64,000 nt of DNA from Siderastrea siderea (taxonomy: Eukaryota > Cnidaria > Anthozoa > Scleractinia > Rhizangiidae). Shown piece by piece: positions 1-64,000 of this stretch. Both the position numbers and the translations under genes were made by a program. Under the pieces are notes generated by a model that ran no database searches, was not told the DNA's origin, and saw nothing but the letters and a program-made list of their open reading frames with translations. Within the stretch, counting starts at the first letter, position 1. Every line of letters begins with the position of its first letter. The DNA lies in NCBI GenBank assembly GCA_964030785.1, contig OZ034968.1, positions 33,712,186-33,776,185 of the forward strand, in the 5' to 3' direction.

Positions 1-1957
1 CTTCAAATCTCTCAAAGAGAGGTCTATTTTGAACTATATCCTCCCCCAAAAAGTTCAATGAAAAAAGAAAACGATAAAACCTTTATTCGAATGGTTCCTG
101 TTGAACTTCCAACAAAGATGGACACACATGTTCTCCTCAACTATCACTAGTTTACTTACAGGTGACAAGAACAACGGAAATGATTAAATGTTGCCAGCCA
201 TTAAGGAGAGTTTACGTTTTGAGATTAAAAGTAACCGGGAATATTGAACAGACGAATCGAAAAACGCTAGAAATTGAACGTTTTACTAGACCCAGTCAAA
301 ATACACCAGTTAACACACACATTTTGTCTACAAAAAGAAGGCAATTAAGTGTTAAACGACAAATTATAAAGCAATTCTTGAAACCAATAAACTATTTAAT
401 TGCCTTTTTGGTAATTAACTATCAAGGGCGCCCAATAAATTGTTGTGTCACAGCGAATGCATGAAATGATCATATACGTAAACTGCGAATAGGAACATTT
501 TACGAGTGGAAATCCCTCGCAGCTGATGCCGAAAAATTCGGCCGCTTTACAGAAAGTCTAGCTTAGTATTTTTCGGAACCATCTATTGGCGCTGAATACT
601 AAAGCAAAATCAGACATTAATGTGCTTGTGAATATTGATTTTCCACTTTAAAATTTGACAAAAGCGGTATGTTAGTTTGTGAAATTGTCGAACAACAATC
701 ACCTACGCCCCAATTCTTTTCGGCTATTGCAGCTTCTACTTAAGTATTTGGGCATAGGCCACAGTTGTCTTACTCGAATTAAACAAAGATTTATTATCCT
801 ATAATACCGCATCTTTGATCGTTCCTTGTTTGAGGTGATAAATAAGACACTTTTGTAACCTGTTATCTTGGCTGGTGCCTACTTCAAAGGGGAACCGAAA
901 TTAACCTAAACATCTTTTATTAGAGGTGGGAAAAACAACCATGTATACTTTCTGATTCTCCTTGGCAGTTTCATCCCTTTTTTAGTGGTCTTGACAGATT
1001 GTATTCTTTATTTGAGCGCGTCCTCTTTACGGGTCAGTGTTTTTCAGTAAAATTCACGACGCATTTCCATCATGGGAATTGTAGCTTCGGGTGTTTTGGA
1101 AAAGAAAGTTTTTCTGACTAATCTGAATCTCTTTGATATACCTTTACCTTACACTCCATAACGTCCGTGGGCTTAACAGCGCATGCAACATCCTCGATAA
1201 TCAAACAATTAAGCAGATTTCAGAAACGATCATAAACGTCATCGAAGCGTTACCTTCAAGGAAAATAAATAAATGTTATTTTGACTTCCTGAACATGATC
1301 ACAAAGTCAATGAATATATTTTGTCTAATACGATTTTGAAAGTTTTTTCTCTGAAGTCAAAACAATGTAATTTGCACACACGGCCGCAAGAAAAAGAAAC
1401 AGTATTTATTGTTCCGCGATTTGTAAGTCTCCCCTCAGTAACTTTAGGGCTAATTTGCGTAGTCAAATAAAAAGTGCTTTAATTTGCAGTCCATGGCAGT
1501 TCATGTATACTCATACAAAAATAACGGAATACCGAGCCAATTTTCCCATATCTGTTAGCGCCTTGTTAGATTGTCCAAGAAAATAGGTGTTGTTGTAACC
1601 ATGTGTTTTCGCGTCAAAATATTGACACTGTTAAATTGTTCACTGAACTTAAAAAGACACCAGTATTTTCTACAGCCTAAAACAGAATCCTACCATTCAC
1701 AGAGCGAGCGCTTGATTGCCGTAACAAAAAAACCTGTCACAAAGTGTACTTTTGATTGGAAGCAAACAGGTGCCCTTTGTTCGAGCTCGCTGGTTCCATG
1801 AGATAAGACGACTTAATCTAAATTCCGCGCCCCTTATATCATCTTTTTCTGTCCACAAACCGGCGCATAAAAATTGCTTGTGATGTAATAACCAAACAAT
1901 GGTTTCAGAGATCGCGCTCATTTCCCCGGAAAGTCTAATGTACTGAAAAACGACATA
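1..1957. other. Upstream intergenic region of gene 1
   Basis: No supportable gene is seen. The short open frames here lack signal peptides, domains and good start contexts. The last 200 bases presumably hold the promoter and 5' leader of gene 1. An upstream non-coding exon cannot be excluded without transcript data. Confidence 0.5.
1866..1874 (+). promoter_or_regulatory. TATA-like box upstream of gene 1
   Basis: CATAAAAAT lies 84 bases before the gene 1 ATG, a plausible distance for a TATA box with a short leader. The call rests only on this match and on position. Confidence 0.25.
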
Positions 1958-4900
1958 ATGTTTGGCTGGTCGCCGCCAAATATTCTGGCGACTTTAGTAC
2001 TTTGTTTTTTACTCCTTCTTCAATTTCACCGGTCGTCAATACAAGCAAAGCCGTACCCAAAACAAGGGGTTCTAAGTACATATACAACAGGTAACCTTGG
2101 AGGCGTCCATGAAAGAGATTGGCCACAACTTGTAAACTATAAACATGGCCACTACATACAAAGAAATAAGCGAAGTCCGACTGAAGTCGAAGATGAAACG
2201 GTAGACAGTGCGGGGGAGAAAACCTTGAATGTAAAAGCTGGCAAGAGACAAGGTATTGAAACACCAATAGAACCTTTGACTTCGAATTCTGGTTTAGATT
2301 TTTCACGCTTGAACACTGAGGAAAATGTTCGCTCAAAAGTCGACCAGCCTGAAGGTGAATCTGTTGGTGTATCAGTGGAAGAGGAAAAGAAAGGTGTTGA
2401 TGACAGTTCTATAAAGCAAAACCAGCAGGAATCAAAGAAAAATGACGCCAATTCGTCAACCGGACAGGAGTCAAGCGAAGGACAAAAAGACGAACATGTT
2501 TCGTCAAGCAGTGAAAATGCCAACAATGATGGCAGTCTCGCTTCATCGGCGCAGGATAAAACTGATGCTAGCAAAGAAAGTCTGAACAAGGACACAAGTA
2601 CTGAAAACAAAGGTAGCGAAAGTACTGGGGAAAGTAAGGTAGGCTCGAGCAGCTCAGTTGATGAAAATGCACAAGTTCGCAGTGTCCAAGATGGTGTTAA
2701 TCAGCTCAATAAGCTAGGCAGTGTTCCTAATGACAAGAGCAATACTAAATCGGCAGGTTCTGCTCTACCACTGGAAAATAACCAGGCTAGTTCAACTCCC
2801 TCTAGTTCCAAAGAAAATCAGCAGCAAATACAAACGGCAATTAATAATAATGTCAACAATCAGCAGGTGAACTCCGATGCAAGCACAGTCGTATCTACGA
2901 AAGCTCAAACATCAGGCACTATAACCTCTTCAAGTAATCAAAACTCGGCAGCTTCTGCAAACAGCAGCCCATCAACGAAAACTCAGTCTCAAGAAAGCCA
3001 ACCGATAAACACAGTACCACAACTTCAAAATGCACCTGCAGAACCGGTACGAGACGCATTGGGAAATAGTGGATCAGAAATTGTGACAACTCAGTCTCGC
3101 AGAGCACCTGAATTTGACTCGTACACAGAACGCGACACTGAACCTAAACCTGCCAACGGACCTGAAGTCGGACATTTTCAAGTAGACGACAAATCAGCCG
3201 ATCTTGAAATTAACGCTAATTCTGCCGGAGTCAAAGTTAAAGCCAAACCTGCTTCATTGCAGGTGGTTTCACGCCCTGGTTCTCACCCCGGTTCGGGGGC
3301 ACAAGAGCGATCCTTGTTCAACCATTATCACTATCCACCTTACCATCCTCATCACCACTGGTATCCTGGTATGCGTAGGTCATTTGGACATCTCCACCGC
3401 CATCATTTCTTCAATCCTTATCGTCCTTTCCTAGAAAGACGTGGTTTTGATAGTTTTTACGACGAGGCACCCTTCTATCGTCGCCGAATGCACTACTGGT
3501 ACCCACACAGACATCGACACCATTATCGTGATTCTTATTTGTACGAAAGATCCCGATTGGAGGAACCAGAGGAGGTTTCGAAGTACCGCCGCGGAAGACG
3601 CCATAAACGGCGTTTTAGACATATGAATGGTCCTTATCGACGACAGTTTTACAACAACAACATTCCGATAATGAGTAGCATGGAATCACCTCAGATGGGT
3701 ATGGTACCAGAAGAAGGAACAATGCCACAGTTACCGATTGGACCAGGTCGACAGTTTTATCAGCGGCAAAACATAATAACGCCAGTGCCCCCACCTGTGA
3801 ACGTTTTTGGAAATCCACCACCTGGCCTGGTTGGAGGAATGAACGGAGCAAACTTTCCAATGAATGCCATGAACGGAATGAATGAAATGAGCGAATTGAA
3901 CAATTTCAATGGAATGAATCAAATGAATGGTGCAATAAATGGAATAAACGGCGTCAATGACATGAACAGTATGGGCACGATGGGCTTCAATTCTCCAGAA
4001 CAAATGGGAGCTGTTGAAGGCTTACCGGCAGGAATGACCAGAATGGAGCAAGCCCCTGGGATAACCAGAGCACTTGGATCCAGAAACATCCCAGCTGAGG
4101 CACCAAGAAGAGCATTCAAGAAGACTGCAATTCTTTCGGGAAAGACAAATAATGATACAACAAAGAAAGAACATTCACACAATGAGAAGATAGAAGCTAA
4201 AAAGAAAGATTCAAAGGAAGACCTCGAAATGACGCACGTATCTGGCAGAAAAAAGAAAGGGAACGTAAATATAAAAAGTTGGGAGAAAACTCTAAAACGT
4301 TATCACCGACTGAATACCTTTGCGTCAAAAGCTCATGAAAAGCACAAATTTCGAAGAAATGCCAAATCATCTTCTATGGATTCGGAATCAAAGAAAACTG
4401 AGGAGAAAAGTCCACGAAAACACAGCGTCTCCCATCTACACGCACAAAATGCAAAAGACGTAAAAGGAAAGCGGAAGAACGACATTGTAATGCACCGTCC
4501 GCCAATCATATATCATCCCCCTCCTGAAATCTATCATCGCCCTGACATCGTGGTTCACCGCGCTCCTATTATGCTGCATCGTCCACCTATAATCTACCAT
4601 CAGCCGCCTGTTGTCGTTCACCGACCGGCAATCATCTACCATCAGCCTCCAATAGTCTTCCACCAACCTCCGCCAATGGTCCATCAGCCAATCCTGCATT
4701 CTCACGACACGTGGGTGACAAAGCCTGTGGTGTACCACACAACATCCTCCGTTACCCACGAGAAGACATACTACGGAATACCATCTCACGTGTACGCTGG
4801 CGCTTATGGCGAGGGATGTCACGGAGGACATTGCGCGTACAGAAAAGAAAGTGTACCACATAGTAATAATACTCTGGAGGTAAACTCTACCCTTCATAAG

Positions 4901-7900
4901 AGGAAAACAAAACGTGACAGTTTAAGCGATTATTTAGCGTACTTCACGTCCCTGTGGAAAGCTAATTCTTTGAACAAAAGAGATGTTAAGGACGAATACG
5001 ATTTTATCACGTCAAGTGATGGTGCAAGTCAGAAGTTAAGCTACACAGATATGAATGCAGATGTCATGAGTAAACGGGACAGTGAGTCAAGTTACAAAAG
5101 ATACCTTCACAACATGTGGAACAATAAAGTCAAACGAGACACCGATGATTCCAAAAACGGAACAGAGAAGAAAAAGAAGAAAGACGTAGTTGTCAACCGT
5201 CCTCCCATAATTTATCATCCACCACCTGAAATCTACCACAGGCCAGACATTGTCGTCCACCGCCCTCCTCTTGTGATTCACAGGCCACCCATCATCTATC
5301 ATCAGCCACCAGTTATTGTTCATCGACCTGCCGTGGTGTATCATCAACCGCCAATTGTTTTCCACCAGCCGCCACCTGCAGTCAGCCAGCCACTGTTATA
5401 TTCTCATGACTCTTTTACTGTCCATCCTTCGTTCTATGCTACACATCACGGTTCTGTTGTACGTGACTTTGGACATTATGTGGGGGTTCCAAACGTCATA
5501 ACAAACTACGGAAATCCTCTATTTGGAAGGCCTCCAATTGGCAAAAGATCAAAGATAGAGACACCACCTTCAAATACGAACGCAACGTCGTCGGATAAAA
5601 CCGATTCAACAGAGGCTGCTTCCCAGAAAGCTATTCTAGGACACCAGGAAAGCAAAGCAAAGAATGAATCAAGTGAGAAAGCGGGAAAAAAGAACACTGT
5701 TCTGGTCCATAGGCCTCCAATAATTTACCACCCACCCCCCGAGATTTATCACCGTCCGATCATTGTGGTCCATCGACCACCAATCATGATTCACCGGGCA
5801 CCCATCTTTTATCATCAGCCACCAGTGGTTGTTCATCGTCCTGCTATAGTGTATCATCAGCCGCCTTTAATATTCCACCAACCACCGCCAATGGTGCACC
5901 AGCCAGTGTTGAAGTCCCACGATACCTGGATATCTCACCCAGTAGTGGTACCTTACTCGTCACGTGTCATGCATCACCACACCTACGTTGGCGTCCCTGA
6001 TGCCTATACTGTTCATCACTTTTCAGGAGAACACGGATTTTATAAGTCGCACATTTTAAAACATTCCAACCATGAAGATGAACACGCATTTGAAAGAAAT
6101 GAAATTAGTGGAGAGAAAAATTCCACAGAACAAGAGACGCATTCTTCCCACAAGCGCAAAATAACTTCGCACGATGATAAGCAAAACACGACCTTTAATC
6201 TCAAAACCAAGAAGGCAGCCAGTCAGAAAGGAGGAAAGAAAAATGCAGTCATCGTACGACGCCCACCAGTTATTTACCACCCACCGCCAGAGATCTACCA
6301 CAGACCAGAAATAGTAGTTCACCGCGCCCCTATCGTCATTCATCGAGCTCCAATAATTTATCACCAGCCGCCTGTTATTGTACATCGACCCGCTATTGTG
6401 TATCATCAACCACCGCTTGTATTTCATCAACCTCCGCCTGTCGTTCACCAGCCAGTTTATAGGTCACATGACACTTATGTTCACAGACCAGTAGTGAGGC
6501 TATACTCATCTAAGATACACCATGCAGGACACATGTACCACGTTCCTCACGCATATTACCATGGACATGGAGGTGCTATTCACTACATGAGTTATCAAAA
6601 ATCCAAGGTACCTCAAAAAGAAAATACTGTAGAAGAACGAGGGACCATAAGGGCCATTGTAAAGAGCAAGAAAGGGCATAGGAAAATAAGAACCAAGAAA
6701 AGCAGCCATACTGGACGAAAGCACGCCGCCTTAACAAGAAGCAAAGACAAGACAGAAACCGGGATAAAGCTTGATAAGAATCATAAAATCCTCTATCATA
6801 AAGCTAAGGAAACTACAGAAAAAGCCAACAAAAAGAACTCTGTAGTTATACACCGGCCGCCAATCATCTACCATCCACCACCAGAGATCTATCATCGGCC
6901 AGATATCGTAGTTCACCGTGCCCCTATAGTGCTTTATCGGGCTCCAATTGTCTACCATCAACCACCAGTGGTGGTTCATCGACCAGCCATTGTTTATCAT
7001 CAGCCACCTATAGTTTTCCATCAGCCTCCGCCTATGGTCCATCAGCCAGTTCTCCACTCACATGACACTTGGGTGGCCAAACCAGTAGTGGTCCCATACG
7101 CTTCTCACGTACGTCACATTGCCACATACAGGGGCGTCCCTCATGAAGAAATATTTATGCATGGGATAGGTACAGGAGCTTTTGGAAAATCAAGAGTACC
7201 CCTCAGAGGCTCCCGTAGGAATGAGATAGACAACGTTGCTGACAAAGGAAAGAAGCAAACAAGCAAGGACCAAACAAAGACAACGTCAACTGATCAAGGA
7301 AAGAATCGTACAACAAGAGCTGTTTATGATGAAATGCAACCCACAGAACGAATTGGAGCAGCAGAGAGAATAGCACGAGCATTAACAGATTCCTTGACGG
7401 ATGAACAGTGGGATTTTCAAGAAAAGAAGAGCCCTGTTGGAGTTGGAGCAAGAATTCGAAGACACATTGGAAATTTCCTTCCAGCGTACAGTGACGATCT
7501 ATCAAGTGGTGCTCTGATTTCCCAAGGTTTGAACGAGATACCGGAACACGCAGTGGGTGCTGCGACCAGAATTCAACGATCCATCAGTACCTTAGAAAGT
7601 TCAGTGGGTGCTGAAGCCAGGATACGGAGAGCGGTAGCAGAGCCTTGGAACACGTTTGAAGGTGAGCATCCATATCAAATGTATAAACGTAGTAGTGAGG
7701 AAACTGAAAACTCCTCAACACCAGACGAAAACGCAGACAAAAACAGCAATAGCACCAAAAAGACACTACTTATAATTCACAGGCCACCAATACTATATCA
7801 TCCACCGAGCCACATGATTCATCGACCAGCTATAGTTGTTCACAGGCCGGACATAATAGTCCACCGCCATCCAATCGTGTTTCACAGACCGCCAATACTA

Positions 7901-10900
7901 GTGCATCGTCCCCCAATCATAATTCATCGCCAGCCGGTTCTCATTCACAGACCGCCAATTATTGTTCATCGACCACCATTAGTGTTTCACCGGCCACCTA
8001 TAATCATTCATCGTCGTCCATATATTATTCATCACCATCCGATCCTCTTCCATCGACCGCCACTTATTATACACAGGGGACCTCAAATGATAGTGCATCA
8101 CTCCCATCTGATACATCATTATCCTATGCACATGATTCACATGCACTGTCCTGGTTGTGGCTTTGGGAAATCTACCGTTGCACGAATAGAGGCTAACAGA
8201 ACTGAACAAGACAATAAGAAAACATCTTATTCAGACAGATCGCTTAAAGACGCTACTGTCATGGATTCCCAAAGGAAAGGTTCTAACCCGCCAAAACGCT
8301 CTATTGCAGACAAGAAGTCAAAGAAAAGTTCCAAAGAAGAGCATCATAAAAAGGGGAAAGATGGACACAAAAAGAAGAAGGACGTAGTGGTCAACAGGCC
8401 CCCAATAATCTACCATCCACCACCAGAGGTATACCACAGACCAGACATAGTAGTGCACAGGGCTCCCATTCTTATTCACAGGCCACCTATTGTATATCAT
8501 CAACCTCCCGTAGTTGTTCACAGACCGGCTGTTGTTTATCACCAACCACCAATCGTATTCCACCAACCTGCTCCAGCAGTGAATCAACCACTGCTTTTCT
8601 CACATGATAGCTTCGTTGTACATCCCATGGCCTTTGCATCACACATGGGTTCTGTTGTAAACGACGCTGGTCACTACGTTGGCTTACCGCACGGTGGAGT
8701 TACTAATTTCCCAGGTTCTATACCGCATGGGCCAACAGGGCATGTGTTTCCTTCACTAAATTCGCCTGGCTGGTCGAGAAGGGCTGAAGTTTCGAAGCCG
8801 CAGAGCACGAAGAATGCAAAAGTCAACAATAACAAGCAAACCAAACACGGAAAGCGCTCCGCTGAGTTAGAGGATCACAAAAATGGAAAAGACGTTTATA
8901 AGAATGACAAGCCTGTACAGCAGGAGAGCAAGCAAGCCAAAGGTGAGAGAAAGAATAAAGTTATCGTTGCACGACCACCTTTGATTTATCACCCACCACC
9001 TGAAATTTATGACCGCCCAGACGTTGTAGTACACAGACCGGACATTGTGATTCACCAACCTTCAGTTGTGTATCACCAGCCATCTGTAGTAGTCCACAGG
9101 GCACCAGTGGTTTATCAACAACCTCCTGTTGTATTTCATCAACCAGCTCCAATGGTTAGTCAACCGGTGTACCACGCTCACGACACATACGTAGCACACC
9201 CAGTGTATCATCCGCATGAGAGCCACATTGCTCACTCTGCAACTTATGTTGGAGCACCCCATTACTACCCGGGACATAACAGTTATGGGTGGGGCTTACC
9301 AGGCAATTCACCAGCCGCACCGGCACTGCCTACTGCACAAATACCTCAATACGGTTATACAGCTGCATCCGCTTATCCTGGTGTCAATGGATACACACCA
9401 TATCCCGCTTCCTTAGGAAACGCTTTTGGAAGGTCAAAGGTTGAAAATCACAAGAAAGATCAAGCAACAAAGGACGACAATGAAGTTAAATTGAAAAAGG
9501 AAAAGAAAAAAAGCCGTAGAAGAAGGTCAGCCGGATTGAACAAGCGCCACGTGCATCATCATTATCATCACCATCACCACCACCATCATCGCCATCACCA
9601 CGACCATCAACATCACGGAAGTAAGCGCTTTTACCATTTTCGGCCAATCAGCTCCTTTGCACATGTAGGACATCGAAAACACGTTGTCGTCATACACCGA
9701 CCACCTCTTATATATCATCCACCTCCACAGGTTTACCGTCAACAAGACATCCTGATGCACCTACCTCCGCTTGTTTACCACAGACCACCGGTAATGTTCC
9801 ACCAGCCACCGACAGTAGTGCAACACCCTGCAATAGTCTATCATCAACCTCCCGTAGTCTTCCACAACCCTCCTTCAATTGTGCAAACACCAGTGATTCA
9901 CTCTCACGAGATGTTTTCACCTCACATACAGCATGTAATGGTTCCAACCGCATCATACATGCACCCTGCTGGAAACTATTTCGGGCCCGTTGTCGCAGGT
10001 CCAGCATATGGAAAGTCTGACATAGAGCGAGCTCATGCTGAGAAAGGCTCGCACACAAAAAGCAATCACAAGACGGCAAAAGCTGACGAAAAGAGGGAAG
10101 CTTCTGGCGTACCAGAAAAGGAAAAAACAGCTAAGAAAGGATCAAAGAAACAAAACGTTGACCTTGTGGTTCATCAACCGCCAATTGTCTACCATCCACC
10201 ACCGGATATCTTTGATAAGCCACCCGTTGTAGTGCATCAACCTCCGATGGTTGTCCACCGTGCACCCATCCTTATACACAGAGCTCCTGTTGTCGTACAC
10301 AGGCCTCCAGTGGTAATACACAGACCTCCCATTGTACTTCATCACACAGCACCCGTTTATCATGTAGCGCACGGGCATTACTTCCACCCAATGGGGTATG
10401 CCTTTGGGAAGTCCACAATAGAAGGCGAGAAAGATGAGAAATCTAAAGAAGATACATACAACGGTTTGAAACATAGCCTAAAGAAAAGCCATGCTAAAGG
10501 CCACAAACCAAAATCAAACACCAAGAAGGGACAACGAAAGAATATGGTTTTGATTCATAGACCTCCCATGATATACCATCCTCCACCGGAAATCTACGAT
10601 CGACCGGATGTTATAGTGCATCGCCCAGACATTGTCATACATAGACCATCAGTCGTGTATCACCAACCATCAGTCGTTGTTCATAGGCCTCCAATCATTT
10701 ACCACCAGCCACCAGTTGTTTTTCACCAGCCAGCACCGATGGTGCATCAACCAGTTATGCATGCGCACGATTCATATGTTGCACATCCCATTCCAGTGCC
10801 ATACACTTCACACATTCAGCATGCAGCAACTTACGTTGGAGCTCCACACTTTTTTAATCAGCCACAGTTTGGTGGATACATGGGACATGCCTTTGGAAAA

Positions 10901-13900
10901 TCGGAAGTCGAAAAAGTCAAGAACGAGAACAGCAAAAATGAAGATGAAAGTAAAATCAAAAAGAAAATACACGGTGAAACAAAAGCAAAATCAAGGCCAA
11001 CACGTGATGCTGATTCCAAAGAAAAGGGTACAAAGAAATTAAATTTAACTCTACCAAGGATTTCTAAAGGACACAAAAAGAACAAAGTTATTATAAACAG
11101 ACCGCCAATGATTTACCATCCACCGCCTGAGATATATGACAAACCAGATGTTATTGTTCATCGACCAGACATCGTTATACATCGGCCTTCGATTGTTTAT
11201 CATCAGCCATCGGTTGTTGTCCACAGACCACCAATCGTATATCAAGCACCTTCAGTTGTCTTCCACCAACCGCCGCCACTGGTCAATCAGCCGATAATGC
11301 ACGCTCATGATACTTACGTTGCTCACCCTGTACCAGTGCCACACTCGTCCCATATACAGCACACATCAACCTACGTTGGAAGTCCACACCATTATCCAGG
11401 AGGCTGGAATTATGGTTGGAGCCAGCCTCACCTGTTTGGATTAGCCTATGGGAAGTCAAACGTACCCGCAATAAAGCACAACTCCTCGAAACATTCCAAA
11501 CCAGCACGAAACAATACAGTAAGACGGGCGGCGAAAGACAAAGGGAAAAAAGGTGATGAAAACGTTACACAAAAGTCTGCAAAGGGTAGAAAAAAAAACC
11601 AAGTACTTATTCAACGTCCTCCTTTAATCTATCATCCACCCCCAGAGGTGTACCACAAACCTGATGTTATTGTACACAGACCTGACATTGTTATCCATAG
11701 ACCTTCCTTGATTTATCATCAACCGTCTGTGGTGGTTCACAGGCCACCAGTAGTTTATCATCAGCCGCCTGTTGTTTTCCATCAGCCATCTCCTATGGTC
11801 AGCCAGCCCGTTCTTCACGCACACGACACTTACGTCACCCACCCTTATTTCTCGCCCTATTCTTCTGACGTATATCACGGAGGAAGCTACGTAGGCGCTC
11901 CACACTTCTACAATGGCGGATGGAAAGGACATGGATATGGCTTAACCCATGCCTTTGGTAAATCAGAAGTAGAAAGCGCTCACAAGAAAAACAAACACCA
12001 TAAAGATAAAAGCAAAGATCTAAAAGGTAGTCGAAGAACACTTGCGAAAGAAGTAAAGGAGGCGGAAGATGAGATAAGCTTAAAAAATGAAACCAAAAAT
12101 GTGACAGGGGGAAACAAAAAGAACCTGGTTATAATGCGTCGACCTCCTCTAATCTACCATCCACCACCGGAAGTTTATCACAAACCGGCTGTCATTATGC
12201 ACAGACCCGATATTGTCATCCACAGGCCTTCTATTGTTTTCCATCAGCCTTCGGTAGTAGTTCACAGGCCACCAGTAATTTATCAACAACCTCCAGTCGT
12301 CTTCCATCAGCCATCTCCAATGGTGCACCAGCCGATCCTTCATTCACACGACACATACCTAGCGCATCCCCATTTTGTCCCCTATACATCGCACGTGCAC
12401 CACACAGAAAGCTATGTGGGTGCCCCGCACTTCTATCCAGGAGACTGGGGTTTTGGAGGACACGGGTATGGCTTTCATCACGCTTTTGGAAAATCAAAAG
12501 TTGAAAAAGCGTCAAAGCATCAACGAAAGAGTAATAGTGACAAGGAGAAAGACGGTCACGATGGTGATGGAGAGAAAAGGACTTTACCTGTTAAAAGAGA
12601 CACTCCCGATAATGACGAGCTTAACAGCAAGAAGAAGGCTACCACGAAAGGACACAAAAAGAATTTAGTAATCATGCGTCGCCCACCGCTTATTTACCAC
12701 CCACCTCCGGAAGTATATCATAAACCAGATGTAATTCTACACAGACCAGATATTGTCATTCACAGACCCTCAGTTGTTTTTCATCAACCATCCGTCGTGG
12801 TACACAGACCACCAGTGATCTACCATCAGCCACCAGTAGTTTTTCACCAGCCATCGCCCATGGTACATCAGCCAATCTTTCATTCACACGAGACGTACCT
12901 CGCACACCCTCACTTTGTGCCATACTTGTCCCATATAACGCACGCGGGTTCTTATGTAGGCGCCCCGCACTTTTACCCTGGACATTGGGGATCAACTCAT
13001 GGTTTCGGACATTTTATGGGACATGCATTTGGAAAATCCAAAGTTGAAAAGGGAACGAAGAAAGGCAAGTTTGCAACTGTTAAAAAAGGAAACAAAAACT
13101 CAGGGGTGGCTGTGCTTGAAAAAATTAGAAGAGAGGCCTCCTATCATGACTTTCCTAAAGGAAATCGAAAGTCTAAGCTAAACGTTCAAGATACAAAAGT
13201 CACTAGCGCGAAGGGCGAAAAAAAGGAAACCAAATTACATCCCGAAAAGGAAGATAAGAAAGTTCATCATAAAGCACACAGAAAGAACTTAGTTCTGGTA
13301 CAACGCCCAATGTTGATTTATCATCCTCCTCCAGAAATCTATGACCGACCAGACATCATTGTTCACCGGCCTGATGTTGTCATTCATCAACCTTCAGTTG
13401 TGTATCATCAACCTTCAGTCGTTGTACATCGTCCGCCAATTATATATCATCCGCCACCGGTAGTATTCCATCAACCAGCGCCAATGGTAAACCAGCCCAT
13501 GTACACTTCCCATGACATTTACCATAGTCATCCGCATTTTGTTCCCTATGCTTCTCACGTCAGGCATGCGCAAACCTATGTCGGAGCACCACATTACTAC
13601 CCCGGAGGCTGGAGGTATGGCTATGGCTTTCCCGGAAACTCTGTTGCCCAGCAAGTTGGAGCGAGTAGGTGGAATGTATTGAGAACGCCTTCACCACTTT
13701 ACCAGGCTAATTATGCTGCACCTACCCGTATAGCAATGCCGAATGCTATACGAAGTCCATATCGTTCAGCATTTGCCAAGTCTGATGTTCAGAAGCACCA
13801 TGAAAAAGCCGAAGACCCTAAAAAGAATCACACTATTAAGCACAAAGAAACTGATAACAAGAAACCTCATCAGTTTGTTGAAAAAGAAGGAAAACGTAAC

Positions 13901-16900
13901 CGGCGCTCAGTTGAGTTGAGAAAACGTTCCACTAAAAAAACTACACTTCACAAAAAGGGGCACAAAACGGACGAGGGCGGAAAGAAAAACATGGTATTAG
14001 TGAAACGGCCCTCTCTTGTGTACCATCCACCTCCCGAAATCTATCACAAGCCTGATGTTATTGTGCATCGACCGGATGTAGTTGTTCACCAGCCTTCAGT
14101 GGTATACCATCAACCTTCAGTCGTAGTTCACCGCCCACCGGTCATTTATAACCAACCTCCGGTTGTATTTCATCAGCCAGCCCCGACGGTCAACCAACCA
14201 ATTTTTCACGCGCACGAAAATTACATGGCCCACCCTGCCTTTGTTCCTTACGTGAGTAGTATCCAACATTCAGGAACTTATGTAGGAGCTCCGGAGTTCT
14301 TCCATGGGGAAGGGAGCTTTGGGTACGGTCATGCCTTTGGAAAATCGCACGTCGTTAAACACGAATCCAAGTCCAGCAAGCAAAGCGCAAAATCTGACAA
14401 GAAAAGCAAAATTAGTACCAAAAGAAAGGTTTTCCATCCCCAAGAAAAAAAAGATGAAAAAGCTTCGAGAAAGAATAACATAGTTGTTAGCCGTCCTCCG
14501 ATTATTTACCACCCTCCGCCTGAAATTTACCACCGACCAGACATCGTAGTTCACCGAGCTCCAATAGTGCTTCACCGTCCACCGATCATTTATCACCAGC
14601 CACCCGTAGTTGTCCATCGACCTGCCGTTGTATATCATCAACCCCCCGTAATCTTCCATCAACCACCTCCGACTGTTCATCAGCCCATTCTACATTCTCA
14701 CGACTCATTTGTTGTCCGACCGGCCGCCAGATTCTTCCCACAAGGGTCCACGCTCACACACAGCATGAGTTACGTGGGAATTCCAAACCACGTTGTCCAT
14801 GGCGATGAACTAGGGTTTCACCACTTTCAACGTTCACAAATAGAACATACCGGCAAACATGCATCGATTAAGAAGCCATCGAATGCCCAAGTGGCGAAAT
14901 CGACCATCTCTAAAATGCCCACAACTAACAAAGAAAATACAGAAACCACTATTACTGACCAAACGCAAAAGAAGACTTTGCGATCTGCCATACACCATCA
15001 CAGATTATCTAAAAGACAGCTCATTGGTTCTCATTCACTTTTTGGATCGCTTTCTCCTATAAATAAAATTCTGGACTCCCAAAAATCAGTTGAACAAACC
15101 GAAAAGCTATCAACTATCCCGGGGGATACCTCAGATCGTGAAAACAACATTGCCAAGAGACAACTTATTTTACCAGAATCTACTGAAAATATCTACCACA
15201 CCTCTTTACCCTCAGTTTATAATACACTGGAAATGGCTGCATTGCAAAACCAAGCTTTAGCGGCCTCTGATGGCTTATCACAAACGAATGGGGTTGACGA
15301 GGTTCATTTCCCTGGTATTGCATCCAGTTTACAAGCACTTCAAGGACTGCAGGGGACTAGAATGACACGGTATCCTTTCCCTTTGCAACATTACCTGCAA
15401 GCAGTCCCAAAAGGTGATTCGCCAGACGTACGTGTTCACGTTGAAACTGCCAAGTCCTCTATACCGCTCAATGTACGCGCAAAGCGGCAGATTCTTCCTT
15501 TATACCAGCAACAAGTCACTTCCCAAATGCCTCGAGTTCTCTATCAGTCATCAAGTCTTGGGGATTTGGAAGGAGCCACACCCTTACCTACACCTTCCTC
15601 TGTTTATCACTTATTCAGTCCCTACCATGCGATGTATCATCCCGTTGCAGACCAATATCATTACCTAGGAATTCCGTCCCCGTTAATTCATCGTCCTCAC
15701 GTAAATATAAACGTGCAGTCGGCAAGATCTATGATACCTGACGTAGACCATGTCATCAAAAAGCGATCGGATGAGAAAAAGTCAAAGCGACAGTTTCTAG
15801 CGGTCGTGCCACCTCTATCTCCTGGCCTTTCCCTTGGCTTAGGAGCAGGACTCATGTCTAACTACCTCCCCTTTTCACCGTACTCGGCTCTGTCACGTTT
15901 TCCATATCCACTTTTACCACGCCTAGGGTATCCTGAAGAATCTGAATCTGACTCAGAAGAGACCACATTCCCAGAAGCATTACCACTTCTCCGCCATCCA
16001 TTATCAATCCCACACACTCCATATAGCGCATTCTCAGGCGATGAAGATAATGATTCACCGTCATTTAATCCAGTGGCTTCATACTTAACCGCACTTTACA
16101 ATAGCTACCTTGGATATCCATTTTACCACCGCCATCACAAACCTAAAGTTCACGTAGAGGTACATGCATCAAAATCACAAATACCCAAAGCAACAGACAA
16201 CAAGCAAGACGTTCATTCTCGTATTTCTAAACGGCAGTTGTATAATTACTTACCAGCATCACCATTAATCGCAAACCACTATCCCTTGCCTGCAGCTTTG
16301 AATTACGGAATACAAGGGCTTCATCACAATTCTCCGCACGTGAACATTAACGTAGAAACAGCAAAGAGACATGGAATTCCTTCAGGAATCAAGGAAAGAA
16401 GATCTCCAGTAGCAGCCAAAAGAAAGCCACAAGACGAAACACAAACTGGAGATAAAAGAGATGAACTTTTAGAAGACGGAGGAAATGGACAGGAAATTTC
16501 CCCATATCAAGCCAACCCTAATTTTGCAAACGCACCGGAGAATCAGTTTGTTGCTACAAGCGAAAGCAGCGAACCTCAAGAGATTGTTTCAAATGACAAC
16601 GAGCAGATTCAGGCCCTACCCCAGCAACAACTGGGCCAAGAAACGGCTGGACAACAGCAGGACCAACAGCAGGACCAACAGCAGGAGCAACAACAGGAAC
16701 AACAACAGGACCAGCAACAGAACTCAGCTCAACAACAACCAGTACCTTTTCCCAATCAGCCAATGGCTATGCCGTTTCAAGCACAACAGTTGGGTTTCCG
16801 AGCACCCCTCGAAACAATGCAAGTACAGGGTCAAGCACCAATACAGCTATCCACGCAACCAGCTTTTAATGTACCTATTGTAGCACCATACATGGCTCCC

Positions 16901-19900
16901 ATTCAAGGCTTCGTCCCTAGTGCACTACCTGGTGTTTCAAGTATCTCTACCGCAGAACAATCAGGTGCACAACAAACACTGGGTAGTCAAGAGGGACAAC
17001 CTAAGCATACTTCGATTAACGTTAACGTGGCCGCGAAGTCTATTGTTCCAACTAAAAAGTCGAAGAAGAGTAAGAAATCTCATGGTAAACGACATTTAGT
17101 AGCTTCACCGCAGGGCAATGTTCCCGTCAACGGAATTCCGAATCCTTACACGGGTGATACGCCATTACAGAATAACAACCGCCCTCGAGTTTCAATCAAT
17201 GTAGAAACTGTCAAAAAATCAGCCTTGGAAAACGACCCCGAAAAGCGCCAGAGTATTTCACTTTTAACACGATTTCCAGCAATGCAAGTGTTGCCGCAAA
17301 CGTTTAAGCAGAATGGCGTTTTGATGCCCGCGTTTAATACCTTGCCGGTAAATCACAGAATTAAGGCCAATGGGATGCTGCTGGAAGAACTGCAACGGCA
17401 GAGAAAGCATCAGATTCCAAAAACAGCTAAAGGGACCAAAACAGCAAGCCAAAGAGGCAAGATCAATAGAGAAAAGGGGAAACAAAAGGAGAATGCAAAG
17501 AAACGCCAATTCTACGTAGTTCCACAGTCAACATTACCAGTTCAACAATACGTATTAGCTTCACAACCAAGCATCCATCAAAGACCCAAAGTTTCAGTCA
17601 ATGTTGAAGTGAACAAGAGAAAGTCTGAATTTCCACAAGGGAAATATCACGAAAGGAAACAAAAACGGCAGGTATATGGAATAGAGCAGCTTCCCCATAT
17701 GGTCCAGATGCCACTTGCTAATACACCTTTGCTGCCGCAAATTCCTTTCAGAGCACAGCGACCCCGAGTGTCAGTCCACGTAGAAACCGCAAAAAGAAAG
17801 ACTTTAGGACAAAAAGAACACACCAGCAAAGAAAAACGTCAAATATATGGCTTGTCTGAATTACCACACGAAGGAATGTTGCAGCCATTTTCACTAGCAA
17901 GTCAAAGTCAGCCACTTGGATATTTGCCTAGAACACTGCACAGTCCGCATGTTTCTATCAATGTTGAGGCGTCAAAGCGATCAGAAGATGGTTTACAAGA
18001 TGATATTCATAAACGCCAAGTTCTAGGTGTGCAACCTAATCGGGTCGAGGAAACCCTCGAACAAGCTCAGGAACCCGTTCGGCCTGGCCAAGCATCATTT
18101 CAGTCGGATGAAATGGCACAAGACGATACTGCACAAAATCCAATTCACGCACAAGAGCAGCCACAAGAAGACGAGCTGTCATCGGAGGCTATTCAATCAA
18201 GTCCCGAAGCAGCTCAACAACAACAACAACAACAGCAACAGCAAGAACAGCAACAACAACAACAAGTAGGAGAACTACCTTCAGGGGGAGTTCCATCTCA
18301 GGCAGTTTTTAGCGACATTCTTGATCAGCGTCCAAGAGTTTCTATTCATGTGGAAGCCTCAAAAAGAGGAAAAACCGAAAGCAAACAAAAACATCACAAA
18401 TCAAAGTCTAAGATGTCTGAGCATAATGATCAAGCAAAGAAGCAGGAAACAGGAAAGAAAACGAGAAGACAACTTTTTGGCACCGTTCCTCTTCTTATTT
18501 CCTTGGGGCAGAATGCGGAGCATGGCGAGAAAAGAAAAATAAACAACGCCAGGTCATTTGTGCCTCAGTCAGTAGGAAACTTAGACAGAAAGGACAGGCT
18601 ATTATGGAAGCGACAGCTTTACAATTATTTGGGAGGTCAACAGGAGCAGCAGATTGTCCCTACCCAGGCGATACAAGATACTGCTGACGCTGAACAACAA
18701 CCGCAAGGCATCCCAATGCAGCCTGTTCAGGTTTTCCAACAAGATAACGGAGCACAGACACAGCTAGCACAAGTTAACCTTCCGCAAGCCTCCTTGTTAG
18801 AATCGAGCAATCAGTTGTCTCCACAACAATATGCGGGCCAAACAGAAGTACCCGAGAACAGCCAGCAAGCCTCTACGTCAAGCATTCAATCTGAACCTTC
18901 GCTGAGCCCGCTTGGTGCGCTTCACCGTCCTCACGTGAGCATAAACGTTCAAACAGCGAAATCAAAAGTGCCAACCCCGGTGAAAGCAAAAAGGACTATA
19001 GCGGAAAACCAATCAGCCAACACCCAGGCTAACGAAAAGCAGAAATTCAAAAGGCAGTTTGATGTACTTGGCGGTGGTGGCATACTTGAAAGAAGACGGG
19101 GTCCAAAGTTCTTAGCCGCACCTTTAAAGAAAACACGACCAGGAAACCTATTTGGTTTAGGAAGTAACCTGAATAAACCTGTAGAGGTGTTCGCAGATCC
19201 GATCGCCAACCTTGTTGCTGGTGGACGAAAGAGACCAAAACTAGGAGGGATTCGAATCGATAGTCCCACCGGTGTTGGACCATTACCACTAAAAGGAGGT
19301 GTCAACCCTCTAGGCGGCACCCTTGCTAATGATGTGGGTGCACCAGCAATAATTCAAGACAATGCTGCAGAAGCAATTGCGCCATTTGTACAGGAACCGC
19401 CAGCGAATGGTGGCAATCCTTTTTCTCCTCCTAGTGGTATAGCAGGGCCTCGAATTGATGCTATTGGGAAGGGAGATAACGGTGACTTGTCATTAGCCGA
19501 CCTACCCCCAAACAGACCAGCAATTTTTCCTTTGCCTGCACTTAATCAGGCCGTCATGCAGAGCTTGCCTTTCGCAGCCGCTGCACCACCCCCTCAAGAG
19601 AGACCTCTTTTTCTTGCTCCCCGAGTGCTTCCAGTAGCCCCAGTTGTACCACTGGCATCTCCTATAGCAGTACCACCACCACCAGTACCCGCAGTGGAAG
19701 ATACAGGACCAGAGCTTCCACATGTTCCTCAGACTGGCCCAATACTTCCACCTGTAATCCCCATGCCACTGCCTAATGCTTTGCCACCTCCCCCTCTTCC
19801 CAACCCAGAAAGTTTGTTTCCAGAGTCAGATGATGATAAACCATCGGTGCACGTTAATGTGGAAACGTCGAGATCGCATGTTCCCGATAGGAAAGCACAC

Positions 19901-19939
19901 TCCAAGCAGCACGCGAGTGGCCAAGCCAGTCGTGGCTAG
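1958..19939 (+). CDS. Gene 1: giant secreted His/Pro-rich repeat precursor (5,993 aa)
   Basis: One uninterrupted frame of 5,993 codons. The ATG at 1958 has A at -3 and opens a signal peptide (hydrophobic core around residues 9-23, likely cleavage after Ala30). Regions in order: Ser/Asn/Gln-rich leader (about 60-370); conserved module starting at Phe407 (FQVDDK, then EINAN, then VKVKAKPASLQVV); His/Tyr/Arg-rich stretch (about 450-550); Met/Asn-rich GMN repeats (about 625-670); 18 His-Pro modules (nt 4489-14860) separated by Lys-rich linkers; tail with KRQ sites and PxVxINVETAK motifs (nt 15007-19905). Outside the signal peptide I find only four cysteines, in CHGGHC and CPGC. No enzyme domain is visible. 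Inference: an extracellular structural precursor cut at dibasic sites. Histidine and tyrosine content suggests metal binding or oxidative cross-linking. I cannot name the family; mucin, collagen and minicollagen are excluded by composition. Confidence 0.9.
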   Translation: MFGWSPPNILATLVLCFLLLLQFHRSSIQAKPYPKQGVLSTYTTGNLGGVHERDWPQLVNYKHGHYIQRNKRSPTEVEDETVDSAGEKTLNVKAGKRQGIETPIEPLTSNSGLDFSRLNTEENVRSKVDQPEGESVGVSVEEEKKGVDDSSIKQNQQESKKNDANSSTGQESSEGQKDEHVSSSSENANNDGSLASSAQDKTDASKESLNKDTSTENKGSESTGESKVGSSSSVDENAQVRSVQDGVNQLNKLGSVPNDKSNTKSAGSALPLENNQASSTPSSSKENQQQIQTAINNNVNNQQVNSDASTVVSTKAQTSGTITSSSNQNSAASANSSPSTKTQSQESQPINTVPQLQNAPAEPVRDALGNSGSEIVTTQSRRAPEFDSYTERDTEPKPANGPEVGHFQVDDKSADLEINANSAGVKVKAKPASLQVVSRPGSHPGSGAQERSLFNHYHYPPYHPHHHWYPGMRRSFGHLHRHHFFNPYRPFLERRGFDSFYDEAPFYRRRMHYWYPHRHRHHYRDSYLYERSRLEEPEEVSKYRRGRRHKRRFRHMNGPYRRQFYNNNIPIMSSMESPQMGMVPEEGTMPQLPIGPGRQFYQRQNIITPVPPPVNVFGNPPPGLVGGMNGANFPMNAMNGMNEMSELNNFNGMNQMNGAINGINGVNDMNSMGTMGFNSPEQMGAVEGLPAGMTRMEQAPGITRALGSRNIPAEAPRRAFKKTAILSGKTNNDTTKKEHSHNEKIEAKKKDSKEDLEMTHVSGRKKKGNVNIKSWEKTLKRYHRLNTFASKAHEKHKFRRNAKSSSMDSESKKTEEKSPRKHSVSHLHAQNAKDVKGKRKNDIVMHRPPIIYHPPPEIYHRPDIVVHRAPIMLHRPPIIYHQPPVVVHRPAIIYHQPPIVFHQPPPMVHQPILHSHDTWVTKPVVYHTTSSVTHEKTYYGIPSHVYAGAYGEGCHGGHCAYRKESVPHSNNTLEVNSTLHKRKTKRDSLSDYLAYFTSLWKANSLNKRDVKDEYDFITSSDGASQKLSYTDMNADVMSKRDSESSYKRYLHNMWNNKVKRDTDDSKNGTEKKKKKDVVVNRPPIIYHPPPEIYHRPDIVVHRPPLVIHRPPIIYHQPPVIVHRPAVVYHQPPIVFHQPPPAVSQPLLYSHDSFTVHPSFYATHHGSVVRDFGHYVGVPNVITNYGNPLFGRPPIGKRSKIETPPSNTNATSSDKTDSTEAASQKAILGHQESKAKNESSEKAGKKNTVLVHRPPIIYHPPPEIYHRPIIVVHRPPIMIHRAPIFYHQPPVVVHRPAIVYHQPPLIFHQPPPMVHQPVLKSHDTWISHPVVVPYSSRVMHHHTYVGVPDAYTVHHFSGEHGFYKSHILKHSNHEDEHAFERNEISGEKNSTEQETHSSHKRKITSHDDKQNTTFNLKTKKAASQKGGKKNAVIVRRPPVIYHPPPEIYHRPEIVVHRAPIVIHRAPIIYHQPPVIVHRPAIVYHQPPLVFHQPPPVVHQPVYRSHDTYVHRPVVRLYSSKIHHAGHMYHVPHAYYHGHGGAIHYMSYQKSKVPQKENTVEERGTIRAIVKSKKGHRKIRTKKSSHTGRKHAALTRSKDKTETGIKLDKNHKILYHKAKETTEKANKKNSVVIHRPPIIYHPPPEIYHRPDIVVHRAPIVLYRAPIVYHQPPVVVHRPAIVYHQPPIVFHQPPPMVHQPVLHSHDTWVAKPVVVPYASHVRHIATYRGVPHEEIFMHGIGTGAFGKSRVPLRGSRRNEIDNVADKGKKQTSKDQTKTTSTDQGKNRTTRAVYDEMQPTERIGAAERIARALTDSLTDEQWDFQEKKSPVGVGARIRRHIGNFLPAYSDDLSSGALISQGLNEIPEHAVGAATRIQRSISTLESSVGAEARIRRAVAEPWNTFEGEHPYQMYKRSSEETENSSTPDENADKNSNSTKKTLLIIHRPPILYHPPSHMIHRPAIVVHRPDIIVHRHPIVFHRPPILVHRPPIIIHRQPVLIHRPPIIVHRPPLVFHRPPIIIHRRPYIIHHHPILFHRPPLIIHRGPQMIVHHSHLIHHYPMHMIHMHCPGCGFGKSTVARIEANRTEQDNKKTSYSDRSLKDATVMDSQRKGSNPPKRSIADKKSKKSSKEEHHKKGKDGHKKKKDVVVNRPPIIYHPPPEVYHRPDIVVHRAPILIHRPPIVYHQPPVVVHRPAVVYHQPPIVFHQPAPAVNQPLLFSHDSFVVHPMAFASHMGSVVNDAGHYVGLPHGGVTNFPGSIPHGPTGHVFPSLNSPGWSRRAEVSKPQSTKNAKVNNNKQTKHGKRSAELEDHKNGKDVYKNDKPVQQESKQAKGERKNKVIVARPPLIYHPPPEIYDRPDVVVHRPDIVIHQPSVVYHQPSVVVHRAPVVYQQPPVVFHQPAPMVSQPVYHAHDTYVAHPVYHPHESHIAHSATYVGAPHYYPGHNSYGWGLPGNSPAAPALPTAQIPQYGYTAASAYPGVNGYTPYPASLGNAFGRSKVENHKKDQATKDDNEVKLKKEKKKSRRRRSAGLNKRHVHHHYHHHHHHHHRHHHDHQHHGSKRFYHFRPISSFAHVGHRKHVVVIHRPPLIYHPPPQVYRQQDILMHLPPLVYHRPPVMFHQPPTVVQHPAIVYHQPPVVFHNPPSIVQTPVIHSHEMFSPHIQHVMVPTASYMHPAGNYFGPVVAGPAYGKSDIERAHAEKGSHTKSNHKTAKADEKREASGVPEKEKTAKKGSKKQNVDLVVHQPPIVYHPPPDIFDKPPVVVHQPPMVVHRAPILIHRAPVVVHRPPVVIHRPPIVLHHTAPVYHVAHGHYFHPMGYAFGKSTIEGEKDEKSKEDTYNGLKHSLKKSHAKGHKPKSNTKKGQRKNMVLIHRPPMIYHPPPEIYDRPDVIVHRPDIVIHRPSVVYHQPSVVVHRPPIIYHQPPVVFHQPAPMVHQPVMHAHDSYVAHPIPVPYTSHIQHAATYVGAPHFFNQPQFGGYMGHAFGKSEVEKVKNENSKNEDESKIKKKIHGETKAKSRPTRDADSKEKGTKKLNLTLPRISKGHKKNKVIINRPPMIYHPPPEIYDKPDVIVHRPDIVIHRPSIVYHQPSVVVHRPPIVYQAPSVVFHQPPPLVNQPIMHAHDTYVAHPVPVPHSSHIQHTSTYVGSPHHYPGGWNYGWSQPHLFGLAYGKSNVPAIKHNSSKHSKPARNNTVRRAAKDKGKKGDENVTQKSAKGRKKNQVLIQRPPLIYHPPPEVYHKPDVIVHRPDIVIHRPSLIYHQPSVVVHRPPVVYHQPPVVFHQPSPMVSQPVLHAHDTYVTHPYFSPYSSDVYHGGSYVGAPHFYNGGWKGHGYGLTHAFGKSEVESAHKKNKHHKDKSKDLKGSRRTLAKEVKEAEDEISLKNETKNVTGGNKKNLVIMRRPPLIYHPPPEVYHKPAVIMHRPDIVIHRPSIVFHQPSVVVHRPPVIYQQPPVVFHQPSPMVHQPILHSHDTYLAHPHFVPYTSHVHHTESYVGAPHFYPGDWGFGGHGYGFHHAFGKSKVEKASKHQRKSNSDKEKDGHDGDGEKRTLPVKRDTPDNDELNSKKKATTKGHKKNLVIMRRPPLIYHPPPEVYHKPDVILHRPDIVIHRPSVVFHQPSVVVHRPPVIYHQPPVVFHQPSPMVHQPIFHSHETYLAHPHFVPYLSHITHAGSYVGAPHFYPGHWGSTHGFGHFMGHAFGKSKVEKGTKKGKFATVKKGNKNSGVAVLEKIRREASYHDFPKGNRKSKLNVQDTKVTSAKGEKKETKLHPEKEDKKVHHKAHRKNLVLVQRPMLIYHPPPEIYDRPDIIVHRPDVVIHQPSVVYHQPSVVVHRPPIIYHPPPVVFHQPAPMVNQPMYTSHDIYHSHPHFVPYASHVRHAQTYVGAPHYYPGGWRYGYGFPGNSVAQQVGASRWNVLRTPSPLYQANYAAPTRIAMPNAIRSPYRSAFAKSDVQKHHEKAEDPKKNHTIKHKETDNKKPHQFVEKEGKRNRRSVELRKRSTKKTTLHKKGHKTDEGGKKNMVLVKRPSLVYHPPPEIYHKPDVIVHRPDVVVHQPSVVYHQPSVVVHRPPVIYNQPPVVFHQPAPTVNQPIFHAHENYMAHPAFVPYVSSIQHSGTYVGAPEFFHGEGSFGYGHAFGKSHVVKHESKSSKQSAKSDKKSKISTKRKVFHPQEKKDEKASRKNNIVVSRPPIIYHPPPEIYHRPDIVVHRAPIVLHRPPIIYHQPPVVVHRPAVVYHQPPVIFHQPPPTVHQPILHSHDSFVVRPAARFFPQGSTLTHSMSYVGIPNHVVHGDELGFHHFQRSQIEHTGKHASIKKPSNAQVAKSTISKMPTTNKENTETTITDQTQKKTLRSAIHHHRLSKRQLIGSHSLFGSLSPINKILDSQKSVEQTEKLSTIPGDTSDRENNIAKRQLILPESTENIYHTSLPSVYNTLEMAALQNQALAASDGLSQTNGVDEVHFPGIASSLQALQGLQGTRMTRYPFPLQHYLQAVPKGDSPDVRVHVETAKSSIPLNVRAKRQILPLYQQQVTSQMPRVLYQSSSLGDLEGATPLPTPSSVYHLFSPYHAMYHPVADQYHYLGIPSPLIHRPHVNINVQSARSMIPDVDHVIKKRSDEKKSKRQFLAVVPPLSPGLSLGLGAGLMSNYLPFSPYSALSRFPYPLLPRLGYPEESESDSEETTFPEALPLLRHPLSIPHTPYSAFSGDEDNDSPSFNPVASYLTALYNSYLGYPFYHRHHKPKVHVEVHASKSQIPKATDNKQDVHSRISKRQLYNYLPASPLIANHYPLPAALNYGIQGLHHNSPHVNINVETAKRHGIPSGIKERRSPVAAKRKPQDETQTGDKRDELLEDGGNGQEISPYQANPNFANAPENQFVATSESSEPQEIVSNDNEQIQALPQQQLGQETAGQQQDQQQDQQQEQQQEQQQDQQQNSAQQQPVPFPNQPMAMPFQAQQLGFRAPLETMQVQGQAPIQLSTQPAFNVPIVAPYMAPIQGFVPSALPGVSSISTAEQSGAQQTLGSQEGQPKHTSINVNVAAKSIVPTKKSKKSKKSHGKRHLVASPQGNVPVNGIPNPYTGDTPLQNNNRPRVSINVETVKKSALENDPEKRQSISLLTRFPAMQVLPQTFKQNGVLMPAFNTLPVNHRIKANGMLLEELQRQRKHQIPKTAKGTKTASQRGKINREKGKQKENAKKRQFYVVPQSTLPVQQYVLASQPSIHQRPKVSVNVEVNKRKSEFPQGKYHERKQKRQVYGIEQLPHMVQMPLANTPLLPQIPFRAQRPRVSVHVETAKRKTLGQKEHTSKEKRQIYGLSELPHEGMLQPFSLASQSQPLGYLPRTLHSPHVSINVEASKRSEDGLQDDIHKRQVLGVQPNRVEETLEQAQEPVRPGQASFQSDEMAQDDTAQNPIHAQEQPQEDELSSEAIQSSPEAAQQQQQQQQQQEQQQQQQVGELPSGGVPSQAVFSDILDQRPRVSIHVEASKRGKTESKQKHHKSKSKMSEHNDQAKKQETGKKTRRQLFGTVPLLISLGQNAEHGEKRKINNARSFVPQSVGNLDRKDRLLWKRQLYNYLGGQQEQQIVPTQAIQDTADAEQQPQGIPMQPVQVFQQDNGAQTQLAQVNLPQASLLESSNQLSPQQYAGQTEVPENSQQASTSSIQSEPSLSPLGALHRPHVSINVQTAKSKVPTPVKAKRTIAENQSANTQANEKQKFKRQFDVLGGGGILERRRGPKFLAAPLKKTRPGNLFGLGSNLNKPVEVFADPIANLVAGGRKRPKLGGIRIDSPTGVGPLPLKGGVNPLGGTLANDVGAPAIIQDNAAEAIAPFVQEPPANGGNPFSPPSGIAGPRIDAIGKGDNGDLSLADLPPNRPAIFPLPALNQAVMQSLPFAAAAPPPQERPLFLAPRVLPVAPVVPLASPIAVPPPPVPAVEDTGPELPHVPQTGPILPPVIPMPLPNALPPPPLPNPESLFPESDDDKPSVHVNVETSRSHVPDRKAHSKQHASGQASRG
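7340..7645 (+). repeat. Four short G-A-x-x-R-I-x-R repeats inside gene 1
   Basis: Between His-Pro modules 5 and 6 the linker holds RIGAAERIARAL, VGVGARIRRHIG, VGAATRIQRSIS and VGAEARIRRAVA, spaced 17-40 residues apart. Each is a small basic amphipathic segment. They occur nowhere else in the protein that I can see. Confidence 0.75.
7777..8190 (+). repeat. Pure hexapeptide His-Arg-Pro ladder (module 6)
   Basis: About 18 consecutive six-residue units of the type HRPPII, starting HRPPILYHPP and ending in a His/Met-rich stretch with CPGCGFGKST. It lacks the YHQPP and FHQPP units of the other modules. The CxxC here is one of only two cysteine pairs in the mature protein. Confidence 0.85.
9547..9617 (+). 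repeat. Poly-histidine tract in gene 1
   Basis: A run coding mostly for His with interspersed Tyr, Arg, Asp and Gln (CAT/CAC codons), just after the basic stretch KKKSRRRRS and before module 9. Mixed codon use argues against simple recent trinucleotide slippage. Confidence 0.85.
16651..16739 (+). repeat. Gln-rich QQQD/QQQE tract in gene 1
   Basis: CAA/CAG-rich stretch coding for tandem QQQD and QQQE units. Likely length-variable between alleles. Confidence 0.8.
18215..18265 (+). repeat. Poly-Gln tract in gene 1
   Basis: CAA/CAG run coding for about 17 glutamines with one Glu, between a KRQ site and a PRVSIHVEASK motif. Confidence 0.85.
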
Positions 19940-22366
19940 GCTGTGACGGAAATCACTGCTCGAGGTATGAAAAAGACGTTTTACGATTGCCGCTAAGATT
20001 AACATACGGACCGGACATTCAATGACTTACGCGTAACGCTGTAAATTAATTGGGGTGATAAATGGTGTAGGTGCGATAAAAATTTAATAATAAATTAACG
20101 TTGTTTCATAGATAAGTGGTAAATTAAGTAACACCTTTAAATATAACTTCCTTTACAGTAAAAATATTGAAAGAAAAATAAGCAAATGTTAAAATAAATT
20201 AAGACGAAAACAACCACAAGGCAGCATTTAAGCTGTTCCCTAACTGTAGAATACCTTCTAATCTGAAAAATATAAAGCGTAACCTAAGATTCAACAATGT
20301 TATGCTATAAACCATTTGAATCAAAGCGTTTATAGGCAATAGCAAACATCCCTCTAAAAAATTCAACTCAGCGAGATTGTAATGTTCGGACTTTGTTACA
20401 TATGTTTTAAGAAGGTCGTTTTGTTTCTCCCGAATACAGAGCTGGAGTTAAAGCCTAACGCGAGGCTTGTTTATTTCACTCCCGTTCGGCCCTTTGACCT
20501 GCATACTTTAATATTGAGAGAGTTCTAAAGAGACAAAACGAAGTTTTTGGGACACGTCTAGCACTATCTTTTAGGTTTTTGTTTCAGAATTTTAGACTAG
20601 ACTAGAATCGCTTACAGGTACGTTAATGGCCAAAATTATAAATTGTTTTTAGGAAGACAGAAAAACTGTTCATCAAACGATTACTACCAGAAAAAAAAGA
20701 TGCAATTTCTTTGATCCAAAAATAACAACGAGAATTGAAAACGTTTAGAAGCTAAACCGTCACCGTTTACATAAGGCTCTAGATTCCACTGAAGTAAGAC
20801 AGACTTATTTGAGTTCCTTTAAGGATGAATTATCCTTATGTCAGTCACAAAGCAACAAATGGAGTGCGCAAAGTTAAGAATAGGACCTTGTGGTCTACAC
20901 GCAAGACGCGTTAGCTTTGCCTGCATGTCCCGCCAGAGAGGCTAGGTAAGCGTAACCTTTGGAAAGTACACAAACGGCCATTAACATGATTTACTAATTA
21001 GGCTTTCATATCCTTGTGGACTTTTCTTACGTTTAGATACTTGCTTTGTTTGTGACTTGCAGTTGTGCTCTTTGTAATTGTATGCAGCATGGGTCACAAT
21101 TAAACGTGACTTCTAACATGAACCTTCTTCTTCTCTTTTGTTAAAGGACCTGATGTAGTTTTGTACACCAAACGTTATCCAGAAGAATAAGAGAACAAAC
21201 CGGGCCGAGGCTGTTTGTGGACCCGACATAGGCGAGGAGTTCTTGTAGAGTTTTTCAACAGCCCGGAGATGATTCAAAGCCCCTCATAGTGTCTTTTAAC
21301 GTTTGCTTGAAAGTGGCATGCTTAAACAGCGATAGTCTTTTCGCGTTTGTTTGAACACTATTTGAACTTAATGCAATAAATTGAAAAAATGATTACAATA
21401 TGTCCAAGTTCTATAGGAGCAAGGGAATTACAGTACATGTTGAGCAACCAGCGCATGCCAAAAGCATAAATATCGCTATCGATATATGGCAGATAAATTC
21501 TACTCGTGTTTTGAGTGTAAGTGCATTCTTTCTAGGAAAGGGAATCGGACGCTACGTCACTTTACACCTCTCTAGCCGTTGAATTCAGTTGAACTTTGGA
21601 ACATTTTGCTTTTCACGGTAACATTCAATAGCACATACAACAAGGTCAAAAGTCAAGTCTTGATACTTTCTTTAGTCATTTTCTTTACGCTGCTGGAAGA
21701 CTTGTATTCGAATTAGTGTTGCAGTGTTTGCAATACGTTAAGCAAATGCCCAAAGAAAGTGTTTGCTTGAACTTGCTGTATGTGTCCAGAGAAATTAAAA
21801 GTTAATAGTTTCGCGCAAACTGGCTTTTGTAATAGTGAATAATTTAAATCACTGACCTTGCCTTAGAAAACATTTTGATTATTTATATCCAAAGTGTTGT
21901 CATCCATTGTTAACCGTTCTTCGCCTTGAGCAAAAACGTTGACTGAGCTTCTTATAAATTTGCATGCGTGAATCGCATTAATGAGTTCTTCGTGGCCCTA
22001 GTGCCCTACAAAGAGTAAAATAGGAGGATAAAAACGATATAGAACTTTAAAACTCATTTTCTATGAATAAAGACTTCGATGAAGTTATAAGTCATTTTAG
22101 AGACAATTGTGACAATAAAATGTTGAATTTTAATTACATTGTATCGAGCTTTGTTCAACCTACTTTTTCTGGCACGTTCACTATTGTAAAATGAGCTATC
22201 AAACCAGTTTGGAGACAGTCATTTGTGAGTCCGTATCATTAACACCATTGGATGGTGAAAAATTTCAATGCTTTGCCTAAATTCCATTGAAAAAGCAACA
22301 AAATTGAAAAGCAAATTTCACGCATGGAAAATTTTTTAAATTCCTCATTATTAACATTAAGGTAGT
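19940..22366. other. Intergenic region after gene 1
   Basis: AT-rich DNA beginning with the presumed 3' UTR of gene 1. I see no gene, RNA or clear repeat. The one short open frame (near 21.4 kb) has no recognisable content. Confidence 0.5.
20089..20094 (+). promoter_or_regulatory. Candidate polyadenylation signal of gene 1
   Basis: AATAAA lies 150 bases after the gene 1 stop codon, the first such hexamer downstream. Confidence 0.45.
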
Positions 22367-23020
22367 AAAAAAGGCGGGAAAGTGCGCGCCGCTGATACGT
22401 TTTCGCGCCAAAAATTTACCCTACTTGTGCCATTTTCCTCAAAAGAGAAGGTATGTCTAGAAAATTCACAACATTCTTGTTTTTAAAAGGTAAATTTGAA
22501 CAATCTTCACTACAGACAGAAACAGTTTAAAAAAAAAATGTCCCATAAACACCGGAAAAAGCACAGAAACGATATTCCCCTCAACTACATAGAAGTTCTT
22601 GAAGGTACCAAAGCAGGTGTAGCGGTAAGCAGTGCATTTGCAGAGGCTGGATTTTAATAATAGGTTAAACTACTTCAAAAAGGTGAAAATACTCTTTAAC
22701 AACAGGTAGTACGTGCTCCCTTTGAAAAACTTATCGCGGGGGATAAAGAAAAGCCACAGCTCGCTCTCAGTGCTAGCGACTCGAAGACAAAGACTCGTGC
22801 TAGAGCCCATGTTTTTGCTTACCAAACAGAAATGCGTGTAGCAATTAGTTTAAGGACCTTCCATTGCCAGCTCTCTTAAAGAGACGTAAAAAGATGTTCA
22901 TTACGTGTTCCAATCAAAGTCTCCAGTGAGGCAAACTGAACGATTTTGTAGACATTCATTAGAATATGGCCACTTTTGGCGCCAAAACCGAAGTGACTGC
23001 TCATATTTTCCCGCCTTTTT
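22367..23020. repeat. Inverted repeat with paired E2F-like sites
   Basis: The left end has AAAAAAGGCGGGAAA (22367-22381), an 18-base spacer and TTTTCGCGCCAAAA (22400-22413). The right end has the mirror image: TTTTGGCGCCAAAA (22974-22987), an 18-base spacer and TTTTCCCGCCTTTTT (23006-23020). It may be a miniature transposon or a compact promoter region. The motifs match the known E2F consensus TTTSSCGC in all four places. Confidence 0.5.
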
Positions 23021-24143
23021 CTGGTCTTGAGGTAAACACTCGTGTATTTCAAGACATTTCCATGTGTGCAATTCCATTTTTAATGGCGTTTAGGTGAAGC
23101 ATTTAAAAGTTAAAATCGATTAACCTTATCCTGAATTGTTTTGTCCAGGGTACTAATGACAGCAACGCCATGGGTTTGCCCATCCCTTTGAGCTCTTTTA
23201 CCTATAAAAGGCCATAAAATGTTTCATCTGTGATTCACAGACATCGTCATTCCTCAGAATCACTTCCCTTAAGGCATCATCAAGCATACAAACTCGCAAT
23301 GAATCAGCTGTCTTAATAGCTGCATAGTTCAACTAGGCCAGTTCCTGGGTATTGCAAAGTCATGGTTTCAAGCATAATTTTTTTTCCAGCCAGGCTTTCT
23401 TTGTTCTGAACTTCCTAAAAGCATTTATTAACAAAGATCTTAAATTTTACTGATTAAATGTGCCGTCTACAGTTGACATATGTGATCACTGAACCTGTAT
23501 TAACTTTCACAAAATACAAGAAGTATTACCGGTAGGTACTTCTAGATACGTTGTGTTAAATAGATTGGTCTCTAGGATTCTTATTAACCAACAACTATAC
23601 AGCTTCGCTGCACAGGCCTGCAAAAGTAAAACAATGAAAGGGAGAGGGGTGGAGGGGGCATCAAGATTCTTACCTCAGCTATTTTTTTTTAACATAAGAC
23701 CATTGAAATCATCTATCTGACTTCACAATCTCCCCAACCACTTCTGGCAAAAGTTGTACTTTTCACAGCAAAGGGATCAAGAAAACCTCCAGGGGCATTA
23801 GACCTGGCTATCGTTTCCCACCTCTCATGGTGCAGAATACATTATTGTTACTCAAGATACGAGCCCAATTGGTAGTTTACCATACCTTTGATGTGATTGC
23901 TGCCACCCCCCCCCCCCTACATCTTATCCACATCCTTCTGCCTGTGATAACATGAATCCCTGATAGTGTGAGGTGTGAATTGCCCCCTTTTTCTCATCCT
24001 CACCCCTTTCCCATCCCTCTTTCCTTGGTCAACCACCCGCCTGTGTGATGAAGAGCGTGACGAAATATTTTGACCTTAGTGTGACTCAGTTATGTAAAAC
24101 CCAAATAGTTATTTAATCGGGTATCTGCTGAAAAAAATGTAGA
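23021..24143. other. Intergenic region left of the Penelope element
   Basis: No gene seen. It contains T-rich and C-rich tracts, including a run of about 13 C near 23908-23922. Confidence 0.5.
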
Positions 24144-24155
24144 AGTTTATTTTCA
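24144..24155. repeat. Target site duplication, left copy
   Basis: AGTTTATTTTCA, repeated exactly at 26128-26139 on the other side of the Penelope-like element. Confidence 0.7.
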
Positions 24156-24200
24156 TAATTCGGTAAATTGTGATCGTCCGGGTGAGTGTAGTCCTGAGAA
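24153..24200 (+). repeat. Left 48-bp terminal inverted repeat of the Penelope element
   Basis: Exact reverse complement of 26053-26100, checked base by base. It overlaps the last three bases of the left target duplication. Confidence 0.85.
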
Positions 24201-24204
24201 GGAC

Positions 24205-24275
24205 TGTTTGAGGTGACATTGACTGACGTTTCGACAACCTGAGCGGAAGTCATCATCAGAGTCAAGTGAACTGTG
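24205..24275 (-). ncRNA. Hammerhead-ribozyme-like motif of the Penelope element
   Basis: On the minus strand the core CTGATGA (24259-24253) is followed by a 20-base segment, then GAAA (24232-24229) and CGTCAGTC, with short complementary flanks (TGAC before the core, GTCA after). Penelope-like elements are known to carry minimal hammerhead ribozymes in their pseudo-LTRs at this place. One extra base between CTGATGA and a GAC/GTC stem II departs from the canonical core, so this copy may be inactive. Confidence 0.45.
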
Positions 24276-24470
24276 AATCGTCAGTAGATGTTATAAGTCT
24301 CTGGTCGTTGTCCTGATTGGTCGACGATCTCGTGATGTTATTGGTCGTCTGTCAGTTAAGCCGTGATGTTATTGGCTGTGAAGACTGTAGAACGTGATTG
24401 GTGCGTTTCGATCCGTCTTTTGTTAGTCAAATGTCCGTTGGTCTATTGTTAGTCAAATAAGTCGGTTTGT

Positions 24471-26051
24471 CTATTGTTTGTCTGTCTTGTTATTGTCAGC
24501 AATCAGTCGTTTGTAAGGTGCAGGTAGCTGTTGGCAACGGTTCAGTGGTGTTTGTTCTAAGTTAGTAAACCAGCTTTCCAGACTGATTCGTTGATAGTAG
24601 TCCGTACTGTAGGTAACGCATTCAGCAGAGTCCCAGTCGATTCTGTGGTTTGTTTTTAAATGGTGCTCAGCAATGTGATTGTTGATATCACCATTTCTAG
24701 TCGCTCGTTTGTGTTCAGTCAGTCGGACGTTCAGATTTCTGCCGGTCTCACCAATATAAGTGGCCTGGCAGTCGCAGCATTTGATTTTATAAACTGCTCC
24801 CCGTCTGTCGCTCGGTTCGTCTTTGTCTTTAACGTTCGTCAGTAGCTGTCGTAAAGTAGTGATAGGTTTGTGAGCAACGCGGATGTTGTAGGGTTGTAGG
24901 ATTCGTGCGATAGTTTCAGAAGTCCCTTTGATGTAAGGTATGGTTGCAGTAGTGACAGGTGTCGTGTTAGTGTTTGTAGCGTTTGGTTCGGAGTTTCTGT
25001 AAGTGTTGTGTCTAATAAAGTCCCCGTTGTAATTGTTCTTGTTGAAAACGTTGTCTAAGTACTTGATTTCGTCCGTTAAGCTGTCAGGTGAGTCACAAAC
25101 TAGTTGTGCGCGTCTTGTCAGGGTCCGTATAGTCGTAGCTTTGTGAGAAGTTGGGTTGTAAGATGATTGGTCGAGTAGTCTGTCGGTATGTGTCGGTTTT
25201 CTGTAAATTGTCGTCCGTAGTTCGTTTTTGTCGCGCGTAACTAAGCAGTCTAGAAAAGGTATTTTACCATTTTCCTCGATCTCCTTAGTAAACTGTATGT
25301 CGGCGTTTTGTCCGTTGAGGTGTTCGTGAAAATCGTCGATTTCGTCTTTGTGTACGGCTGTAAAGGTATCGTCAACGTAACGTAGCCAGAGTGGTAGTGT
25401 TCGTTTGTAAGTTGCGAGGACTCGTTCCTCGATGTTTTGCATAACGATTTCTGCAACAACAACGGAAACTGGTGAGCCCATAGCTGTTCCGTGCAACTGT
25501 TTGTAGTGCGTGCCGTTGTACTGAAAATACGTAGAAGTAAGACAAAGGTTCAGTAAGTCCATTAAGTCGTCTGTAGGTAGTGGTAGTTCAATAGTAGAGT
25601 TGTTGATGGCGGTCTCAGTGCAGTCTAGAGCCAGTTGAAGTGGAATACTGGTGAACAGTGATTTCACATCAAAAGACACTAGTTTGTAGTCGTCAGGTAC
25701 TTGTACTGTCTTGATTGCGTCGATAAAGTTCTCAGTCGACTGTAGTTTGTGTCGTGATTCGTCGGTCAAAGGTTTCAGTACGGTAGCCAAGTATTTGGAC
25801 AGTTGGTAAGTCGGGGACCCACAGAACGAGACTATGGGTCGCATGGGTATGTTAGGTTTGTGCAGTTTCGGTAGTCCGTAAAGTTTCGGTGGTTGTGGTA
25901 CACGGCACCTCAGTCTGTTGTAGCGTTGAATGTCAATAGCGTCAGTTTTCTTGAGGTCAAGTAGTTTGCTGTTAAGTTTGCGTTGAAGTGCTGGCGTCGG
26001 GTCTCGCTTAAGTATTTGGTAGGTCTGTTTGTCGTTAACAAGTGCGTCCAT
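24471..26051 (-). CDS. Penelope-like RT / GIY-YIG endonuclease (526 aa, N-terminally truncated)
   Basis: Reverse transcriptase with C-terminal GIY-YIG nuclease, the hallmark order of Penelope-like elements. Seen: PKLYGLPKLHKP (55-66), MRPIVSFCGSP (70-80), the first catalytic Asp in SFDVKSLFTSIP (126-136), HGTAMGSPVS (188-196), catalytic YVDD (225-228), FLDCLV and TIYRKPTHTD (266-290), then a GIY-YIG domain with GAVYKIKC (418-425), TYIGETGR (431-438), RLTEHK and a late Glu in RISLESWF. The frame has no internal stop. Full-length family proteins are considerably longer, and the start here falls just before the first RT motifs, abutting the inverted 3' copy, so the protein is truncated. Its role is target-primed reverse transcription. 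This copy is unlikely to be autonomous, though its catalytic residues look intact. Confidence 0.9.
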   Translation of the reverse strand: MDALVNDKQTYQILKRDPTPALQRKLNSKLLDLKKTDAIDIQRYNRLRCRVPQPPKLYGLPKLHKPNIPMRPIVSFCGSPTYQLSKYLATVLKPLTDESRHKLQSTENFIDAIKTVQVPDDYKLVSFDVKSLFTSIPLQLALDCTETAINNSTIELPLPTDDLMDLLNLCLTSTYFQYNGTHYKQLHGTAMGSPVSVVVAEIVMQNIEERVLATYKRTLPLWLRYVDDTFTAVHKDEIDDFHEHLNGQNADIQFTKEIEENGKIPFLDCLVTRDKNELRTTIYRKPTHTDRLLDQSSYNPTSHKATTIRTLTRRAQLVCDSPDSLTDEIKYLDNVFNKNNYNGDFIRHNTYRNSEPNATNTNTTPVTTATIPYIKGTSETIARILQPYNIRVAHKPITTLRQLLTNVKDKDEPSDRRGAVYKIKCCDCQATYIGETGRNLNVRLTEHKRATRNGDINNHIAEHHLKTNHRIDWDSAECVTYSTDYYQRISLESWFTNLEQTPLNRCQQLPAPYKRLIADNNKTDKQ

Positions 26052-26052
26052 T

Positions 26053-26100
26053 TTCTCAGGACTACACTCACCCGGACGATCACAATTTACCGAATTATGA
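26053..26100 (-). repeat. Right 48-bp terminal inverted repeat of the Penelope element
   Basis: Exact reverse complement of 24153-24200. It ends 2 bases before the start codon of the RT frame. Confidence 0.85.
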
Positions 26101-26127
26101 TATGACTCCTGGGTTCAAACCATTTAC

Positions 26128-26139
26128 AGTTTATTTTCA
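26128..26139. repeat. Target site duplication, right copy
   Basis: AGTTTATTTTCA, identical to 24144-24155. Confidence 0.7.
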
Positions 26140-26548
26140 GGCCATGATTTGATGAGTGATTTGATGCGAGCAAGACCCTTACCAGCTTTTGAGTTTAAAT
26201 GTCATAATGTTTACATGCAATGTTGCATGTGAATGAGTGCCGCCTCGAATCATTGGCTTTCAAAGCTCGCTAGCACCTTCGCCCTTAAGGTGAAGTTAAC
26301 TTCATTGAATTCCTTGTATTTTTTTTTCACCACATTCCCCAAAAAATGCTGCATTTCACTGTTGAATATGTGACCTTGTTTGTTTGGTAGAGCAAAAACC
26401 AGAAGTTTGGCGCGAGTAACCCATGATACATTATTGTACTACCAAAATGCGAAAGCCAACAATTTGAGCTCAGGCATTCATTCGCATTTCAAAGGTGCAA
26501 TACATTTGAAACATTATGCACAACTTTTTAGCATGTGCATGCGAGTGC
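26140..26548. other. Spacer between two mobile elements
   Basis: I see no gene, RNA or repeat in this stretch. Confidence 0.5.
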
Positions 26549-27609
26549 TACAGTATTGTGCAAAAGTAATACAAGCGAAATGCACAAATTTTGTTCTTTG
26601 TTCTCGGGAAAGCCGGGAAAAGCCACGAATTTCATCGAAATTCGCTTGCCCCGTACGAAATTTCTTGGCCTGACAGAACCAAAATCAGGCCTAACAAAGG
26701 CCTGATATAGTACACCAGAGGCTAACAAGAAGCGAAATTTAGCCTAACAATTTTATGTTAGGCTCCTAGCTGAAAGAGCATGACAAAAAGAAGTCTAATG
26801 TTAGGTTACTTGTCAGTCTCCAGTTGGACTAACAAGAGCCTTAAAAACAGAGGGTCGTGTAAGGGTTTTGTCGTCAGCCTAACATGAACCATAAATTAGC
26901 CCAAAATATTTTTGCCTGTTAGAAATGTGACTCCCAACCTTACAATCCACCAAACATAAACCATACTTTTGGAGGGTTTTTACGTCACGTCAGCTCCTTT
27001 AACTTGTTTGTGCATTTGACAGGTAAAATTACCTCGACACCTTAAAAACTGCCCATTGCACTTAGACTTAGGTTTCAAATTGACGTTTGACGGTTGGTAA
27101 AATATTTTCTGCGCCTGACCCCCGGGGCCTGACCCGCGTTGGTTTTAATTTGTTACTTGACGGTTGGAGTTCGTTGCAGAGTAGCTGTGTCCGCGCGTAG
27201 TCATGCATATGCCCTGAAAACTGCTCAGTAAATTTGCCATCTACGCCGGGCTCTCAAAATAGGGCCTCGGCAATGCGATCGACAAAAAAGTGCTCGTTGT
27301 TTATCAACAAATCTGTCACTGGTGAAATTATCCCCATCGAGCATTGTCAATGGGATTTATCGTCCCCGAAACCGTCAACCGGTCAGGAGATGGCTGCCAA
27401 CCTTCGCGTCGCTTAATTCTCTCTTCACTTCTCGGGGTGAAAAAGCGACTCGCTCAGAGAGGCGTTTTATCAGTTATATCCGTTCAAGCCCTAAACCGCT
27501 GTAAAAACACTGGGAAACGGACGACGGGCCTGAAGCCGTAGGTGAGTTCAAAAGACAACTTTATTTTACACCGATTCAGCACATTTTTAGCGCAAGTAAT
27601 ATTTTCTAT

Positions 27610-30027
27610 ACTAGAAATACGTGACTCGCAGAACCTCGCGAAGCTCAGGCACGGGTGCACCACAAAATTGAGCAATGGGGGTGGGGAGGGGATAGAATTT
27701 TGCTTTAACTGGAGGTGTGGATGGGTGGCCACAATGGTCCCCAATTGGGAGTTAAGATCAACATTCTGGTTCCCATTCGCTTCCATGTAACTTGCATCCA
27801 ATCCTGTGTCATGTATACGAAAATACGTTCAGCCCCTCCCCCCCCCCCACCTCTCTTCATTCTGACATAAGGTAAATTGCTCTCTAGAGAGCACGTATAG
27901 TATTGCTGTGGACCTGTTGTCCAAGACAATATGTGTGGTGTTTCTGTTTATTTTGGTTGTGTGAGAGTAGGTTATCAGAAATGCAGTTCAAATTCCAATT
28001 GGAACTTGTTATCTCCAACATTAACCCGGCCATTTCCTTTGGATTCTGTTGTACAGTTTTTGTTCTATTTACTGGGTATTGACAAGTGTCAATAGCTAAA
28101 ACAATACATTATTTCCCTTGACTGGTTGAGATACTGTAGCAGGAGTCCCTTACTGCTGAAGAGTGATGTGGCGCATTAAAAAAATTATCCATTTTTACCC
28201 AAAAAATTTTTGGGTTAAATTGAAATGAGTATAATACAGAATAATGGCAAGCAAAGCACAGAGTTTCATATTGATGTTGTAGCATGTTTATTCATTCCCC
28301 CAACATACTATAGAAATTGGATTAGATAATTTTCACAATAATATAATGCATTAACCCTTGAAGCCCCAGTGACCAGCATCTCCCTACAATAACAATGCTT
28401 TAATTAGGTCATCAGAATTAAGGAAATTATTGATCACCAAACATGAATAGTGTTAACGTCAGTAGAAGGAAGTTCTCTGCACTAGTACTACAAGAAATGT
28501 ATGAAGACCAGTAAGGAGAATTTGCAGGTTTACACTGGGGCTTAGGGAGGTCAATTGGTGTGAAAAGCAAGAGTAGCTAATTAAGGGAAAGGGTGAGTGT
28601 AGATTATAGCATGTGAAACCTTCAGAAGTAAGACAAACTTTCACATAGACAAATCATGTTGAAGGTGATCAGGATCTCAATTCCCATGAATTTGGTGCTT
28701 GTTTGTGCACTGCGAGGAGAGCTGTGATGCTGGTCACTGTATGTAGCATGAAATTATTATCATAATTAATTTTAAGCAGTAATGTTTGTTTCACATCAAA
28801 TACATGCAGGTATTTTCCCAATCCCCGCTACACATTTTAAAGTGGTAATTGTCAGGCAGAGCAATACTTGTAAGTGCATTTCCAAACCAAATTGTGAACA
28901 GAAATTGTCCTTTCTGATCCATCTGAATATTATTTTTTTTACTATTAACAGGGTCAAACTATATCCATAACGGAAAACATAAACTTTTATAAATTCCTAC
29001 TGATCCAATATCAATTATTTCTTTCAAATATTTTTTCGGGAACGTCCTAAACTTAAAATTTAAATTCTTTTTACTGCTCATACACAAATATGCAAGTTGT
29101 TTGGGGAACTTAAACCTATTTTGTGAATAATTTCATTTCTCTTGTGTAATCTGTAATTTTGATCATACTTGGAAAAGTAATTATACGTTAATAATAATTA
29201 CTGGTACATCAAGAGTAAAGATAATGGTAGAGAGAGGAAATACTTTTGAGCCAACCTGTTCAGTCACGTCCGTCCGTTGGAAAGGTATATTTCTAGCAAA
29301 AGTATTTTGATGATCGTGTGTTTTTTCTCGCCTCTTGTTGCTTCTAGAACAAAATCATTTTGTCGAAGCACTTCTTGTCGGTGTCACCGGTCCTGATCGG
29401 TTTCAGCACACATTTTCTCGAAGAGTTTGTAGCCGCTGAGTTCATTCTTATTATTCAATTGGTGTGACTGAGTTATAATATTCGAAGACCTTGTATCGAT
29501 TCTCGCGTTGTTGGGGAATTTCGTTTTGTTGCAGCGCTGTGCTATCAAGCTAAATTTAAGCTACGTTATGTATGTTCCAAGATTTCTCGCCTGTGATATT
29601 ACAGTCTCCTGTTTGTGTCCTGCTGATGGCTTTAGTCTTCGCTAGGCTGTTATCGGAAAACGATGTTCTATACCCGTGCTTTCTTGTCGTCGACTCTTTC
29701 GCCTTCGTTGTTCGCGCTGAATTTCAAGTCGGCGTTCACGCTTAGTTTCAGTTGTAAATCTCCCCCAGAATGGATTTTCAGCTACTTGTTAAATCAGGCG
29801 TTGCTTGCTTGTTCACAGACGATGAATAAACATATCAGCACCCAAATGAACGCAGCGAAGCAAGCAAGAAATGAAGAACCGCCGAAGAAACATGAGTGCA
29901 CAACTGTCAGCGGTCGCGATTTGGTTTTGTTGCTAGGCAACTGTGCGGACACCATCGAAATATAGACGGGCAGATCGAGATTTGACCGCCCTAAGCGATC
30001 CTTGCGCGAACCCCACGCGACAAATTT
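27610..30027. repeat. 2.4-kb tandem duplication, copy A
   Basis: Starts ACTAGAAATACGTGACTCGC and ends CACGCGACAAATTT. It matches copy B along its whole length with small indels, by eye about nine positions in ten. The short frame intact in copy B near 31.7 kb is interrupted by TGA here. Confidence 0.85.
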
Positions 30028-31663
30028 ACTAGAAATACGTGACTCGCAGAACCTCGCGAAGCTCGGGCACGGGTGCACCACAAAATGGATTGATGGGGGT
30101 CGGGAGAGGATAGAATGTCGGTTTAACTGGAGGTGTGAATGGGTGGCCACAATGGTCCCGAATTGTGAGTTAAGATCAACATTCTGGTTCCCAGTCGTTT
30201 CCATGTAACTTGCATCCAATCCTCTGTCATGTGTAAGAAAATACGTTCAGCCCCCCCCCCCCCCCCACTTCTCTTCATTCTGACATCAGGTAAATTGCTC
30301 TCTAGAGAGGATGTATATAGTATTGCTGTGGACCTGTTGTCAGGGCCAATGTGTGGTGTTTCTGTTTATTTTGGTTGGGTGAGAGTATAGGTTTATCAGA
30401 AATGCAGTTGAAATTCCAACTTGGAACTTGTTATCTCCAACATTTACCCAGCCATTTCCTTTAGATTCTGTTGTACAGCTTTTGTTCTATTTACTGGGTA
30501 TTGACAAGTGTCAATAGCTAACACAATTCATTATTTCCCTTGAATGGTTGAGATACTGTAGCAGGAGTCTACTACTGCTGAAGAGTGATGCGGTGTATTA
30601 AAAAAAATTATCCATTTTTACCCAAAAATTGAAAAAAGAATAATACAGAATAATGGCAAGCAAAGCACAGAGTTTCATATTGATGTGGTAGCATGTTTAT
30701 TCATTCCCCCCAACACACTATAAAAATTGGATTAGATAATTGTCACAATAAAATAATAAGTTAACCCTTGAATCCCCAGTTACTAGCATCTCCCTACAAT
30801 AGCAAAGCTTTAATTAGGTCATCAGAATTAAGGAATTGATCACCAAACATGAATAGTGTTAATTTCAGTAGAAAGAAGTTCTCTGCACTAATACTGCAAG
30901 AAATGTATAAAGACCAGTAAGGAGAATTTGCAGGCTTACATTGGGGCTTAGGGAGGTCAGTTGGTATGGAAAGCAAGAGTAGCTAATTAAGGGAAAGGGT
31001 GAATGTAGATTATAGCATGTGAAACCTTCAGAAGTAAGTAAACTTTCACATAGACAGATCATGCTGAAGGTGATCAGGATCTCAATTCCCCTGATTTTGG
31101 TGCTTGCTTGTGCACTGCGAGGAGACCTGTGATGCTGGTCACTGTATGTAGCATGAAATTAGTGTCAATAATTAATGTTAAGCAGTAATTTTTGTTTCAC
31201 ATCAAATACATGCATGTATGTACCTATACCCGCTACACATTTTAAAGTGGTAATTGCTAGGCAGAGCAGTACTTGTAAGTGCATTTCCAAACCAAATTGT
31301 GAACAGAAATTGCCCTTTCTGATCCATCTGAATATTATTTTTAAACTATTAATAGGGTCAATAGCCATAACGGAAAACATAAACTTTTATAAATTCTTAC
31401 TGATCCAATATGAATTATTTCTTTCAAATATTTTTCGGGAACGTCTTAAACTTAGAATTTAAATTCTTTTTACTGCTCATACACAAATATGCAAATTGTT
31501 GTGGGAACTGAAACCTATTTCGTGAAATAATTTCATTTCTCTTGTGTAATCTTTAATTTTGATCATACTTGGAAAAGTAATTACATGTTGATAATAATTA
31601 CTAGTACATCAAGAGTAAAGATAATGGTAGAGAGAGGAAATAATTTTGAGCCAACCTGTTCAG

Positions 31664-31855
31664 TCACCGTCCGTTGGAAAGGTAAATTTCTAGCAAAAGT
31701 ATTTTGATGATCATGCATTTTTTGTCGCCTCTCGTTGCTTCTATAACAAAATCCTTTTGTCGAAGCACTTCTAGTCGGTGTCGCCGGTCCTGATCGGTTT
31801 CAGCACACATTTTCTCGAAGAGTTTGTAGCCGCTGAGTTCAATGTCATTATTCAA
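31664..31855 (-). pseudogene. Short conserved coding fragment in copy B
   Basis: Codes ELSGYKLFEKMCAETDQDRR, then HRLEVLRQKDFV and onward. The equivalent frame in copy A has the same peptide with a stop after DQDR, so coding constraint is uncertain. No family recognised. Confidence 0.3.
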
Positions 31856-31956
31856 CTGGTGTGACTGAGTTATAATTTCGAAGACCTTGTATCGATTCTG
31901 GCGTTGTTGGGGAATCTCGTTTTGTGGCAGCGCTGTGCTATCAAGCTGAATTTAAG

Positions 31957-32181
31957 CTACGTTGTGTATGTTCCAAGATTTCTCGCCTGTAATATTCCAG
32001 TCTCCTGTTTGTGTCCTGCTGACGGCTTTAGTCTTGCTAGGCTATTACCGGTAAACGATGTTCTCCTACCCGTGCTTTCTTGTCGTCGACTCTTTCGCCT
32101 TCGTTGTTCGCGCTGAATTTCAAGTCGGCGTTCACGCTCAGTTTCAGTTGTAAATCTACCCCGGAATGGATTTTGAGCCAC
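31957..32181 (-). pseudogene. Arg-rich STPR-like fragment in copy B
   Basis: Codes TTETERERRLEIQREQRRR followed by KSRRQES. The alternating ERRL and RRQES spacing resembles the STPR repeat (the FMBP-1 DNA-binding repeat) often found in mobile-element proteins of invertebrates. It is one partial unit only. Resemblance judged by eye. Confidence 0.3.
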
Positions 32182-32439
32182 TTGTTAAACCAGGGGTTGC
32201 TGTCTAATTACTTGTTTACAGACGATGAATAAAAATATCAGCACGTAAATGTACGTAGTGAAGCAGGCAAGAAATGAAGAAACACGCCGAAGATACATGA
32301 GAGTGCGCAACTGTTAGCGGTCGCGATTTGGTTTTGTTGCTAGGCAACTGTGCGGACACCATCGAAATATATATCGGCAGATCGAGATTTGACCGCCCTT
32401 AGCAATCCTCGCGCGATCCCCACGCGACAAATTTATAAA

Positions 32440-32484
32440 CCTCGCTACGCTCGGAGGGCCTTCGGCCCTCCGAGCGTAGCGAGG
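32440..32484. repeat. Perfect hairpin, 21-bp arms and 3-base loop
   Basis: CCTCGCTACGCTCGGAGGG plus CC, loop TTC, then the exact reverse complement. It lies 5 bases after the end of copy B. Its first half resembles the degenerate sequence GAACCTCGCGAAGCTCGGG near the start of each 2.4-kb unit. Confidence 0.9.
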
Positions 32485-32569
32485 AACAAACTCTTATATT
32501 ATCGTCAACAATGAATAATAAGCAGGCCAAGAGAGTTGGGGTAATGTGGCCAAAAGCCTACAATAGTGA

Positions 32570-32848
32570 GCCTCGGAAACCTGTGATGAAAAAGGGCCAC
32601 TTTTCCTCTTCAAAAAACTTACACATTTGGTATTTACAACCGAAGAACTTGCAAACTCATGCGGACAAGGCCTGGTGCAAAAAAAAAAAAAACAACAACA
32701 ACAATTACAAGACAAGTCTCCTTTAGATCCAGAAATAGTTAGCGTACAACAACAATTACAAGACAAGTCTCCTTTAGATCCAGAAATAGTTAGCGTATGC
32801 AAAGGTATGAAAAATTCACGATTTGTAAAATATGAACTTATAACCTAG
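32570..32848 (+). pseudogene. BEN-domain-like fragment
   Basis: Open frame without a good ATG, coding LTHLVFTTEELANSCGQGL, then a Lys/Gln run, then KSPLDPEIVSV. The F-T-x-E-E-L...LDPxxV spacing resembles the end of BEN domains, known DNA/chromatin-binding modules. The Lys/Gln run comes from an A-rich stretch, and a 51-bp duplication interrupts the domain. It is probably a decayed gene fragment inside the 6.8-kb element. Family assignment is tentative. Confidence 0.3.
32696..32797 (+). repeat. 51-bp tandem duplication
   Basis: Two identical 51-bp units (32696-32746 and 32747-32797). The period is 17 codons, so the BEN-like frame stays open. Confidence 0.9.
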
Positions 32849-32893
32849 CTAGTGCTTCTTGGGTTTACCGATCTTAAGAAAGGTAAGAGAGGT

Positions 32894-33115
32894 AAGTCGC
32901 GAGTGATAGATCTTACATTATACAAATCTTAACTAAAGTTCAATCAAGAACCTCACAAGAGTCTAACACGAACCAAAACATTCCTTACATTTTTGTCCTT
33001 AAAAGTCGCGAGTGTTAGATCTTACATTAAACAGATCTTAACTGACCTAAATAAAGAGCCTAACTAAACCCTAACATGAACCTAAACATTCCTTACATTT
33101 TTACCCTTGGACTGT
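32894..33115. repeat. Imperfect tandem repeat of about 109 bp
   Basis: Two units beginning AAGTCGCGAGTG at 32894 and 33003, both with TAGATCTTACATTA and ending in ATTCCTTACATTTTT. They are part of the right subterminal region of the TA-flanked element. Confidence 0.7.
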
Positions 33116-33358
33116 CTGATAACAGTAAACAAAGCCACTTGTGAAAATAACATTAGCGTAACAAAACCGTGACAAGACCCTTAAAACTGGCTTTTTAACG
33201 CTCCTACGACGTTTATGTAAGGCTCATGTCAGGCTTCATTTTAACGTTGAGAGTTAGTTTCTTGTAAGGTCGCTGTTAGGTTTGAAGATTAAGGCCTTGT
33301 TTAGGCTCCTGTCAGGCCTAAAATTTTCGTGCGGGCATTACTTTTGCATAATACTGTA

Positions 33359-34721
33359 TAATTTTTAAATCACCGGAATAACAATCTTTTATCACACTGA
33401 TGAAGGCTAATAAGCATCACCCGAAAACGTCTTTTAGTAAGTATTTGAAAACTAGCATGAAAGCTTGCTAGCATCTTTGTTGTTGCTCTTGTCAAAGGGA
33501 TTTTTATGCCACTGAATCCCCAGTAATTTTCTACACCAACTATCATGACAATTATGGCGAATCTATGCTAAACGAGATAATACTTATGTTTAACGAAAGT
33601 TTGCGATGAGAGTTTGTTTGACCGAGCGAAAACCGGAAGTCTGGGGTAAGTGACTGCCAAAAAAACGAAAGACTAAAGAAAAATTGTCACCATATTGGCG
33701 ACAGCAGCTAATAAGCTTTGAAGCTTACTGATTAATAGTACCAGTAGTAGCTATTGGACTGCATCACAGGTTTACTTATATCATCACTCTAGATAACAGT
33801 TATTTCACATTAATTTTCGCTACAAGTAGTTTGCACGTCACGACAGAAGCGTTGCATGACAACAAAAAGGAATGAGAGCAATACATTTGCATGCTTTCTA
33901 ATATCAGTAGGGGTAAAGCTTGATTATACTTATGTATCTATACTTGTGTGCAACTAAAAGTATTCTTGTGTTGCTGGAAGCGAGGTGCGAGTGTACGGTT
34001 TTCTGATCTTCCGACCCTACAACTCTGACAGTCAAGAAGTGAATTGTCACGCAATCGTCCATCTAATAGTTTTTCAAAACATGCAAAATTTCACGTCATT
34101 CTCCTTTTAGGAATGAAATCATACCTGCTTTTCACAAAGAAACATCGGTGCAAGCAACCCACCATGAAGTTTGACCTCCCGAAGGACAGAGAAGGGAAAA
34201 GTTGTCCCACATGGTCCTGTCCGGTCCTCTGTTGTGAGTTGTGACGGTACATTTCAGTGCCTGCATTTTGTCAGCGGCTTTCAGGTACAAGCTCGTTTCA
34301 GATCTTTTCGGATCTTTTCGGCCAATTAAAGAAGGCCTGACGGATTCTGCAGGGCGTTGAATTCTTATGATAGTTTTTCACAATACAGGATTCAAAATTG
34401 TTACCTGTCACTTAACCTATCTTCAAACAAATATCACGTGGTAGGACTAAGAGATGAGGAAGTTGTTCGGCCGACGTATGAGCACGTAAGTTGCAAACGA
34501 ACAGTGCTTATGTTAAAGCTAACTCAAGAAACTTTTAGCTTAACTTAGGGCCGGGGTCAGTAATAAAGACACCCCACTGCAGTTCTGGGGTCGTTGTCTT
34601 TTCATACCCTGTTTTGCAGCCTTTTGTGTTGCTAGATTGGTGAAATGCATTAGAAGGAACATTTGAATTTTAAAAATTGACATTTTGTGTGTATAGCTAG
34701 TGCAAGTTCTAGACTACTCTT
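33359..34721. other. Intergenic region
   Basis: I see no gene, RNA or clear repeat here. Confidence 0.5.
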
Positions 34722-34727
34722 TAGCAA

Positions 34728-35614
34728 CAGGGGCACCCAACGGTTCGTTTCGGCCAAAATCTGTTCGGAAAGCCTAAAATCGTCTGAGATTTTTGGATTT
34801 AATTGCAGTGAAAGCTAGAGATTTCTTCCGCAAAACATCACGTCGGACTTTCGTAACAAGAGGACTTATTAGTTCCTATTGATTTCGGAGGGAAAAATAT
34901 GTCGTTTAGAGCGCAAAATAAGGTCAGCTAGCATTTTCGGAGAGCCAGCAGCAGCTCGGAAATTCGGCTGATTGGAATCTGTTTCCTAAAATTTTCTGCT
35001 GCCTAGATTTTGAGCTAAGAAATCCGAACAGATCAATCTGTATCAGCTTATGCGCCGATCAATTCGAAAGTTCAACATCCCCCCCCCCCCGGGCAACCCC
35101 CCGGGCATTTGGACTTTTGAAAATTGGCTTGTTCAAATTCCCTCCCCTCGGGGCAAAAAGGCCATTCAAATGCCCCTCTAATTAGTATTGAAATACCTCT
35201 CCACCAAGCCAATTACGTCTTCAATCAAACACTTTACACGTTTTTCAGAGAGAGATATGCCGTAATGATACCTTCAAACTTCTTTTAAAGACGCATTTGA
35301 AAGAGTTATTCACTAACAAAGCAAAATTCTATCTTGTAAATCCGTCAAAGCCTGTAAAAACCAAAAAAACTTACGGGCGTATTACGTCAGAATAAGAGAT
35401 AAATCCGGTTCAAATTCCCCACCCTTTCAATGCAACATTCAAATTCCCCCCTCCCTGGGCACGATACACAGTCAAATGCCCGGGGTATGCCCGGGGGGGG
35501 GGGGTGTTGAAGTTTCGAATTGATCGGTGCATTACACAAATATGCCTTTAAAAGCTCTGAAACAGAAATAATATTTCAAGTGTTGTGCTAAAATTTTCTC
35601 GTTGGGTGCCCCTG
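34728..35614. mobile_element. Miniature inverted-repeat transposon with 6-bp TSD
   Basis: Ends CAGGGGCACCCAACG (34728-34742) and its exact reverse complement (35600-35614), flanked by TAGCAA on both sides (34722-34727 and 35615-35620). The perfect ends and 6-bp duplication indicate a DNA transposon. No transposase frame is present. A second element is inserted inside it. Confidence 0.75.
35052..35530. mobile_element. Inner C/G-tract inverted-repeat element nested in 34728-35614
   Basis: The left arm (GCGCCGATCAATTCGAAAGT, then TCAACA and a C run) matches the right arm inverted with few mismatches (G run, TGTTGAAGTTTCGAATTGAT, CGGTGC). Both inner flanks carry CCCGGGCA or TGCCCGGG. No coding capacity. 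Confidence 0.7.
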
Positions 35615-35725
35615 TAGCAAGAAAAAATTAATCCCTGAAGCTTAGAGGAAAGAAGTAAAATTCTGATGAGAAATTGAATTGGAGATAATTCAGCCTTCCC
35701 TACAATCTGCTGTAAGCAATTACAG

Positions 35726-36149
35726 TCGATGCTCTCGTAAGTGACCACCTCGGGAATTCAGAAAAGTGGTCACACTTAGAGCTGGTTGCTTATGAGAATG
35801 GGCTCTTGTAAGCGACCATGTAATAAAACAGAATAGGGTGGTCACTTGCAAGAGCCTTTAGCAGCAAGACTGGCATAAGTTGTTGGTTACCAATAGTATT
35901 GTCGTAATAATATTAAATAGTTTATTATTGCCTATCACAAAAGAGGTTTATGTATGTATAAGTCAATGAACCATTAGCACTTATGCCGTATATTGTACTA
36001 CTCTAAATTTGATCAAGAAGTGAATGTTTCTATAAACGTGTTGACTGAGTGGTTGCTGACAGCAACTTAAAAACAAAGGAAAAGACCAGTCAGTAATTCA
36101 CAAAAGTGGTTGTGGCTGCTTACGGAAGCGGTCGCCGTTGAGAGCTTTC
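35726..36149 (-). mobile_element. Miniature element of the GGTCGCTTACGAGAGC family, copy 1
   Basis: Flanked by an 8-bp direct repeat AATTACAG (35718-35725 and 36150-36157), the size expected for hAT-type insertions. The interior carries many versions of the palindrome-prone motif GGTCGCTTACGAGA. It is similar along its length to the reverse complement of 45599-46017. Confidence 0.65.
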
Positions 36150-36157
36150 AATTACAG

Positions 36158-37042
36158 AGTTTAAGTGTCAGTTCAAACGGGGTTTTACAATGCTGGTCAT
36201 AACTAGAGCTGGTCGCTTACCAGTCTGAGTGGTCACAAGGGGAGCTTAGACTGCACTGTTTACAAAGTAAAAGAAAAACTATTGTTAGTAGAAAAATAAT
36301 GTATTATATAGTCATACTTATAATGTCGTAACTTCTATAACTCTACAATACTAGTCCTTCTGTAAAAAGACTTTCAAGAAATCGATAAGTCACGTTTTGC
36401 ATCTTGATGATTGTTTAATATTGGCACTGTTTTGTAAATCGAACAAAACTTTCAGTCATCTGTGTTTTAGGCTTTGTTCTGTTCACGTGACCTGCCAAAT
36501 ATGATTATGGCTCAAAAATCTTGAAATCCTTTCCCATGGAACAAATGTGGCCAAGCAGCATATCTGTGGAAGTTAAGGTTTTCAAGATACAATGCCTAGA
36601 AACTTTCCTTAGGACTTATTATTGGAAGGCTTTTTCTGAATGAGTTTTGGGGGCTTATATTTGGGAGGGCTTATTATCATAATTTTACGGTAAGTCATTC
36701 TTGGGTGAAATATACCAGTGTGGAATTAAGAATTGTTAGAAAACAAAACTTGAAAATCAGAATCTTGAAATCATACAGTACATTTTCTCACCTTGCCATG
36801 ATTTGCAACAAATTTGGTTTGTTTACTGTACATCAGATTGCTAATTTTTGAAATTCCAATAAAATATAACTGAACTTTTCTGAAAAGTAATAAAGCAGAA
36901 AAAAGATGGAAGGGAAAACATTTATTAACAAAACATACATTTTAATACTTAGATAAGCACTTTTTTCCCTAGGAAGCAAAATGGTCAACTGTTAGCTTAG
37001 ACAAGCAGGTTAAATGACTTCAATGCTCCAAGTCACTTGTTA
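36158..37042. other. Intergenic region
   Basis: The first 100 bases contain further degraded GGTCGCTTACCAG-type motifs. Nothing else is supportable. Confidence 0.5.
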
Positions 37043-37365
37043 CGGGGTGTGGTGGTGAAGTGGTTAGTGTATTGGAGGCGACATCTGAACGTCGGTAGTT
37101 CTAGGCCTGGTACCTGCCATCATGAGGTTTCATTAGACACTAAACTTTACTCCACATTGTCTCTCTCCACCCACTTGTTTAAATCGGTACCAGCAGCATT
37201 CTGCTTGGGGTAACCCTGCGATGGACTACAGTGTAGAATCCCATCCAAGGGGGAAGTAGCAATACTCTCAGTTGCTTCATGCTATTGAAATCGGGTTAAG
37301 CTGTGGCTATGTGGGCATCCTGTGGCTTGTATGGAACTTTTACCCACCTTTCTTCTTTCTTTTAC
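37043..37365 (+). mobile_element. tRNA-derived SINE
   Basis: The head has an A-box-like GGTGAAGTGGTTAGTG and a degenerate B-box (GGTAGTTCTAGGCC) about 30 bases later. The body has CCTGCGATGGACTA, CCCATCCAAGGGGG and AGTAGCAATACTC, blocks I associate with SINEs widespread in corals and other metazoans. The tail is T/C-rich. Box placement and body blocks together support the call. Confidence 0.6.
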
Positions 37366-39516
37366 TCCTGCACTCGTCTGATGATTATGCAGTGGCTGTG
37401 AAATGAGTGACTTGTGTCACCCATAGGAAAATGATTCTGGCTGATGTCTATCAGTGGGATAAGTTTTGATTTCTTATACTGGCATTTACTTTCTTTCATG
37501 TTTTTTTGTTTATAGCATATCCTTTAGGACATAAAGTAATCCTGTTTTTTGGAAAATTTTATTGTTGAAAATAATTGGGGGTGCTCAGGACTAGGCAGCC
37601 CTCTCAGTCCCCTGAAACCGGCTTAGATCATTGCCTGACAGGACTGAGCTAAGGGGTGCCCAGTCCTGTTATTTATTGTCTGCTAATAGTTATTAAAACT
37701 CTGTGTTGGTAAACACCCTGCATTTTTTTTTGTCTTTCTGGTCAATATTTGTTTGACAAAGTTAAAACATTCCATTGCCAAACCAAAGCTTATAAACGTT
37801 TGCATATGGATACATGTATACAGCTCTAATAGTACCAGCTGGAAAAAAGAGGGTAAGCATGGCATGTCCATATGCATCTTTAATATTATCAACCAACAGT
37901 CAGAATACCCTCTCTTTGAATTAAAGTTAGCAACTTGAAGCAAGTCGTTTACATGTACACATGCATTAGGAGCACAGACAAAACTCAGTGCTGGCTACAT
38001 GTAGATCAAAACATGACATTTGTTTTTCATGATGGTGAATATCTTTGGGTGTGAAATTTGAAAAGTTCAAGTTTTCTATTAAAATCTTTTTCGCAAACTG
38101 GACCTTTTTATAGCCATTAGCCTGATTTTTTGTGTAACCGCCTGCCAAATGTCATGCTCTGTTGTTATGGATAGGAGCTGATTGAATTCCCAGGAAAGGG
38201 GAATTTACTGATTGAAAGTAACTGCCTCTATTATGGACAGCAAATCATGGTGACAAAAGTGAAAGTTGTTGTGGGAGTTAAATGTATATATTTGTGAGTG
38301 TCACACATACATGTACACATCATATCAAGACCAATTCTTCACACCACGCTTTTAAATCTGAGCTAGTCAAGAAATAGCTCCTCTAGAGATAAACCACTTG
38401 TGATCAATTTGTACAGCCAAACAGTCTAGTTTGGGGCAAGATATTCTTTTTGAATAAATTAATACATACCAATAATAATGTATCCATTTCTGTCTCTCAG
38501 ATAATGCAACAGTATAGAATTGGTATTTTAAAATTAATTTTTTTTATCCTTTGCCTTCTGCCTTCTCCCTTCCCTTGGTTGGCTCTGAGTATTGTGTGAA
38601 ACACTGCAACCAAAGTTACATTAATGTTTTTAAATTGGTCTTCACATGGGAATGTCCATTTTCACTCCCAACTGTTCCACTACACAATTCTGAAGGAGGT
38701 TTATGTGGGAGCCAGGTATGGACACCTACTGCAGTTCAAATACTCAATGTAACTTACCACTACACTTAATGTTGCATTCACGAGTCCAGGCCTTAAGTCT
38801 AAAGTCAACTTAACCTTGTATATTAACTGATCATAAGTTGTTGTGGATGAAGTTAAAGTGGCGTACATGTTCAAGGCAGACTTGATTCAGGCAGGAGACA
38901 GTTTCATTTGTGCATGTAGAAATGTAATTCATCCAAAATCTGGCCCTTGTTTTGTACAATCAAACTGCACTTTTCTCCTCCCTGTTATGTAAAATAAATG
39001 TTCTACCTCTCCAACTAATATTATTACATGTATTTTGTACTTATTGACTGAGTGGGAGGGCCAGACAAGGAAAGTTGGCTCTATTTTTGTTTTTATACTA
39101 TTTTTAAGTACTCTGATGGCTAAAACCTCTCCTAACCCACATCTCTGGCAAGTAGACAACAGTCTGTCACAGCTGCAGCTGTGGTACCTTTTTCTCCCCA
39201 CCCCTCCCCAGTCTATCAGCCCTGCGTGGGTGGGGGGATTTACTGGAGTTTGAATCGGAATGTTGGTGTTTTGAGTCTCTGATCTCTGTTAGCCCTCCCC
39301 CTCCCTTCCCCCCTGGGGACTGGCATTCGTGACACATGAAGTCGAGAGGGTCACCTGTTGCTCTAGGACACCTTCATAAACGTTACTTATTTCATCGTTT
39401 TGTCACTCAACTTTACCAGAAATGACCCCTTCCCCCCCACCCCCCCCCCAAAAAAAATGATGTTGATCCATAGAAAAACACCCACTGCAAGTAAAACACC
39501 ACTTGTGTGTGTGTGT

Positions 39517-39547
<31 letters not shown>

Positions 39548-41526
39548 GGGATTCCTCCTCTTACCTATAAAATGCGCGAGCGTCCCAACACTTCTGCCGA
39601 AGATTGTTGCAACTATTCCGCCAGCTTATGCGTCGCCTCCTCCTCGGATAAACAAGCATGTGAACCTGATCCCAAGTTCAGCTGCAGGTTTAATTTGCAA
39701 CTGAGTGAGGTTAGAGTTCGCACTAATTGTTATTGAAAAGCACACCAAGCAATGATTCCTAGGAACAGTGCAATTACAAATCGCCTTGTAAACTACCGGC
39801 GATTTTTGCTGATTTCTCGGCGATTGGGGCGAGAAAATCGCCTGCAAAGTGAGCATAAAACGCGTCAATTTTCGAGGTATGCAGTGCGCTCCCGTTGCAT
39901 AAAATTCGATATCAAATCGCCTTGAATTTTTTGCGAAAATCGTTGTTTGAAATCGTACCTTAAATTGTCGGAAAAGTCGCGTCGAAGGCCTCCTTTAAAC
40001 TTCGTTGCGTACGGAACTACATTACAATCTTTTCCCGCCGCTAGAAATAATATCTTAACGCGCGATGATGACACGAGAATTTCGCACGAGGACGTGTCAG
40101 TTATGGACATGAGGACGTACCGTTTACTTCCCGTTTAAAAGGATAATATTTGTTGGTGTACATGTACATACGTACGATAAGATTTGTTGGTGTATACATA
40201 CATTACACGTTACTTTAACCCATGCGAAATTATTTGGCAGTCTTCAGAACTGTTCGGAAATACTTGAACGTTCGCATTACTTACGAGTAATTTTCGGAAA
40301 ATGGTCGGAAGTTTCGGACAACGTACAAAATTTATCCAGTAGCCTTAACAACAAAAACAAAAGCGGGCTACATGGTGGCTCGGAGATATGTAATTTCTCG
40401 TATTTTGCTTAGCTCATTGGGGCGAAATTTATACCTCTGTGAACTCTCGTATCTTGTATTATTTCTCTAATTCACCTGTTTGTACTGCGTTGGCGTTTCG
40501 TTGGCGTTTAATGAAAGCATCGTTTTAAGAAAGGAGCGTTAGTGTGTGATACTTGATAAAAGGTGAAGCTTTCTCTCGTGCTGTTTCTTCTTAACTGATT
40601 GTCGTTGCTGCGGTTTTGTATGCCGTAGGTTGAAAAGAAAAATTGTACCGCGTTAAAAAAGATTAAAATTTGTTGGAAATTAATTTTTTTTATTAAAATA
40701 ACACTTGGTTTGACACAATAAAAGAAGTTTGTTTATAGCCAGACAACATTGTTTCAAACCGAAAAGTACCAAATGTCGAATTGATTTGCTTTGTCTTCTA
40801 TTGTTTACGTATAATGAGCCGTATTATCCACCCTATTGATGTTTTACAAAGGCTTTGTCTAAGTAGGTTAAACAAACAACAATTTCACAGAAGATATTTT
40901 ACCTGCAGTTTGTTAAAATTCTAGGTTAGTGAACCACAAGGATAAGGTTCACAGACTTGAAATAGTTTCAGGGTCTTTCATTTGTACACCTGACAGCTCT
41001 ACAAACAAAACATGGTTCCGTAATCTACACTGAGTGAACTCAGTTTTGTCCCTTCTAAATGACATTTTCTTCAACCCCCAGGACAAACTTAACTCATGAA
41101 GAGTGTAAAATTTCCGACGATTGTTTGATAAACAACCTAGTTTTTACACCCACAATTACACGAGAGCCACCATAAAATAAAAGTTTGCGTGAAAAATTTA
41201 TCGATTTCCAATTTGTTCGTTTATTACCGTAAGCACCTTTCATCCAGTAGGAAAAGCCCTTTCTTGCACAAACCTGCAATTTGGATTATGACCGCAGGTG
41301 GTTTTATTGTGTGATGTGACGCTGCCGTAAACTGCTATTCTTCCGTAAAACTAATTGCCACGTGCGATGAGATGATAAAAGATTAAATCATGGCAAAAAT
41401 ACCCTAGGAGTGAAGTAATCTCGGTTTGACCACTAAGGCTTTCGACAAGTCGCTTGTGTTTTGACTTACTGCGCTTAAACAGAATCTAGAAGGCCGTGTT
41501 TGTTTACAAGATTACTTTTCCCCGAT
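37366..41526. other. Intergenic region upstream of gene 2
   Basis: No gene supported. It contains the GT/G microsatellite at 39504-39550 and C- or G-rich tracts near 39.2-39.5 kb. The last few hundred bases presumably hold the gene 2 promoter. Confidence 0.5.
39504..39550. repeat. (GT)n microsatellite followed by a 20-base G run
   Basis: About 13 TG units followed by 20 consecutive G. Short frames across it are repeat artefacts. Confidence 0.9.
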
Positions 41527-43428
41527 ATGGCGGCCTTTCGGGGATTATGGCTATGTATGCTCGGGGTTGTACTGTTTAGTTTTTCCGCCACCGTTCATTC
41601 AAAGGGAACAAAAACTAAACGAAGCCCAAGGAAAAATACCGTTCGTTATACCGTTCACGAAAAACCTCCAGAGTTGGTTGTGAATGCTGATCCCGAGGGA
41701 GTGAAAGTTCAAGCCAAACCTTCGAAGCTTCAAGTTATTGCTTATCCTCATTTACAGGGTTTTAGCCCGTACGAGCATACAGCCGTATTAGGTCCACACA
41801 GCCCGCCGGTGAATATCGGCCCAAACGCTCCTCCGGTTCATATTGGACCTCATGTACCCGCTGTTCATCTTAGCCCTCGAGTTCCAAGCCTTCATTACGG
41901 CACAAACGCGCCTCTTCTACACGTCAGGCCTCATGTTCCATTTGTTCATATGACGCCTCCCGTCCACTCCGTAAATGCGCTCACTGGTCCCCCAGTGCAT
42001 GTTATGTCACCATCGACAGTTTATCATCAACCGCCAATTGTTTTCCATCAGCCGCACTTTAACTATCCCTCACCAGGTTTTGGCGGATATGGAGGATATG
42101 GCGGACTGGGAGGTTATGGAGGAGGCTTCGGTGGATATGGCGGAGGTCCCGGTTTCTTCGGACGTTCCACAATACCTGAAAAAGATGAAGAAGACGATGA
42201 GGACAATGACTCTGAAGATGAATCACACAAGAAAAAGGGCAAATCAAAACGTGAAGTTGTAACACAGAAGGTCAAACGTCAGTGGTTTGGCTGGCATCCA
42301 TTTCCTCACACTGTTAACGTAGGACCTCACACACCACCCATCCACGTTGGCCCACATTATCCTCCGGTCCATATTGGCCCTCATGTCCCTGCAGTCCATA
42401 TCGGACCTCATGTTCCAGTGATAAATGTTCCATCCCATGTCCCAGCTATACATGTACGCCCTCATGTTCCTGCTGTGCATCTTGGGCCGCCTGTTCCGAT
42501 CATAAATGCTGGAAACCACTTCCCCGCTGTGCACGTTACGTCCCCACCAACCATCTACCATCGTCCTCCTATCGTCATTCACCAGCCTCATATTGTTCAT
42601 CCTTATGGCGGATGGAAAAAGAGGTCTAAGATAGCCAAAGCTGCTAACCCCGAGAAGACTGAAGAGGATGAAGCTGAGCAAAGCAGCGGAGATGAAGAAA
42701 CAAAACAAGAAGAAACCAAGAAAGTTGAAGACAAGCCTACAGAACAAGCAGAGCAAACACAACAAGAATCAAGTGGAGAATCACAGGAAGACAGTGGAGA
42801 AACACCTCAAGCAGAGGAAGAGAAGAAAGTAAGCACAAGATCCATCCAAGAAGCTGACATTCGACCAAAGCGTCAGATGTTCTCTAATGCTAACTCCGGA
42901 CCGAATGGTGATTCTGTGATATTCGTTCATCCCAGCGAGCACAATTCAGCGAGCCCTGCGGGACTAGGAGACTTGGCTGGTGGGCATGGAAACCCTTTGG
43001 AAGGCGGCAACCCGGCTGAGCCTTTTGGTGATCTTTCATCAAAGGCGTTCGGAGAAGGCTTAAATGCAGGCTCGTTCTCGGAAGGAGGACAAGGAGGAGA
43101 AATGGGCCCCGGTGGAGATAGCCTTGCTGGACTCGCAGGAGCAAGTCTCGGGGGAGCAGCAGGCCTAGGAGGAAGTGAAGGTTCACCGGTTGGAGCTAAC
43201 AGCTTTTCTGAAGCTGGAGGCTTAGGTGGTCTTGGTGGACAAGCTGCCCCTGAAGGAGAACTTGGAGGTCTTGGAGGATTGGGAGGAGGAATGGCAGGAG
43301 GTATGGCCGGAGGAATGGCAGGAGGTCTTGGGCAGGAAGAGGCTAGATCTGCTGTTCCCCGTTCTTTTATTCCAAGAAAGCTTAGGGAGATAACCAGAGG
43401 CTACCTCACACGAAACCCTAAACAGTAA
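41527..43428 (+). CDS. Gene 2: secreted GPHxP-repeat paralogue of gene 1 (633 aa)
   Basis: The ATG at 41527 (an upstream in-frame TTG is not a start) begins a signal peptide with a core around residues 6-22, cut near Ser25. Regions: basic KTKRSPRK; the family module at about 41-74 (EKPPELVVNADPEGVKV, QAKPSKLQV); a first block of GPHxPxVHI repeats; YHQPPIVFHQP as in gene 1; a Gly/Tyr-rich GGYGG stretch ending FFGRSTIP; an acidic stretch; a KRQ site (KVKRQWFGW); a second GPHVPAVHI block; YHRPPIVIHQP; a Glu/Gln/Ser-rich acidic region; a second KRQ (RPKRQMFSN); and a Gly-rich tail with GGMAGGMAGG, then RSAVP near the end. It is single-exon. A secreted structural precursor is inferred. No known domain is visible. 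Confidence 0.88.
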   Translation: MAAFRGLWLCMLGVVLFSFSATVHSKGTKTKRSPRKNTVRYTVHEKPPELVVNADPEGVKVQAKPSKLQVIAYPHLQGFSPYEHTAVLGPHSPPVNIGPNAPPVHIGPHVPAVHLSPRVPSLHYGTNAPLLHVRPHVPFVHMTPPVHSVNALTGPPVHVMSPSTVYHQPPIVFHQPHFNYPSPGFGGYGGYGGLGGYGGGFGGYGGGPGFFGRSTIPEKDEEDDEDNDSEDESHKKKGKSKREVVTQKVKRQWFGWHPFPHTVNVGPHTPPIHVGPHYPPVHIGPHVPAVHIGPHVPVINVPSHVPAIHVRPHVPAVHLGPPVPIINAGNHFPAVHVTSPPTIYHRPPIVIHQPHIVHPYGGWKKRSKIAKAANPEKTEEDEAEQSSGDEETKQEETKKVEDKPTEQAEQTQQESSGESQEDSGETPQAEEEKKVSTRSIQEADIRPKRQMFSNANSGPNGDSVIFVHPSEHNSASPAGLGDLAGGHGNPLEGGNPAEPFGDLSSKAFGEGLNAGSFSEGGQGGEMGPGGDSLAGLAGASLGGAAGLGGSEGSPVGANSFSEAGGLGGLGGQAAPEGELGGLGGLGGGMAGGMAGGMAGGLGQEEARSAVPRSFIPRKLREITRGYLTRNPKQ

Positions 43429-45598
43429 AACGTGACGCTTCATGAAACTGGTGAGTGGAATATTCAAAACATCGTTTAAGCTGCTCAAATGTTAACGTGG
43501 AAACAGAGAGAATGAAGACACTTCGCACCACAGTCTTTTATTTTTATTTTTCAGTCCCGACAAAAGAAACCAATAACGTTGGTTCTTGTTTTATTTGGTT
43601 TCAACATAATGAATAAGTTTATTAATTGTAGTATTTTAGTTGTAATAACAATTTAGTCCGCTTTTCAATACCATTCATTTTTTTATCAACATGTTTGCAC
43701 TAGTTTTTTTTTTTAAGCAAAACTTTCATTTAACAAATATTTTACACAACTCCACGATATATGTACGCGAGTCTAAAGATTTCTCACCATTCTGGTTTAT
43801 TAGCAACACACGATAGCAACTTGAGTATAATCCAAAGACAAGTTTTACGCACCGACGAGAACAGGTTTTCCTTTCTTATAGGCAGGTCCTGCAGGATCGC
43901 TTCATTGATTTTTGTTTTGTCTTCTTTCTGTGCAGGTTGTTAAATAATAAATCGCTTGCCACTCCCTCCACTGAGTACTTACTGTCTTTGCGGCGAAACT
44001 ATTGACCGGTTAAGTCGAAAAGAAAAGTCTCTAATGTTGTAGAGTTTTCATTCCTTTCTTCATGAAAAAGCAATGTTGGTACAGTAGAGCCTGCTAATTT
44101 ACACCGGAAAAAGGTTCATCGCAAAGTTTCGTTTGTTCGATTTTTTTTCCAGGAATAAAAACATGAAAGTAACACGTCTTCTCTACAAATTTAATTATTC
44201 GAAGAACAACTTAAAGGTTGTGCTCTACACACGACTTTTATGCAACTAGTTTATGCCATGTTTGTCCCATTGGTACCAATTGCGTATATTACTCCGAAAA
44301 ATGTCACTGTGAATAAGTTGTAGTGTACGCAGTAAATGGCATTTTAAGACTTTTTAGAAAAACTTTTTTGTGTTTTCAACCACCTCTCAGCAGTTACAGT
44401 TCGCTCTTCAGCTTTGTGCCGTCTTTTCTCGGCCTTACGATATTTACAGCAATGATTTTCCTTATGTTTGCTTCTAACTTCAGCGCAATGAGCGATTTTT
44501 AATACTCGGCTGAGATTCAAACCTTAACTTTATGGTTACACTCCTAAAGAGTGACCATTTAAATGAACTAAGCGGTACCTTCATTTGCTGCTGTTTATAT
44601 CAACTGTGTTCTTTCTTTCCTCGTTCTGTGGGCTCCATCCTTGCCGCTTTTATAAAGGACTGGTGCGTTTTGCTTCACGTCATTATGGCATTTGATTGCA
44701 AATTTTAAAAAAGGCGAGTGCGTTAGGGGCAATTTGTTTTTTGTTTGTTTGTTTGTGTATTTGTTTTGTTTTGTTTTTTTTTTACGTGAGGGTATCTTAA
44801 TTTCCTACTCAAGGTTCTTAAGGAATCCAAGAGGGAAAGAGACTCTATCCCGAGAAAAAAATCTCCATCGCTAGATGATAGTTTTAACAGATAAAATGAC
44901 TTGTGACTTCGAAGTAAATAACCCATGATGTCATGTTATTTTTTTCCCCACAGAAGCAGTACCCTAATAACGCCAAGCACTGGCCACCTTATTTAGAGAT
45001 GCTACACGATCAAAGGAATGATTTTTAAGCGATTCCAAAAGACTGACAGAATTTGTATTCAAGTCCTTACGGGGATTCGCATTGCCCACATTTGCATGAA
45101 AAAAATAATACGTCCACGTAGTGTGATACGTCTTCTCGAGTCCAAAACGCCCCCAAGGCCAAATCAGCGTGGAACAAAGCACCATTCAAATGATTCTATC
45201 GCCCGAAAAGAAAAAAGTTGTCTATTTTGTTTTAAGCGATTGTTATGAAAATAAAACTAACGATTTCTGAACATGATTGCGTGGAGCTCATTTCCCCAAA
45301 CTTTCAGAAGACATTTCGGACCCGAAAAGCTATTACGATGTAGTAATAATCTTCGGGTCCGAAATGTCCGGGAGTCCTTGAGAGGTATGAGAAACCCACC
45401 ACTGGTTAGCTACACCACAGGCAGCCCAAGCATGGTGCGTAACAAGAATTTGTTCCAAGGTTTGAAGTTAGAGACGAAGCGACAGAAATGCAGTCGAAGC
45501 ACTCCTTGCAACCACTCTCGGAAGCAACCAGCTCTAGTTACGACCAGCATTGTAACACCCCGGTTGAATTGTCACTTAAACTCTGCAATGTATGTATT
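43429..45598. other. Intergenic region after gene 2
   Basis: No gene supported. An AATAAA at 43946-43951 is a possible polyadenylation signal for gene 2, about 520 bases after its stop. It also contains the hairpin at 45311-45367. Confidence 0.5.
45311..45367. repeat. Hairpin with 16-bp perfect arms
   Basis: ACATTTCGGACCCGAA (45311-45326) and its exact reverse complement (45352-45367). The 25-base loop contains CTATTAC and GTAATAA, which can extend the pairing. Confidence 0.85.
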
Positions 45599-46017
45599 GA
45601 AAGCTCTCGTAGGCGACCGCTCCCGTAAACGACCGCGACCACTTTTGTGAATTACCGACTGGTCTTTTCCTTTGTTTTTAAGTTCTCGAAAGCGACCACT
45701 CAGTCAACACTTCTATAAAAACACTCACTTAGTGATCAACTTTAGAGTAGTACATAGCATAAGCGCTAATGGTTGCTTGTCTTAAACATACGCGAACATC
45801 TTCTGTGATAGGGAATGATAAACTATTTAATATTATTACTGCAACACTATTGGTAACCAACAAGTAATACCAAGCTTGCTGCTAAAAGCGCTCGTAAGCG
45901 ACCAACCACTATTGTTTTATCACATGGTCGCTTACGAGAACCCATTCTCGTAAACGACCAGCTCTGGTTGCGACCACTTTTCTGAATTCCCAAGGTGGTC
46001 GCAGACGAGAGCTTCGA
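45599..46017 (+). mobile_element. Miniature element of the GGTCGCTTACGAGAGC family, copy 2
   Basis: Starts GAAAGCTCTCGTAGGCGACC and ends CGCAGACGAGAGCTTCGA, so its ends are inverted to each other. It is the reverse-complement counterpart of 35726-36149, including the inner GGTAACCAACAA and TTAATATTATTAC stretches. No flanking duplication recognised. Confidence 0.65.
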
Positions 46018-49000
46018 CTCTATCTAAAATGGTTCAAAATAAGACGTAGCTCTTCATTTGCCCTACTCGCTTTGACTATCAGTGAAGACTCTATCAGCTT
46101 TGCTGCATTGTTACTCGAAATTTGTATGGTATTCATTGTGGTTGTTCACCAGGGCTCTAATAATATGATTTATAACGAATCGAGTACTACACAAATATGG
46201 AAAATCTGACAAAATAAAGCTTTCTTACTTTATTGTCTCTTGATGTGCCCTGGCGGTCGCCTTTGTCATGCAAGGCCTTATCCGTTATCCAATAAATACG
46301 TTTTTGTTTGAACTATTCCAGATATTTCTATCGCTTCGATTGCTTACTTGAAATATTAGCCAATGAACAGGTCTCACGCACCACGCCTAGACCGCCAGTT
46401 GCTACGCGGAAAGGTTTTGTGTTCCGCTGCAACTTTATAGCTGAATAAGATATTAAATCCTGAAATGGCACTCTTCACAAGACTTAATTAGCTAAAACAG
46501 GAAAAGTGTAGTCAAAAATGATACTTCGCCGTGAGAACGGCCACTATTGCTTCTTACTTGCCTGTGTCGGCTGTTTCTTTTCCTTGGAGATTCGAGAAAC
46601 CAGAATTTTTTGAGCAGCTGATGATTTCTCTCGCCAGTGCTCATGGGGGATTAATAGAGTGAGGAGAGGGCAGCTGTATTTTAAACTCCTTTGTGTTACA
46701 CATGCACACCTGACGCGTTTTGCGCAGTTGCCCTATGTGCCAACATTCATCGCCTATAGTAAGGTCTCCTAGGGCTAAGAAAGTGGGTGAAGATTTGGAC
46801 GATGTGTCATGTGTTTTAAAGTGTCACTGAAAAGATGACACCTCCGAATGGTGCTAACTTGTCTTTTCTTGTGAACTCCAACTACAATGTTTGCATCCGA
46901 AGCGGAAAGAGCACAGGGCACAGAGGAGTCATATTTGATGGTAATGCTGGCTAAATTCTTTAATTCATCGCCCAAATCGATCGTGTTAATTGAAAACAAT
47001 GAACGTGAACGAACAAAGCATCATGCTATCTAGTTACCCGTCTGGTGAAATCTATCCGCAAGACGAAAGGCCGACAATGGTCGCTCGAAGGGCGACGTTA
47101 TCGGAAAGCGAAGCTTTCCTAAACGGGGCACGAAGTGCCGAGAAGAAGAAACGGTCGGTTTAGCTCAAGAGGGAGTCTTTCGCGAGCCTTAAATCGCCAA
47201 AATAAACACAGAAACGCAAATCGAAACACCATGGCGGCAATTTTACGACTTTTTATTTCATTTTCCTCAGTTTTAAACCTCTTAAATTTCGGCTTTAGTT
47301 TTGGTAATTTGATAAACCGACACGGCCATTAGAACTGCACAGCCCACCACAGAAACAGAGGATGGTAAGCCTGTGCTTGCTCCGTTTCAACTCCCGCGGC
47401 TAATATGGTGAAATTGTACAGCTTCAATTCACTTTGAAAGATGATTATAACAATGTTTCAAGAAAAATCAAACACGTACCACATTTCAGAGCCAAAAATT
47501 AGTTGATTTTTTCCCAAACCTTGTGCCACTTTGTTCACTTCGGTTCGAAGCAGTTTCTTTTTGATTCATTCGGCTTTGCAAAGAAACGCTGCACACTAAG
47601 CAAGCTTTTGGCGCCTTTTTCGTTCAGTCATGTGACCGATTCTTGTCCCTTTTTTTAAATCTCTTACTCATTTTTTTCTTTCTGTCTTGATTTTATAACA
47701 ATTATAGTGGTTGAGTTAAAAAAAAAAAAACAATTATTTTACTCGGACTTGCTGGATATCGAATAATTATAACCAACTCGCCTCTATGCACCTCGTTGGT
47801 TATCTATCAATGCAAAAACCTAACGCTAGACGCAACAGCTAACGACAGACGTTAAAATAGTAACTTTGACTGGAGTGAACGTCTGGCGTTCATACGTTTC
47901 GCCGGACGTTAAGTTTTATGCAACTCGCCCCCGTTGCTTTGGTGCCCTCTAGCTCGAGTTGGAAACTAGGCAATTAGGAAATGACATCATGTAATCGGTA
48001 TCGCAATGTACCCAATGTTATGATGACGGATGATGACGTAGGAAAACTCGGTTTTCAATGCCGCTAGCACTGAGGGCGCAAGCTCCTTATGCCAGGACAT
48101 CGTTTTCTTTTTGTTGATGCTGTCTTCTTGTTTCGTTTTCATTGTTGTTCTTTTTTCCCGAAGGGTGTGTTACTCGAGCGACGTTTAATGCTCAAAGATG
48201 TTGGAGAATATGTTACGTCCAGTGGTGGTTATTGAAGGTGGCTCAAGGATCCCCACACAGGCCCTTCGTTTTTATTACATATGCATTCCAAACAGATATG
48301 AAATATTTGATTTTTTTCACTCCGGAATACGCATCAAACTCTGAGTGCAAACAAAAGAGAGTAATGTACTATTCTAAATTCTTGTCTGTACCGTGTCGTG
48401 CCTGTAAAATAATCTGGCATAGATGTGTGAGACTCGACAAACGTCTTTGTTGCTCTGGGCTTGTGCACAGCCAACATTAAGTTTCAAATATTTTGCTCAA
48501 AGCTACCCAGTAAAACGTAAAAACAAAGGATTATACAGGGTGGTGTATAATTAGTTATGGCATATTGTTATTATGCAAGGTTTCAATTTCTTTCCAATAG
48601 GCTAGAGACTGGGGAAAGAAAACCTCTTCTTTTTAGCTAGTGTCCGAGCAAGGTTGGGGAGGGATGAGACCTTCTCCTCTACCACCCCTAAGAGTTTGCC
48701 AGCAGGCTAGATTTTGCATTTTTCTCTTACCTAAAACCTCAAAAAATGTGTACTCGGCGAATGTGTACTGTGCCCCTCTGAAGACTCTCTAGTGCAACCC
48801 ATTCGATAGAACTAAATTGAATTGGAAGGATGAGAGACACTTATCTATTGACAATTAACAAACCAGTTGATGTTTAATCCGATTGTTTTCTTGAAAATGT
48901 ATCACTTTTCTGAAGAACAAGTGACAGTTCTTGGAGATCCGCCGAGTTTCTGAAGTATCGTTATGCCTTAAGAAAATGAGTTTAGACGGGAAGCTTTAAA

Positions 49001-50024
49001 GTAGCAATTTACTGTAGTACTGTTTAGTATACTGACAAGGTTGTTTAAGTCAGTGTACGAAGTCCCAAAGTGTGATCATTCAGATGAAAGCTATTTAACA
49101 GTTCTCGTCTCTGCCACAGTCTGATAAGCTGTGCAATGTAGTCTACGGAACTTCTAAAGTATGACCATTCAAATGAAAGCTTACATGCTGCACTTTTTAA
49201 GAGAGATGTTTGTGAATATTTTGGACAAATAAAATGCATGATTTTTGTTTAGTTTAAAAAAGAATCGGTGGCCTTTGAGAAAAAAAAATTATAAGCTAAG
49301 TAGATTGACACTACGTATAGATATAAGCAAACTGTTGTGCTATATTGGCTGACAAGTACGCGAACTTCGATTTTCTGATTTGGAGAGAATTTAGCAAAAA
49401 CTAACCGTACACGTAAATTGGTAGGTCCAAAAGGTGTTGCCGTCCAACACTTGTCCTTTCTCACATAGAGCAAAAGGCAAACGCCCGAAATTTCATCTTT
49501 TTGCCATGACATTTATTTCAATGACAGTAAATGACTAAGTATAAAAATCTGACAATTAAGCAGTCGTTTAATCCAACAAAGACAGTATACAAAGCAATTG
49601 ACAAAAATTACCATTTGCCACTCAATGAGTTCGACATATCTTCAACTACGTTCCTGTAGTAGAATGTTTGTAGGTCATAATACTCCGTATGAGGGCCTAA
49701 CTTAGCTTTTTTTCCCGACCCTTTTTTGACAAAGCTTTCCATGCACTCCGTGTCTTTCTACACTGAAAAAACCGCCCCCAGCCCTAGTAACATGGAATTT
49801 ATAAAAATGATGATAGAAAGCAATCGGAAAGAATTGGGCCACTTGTCGCATCGGTGGTTAAAGGTTATTAATTATTTACCACTGGTATGATATCACCAAA
49901 ACCTATCCAATGAAAAAAGGAAAAGGGTAGCGATTTCACTTTCCTTTTGTCGCGATAGAAATGTGGATTTTTCTTCTCTGAAGCCAAAAAAGTTGTGCAC
50001 AAGTATTTTTGTTCAAGTACAAGC
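46018..50024. other. Intergenic region between genes 2 and 3
   Basis: No gene, tRNA or clear repeat is supportable. Several short open frames exist without recognisable content. Confidence 0.5.
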
Positions 50025-51084
50025 ATGACATGGTTATATTTTGGCGATGAAGTTCGGGTAACACTTTGTCTTGTTTGTTTGTTCGCCTGTTATGGAAGCG
50101 TTGAGCCAAAACCATTACCCGAAGATGGTGGCACAGTGACTCAAACCGGTGAACCGTCACATTTTCAAGTCGATGACAAGGCCGCTGAGATCGAAGTAAA
50201 CGCCAATCCTGCCGGAGTGAAAGTTAACGCTAAACCAGCGTCTCTTCAAGTCGTTGCAAAGCCGGGAACCCCAGCTGTACCTATATTCCACCCAGCAATA
50301 CACCTCGCTCAGCATTATGAGCCACCCCCAGTCATCCATCACCATCCAGCCATGTTTTACCATGGATGCTTCAATTATCCGTATTGTCAGCACTGGGGTT
50401 TTTACAATGGAATCAAACGTGAAAATTTTCCTAAACCGCGCAAAGATGAAGTTAATGTCAGAACACACAAATCTGACATCCCTCGAGCAAATAAGAACAA
50501 AAAGGGCGTTAAATCACGGAAACGTCAATTTATCTCTGCCGTTCCGCAGCTTTTTCAACCCTCTTCGCTGGGTGCTCTGAGAGGCCTCAGCGCTTATGGA
50601 TATGGTGCCTTACCTCAATATGCTCCATTAGGCTCGATGCTAGGAGCTTACGGTCTACGACAAACTCCTCAAGCGCAATTATTGTCATCACCAGCGCAGC
50701 TTACTCCTCAGCAAAGTCTCCAAGAGACTGGTCTGGCAAGAGGCATAGTCCCTACAATGGCAAACGATCAAGATAATTCTGAAGTTTTACGAGGTTATCA
50801 AAAGCTTTATAGCGAGCTGAATAGCCTTAACTCTCTCTACAACGCCATCTTGAGACAAAGAAGCCTGAACTCTTTACAAGGTTTGGGGTATGGTAGTGCA
50901 CTGGGTGTTGGCAGTGCACCAAGTTTCACTGCAGAAGGGAGTGGCCTGGGTTATGTACCTTCAACGTTAGGAACTCCTCAGTATGGTAGCGAAATGATGA
51001 GTTATGGAAAAGCTTACGTCCCCTCGCCATTGTCCCAGCTTTATAGATCGCAGAGCTCCCTATCTCCTTCCAACGGACTGCTTG
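50025..51084 (+). CDS. Gene 3 exon 1: secreted paralogue of gene 1 (protein 728 aa in total)
   Basis: The ATG at 50025 (the in-frame GTG further upstream is not a start) opens a signal peptide (VTLCLVCLFACYGS, cut near residue 25). The family module follows at residues 47-81, FQVDDKAAEIEVNANPAGV then KVNAKPASLQVV, closest to that of gene 1. Then comes a His/Pro/Tyr stretch with two cysteines (GCFNYPYCQHW), EVNVRTHKSDIP (the strand-plus-KSxIP signature), and a dibasic SRKRQFISAV. The rest is Leu/Gln/Tyr/Gly-rich low complexity. The exon ends CTTG at a GTATGT donor. Unspliced, the frame would stop 20 bases later. Function unknown; a secreted precursor cut at KR is inferred. Confidence 0.8.
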
Positions 51085-52291
51085 GTATGTTACAAGAAAA
51101 CTAAATATTCACTGCATTTTTGTTTCTTTGTTTCTTTCTTTCTTTCGTAGCAATTAATTAATGTGACGGTTTTCACTGGTATTTTAAAAAAATTCTTTAG
51201 GCTGCTAAAATATCGGAGGAAAATACCTGAGACTTAAGGACTGTCCGAAAAATGAAGCCTTGGCCGAAAAGCGAAGCTTCGAAGGAGACTGTTAACAATT
51301 TTAAAAACGCCATTTCAAGTCAAATGAAAATGTATTATCTTATGGAATACTACCAGACCAGAAAGGGTTTTACTTATTTCATAACCGTTCGATTAATTTC
51401 CAAAGCGGGCTTTTATCCAGAAAAAAATTTGCGAATTGCAGTGACGTAAACATAGGCAATTTGATTGATGTTGCTGGTTTGATCTAGGTACTTTATCAAA
51501 AATGTGTATTATGTGTTTGGATCAGTATTAAAACGGTTCACCTGAACGTGGGATATCTTCGTGTGTTTTGTCATCCTTTCACGAGGGAAATCAAAGTGGA
51601 TGGGGTACATTGTCTGATATCCGTCATCAGATTTGTGTGAGATGATATGTTTTGTGTAATGTGGGCCGGCGGAAAAAATCCATGTATTACACACAAGCCA
51701 TATTTCGCGGAACGTGCACAGTTTCGAGAACAAGCACGTCAATACATTTCCTTTTTTTCTGGAACTCACAAACGGTTATCGAGGCCATCCAGAGTTTGAT
51801 GATTTTGGGATCGCGTGAAGTCGTTTGTAGTTATGTTTAATTATGGAAGCCGGCCCTATTGCAAACTTAAAACAAGGTAATTTTGTTCATCTTTTTCTTT
51901 TGGTATAAAAGCAACCCGACCAAGCAAGAATTTAAGGCTTAGGTTTTCGCATTACATCAGAAGTCATGAGAGGGGAACGAACTCAAGAAAATTCATGGTT
52001 TCCGAACGTACAGCCCCCAGCTTAAAACCATGTTGCATGCTTTTGAAAACTGTAGCCTATTTGGATAAGAGTACATGAATCAGACGATGGGGCACGTTAA
52101 CAAATACATCTGTAGAATTTCTGCACCCAGAGGGATTGGTGTAGGTTATAAAAACAGTTTTTCCTCAAGCTATAGCACTGTAGCTGGCTATCCTTTGAAA
52201 TGAACCACTTACGTGATTTGTGTTTAGGGTGATTGCGGATGGATGTCTTTGTTGCGACATAATTCTTCAGGGAATCTTTTCTTTTCTGCAG
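51085..52291 (+). other. Intron of gene 3
   Basis: 1,207 bases from GTATGT to TTTTCTGCAG. The phase fits: one base of a Gly codon in exon 1 and two in exon 2. I see no repeat or RNA in it. Confidence 0.7.
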
Positions 52292-53418
52292 GGGCGTCGT
52301 TGCTCGGTCAGCAATCCATGTCCCCTTATCTTGCACTTCCGTCCGTACTGCAGCGGTCACCGTTAGTGAGCAGATCTAAAGTCCCTAAAGTGTCAACAAA
52401 GAAAGCGAGGAAACGCGAGAAAGATGAATCTTTGAAGCAGAAGAGAAAAGTTGACGTTAAGCGCCAAACCCTAGTTGAGCCAATATTACCGGAAGAACCT
52501 AGCAGCGTGGACGATTTACTACAGGATGACTCGCCTGAAAACTACAAGCGGCAATTCATACTAACACCAGCTCTGGAAACACTGCAGCAGTTGCAGCCAG
52601 TGCAACCTATGATCGCTCAGCAATCTTTGCAGCCTCAGTTACGTCAATTTCAGCTTCAGCAACTGCTTCAACAGCAGCCGCTCTCAGCACAGCCAATAGG
52701 AATGCAGCCATTGGGGATGGAGTCAGTAGCCGGGTTGCAGCCAGCTGTAGGCATGCAGCAGGTAGGCATATCAAGGTCTCCACAGCTCGGGAATGTTCTT
52801 CCCTTTGAATCAACGCCAATCCGATATATGACGTCTTCACTGGTTTCACCCATAGAAAACCTTGGATCTAGCTTGGCTGGTAGGCCGTCGCCCCGTATGA
52901 TATCACCAATTACATCTCCGTTAGTGTCACCATCAATCAGCTCTTCTACATTAATGTCGCCGTTACTTTCCAGCGGTTTTTCCCGTCCTCAAAATGCCTT
53001 GAGCTCGATCCAAGGTATTTCCCCAGGGAGTCTCTTCCAAGACAGATCCGTTTTCCATCGTCAACTTGGATTTGGTTACCCGAGACGATTCCTGGGAAGA
53101 CCTCAGTACCGTCGGCGATTACACAATTTCCGGGAAGAAGAAGACTTAGATGGAATGCATCCAGAAATTCTGGGAAAGGAGGAAGTCACAACTCCTGGTT
53201 CTTATACCACTGAGCGCCTACCCAGCTCCGATGCAGAGACACTTATCAATTCACCCGTGGGGTTTGGACCAATCACAGTCGAGGCTAAGACTGCTGAGGG
53301 AGCAAGGGCTGCACAAGCCGCTGGTGAAGACAAAAGACACAATATCAACAGACCAGTCAGAAGAAACCACACAAGACTACCCAAAAGAAAAAATGTTGAC
53401 TTAAAGAGTGTAGTTTAA
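52292..53418 (+). CDS. Gene 3 exon 2
   Basis: Continues the frame as GASLLGQQSM after the acceptor. It has further dibasic sites VDVKRQTLVEP and NYKRQFILTP in the same KRQ style as genes 1 and 2, then a Leu/Gln/Pro-rich stretch, a Ser-Pro-rich stretch (SPLVSPSISS), an Arg-rich patch (YPRRFLGRPQYRRRL), and ends with a basic tail after VEAKTAEG. The shared KRQ sites support joining it to exon 1 rather than calling a separate gene. Confidence 0.75.
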
Positions 53419-56400
53419 GTTATCTTTCATTGTTTGCTAACCAGGTAAACAGAGTTAAGATAATTTTAAGGAAAGAAGCGTCCGTGCTTCTCGTTGGCCG
53501 AGTGAACCTCTGACGCTTTGGAACAATAAGCGATTACTAATTTACCTTGAAAATAAACTCAGCCGATATCAACGGCACCTTTCTGTGAACAATTATTTTT
53601 ATTTTTGTGTACAAAATAAGCCAGCAAGGAGCATATTTTGCAGACAAAATTTATATAAGGACGCCAACGATACTACAGATGTTATCAGGTGAGAGTTCAC
53701 CAGCGCTACTTACCGGTGTTCATACTGATGACGTTTGTTTTAATTACCTACTTTTTTAACCATATATGAGAGTAGGGTAACGCAGTTTTTACTTTCAACA
53801 TACAACTAGCAACTGTGATGAAATGTCCAAAAAAATGCGCGCGGTACAGGTGATCAGGTCAATGTTATTTATACCGTCCGATAATGCTTGTAGCATTTAA
53901 TCGTATTAAATTTGTTAAATTAAATTTGTTAAATTGAAGTTATTTTTAAAACAAGGGTATTTCTTCTATCCACCTCGACATCAGTGAATAATTGTTAAAT
54001 ATTACTGCAGGCCCCGGTTTTTTGAAAGCCGATTGTCGCTAATCCGAGTTTTAAAGCAGACCAGGGATCCCGTTTGTCTTGTTAGAAGCGTTTCCGTTTC
54101 TAAAGAATATATCATTTATTCATTATGTCAATTCTAAGTTACAGTTTAAAAACAACCAAAGTTACAATGTAGAGCAAAACGAATTTATAGGCATTGACAC
54201 AATAAAGCAGTCAAACTAAATTCAAAATCGAGGACACTTATCCGTGTTAGCTCGCCGCCCGGGCCTAGATCAATTTGGGCAGCCTCTTGTTAATCCAGCG
54301 CCTTAATTTGGACACTTGTCATTCATATGAATTGCTTTCATTATTGAGCTTTCAAAGCCTACAAGAATAATTCGTATGGATATTTAACTGTTATTAAATT
54401 GTACGAAGGTGTTTATTAACGAATAAACTGGCAATGCCGCCCAGTATAAAAGAGGAATAATAAATATGGTGGTGTGCCATCTCATGTAAATACAAAATAA
54501 TAAAGTACTATTGAATGGCATCGAGAGGATGTTTTTTTATAGCCTTAGTTGAATTTTAAGTTACATTACAGTCTTAATAAAAGACTGAACTAACACGCCT
54601 TATCAGTTAAGTAATTTTCATCAGTGAACTCCCGGCTTAAACTCTAAGGAATACTTTCAAACATATGATTTGTTGGTTCAAGGCTATCCCAGTTTGCTAG
54701 ACAATGAACACAGGTTTTATCGGCAAGATTTTTTATGCCAGTTTTTTATTCGTTCCTTGTTAAGCTGATGTAAAACTGGGCTCTAAACTGGCATTTACAA
54801 AGAGTTTGAATCACCAGAGGTTAAAAGTTGTTAAACGTTTGGAAAGCTACTGATTAAGGGATTTGTAATCTGGGACACAATTGTGGTACCCATCTTCCGA
54901 AGCGCCACTATTATGATCGAATCTGAAATTGTCATAATTAGAAGAATGGCGGGTCCCTTGACGGCTAAATCCGTCTAATTATAAAGCGCTTCAAAACCAC
55001 AGGTTAATTTAATGGCTCTAATAAAAGCTGTATTTAGTCTAAGTAAATATCATGTTGGGTTCCTGTGTCAGCTTAGTTCAATAGCAATTGTTTTAAAAGC
55101 TCAAGAGCAATTAAAATTGGTTGCAATAACTGAGCAATCTTAGTCCTTTGCTTACCTTTGTGCATCAATTTGAGTTTAAGTAGTTACGGCAGTTTGTGAC
55201 TAAGACATGCCATCCTCGCACGTTTACACTGTATATGAAAACAAAAGGAGACGTTCTGTGTAATAATTACTTCAGTTGATATTATGAAACTTTCACAACA
55301 GCTTTCTCAAAAGAGAAGGCACCGGTTTTCACTCTTGAGTTCTGTGTTAAACTACTTTGAAATATGTTATTGAGACTACCGCGTTATTGGCATTGTTTTC
55401 TCTCAAGAGACACCGTTACAAAGGGTGCTAATCCCATTGCTTTCATTCGCGATACAAAGTTATCAAGCTTAATTAAAAGACCTTCAAACAGCCTAGCAAC
55501 AGCATGTGCTCCTATTTACTGTCATCATAACATTTTCACACGTTTCCAATCTTTAAAAAGTGGCATCTCCGGGATATCCAGAAATCCGCAAGAGTTAAAA
55601 AACCGATTGAAAGGTAAGTACAGCTTATATTACCTTTCCTGGGTGATGATTATGGCGTGCGGTTAGTGTGGTAATTTCAGTTACGTTCTAGACAACAACT
55701 TCAACCAGCCATGCAAGTGTATCTTAATATACTTGAAAAAGTCGAGTTCAAAGTAAAGTTTCTAATGGTACATCCCATTTAGCTCTCACAAGCAATTCCA
55801 TTTTAACTGTTTACATGCCAATCACATTCTGTACACCTAGAAGAAATTGTTTTATAAACAAAGCCAAGACACTTAAATTATTATTAATAGCAGAGAGACA
55901 CTCCAACAGTTATTTCGTTAATGATAATGAGCTAGCGTCTCTTTTTCTTCGCCAGTAACCTGAGCCTAACATTATTTTCTAAATTATACTTAAAACCAGC
56001 AAAAGTGGGGTCAAAGTTATACCGTGTGAGCGTCAAACACGAACTCAGGGACTCTCTTGTTGTACAGTGCTTATACGTATATCGATTAACGCTCTCTTCT
56101 TAATTAAAGGCACTAGGTATACCAAGGCATGAAGTGCAACGACTATAACCAAATTTGGCGGCAAAGAGAAAATGAACAAAATTTAACGCTAAGTTAAGAT
56201 TGGAAATGGATGACATGTCACCTTTGCACGAGATTCGAACCAATGGCCTCTGTGAAACTGAAATATAAGTGCTCGAACCACGAGTTATGAAGCAACTGGT
56301 TTTTATCGTTCATTCTTTCATGCGAAGTCCAAATATATGCAAAAATTTAGTCAGGTATCTAGTAACGGTAACGAAATATATCTATAGCGCATTTTCCCCT

Positions 56401-56949
56401 GCTCGTATGTTTAAATGCGCCTAACAGCAGTTAAGGCGTAATAGATGGGAAGTCAGCACATTAGTACGTAGTCACAGTTCTGGAGACTGCTATCCGTCCA
56501 TTTCTTAACGGCAATGTAGTGTAGGTTCTTTCAAGTCCCCTACCAATTTAGTATCACTGACAACAAACGATTCAACATCGTCCTCACCCCCAGATGACGC
56601 AATCGTCTGAACTGAGACAAGGTAATGATCGCACTCAACATGGTCTTACCATTTCGTATAGAAGATGAAAAACAATTGTTTTGATAGCGTCATGATGCCT
56701 AAAAAGTAAAACACTCAACTTTCGGCTGCCGTCCGTGTCACAAACGTCTGTGCTATCTTCCGTAATGTCTACTATCAACGTCATAGGTCCCTTACCATGC
56801 AATTATGTGAAGGACAATTTAGCCCCCGGGAATTTAGCATTCATTCTCTCATAATATTCACAGTTCGCAGATATTTCCCTGATACTAAATGTATTCTTAA
56901 ATGGTCATAACGATTATACGCATTCAATTGGTAGGTGTTAAATACCGCC
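53419..56949. other. Intergenic region between gene 3 and the LRRC74-like gene
   Basis: AT-rich. No gene or clear repeat seen. Confidence 0.5.
53552..53557 (+). promoter_or_regulatory. Candidate polyadenylation signal of gene 3
   Basis: AATAAA 134 bases after the stop codon. Confidence 0.45.
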
Positions 56950-58407
56950 ATGCCGCGGCGGAACTCCAACACTGACAACCAGTCAAATAACCAAGCAGCA
57001 AGTTTGCGTTCATCTTGCTCCAGCGCCGCGAGTACCATAAAGCGAGTGGATTCAACCCTTGCTCTCCTAAGACCAGAACAAAGACTCGACGAGGAGGACG
57101 AGACACAATCCTTCACCAGCTCACACTGGGATACAGACCTCGAAGAAGATGATTTCTCTGACGGAGACGAGACTAACTCAGATAAGGAAACCTACCTGAA
57201 GGTTTGCGAAACGTTGGGCGTAATTCCGGTGTCTCGATTTGGGAACGAAATCGGTCAAGAGGAGATCAAGATCAACCATCGATTTCTAAGGGAAATGGGC
57301 ACCAAAGCGATTGCGTCTGTTCTTCTGAGAAATAAATCGACTTCCAAGTTGCATGTGGCCTTTAACGAGCTAAATATCAAGGGAGGAGTTTGCATTGGAA
57401 AACTGTTGTCTAGGAACAGGGTTCTTACCGAGCTAAATCTGGCAAATAACAACATCAGAAGAGAAGGCATCATCGCCATAGCGGAAGCTTTGCCAAGCAA
57501 CACGGTCATTAGAAAGCTGGATCTGTCTGGGAATGGTCTGGGAGACAATGAAGCTGAACTGTTGGCAGAAGGTATTGAGAACAATAGTTCTTTGCTTAGT
57601 GTAAACCTGAGTTACAACAAGTTTTCCGAAGCCGCTGGCGTTTATTTTGGAACTACTCTTACTTACAACAATTCTCTTCTTGAGCTAAATTTCAGTTGGA
57701 ACCACATACGAAGAGGTGGAGCGCAGGCCATTGCTAAGAGCCTGCGATATAATGACTCGTTGGAAAAGTTGAATCTTTCTTGGAATGGATTTGACGACAT
57801 AGGTACCTCAGAACTGGGGGATTCATTGAAACGAAATTCCACTATCAGGGAGCTCAACATGAGCAACAACCGACTGTCAGACGAGGGACTTAGAAACATT
57901 GCAAGGGGACTCGAGGGAAGCGAAAAATTGGAAACGCTCAATTTAAACCACAATTTGATTTTCAATGCTTGTCTAGGCGTGAACAAGATCTTGGAGATTT
58001 TGCACAAGAATGGCGTCCCGTCATTAAAATTCTTGGGAATTTTAAACATAAAGCTAGACCAGGACTGTGAAATTCTACTCGACAAGGTGTTGGAAAAGCG
58101 AGGAAAAACTCTTACTGTACAACACGGCTGTAAAAAGACGGAAAGTTTCGTTACCAGGAAGAAAGAGACTGATCCGTTTGACTTTCTAAAAGTATATTTA
58201 AACAAAAACAGGATTCACGCATCAGACTTATTTAAACGTTTGGATCCTGATTGTCAGTTCCGAGACAGCTTGTCTCGGGGGGACTTCATGGACGGCATGA
58301 AGAGACTCAAGGTCATGAGTGACTTTTATCTTGACAAGCTCGTTGAAATGCTCGACGTAGATGGCGATGGAGAGATCGATTACAGTGAATTTGTCAAAAT
58401 GTCTTAA
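56950..58407 (+). CDS. LRRC74-like leucine-rich-repeat protein with EF-hand (485 aa)
   Basis: Start chosen at the ATG in ACCGCCATG, a near-perfect Kozak context; an in-frame GTG 15 bases upstream is not a start. The N-terminus is Ser- and acid-rich (about residues 1-85). Ribonuclease-inhibitor-type LRRs of about 28 residues follow (about 125-385), with repeated L-x-x-L-N-L-[SA]-x-N signatures such as LTELNLANNNI, IRKLDLSGNGL, LLELNFSWNHI and LEKLNLSWNGF. A C-terminal EF-hand loop, DVDGDGEIDYSEF (469-481), has all its calcium ligands. Length and layout fit the LRRC74A/B family, whose function is poorly known. A cytoplasmic protein-binding scaffold is likely. The gene has one coding exon and converges on the LRRC75-like gene, with 300 bases between their stops. 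Confidence 0.88.
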   Translation: MPRRNSNTDNQSNNQAASLRSSCSSAASTIKRVDSTLALLRPEQRLDEEDETQSFTSSHWDTDLEEDDFSDGDETNSDKETYLKVCETLGVIPVSRFGNEIGQEEIKINHRFLREMGTKAIASVLLRNKSTSKLHVAFNELNIKGGVCIGKLLSRNRVLTELNLANNNIRREGIIAIAEALPSNTVIRKLDLSGNGLGDNEAELLAEGIENNSSLLSVNLSYNKFSEAAGVYFGTTLTYNNSLLELNFSWNHIRRGGAQAIAKSLRYNDSLEKLNLSWNGFDDIGTSELGDSLKRNSTIRELNMSNNRLSDEGLRNIARGLEGSEKLETLNLNHNLIFNACLGVNKILEILHKNGVPSLKFLGILNIKLDQDCEILLDKVLEKRGKTLTVQHGCKKTESFVTRKKETDPFDFLKVYLNKNRIHASDLFKRLDPDCQFRDSLSRGDFMDGMKRLKVMSDFYLDKLVEMLDVDGDGEIDYSEFVKMS

Positions 58408-58707
58408 GAGACCACAATAACCTTTGATTGGCAGCACATTTTTAAATGAGGAGTAGATCGGGTAGCTTCAATAGTGACAACGCGAAAAATATTAGCGTAA
58501 GCCTTAGCCTTAAAGAGTTTATTTGTCGGATCAACCACGCGCACTGAAGATAAATCTATGTTGCCGGGGACTTCTCAGGCACAACACAAGACTAACGTCA
58601 ATCATTATCAGCAAACTTGAGAAAGGACGTCATACAAACATTCTAATTAATTTTCATCACCTCAAATATTGCCACGTGTAATTTATTAAAAAAACGCTAA
58701 TTAGGAA
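58408..58707. other. Shared 3' intergenic space of two convergent genes
   Basis: 300 bases between the stop codons. It presumably holds both 3' UTRs. No other feature seen. Confidence 0.6.
58682..58687 (-). promoter_or_regulatory. Candidate polyadenylation signal of the LRRC75-like gene
   Basis: TTTATT on the + strand (AATAAA on the minus strand), about 20 bases after the minus-strand stop. It would give a very short 3' UTR. Confidence 0.4.
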
Positions 58708-58958
58708 TTAAACAACATTTCCATTTATGGCATCTTGAACACTAATAACCGATTTTTCTCTCTCTTCATCTGTCTCCTTCGAAGCTCGGTGTTTCGTTCT
58801 CCTTTGCGTAAAAAGCTGAACAAACTCTCCAGGAACAGTTGTAATTCCCTTGTTGTTTCGAAAGTCCACCCAAACTAAGGCGGGGAATTTTTCCGGTTCC
58901 GTTAACAACATGTGAAGCTTGTGTACAGCCTTCATGTCAATTTTATTGCCTCGCAGAC
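58708..58958 (-). CDS. LRRC75-like protein, exon 4 (C-terminus)
   Basis: Begins after the acceptor TTTTCAG, completes the split Gly codon and reads LRGNKIDMKAVHKLHMLL, then EPEKFPALVWVDFRNN. This run of an LRR followed by a K-F-P-x-[LV]-x-W-[IV]-D stretch is characteristic of the LRRC75A/B family. It ends in a basic, then acidic tail. The whole spliced protein is 276 aa, somewhat shorter than vertebrate family members. Function unknown beyond predicted protein binding. Confidence 0.8.
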
Positions 58959-58973
58959 CTGAAAACCAGAAAG

Positions 58974-59590
58974 AAATCTAAATCTAAATCTAAATCTATC
59001 AACTTTATTGGTCTCAAAATTTACACTAATAATTAAAAAGGACCAAAAAGGAATTGCGCGAACGGGAAAATAATGTTACCCATGCGAGGCGCAACCCTAA
59101 AAAACTAGTATGGTGATAAAAATCTTAAATTAAAAAAAAAATACAATAAATCTAATTAATTACTTTATAGTTAAAAATTATAGTTAAAAATCTAATTATT
59201 GCTTATAACTATAGTTAAAGTACAAGATGCAGATAATATTAGTCTCAAAAATTAAGAGCGGTGGCAAGGGCAGTTACGGAAGAGGAACCAGGTGCAGGGC
59301 ATGTCAATATCATAGGAAGTGTCCAGTAAAGTAAAATAAGTGGCGCGCAGAAAATATTTGAATAAACTTAGGCTAGAAAATTTGTCGTGAGGGGCGAGAT
59401 TACAGATAGTGTTCCAAGGTTTTACAATTCTATTGAAAAAAGAAGTTTGAAAAGTTGCGGCTTTACAGTAAGCAGGTTTAAGTACGAGGGTGGGGTTCTT
59501 AGAGCGGGACCGGCCATGCGTGACAAAAGTAACCTATCGATCAATAAAAGCATGTAAAGCTGTTACAAAATTAAAATGCCCTTGCCTGAA
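58974..59590 (-). mobile_element. LINE 3'-end remnant in the last intron of the LRRC75-like gene
   Basis: On the minus strand a decayed frame (59590 to 59252, one in-frame stop) codes FVTHGRSRSKNP, then FQTSFFNRIVKPWNTICNLA, then SLFKYFLRATYF and WFLFRNCPCHRS before its stop. The SFFNRIVxxWN pattern is typical of the C-terminal end of LINE reverse-transcriptase proteins. A 3' UTR follows, ending in a hexanucleotide tail (AAATCT on the + strand, 58974-58999). The clade was not determined. Confidence 0.65.
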
Positions 59591-59883
59591 TGGAAAGCAA
59601 ATTTACTTCAAAGCTTTGTTCAAAGAAAAAAGGGGCGAAGGTTTTCTTTTTCTGTTTTTCAACCATTTTCCCATTGTTTTCTTTCTTCCTTCCCGCAGCT
59701 TGTGCCCCCTTATTTTATAACTCTACCTTATGAGATGTTCTGCAACAGTTACTGCAAAGCGTTGGACATGATGAAAATGGGGAAGATCTCTGTACTTTAA
59801 TATAATATCATTGATACAAAGCCCAAAGTATTACCATGCTACACTCCTATTCAATCGGTTGTGACGTGAATCCACTCACTTAC

Positions 59884-60212
59884 CCAGATAGAGGAGAATT
59901 TCTAGTTTCATTATCGCTTCAAACAACATGAATACATTTTCGTTGGTTAACGAGCAAAACACCAACTCTATCTTCTTAACTTTTGGACATCTTGACAACA
60001 GTGCCATCAGTTTCTTAAGGTTTTTCCTCGACGATAAGTCTAGCCCATATATACAGATGACTGAAGAGTCGGATTTTGCTAACGTCTCTCTGTTGGCTTT
60101 TTCCAAATCACTTAGGACATCGTTTGTCGGGTCAAAGTCGAAGTGTTTGAGAAGGTGGTTGCACATATGATTAATTTGCCTTTCGTTTTTGTAGATCAAG
60201 GCTTCCTGAAGT
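59884..60212 (-). CDS. LRRC75-like protein, exon 3
   Basis: The largest exon, bounded by TTTGCAG and GTAAGTG. It codes LQEALIYKNERQINHMCNHL, then the stretch DSSVICIYGLDLSSRKNL, then CPKVKKIELVFCSLTNENV: an [IL]DLSG-like strand followed by an LRR, as in LRRC75 proteins. Phases fit both neighbouring exons (A completes an Arg codon; G starts a Gly codon). Confidence 0.8.
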
Positions 60213-61691
60213 CTGCAAATAAAAAGAAAAGACAGATAAAGTTATCTTGTCATTCCATTAGTTTACTGTATATGTAAATTAAAGAATGTGTGGTTTATAT
60301 TTGAGAATAAAGGAAGTACTGATTGTTGGAACTTCACCAAAGAAAAGTGGCTCCGGTATAGGCCTCGGATAAACGAGTTCAGAAAACTTTTCAACACTGT
60401 TGAATTCAGCTTATTAAGTGCGCCTGGCTTCCTTTTTAAATATTGTTGAATGGTATTCGTTCAACCAAGGTGTTTTGTTCTCAGGTTCTCATGTTGAATT
60501 CGTTTCTTCGCCACTCCGTTCCATACAGTACGGTAAAGAGAGTTGTGTTCAACAACGCTGAATGTTGTTGAGTCCAAACAGAGTCTTAGCATCAAGAGAT
60601 TTCGTTTCCAGGATAACGGAGAAGTGGCCGCCATCTTGGACACTTCTGTGGACACTTCTCGAAGTTTGACATGTCGAATTCAAGAATATTGACTTATGTA
60701 AAAAATTATTTTGACTAATATTCACTCCGTTTGACCGTAGGCTAACTTGGCGCGGGTGTTTTTATTTATTTATTTTTATACATACAACTTCAAAAGCGGC
60801 AGGTCTTCTTTCCAGTAATGAAAATCCAAAGCAGTTGTTTCCACTATTGAAATTACCATGCTGTGTTCAATTCAGCCTTCCACCCCGAACCCCTCTGAAA
60901 GGGAAACATATTGGGACGAAAACTGCACCAATTTCCGTTAGGTGGCCTAACAGGCAAATCAATTTGCTTCTTTCAAATTTCAAAATGGATAGAAGTGGTG
61001 GTAAGTATAGTGGCCAATAGAATAGGAAGTCGACGAAACGTTCGCACTAGTGTTGAATGGCGGGTGCGTATTTGTCGGCATTTAACTTAGGGCCCATGCT
61101 TCCCCCCGGGTTACCCTGGCTGAGCTAACTTTCACCTATTTCTTTGACAAGCTCATCGAGCTGTTTACTTGCGGATCGCGACCTCGTCTCAGGGAGGTGA
61201 GACAACTCGATCGGAGAGGGAGCTGTCTAAAAATGATTACCTGGGCAGGTAGGGCAACCCTGGCGGCGGGACAACGTTTTCTCATATAAACACTCTGGCT
61301 CGATTACCCAAGACAACTTTTTGCGTGCTGCGTGCCACGTAACGTCTGGTTTTAGTTTAAGAACGACTAATTCAACAAAATGTATAACCAAGAAGAAAAA
61401 TTGATACAAACAGAGGCTACAGTGATCGAATCAACTAAATAATTTTTATGAAAAAGGTCTACTGAGTTTATTAATATCAAAGTAAGACTTCGAAGTAATT
61501 AATTAGGGTCGACTTTGCCTCGGTCATCAAAGACAACTTTTTATCACACAAATGGTCGAAAAAGTTGTCTCGCCGAGGTGAGGGTTGTCTCGGGTACCCA
61601 GGAAAACGTTTAAAATGTGGCCTTAATGTTTTCGTGTTATGAGGCCTAAATTTAACCGTCGTTTGTTTACAAGCAGCAATGAGAACGTTAC
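60213..61691 (-). other. Intron 2 of the LRRC75-like gene
   Basis: 1,479 bases. No repeat or gene is recognised with confidence. Confidence 0.6.
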
Positions 61692-61810
61692 CTGTCCATG
61701 TATCGATATGCATCCCTATCGACAAGAAATTCTTTGGTAGCGAGAAGATCCGCGATTCCCAGGTTGCTTAGTCGTTTTGTCGCAGCAGTTACCCCAAGGT
61801 TATTTGAGAG
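61692..61810 (-). CDS. LRRC75-like protein, exon 2
   Basis: Bounded by ATAATACAG and GTAACG. 39 codons plus two bases, coding LSNNLGVTAATKRLSNLGIA and onward to DRDAYRYMD. Frame and phase agree with exons 1 and 3. Confidence 0.75.
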
Positions 61811-62434
61811 CTGTATTATAACAAATTTAAAGTAAAAACAACAACAACAAAACAATCCTAGATAGTGATTAGGTAAATAGGAGATGATCTTGCTTCTGGC
61901 GGGCTAATTAAAAACAAAAAGCGGTTGTGCAGCCTTAAGATGAATTTCTCGAAATAAACCCTCAATCCTATAAAAATTGTAAGTGCAATTTAACGGGATC
62001 ACTGTACACGTTTTTTTTTGTCTTTTTTAGAATTGAATTGAATTGATTTGATTTGATTTGCCAGTGTTTTGTATCCAGTCAGTAATTTTGTGTCAATTAT
62101 CATAAATACATAAATTAAATTTCGCGAATCATGTCCCGACAGCGATGACTCGAAATGAAAACAAAACGCACTTTTCATCAAAGAAACGAAAAGTATCGAA
62201 CTGAAGCTTGTAGAATTCAATCAGATCAAGTACTAACGGTTGCAGTTATTTTCAGGAGCGCTACGCGGCTATTCGCATTGTTTCTATGACCTACACTACA
62301 TGTAGCTCTTGATAAGACAAATGATACATGCATAGTTTAAATATCAAAGGTACAGTATTAATTCGAGCCTTACGTATCACTTATAGGTGAAGCGTTTTCA
62401 TAACACTAATGAAAAAACAACAAACGAAACTCAC
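61811..62434 (-). other. Intron 1 of the LRRC75-like gene
   Basis: 624 bases. It contains a short GAATT/GATTT pentanucleotide run near 62033-62060 and nothing else notable. Confidence 0.6.
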
Positions 62435-62566
62435 CTCTTTGAACACATAAACAGCTTGTCCAAATATCCCCTTCCGAGCAAGTCTTTGAATTTGTTTTAT
62501 ATAAAGTGCGCGCAGTTCGTAAGGCTCAAGACTATCTTCCATTGTCTTCGCTGAGCAGCAGGACAT
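62435..62566 (-). CDS. LRRC75-like protein, exon 1 (start)
   Basis: The ATG at 62566 opens 44 codons (MSCCSAKTMEDSLEPYELRA and onward to AVYVFKE) ending at a GTGAGT donor in phase 0. A second in-frame Met at residue 9 is an alternative start. The basic helical segment IKQIQRLARKGIFGQAVYVF matches the place of the N-terminal helix in LRRC75 proteins. Together with exons 2-4 it gives 276 aa. Confidence 0.75.
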
Positions 62567-62900
62567 TTTTAGTATATTTCAATCATTTTTTATTTGTTTC
62601 TTCAAATTTACCGTTGCAACCTACCATCGCAAATTCTGCTGTCGTCACAATATTCATGTTTGTGCACAGAGGCTGCGCGCGCGCGTGTGTGTTTTCCGTA
62701 AATGTGAACATTGACGAAAGTAAAGTAATCTTCATCCAAGTCAAATCAGACCACGGCGAAAAAATAACGGGTTTCAAATGAGTACCAAAGTAATCTCTGC
62801 AACTAATCACAACAAAAACAGAATGGTTCAATTACAACTCAAAACAAAGGAATGCAACTAGCTTCAAGCCCGGGAAAGCCAATGCAAACTAGTTTCGAGA

Positions 62901-62933
<33 letters not shown>

Positions 62934-63307
62934 TCCTTATGGTGCACGCAATTCACGTCTCAATGACACTCCACGTCAGGCATCGAATGCGCGCTGAGGA
63001 AGAAATATAGCCTGCGTAGCTGGCGGGACTGTTTGCGCAAAGTTCGAACGGTGGAGCCGCGAAGGGAATAGCCGCAATGGGAATGGGGTGAAGCAGACAA
63101 TACCGCCAGCTATGGAGGCTAGAAGAAATATAGACCAATATAGCAGTAGTTCTCTTAGTTGCAAGGTATCCCAGGTATTCTTTTGATAGTTTACTTTCTT
63201 GACTTATTCTCTCCATTTTTACCAAAACCCATAAAATTCTGAACGTGAGAAGTTTTAAGTATTTCGCTTTTTCTACTCACACGCGATCGAATTTTTCCAT
63301 AACTGCG
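62567..63307. other. Upstream region of the LRRC75-like gene
   Basis: Presumed promoter side. Near 62671-62686 lies a GCGCGCGCGTGTGTG run. No gene supported. Confidence 0.5.
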
Positions 63308-63724
63308 GGCGGGGGGTACTCCCGTCAATTTCGGATAGGTACGTGCCGCAGTTTTAAACCCTGACCCTATTAAAGGATAGAAAAACGAAAATTTACCCTT
63401 TTTAAGATCTGAACCCGGCAAATGACATCCAAGGGAAAAACTATAACTGAGAATTGTGTGAACAAGTCGTTTTTATTTCTGTTCCGTAACATGGAAAGTT
63501 GAGCATCATGCACCTGACTAAGTCTAGTTTAGTTTAGTTAGGCGTTTACGTACCGCAATTTTAGCTAATACCAAAAACGGAACCCTATCTAAGGATAACA
63601 CCGGGATCACAATTTTAAAAAGGGCAAAATGGATACCCTATTTAAGGACTGAGATCTTCAAAACCCATACCCTTTTCCGCGGCACATACATATATACCTT
63701 ATATAAGGAAGTCCCCCCCCCCCC
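63308..63724. mobile_element. Inverted-repeat element with G/C-run ends
   Basis: The left end GGGCGGGGGGTACTCCC, followed by GGTACGTGCCGC, is mirrored at the right by GCGGCACATACA, TATATAAGGAAGT and a C run. The interior has inverted versions of CCTATTTAAGGA and AACCCTGACCCTATTAAAGG. No coding capacity. It resembles miniature elements common in coral genomes. Confidence 0.5.
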
Positions 63725-64000
63725 GATTACAAGTATCCTTCTGCGAAGCTAATTCTACGTGACATCAGCTGCAAAAATGTACGAAATTGAGATCAACACA
63801 ACGATCTAATCTGGAGTTCTCCCTTTTACTTTGTTTCTTATTGATTGTAATGAAGCCGATATCTCCATACATGACCAAAGCTTCTAGAAACACTGCGATC
63901 TTCATATACGCGTTATCTCTGAAACGAGCCACTCCGAAATTTTTGTTGCCTTTAAGGTAAGAGTTGGTCAATACTTAACTGCAGCAAAATTTTAAAAGAA

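What the first reader, a model, noticed from the sequence alone, without database searches (positions are those of the whole stretch)
1958..19939. A single uninterrupted 18-kb frame coding a 5,993-aa secreted His-Pro repeat protein
The sequence shows one frame with signal peptide, 18 His/Pro/Tyr/Val modules and a multi-site basic-cleavage tail, without one intron or stop. I recognise no family. An intronless animal gene of this size that is extracellular, Tyr- and His-rich and nearly cysteine-free suggests a self-assembling, cross-linked or metal-coordinating material (cuticle, glue, skeletal matrix or capsule). The role is inference.
Basis: partly seen in the sequence, partly recalled or inferred. 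Interest (0 to 1): 0.9.

Follow-up and report, generated by a model that had tools for sequence, protein, structure and literature searches.

The report
Giant cnidarian histidine-proline polyprotein precursor
A coral-like genome carries one unbroken 18-kb gene for a giant secreted protein, with relatives in corals, sea anemones and Hydra, that looks built to be cut into many histidine- and proline-rich building blocks of a still unknown body material.

Summary
In detail: window 1958-19939 (+) is one frame of 5,993 codons with signal peptide, 18 His/Pro heptad modules, a dibasic-rich tail and 5 cysteines. Relatives of like architecture exist in Stylophora, Oculina and Nematostella (5,019-6,136 aa), and a shorter-tailed one in Hydra (4,502 aa), all named hypothetical or uncharacterized. 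Modules are the conserved part (87% identity to Stylophora, 70% to Nematostella; linkers 54% and 43%). New here: a dibasic pair lies at the start of 18 of 18 modules, and the tail holds 13 [KR]R|Q sites. I read it as a polyprotein cut into about 30 chains. Two related secreted genes lie in the window (41527-43428; 49995-53418), and Cys/Gly/His-rich frames lie upstream. No Pfam or PDB family fits. Ten paper searches gave no paper that I recognised as treating it. AlphaFold gave no confident fold (pLDDT 48.7). Best reading: a precursor of self-assembling structural chains of a cnidarian secretory cell, perhaps the stinging cell. Cleavage, assembly and cell type are inferred; I had no expression or proteomic data.

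The parts
1958..19939 (+). whole frame, 5,993 aa, giant secreted His/Pro polyprotein
   Evidence: relatives
1958..2050 (+). signal peptide (about aa 1-31), judged by eye
   Evidence: hydrophobic stretch; similar N-terminus in P0010 and P0012-P0025
3143..3292 (+). N-domain FQVDDKSADLEINANSAGVKVKAKPASLQVV (about aa 396-445), shared with the two neighbouring genes
   Evidence: aa 396-450 are 89% identical to P0019 and 76% to P0026
3308..3757 (+). Arg/His/Tyr-rich segment (aa 451-600)
   Evidence: composition
4478..4801 (+). module 1
   Evidence: profile hit
5183..5506 (+). module 2 (100% identical to its best match in Stylophora, 94% in Nematostella, 83% in Hydra)
5693..6034 (+). module 3
6242..6580 (+). 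module 4
6836..7174 (+). module 5
7766..8143 (+). module 6, divergent and long, two overlapping profile hits
8381..8704 (+). module 7
8954..9295 (+). module 8
9683..10000 (+). module 9
10160..10507 (+). module 10
10541..10876 (+). module 11
11081..11422 (+). module 12
11597..11929 (+). module 13
12122..12457 (+). module 14
12662..13000 (+). module 15
13286..13627 (+). module 16
13988..14329 (+). module 17
14474..14821 (+). module 18
15011..19936 (+). C-terminal part with 13 [KR]R|Q sites; 10 of the 13 chains carry a VxVNVExxK[SR]-type motif
41527..43428 (+). related secreted gene, 633 aa from ATG, GPHVPxVHI repeats plus STVYHQPPIVFHQP; Nematostella LOC5512467 is a relative
49995..51084 (+). 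second related gene, exon with N-domain and one tail-type motif (probable ATG 50025, by eye)
52292..53418 (+). second related gene, following exon with two KR|Q sites; splice inferred from GTATGT at 51085 and CTGCAG ending at 52291, frame kept

Best explanation
The gene encodes a secreted polyprotein. It enters the secretory path by a signal peptide and is cut by a furin/prohormone-convertase-like protease at dibasic sites into about 18 module chains (each with nine or so heptads P-[PDSA]-[VI]-[VI]-[YVF]-H-[QR] and a conserved SHDTYV..YVGxPH part) and about 13 C-terminal chains that begin with Gln (possibly pyroglutamate). The chains are stored and, once released, assemble without disulfides: hydrophobic VVY/IIY triplets pack, Pro-Pro sets the repeat, the regularly spaced His act as a pH and/or metal switch, and Tyr may cross-link. 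It is the large partner of a local set of related secreted genes. Shown: frame, modules, site grammar, conservation, kinship of the neighbours. Inferred: cleavage itself, assembly, His chemistry, cell type. Cell type, weakly: a cnidarian secretory cell, cnidocytes first.
For: A dibasic pair ([KR][KR]) lies in the 8 residues at the module start in 18 of 18 modules here, 18 of 18 in P0019, 15 of 15 in Nematostella P0026, 6 of 6 in P0032, 8 of 11 in Hydra P0028 and 4 of 6 in P0037, against 14-21% of 8-residue stretches in linkers; within a tight four residues it is 17 of 18 here. [KR]Sx[VIL][PE]: 21 against a mean of 1.7 (maximum 8) in 300 shuffles; [KR]RQ: 15 against 2.4 (maximum 8). 13 of 13 tail [KR]RQ sites are kept in Stylophora, 10 of 13 in Nematostella. 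Modules are conserved more than linkers in 5 of 5 relatives compared. Heptads: His at position f in 133 of 153, Pro at a in 140 of 153. Signal peptide, no Pfam domain above cut-off. 9 of 61 protein hits bear names, and those 9 are cnidarian; no prokaryote relative confirmed. Hydra isoforms drop module-bearing blocks, which resembles the many splice variants reported for nematocyte-specific Hydra genes (passages of PMC2687796).
Against: No transcript, peptide or localisation data. Dibasic pairs also occur inside the first 80 aa of 4 of 18 modules here, 6 of 18 in P0019, 3 of 15 in P0026 and 3 of 11 in Hydra. The ten residues after the tail sites are hardly better conserved than the tail in Nematostella (0.43 against 0.36; Stylophora 0.71 against 0.54). 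The [FY]G[KR]Sx[VI][EP] end follows only 8 of 18 modules within 200 residues. Hydra has 6 [KR]Sx[VIL][PE] motifs (shuffle maximum 5), no Q preference after KR, and only about 280 aa after its last module, so the tail of many chains is not shared by all. AlphaFold shows no ordered fold (pLDDT 48.7, pTM 0.14), so a packed heptad structure is unproven. The Cys-rich domains of known nematocyst wall proteins (PMC6910907) are absent.
Confidence: 0.6

Rival explanations
1. It is a component of the cnidocyst (nematocyst or spirocyst: thread, spines, matrix), i.e. the same precursor logic placed firmly in the stinging cell.
For: The 9 named relatives are cnidarian, from Anthozoa and Hydra; signal peptide plus KR sites and phylum restriction fit nematocyte genes described in PMC2687796 (passages); Gly/His-rich spinalin is a precedent for a His-rich cnidocyst protein (passages of PMC10014300 and PMC9205923); ultra-Cys-rich frames lie nearby.
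Against: No expression data; no minicollagen-type Cys-rich domain in the giant protein (5 Cys); the relation of the Cys-rich neighbours to cnidocysts is untested; 52 of 61 hits are unnamed, and myxozoans were not looked for.
Confidence: 0.4
2. It makes an epidermal coat, mucus, glue, tube or perisarc material secreted by gland or epidermal cells.
For: Composition and His spacing, shared by skeletal and soft cnidarians; the nearby Cys/Gly/His-rich frames recall, from memory, vertebrate epidermal structural gene clusters.
Against: No direct evidence; paper searches on pedal-disc adhesives and on cuticle listed nothing that I recognised as relevant, most of the listed papers not opened.
Confidence: 0.3
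3. It works uncut, as one very long elastic or fibrous chain; Lys-rich linkers are spacers and the dibasic pairs merely reflect their composition.
For: Linkers are Lys-rich (16% K); single continuous frame; few cysteines; dibasic pairs inside some modules.
Against: 18 of 18 placement against a 21% background and its recurrence in other cnidarians; the separate tail grammar.
Confidence: 0.2
4. It is a coral skeletal matrix protein.
For: The nearest named relatives are stony corals (Stylophora P0019, Oculina P0020); matrix proteins are often repetitive (recalled).
Against: Long relatives in Nematostella and Hydra; no held paper joined histidine-rich, coral and skeletal organic matrix.
Confidence: 0.05
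5. It is a neuropeptide or signalling-peptide precursor.
For: Signal peptide, many dibasic sites, many KR|Q starts.
Against: None of the 13 tail [KR]RQ sites and only 4 of the 36 sites of the listed types (KRQ, RRQ, KRS, RRS, KRD, KRN, RRN) are preceded by the Gly that amidation needs; the predicted tail chains are 48-338 aa and the modules about 110 aa.
Confidence: 0.05

Closest known systems
Uncharacterized/hypothetical proteins: Stylophora AWC38_SpisGene9031, Oculina LOC144643886, Nematostella LOC116618347, Hydra LOC100210570
   Same: Signal-peptide-like N-terminus and the same heptad modules with dibasic starts; the first three are near full-length relatives (module starts were tested in P0019, P0026 and P0028, not in Oculina P0020)
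   Different: Predicted only, without a function; Hydra isoform X1 has 28 Cys, a short tail and sister isoforms that lack module blocks; Nematostella is about 1,000 aa shorter
Hydra spinalin (nematocyst spines)
   Same: His-rich secreted cnidarian structural protein (passages only)
   Different: Described as Gly- and His-rich; this protein has 5.5% Gly and is built of Pro/Val heptads. No sequence comparison was made
CPP-1, Cnidoin and minicollagens (nematocyst wall)
   Same: Secreted, low-complexity; CPP-1 is Pro-rich (passages)
   Different: Those cross-link by terminal Cys-rich domains (PMC6910907); none here
Mussel byssal preCol His-rich domains (passage of PMC4944945); squid suckerins and beak proteins, Nereis jaw protein (recalled)
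   Same: His thought to mediate cross-links in secreted load-bearing materials
   Different: No kinship known to me and none tested; none is known to me as a polyprotein of this size
Pfam Chorion_3 (PF05387)
   Same: Low-level profile match to part of the module array, also precomputed for 10 of the 22 relatives
   Different: 20.4 bits against a cut-off of 22.0 here: read as a compositional resemblance

Membership tests
Cnidarian giant His/Pro heptad family (LOC116618347/LOC100210570 group) | Heptad modules with RPPxIYHPPPE and YHQPP core | tested here: met
Cnidarian giant His/Pro heptad family (LOC116618347/LOC100210570 group) | Module order shared with hexacoral relatives | tested here: met
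   reciprocal best modules collinear: 16 of 18 with P0019, 14 of 18 with P0025, 10 of 18 with Nematostella P0026
Cnidarian giant His/Pro heptad family (LOC116618347/LOC100210570 group) | Module order shared with Hydra | tested here: inconclusive
   only 1 of 18 modules (module 2) is a reciprocal best hit; the tree groups it with hexacoral module 2
Minicollagen/CPP-1/Cnidoin type nematocyst wall proteins | Terminal Cys-rich domains of six Cys | tested here: not met
   only 5 Cys in 5,993 aa
Spinalin | Gly- and His-rich composition | tested here: not met
   Gly 5.5%, His 7.7%; no sequence comparison was made
Amidated neuropeptide precursors | Gly before dibasic sites | tested here: not met
   0 of 13 tail [KR]RQ sites, 4 of 36 listed sites
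Chorion_3 (PF05387) | Score above the curated cut-off | tested here: not met
   20.4 against 22.0 bits
Cnidocyst component | Expression in cnidocytes or presence in capsules | not testable with these tools
   no expression or proteomic data; supplementary files not readable
Polyprotein precursor | Conserved candidate cleavage sites at module borders | tested here: met
   internal dibasic pairs in some modules are the exception
Polyprotein precursor | Cleavage shown on the protein | not testable with these tools
   needs proteomics

The most novel reading that the evidence does not exclude
Cnidarians own a dedicated, ancient structural-protein locus: one giant polyprotein that is cut to length into some 30 histidine-switch chains, with smaller relatives and ultra-Cys/Gly/His-rich partners close by, making a phylum-specific extracellular material (cnidocyst part or surface coat). 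Part of its module identity has been held since before anthozoans and Hydra separated. It would be a disulfide-poor, His-driven building system unlike described cnidarian or silk proteins.
Probability: 0.35. Interest if true: 0.82.

Novelty: new variant of a known kind. Interest (0 to 1): 0.64.

Why it matters
A conserved, very large protein family shared by corals, a sea anemone and Hydra has no functional name, no Pfam entry above cut-off and no paper that my ten searches let me recognise. If it is a cut-to-length precursor of a histidine-driven material, it gives a testable part list for a cnidarian structure whose chemistry is open, and a natural design for disulfide-poor protein materials. 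Nematostella and Hydra are both genetically tractable (recalled), so expression and knockdown can settle the role directly.

Tried and rejected
Pfam on the giant frame in three pieces: only sub-threshold Chorion_3 and Cuticle_3 in the middle piece. PDB by sequence and by module and neighbour profiles: nothing credible. Pfam on the neighbours and on six upstream frames: nothing above cut-off. Prokaryote genomes: 21 pattern matches, none confirmed as a relative. AlphaFold on module 2 with 17 modules: mean pLDDT 48.7, no secondary structure, so I ran no fold search. A tblastn of five pieces of the three genes against 110 kb of fetched flanks (part of it N) found no further relative.

Papers: module and neighbour strings, gene names (one accession was a guess of mine) and skeletal matrix listed none; topic searches listed 15 different papers. 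I opened 7 and saw passages only: PMC9935875, PMC12549020, PMC10014300, PMC6910907, PMC2687796, PMC9205923, PMC4944945; the other 8 I saw as listings. The library holds open-licence papers only and I could read no supplements, so 'undescribed' is not proven.

Concerted evolution of all modules is not favoured: the best Stylophora match beats the best paralogue in 17 of 18 modules. But it does so in only 10 of 18 against P0025, 11 of 18 against Nematostella and 2 of 18 against Hydra, and in the tree some modules pair within one species (P0025 13/14; Nematostella 7/13, 10/11, 12/14), so modules 8-17 have a mixed history. The tree has few columns and 29 of 92 inner branches are open. The promoter scan of 100 bases had no good reason and is not used.

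Rows dropped: for the module comparison profile hits under 60 bits were left out, so 18 of 19 hits of the giant protein and 11 of 13 Hydra hits were used; alignment A1, the codon count and the heptad count used 17 of 18 modules, without module 6; one search used 8 of the 52 relatives. In one search only the 7,999 candidates sharing most words were scored; all three protein searches see only proteins of 0.55-1.75 times the query's length.

Full report
Observation. The frame 1958-19939 (+) reads ATG to stop without interruption, 5,993 aa, and no other frame of the window exceeds 642 aa from a start codon. The window holds no N. The chance of such a frame in random codons is about 1e-125. Among 17 module cores the third codon position differs far more (0.647) than the first (0.304) and second (0.094), and single-change codons are 3,988 synonymous against 952 non-synonymous: the reading frame is under protein-level selection. 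In the own genome (831 Mb, 402 contigs) module 2 finds 23 places, 19 of them inside this frame and 4 weak ones elsewhere (E 2e-5 or worse); that search scores only its best candidates, so this suggests, and does not prove, a single copy.

Anatomy. Signal peptide (aa 1 to about 31), Ser/Asn/Glu-rich prosegment, an N-domain at about aa 396-445, an Arg/His/Tyr-rich segment, a Met/Asn/Gly segment, 18 modules between aa 841 and 4288, and a tail. The module core is a row of heptads P-[PDSA]-[VI]-[VI]-[YVF]-H-[QR]: Pro at position a in 140 of 153, His at f in 133 of 153 (17 modules, nine heptads each counted), followed by a conserved stretch SHDTYVxHP..YVGxPH; [FY]G[KR]Sx[VI][EP] follows 8 of 18 modules within 200 residues. 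Module 6 is long and divergent.

Processing grammar. A dibasic pair lies in the 8 residues at the start of 18 of 18 modules (within four residues: 17 of 18); in relatives it is 18 of 18 in Stylophora P0019, 15 of 15 in Nematostella P0026, 6 of 6 in P0032, 8 of 11 in Hydra P0028 and 4 of 6 in P0037, while 14-21% of 8-residue linker stretches hold one. [KR]Sx[VIL][PE] occurs 21 times (300 shuffles: mean 1.7, maximum 8) and [KR]RQ 15 times (mean 2.4, maximum 8). In the tail 13 [KR]R|Q sites delimit chains of 48-338 aa, 10 of which carry a VxVNVExxK[SR]-type motif; 13 of 13 sites are kept in Stylophora and 10 of 13 in Nematostella. Against this: dibasic pairs occur inside the first 80 aa of 4 of 18 modules here and 6 of 18 in P0019, Hydra has no Q preference after KR and only about 280 aa behind its last module, and residues just after the tail sites are hardly better conserved than the rest in Nematostella (0.43 against 0.36).

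Relatives. A search with aa 400-1700 returned 22 proteins, 7 of them named: Stylophora SpisGene9031 (6,136 aa), Oculina LOC144643886 (5,959), Nematostella LOC116618347 isoform X2 (5,019) and four Hydra LOC100210570 entries (3,771-4,502). A search with 1,391 aa returned 30 further proteins, none named. Identity by pairwise MAFFT, which can slip in repeats: modules 87, 89, 76, 70 and 50% and linkers 54, 57, 40, 43 and 30% against P0019, P0020, P0025, P0026 and P0028. Reciprocal best modules are collinear for 16, 14 and 10 of 18 modules against P0019, P0025 and P0026, but only 1 of 18 against Hydra: module 2, at 83% identity. In the module tree Hydra module 2 groups with hexacoral module 2 (SH-aLRT 87), and the module 7 group lies next to it (few columns, 29 of 92 inner branches open). 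So at least one module identity seems to predate the split of the hexacoral and Hydra lines; Hydra does not bear out the full order, and modules 8-17 have a mixed history even among hexacorals. The Hydra isoforms lack adjacent blocks 1689-2368 or 958-1688, which implies exon cassettes there.

Neighbours. The frame 41527-43428 (633 aa from ATG) is a second secreted protein with GPHVPxVHI repeats and a YHQPPIVFHQP stretch; it matches 9 proteins, 2 of them named: Actinostola QZH41_003850 and Nematostella LOC5512467 isoform X2. P0006 and P0026 show the same longest-contig length (13,717,364), which suggests one Nematostella contig. Frames 49995-51104 and 52243-53418 join in frame over a GTATGT...CTGCAG intron into one 738-aa product, whose N-domain matches the giant protein (E 1e-14). 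The Actinostola model contains relatives of both neighbours, so they are probably adjacent there too. tblastn of five pieces of the three genes against 110 kb of fetched flanks found no further relative at E 1e-3.

Wider locus. Upstream on the same contig, frames of extreme composition appear: a minus-strand Gly/Cys/His frame of 539 aa with three KR|C sites (shuffle mean 0.08, maximum 1) and two [KR][ST]x[VIL][PAE] sites, RSKLA and RTNVP (mean 0.02, maximum 1), but none of the stricter [KR]Sx[VIL][PE]; a 217-aa frame with YRSNIPKG and KRQVVAPFG; and plus-strand frames with runs such as CCHDCCHDCC and CKWPCMWPCCCTC. Pfam has nothing above cut-off for the six tested (the 539-aa frame was not among them). 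That they belong functionally with the giant gene is a guess from position and motif style.

Structure. AlphaFold2 with 17 paralogous modules gave mean pLDDT 48.7 and pTM 0.14 without secondary structure. It neither supports nor excludes an assembled beta or polyproline form.

Mechanism. Shown: secretion signal, modular precursor, conserved candidate cleavage sites, kinship. Inferred: cutting by a dibasic protease, storage, assembly through hydrophobic triplets with His as pH or metal switch, and the cell type. The cnidocyte is my first guess because the named relatives are cnidarian and because phylum-restricted, variably spliced nematocyte genes and His-rich spinalin are precedents (passages in PMC2687796, PMC10014300, PMC9205923), but the wall-type Cys-rich domains are missing (compare PMC6910907). 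A coat or glue is nearly as likely. A skeletal role is unlikely given Nematostella and Hydra.

Novelty. The proteins stand in databases without a function; ten searches for module strings, gene names and topics gave no paper that I recognised as treating them (open-licence library, no supplements, 7 of 15 listed papers opened in passages). As a kind it is a secreted repetitive structural-type precursor, known in the broad sense, but the heptad, the disulfide-poor make-up, the size and the polyprotein layout are a new variant.

Noticed in passing
window 24471-26051 (-): Reverse transcriptase (RVT_1) with a sub-threshold GIY-YIG match (20.5 of 22.6 bits): looks like a Penelope-like element (the name is recalled).
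   Followed up: no
window 56935-58407 (+): Leucine-rich-repeat protein with C-terminal EF-hand matches just under cut-off, an ordinary-looking gene next to the secreted set.
   Followed up: no
L024:8905 onward into L023, and L024:8111-8761 (-): Gly/Cys/His-rich frames with KR|C and KR|Q/W starts and RSKLAK/RTNVPQK/RSNIPKG stretches, much like the border motifs of the giant protein.
   Followed up: partly
L027:6502-6924, L028:2877-3647, L029:5922-6386, L029:8482-9123, L030:1048-1461 (+): Ultra-Cys/His-rich frames (CCHDCCHDCC, HCCHCCHCC, CKWPCMWPCCCTC); the last two look near-identical in their C-terminal half by eye, so probably tandem duplicates.
   Followed up: partly
window 32695-32797: Perfect two-copy 51-bp tandem duplication.
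   Followed up: no
P0028 against P0029-P0031: Hydra isoforms skip adjacent blocks of 680 or 731 aa, each holding module hits: alternative splicing changes module number.
   Followed up: partly
P0006 (Nematostella LOC5512467 isoform X2): Compared with its relatives it lacks the first GPHVP repeat block, another hint of splicing within the repeat genes.
   Followed up: no
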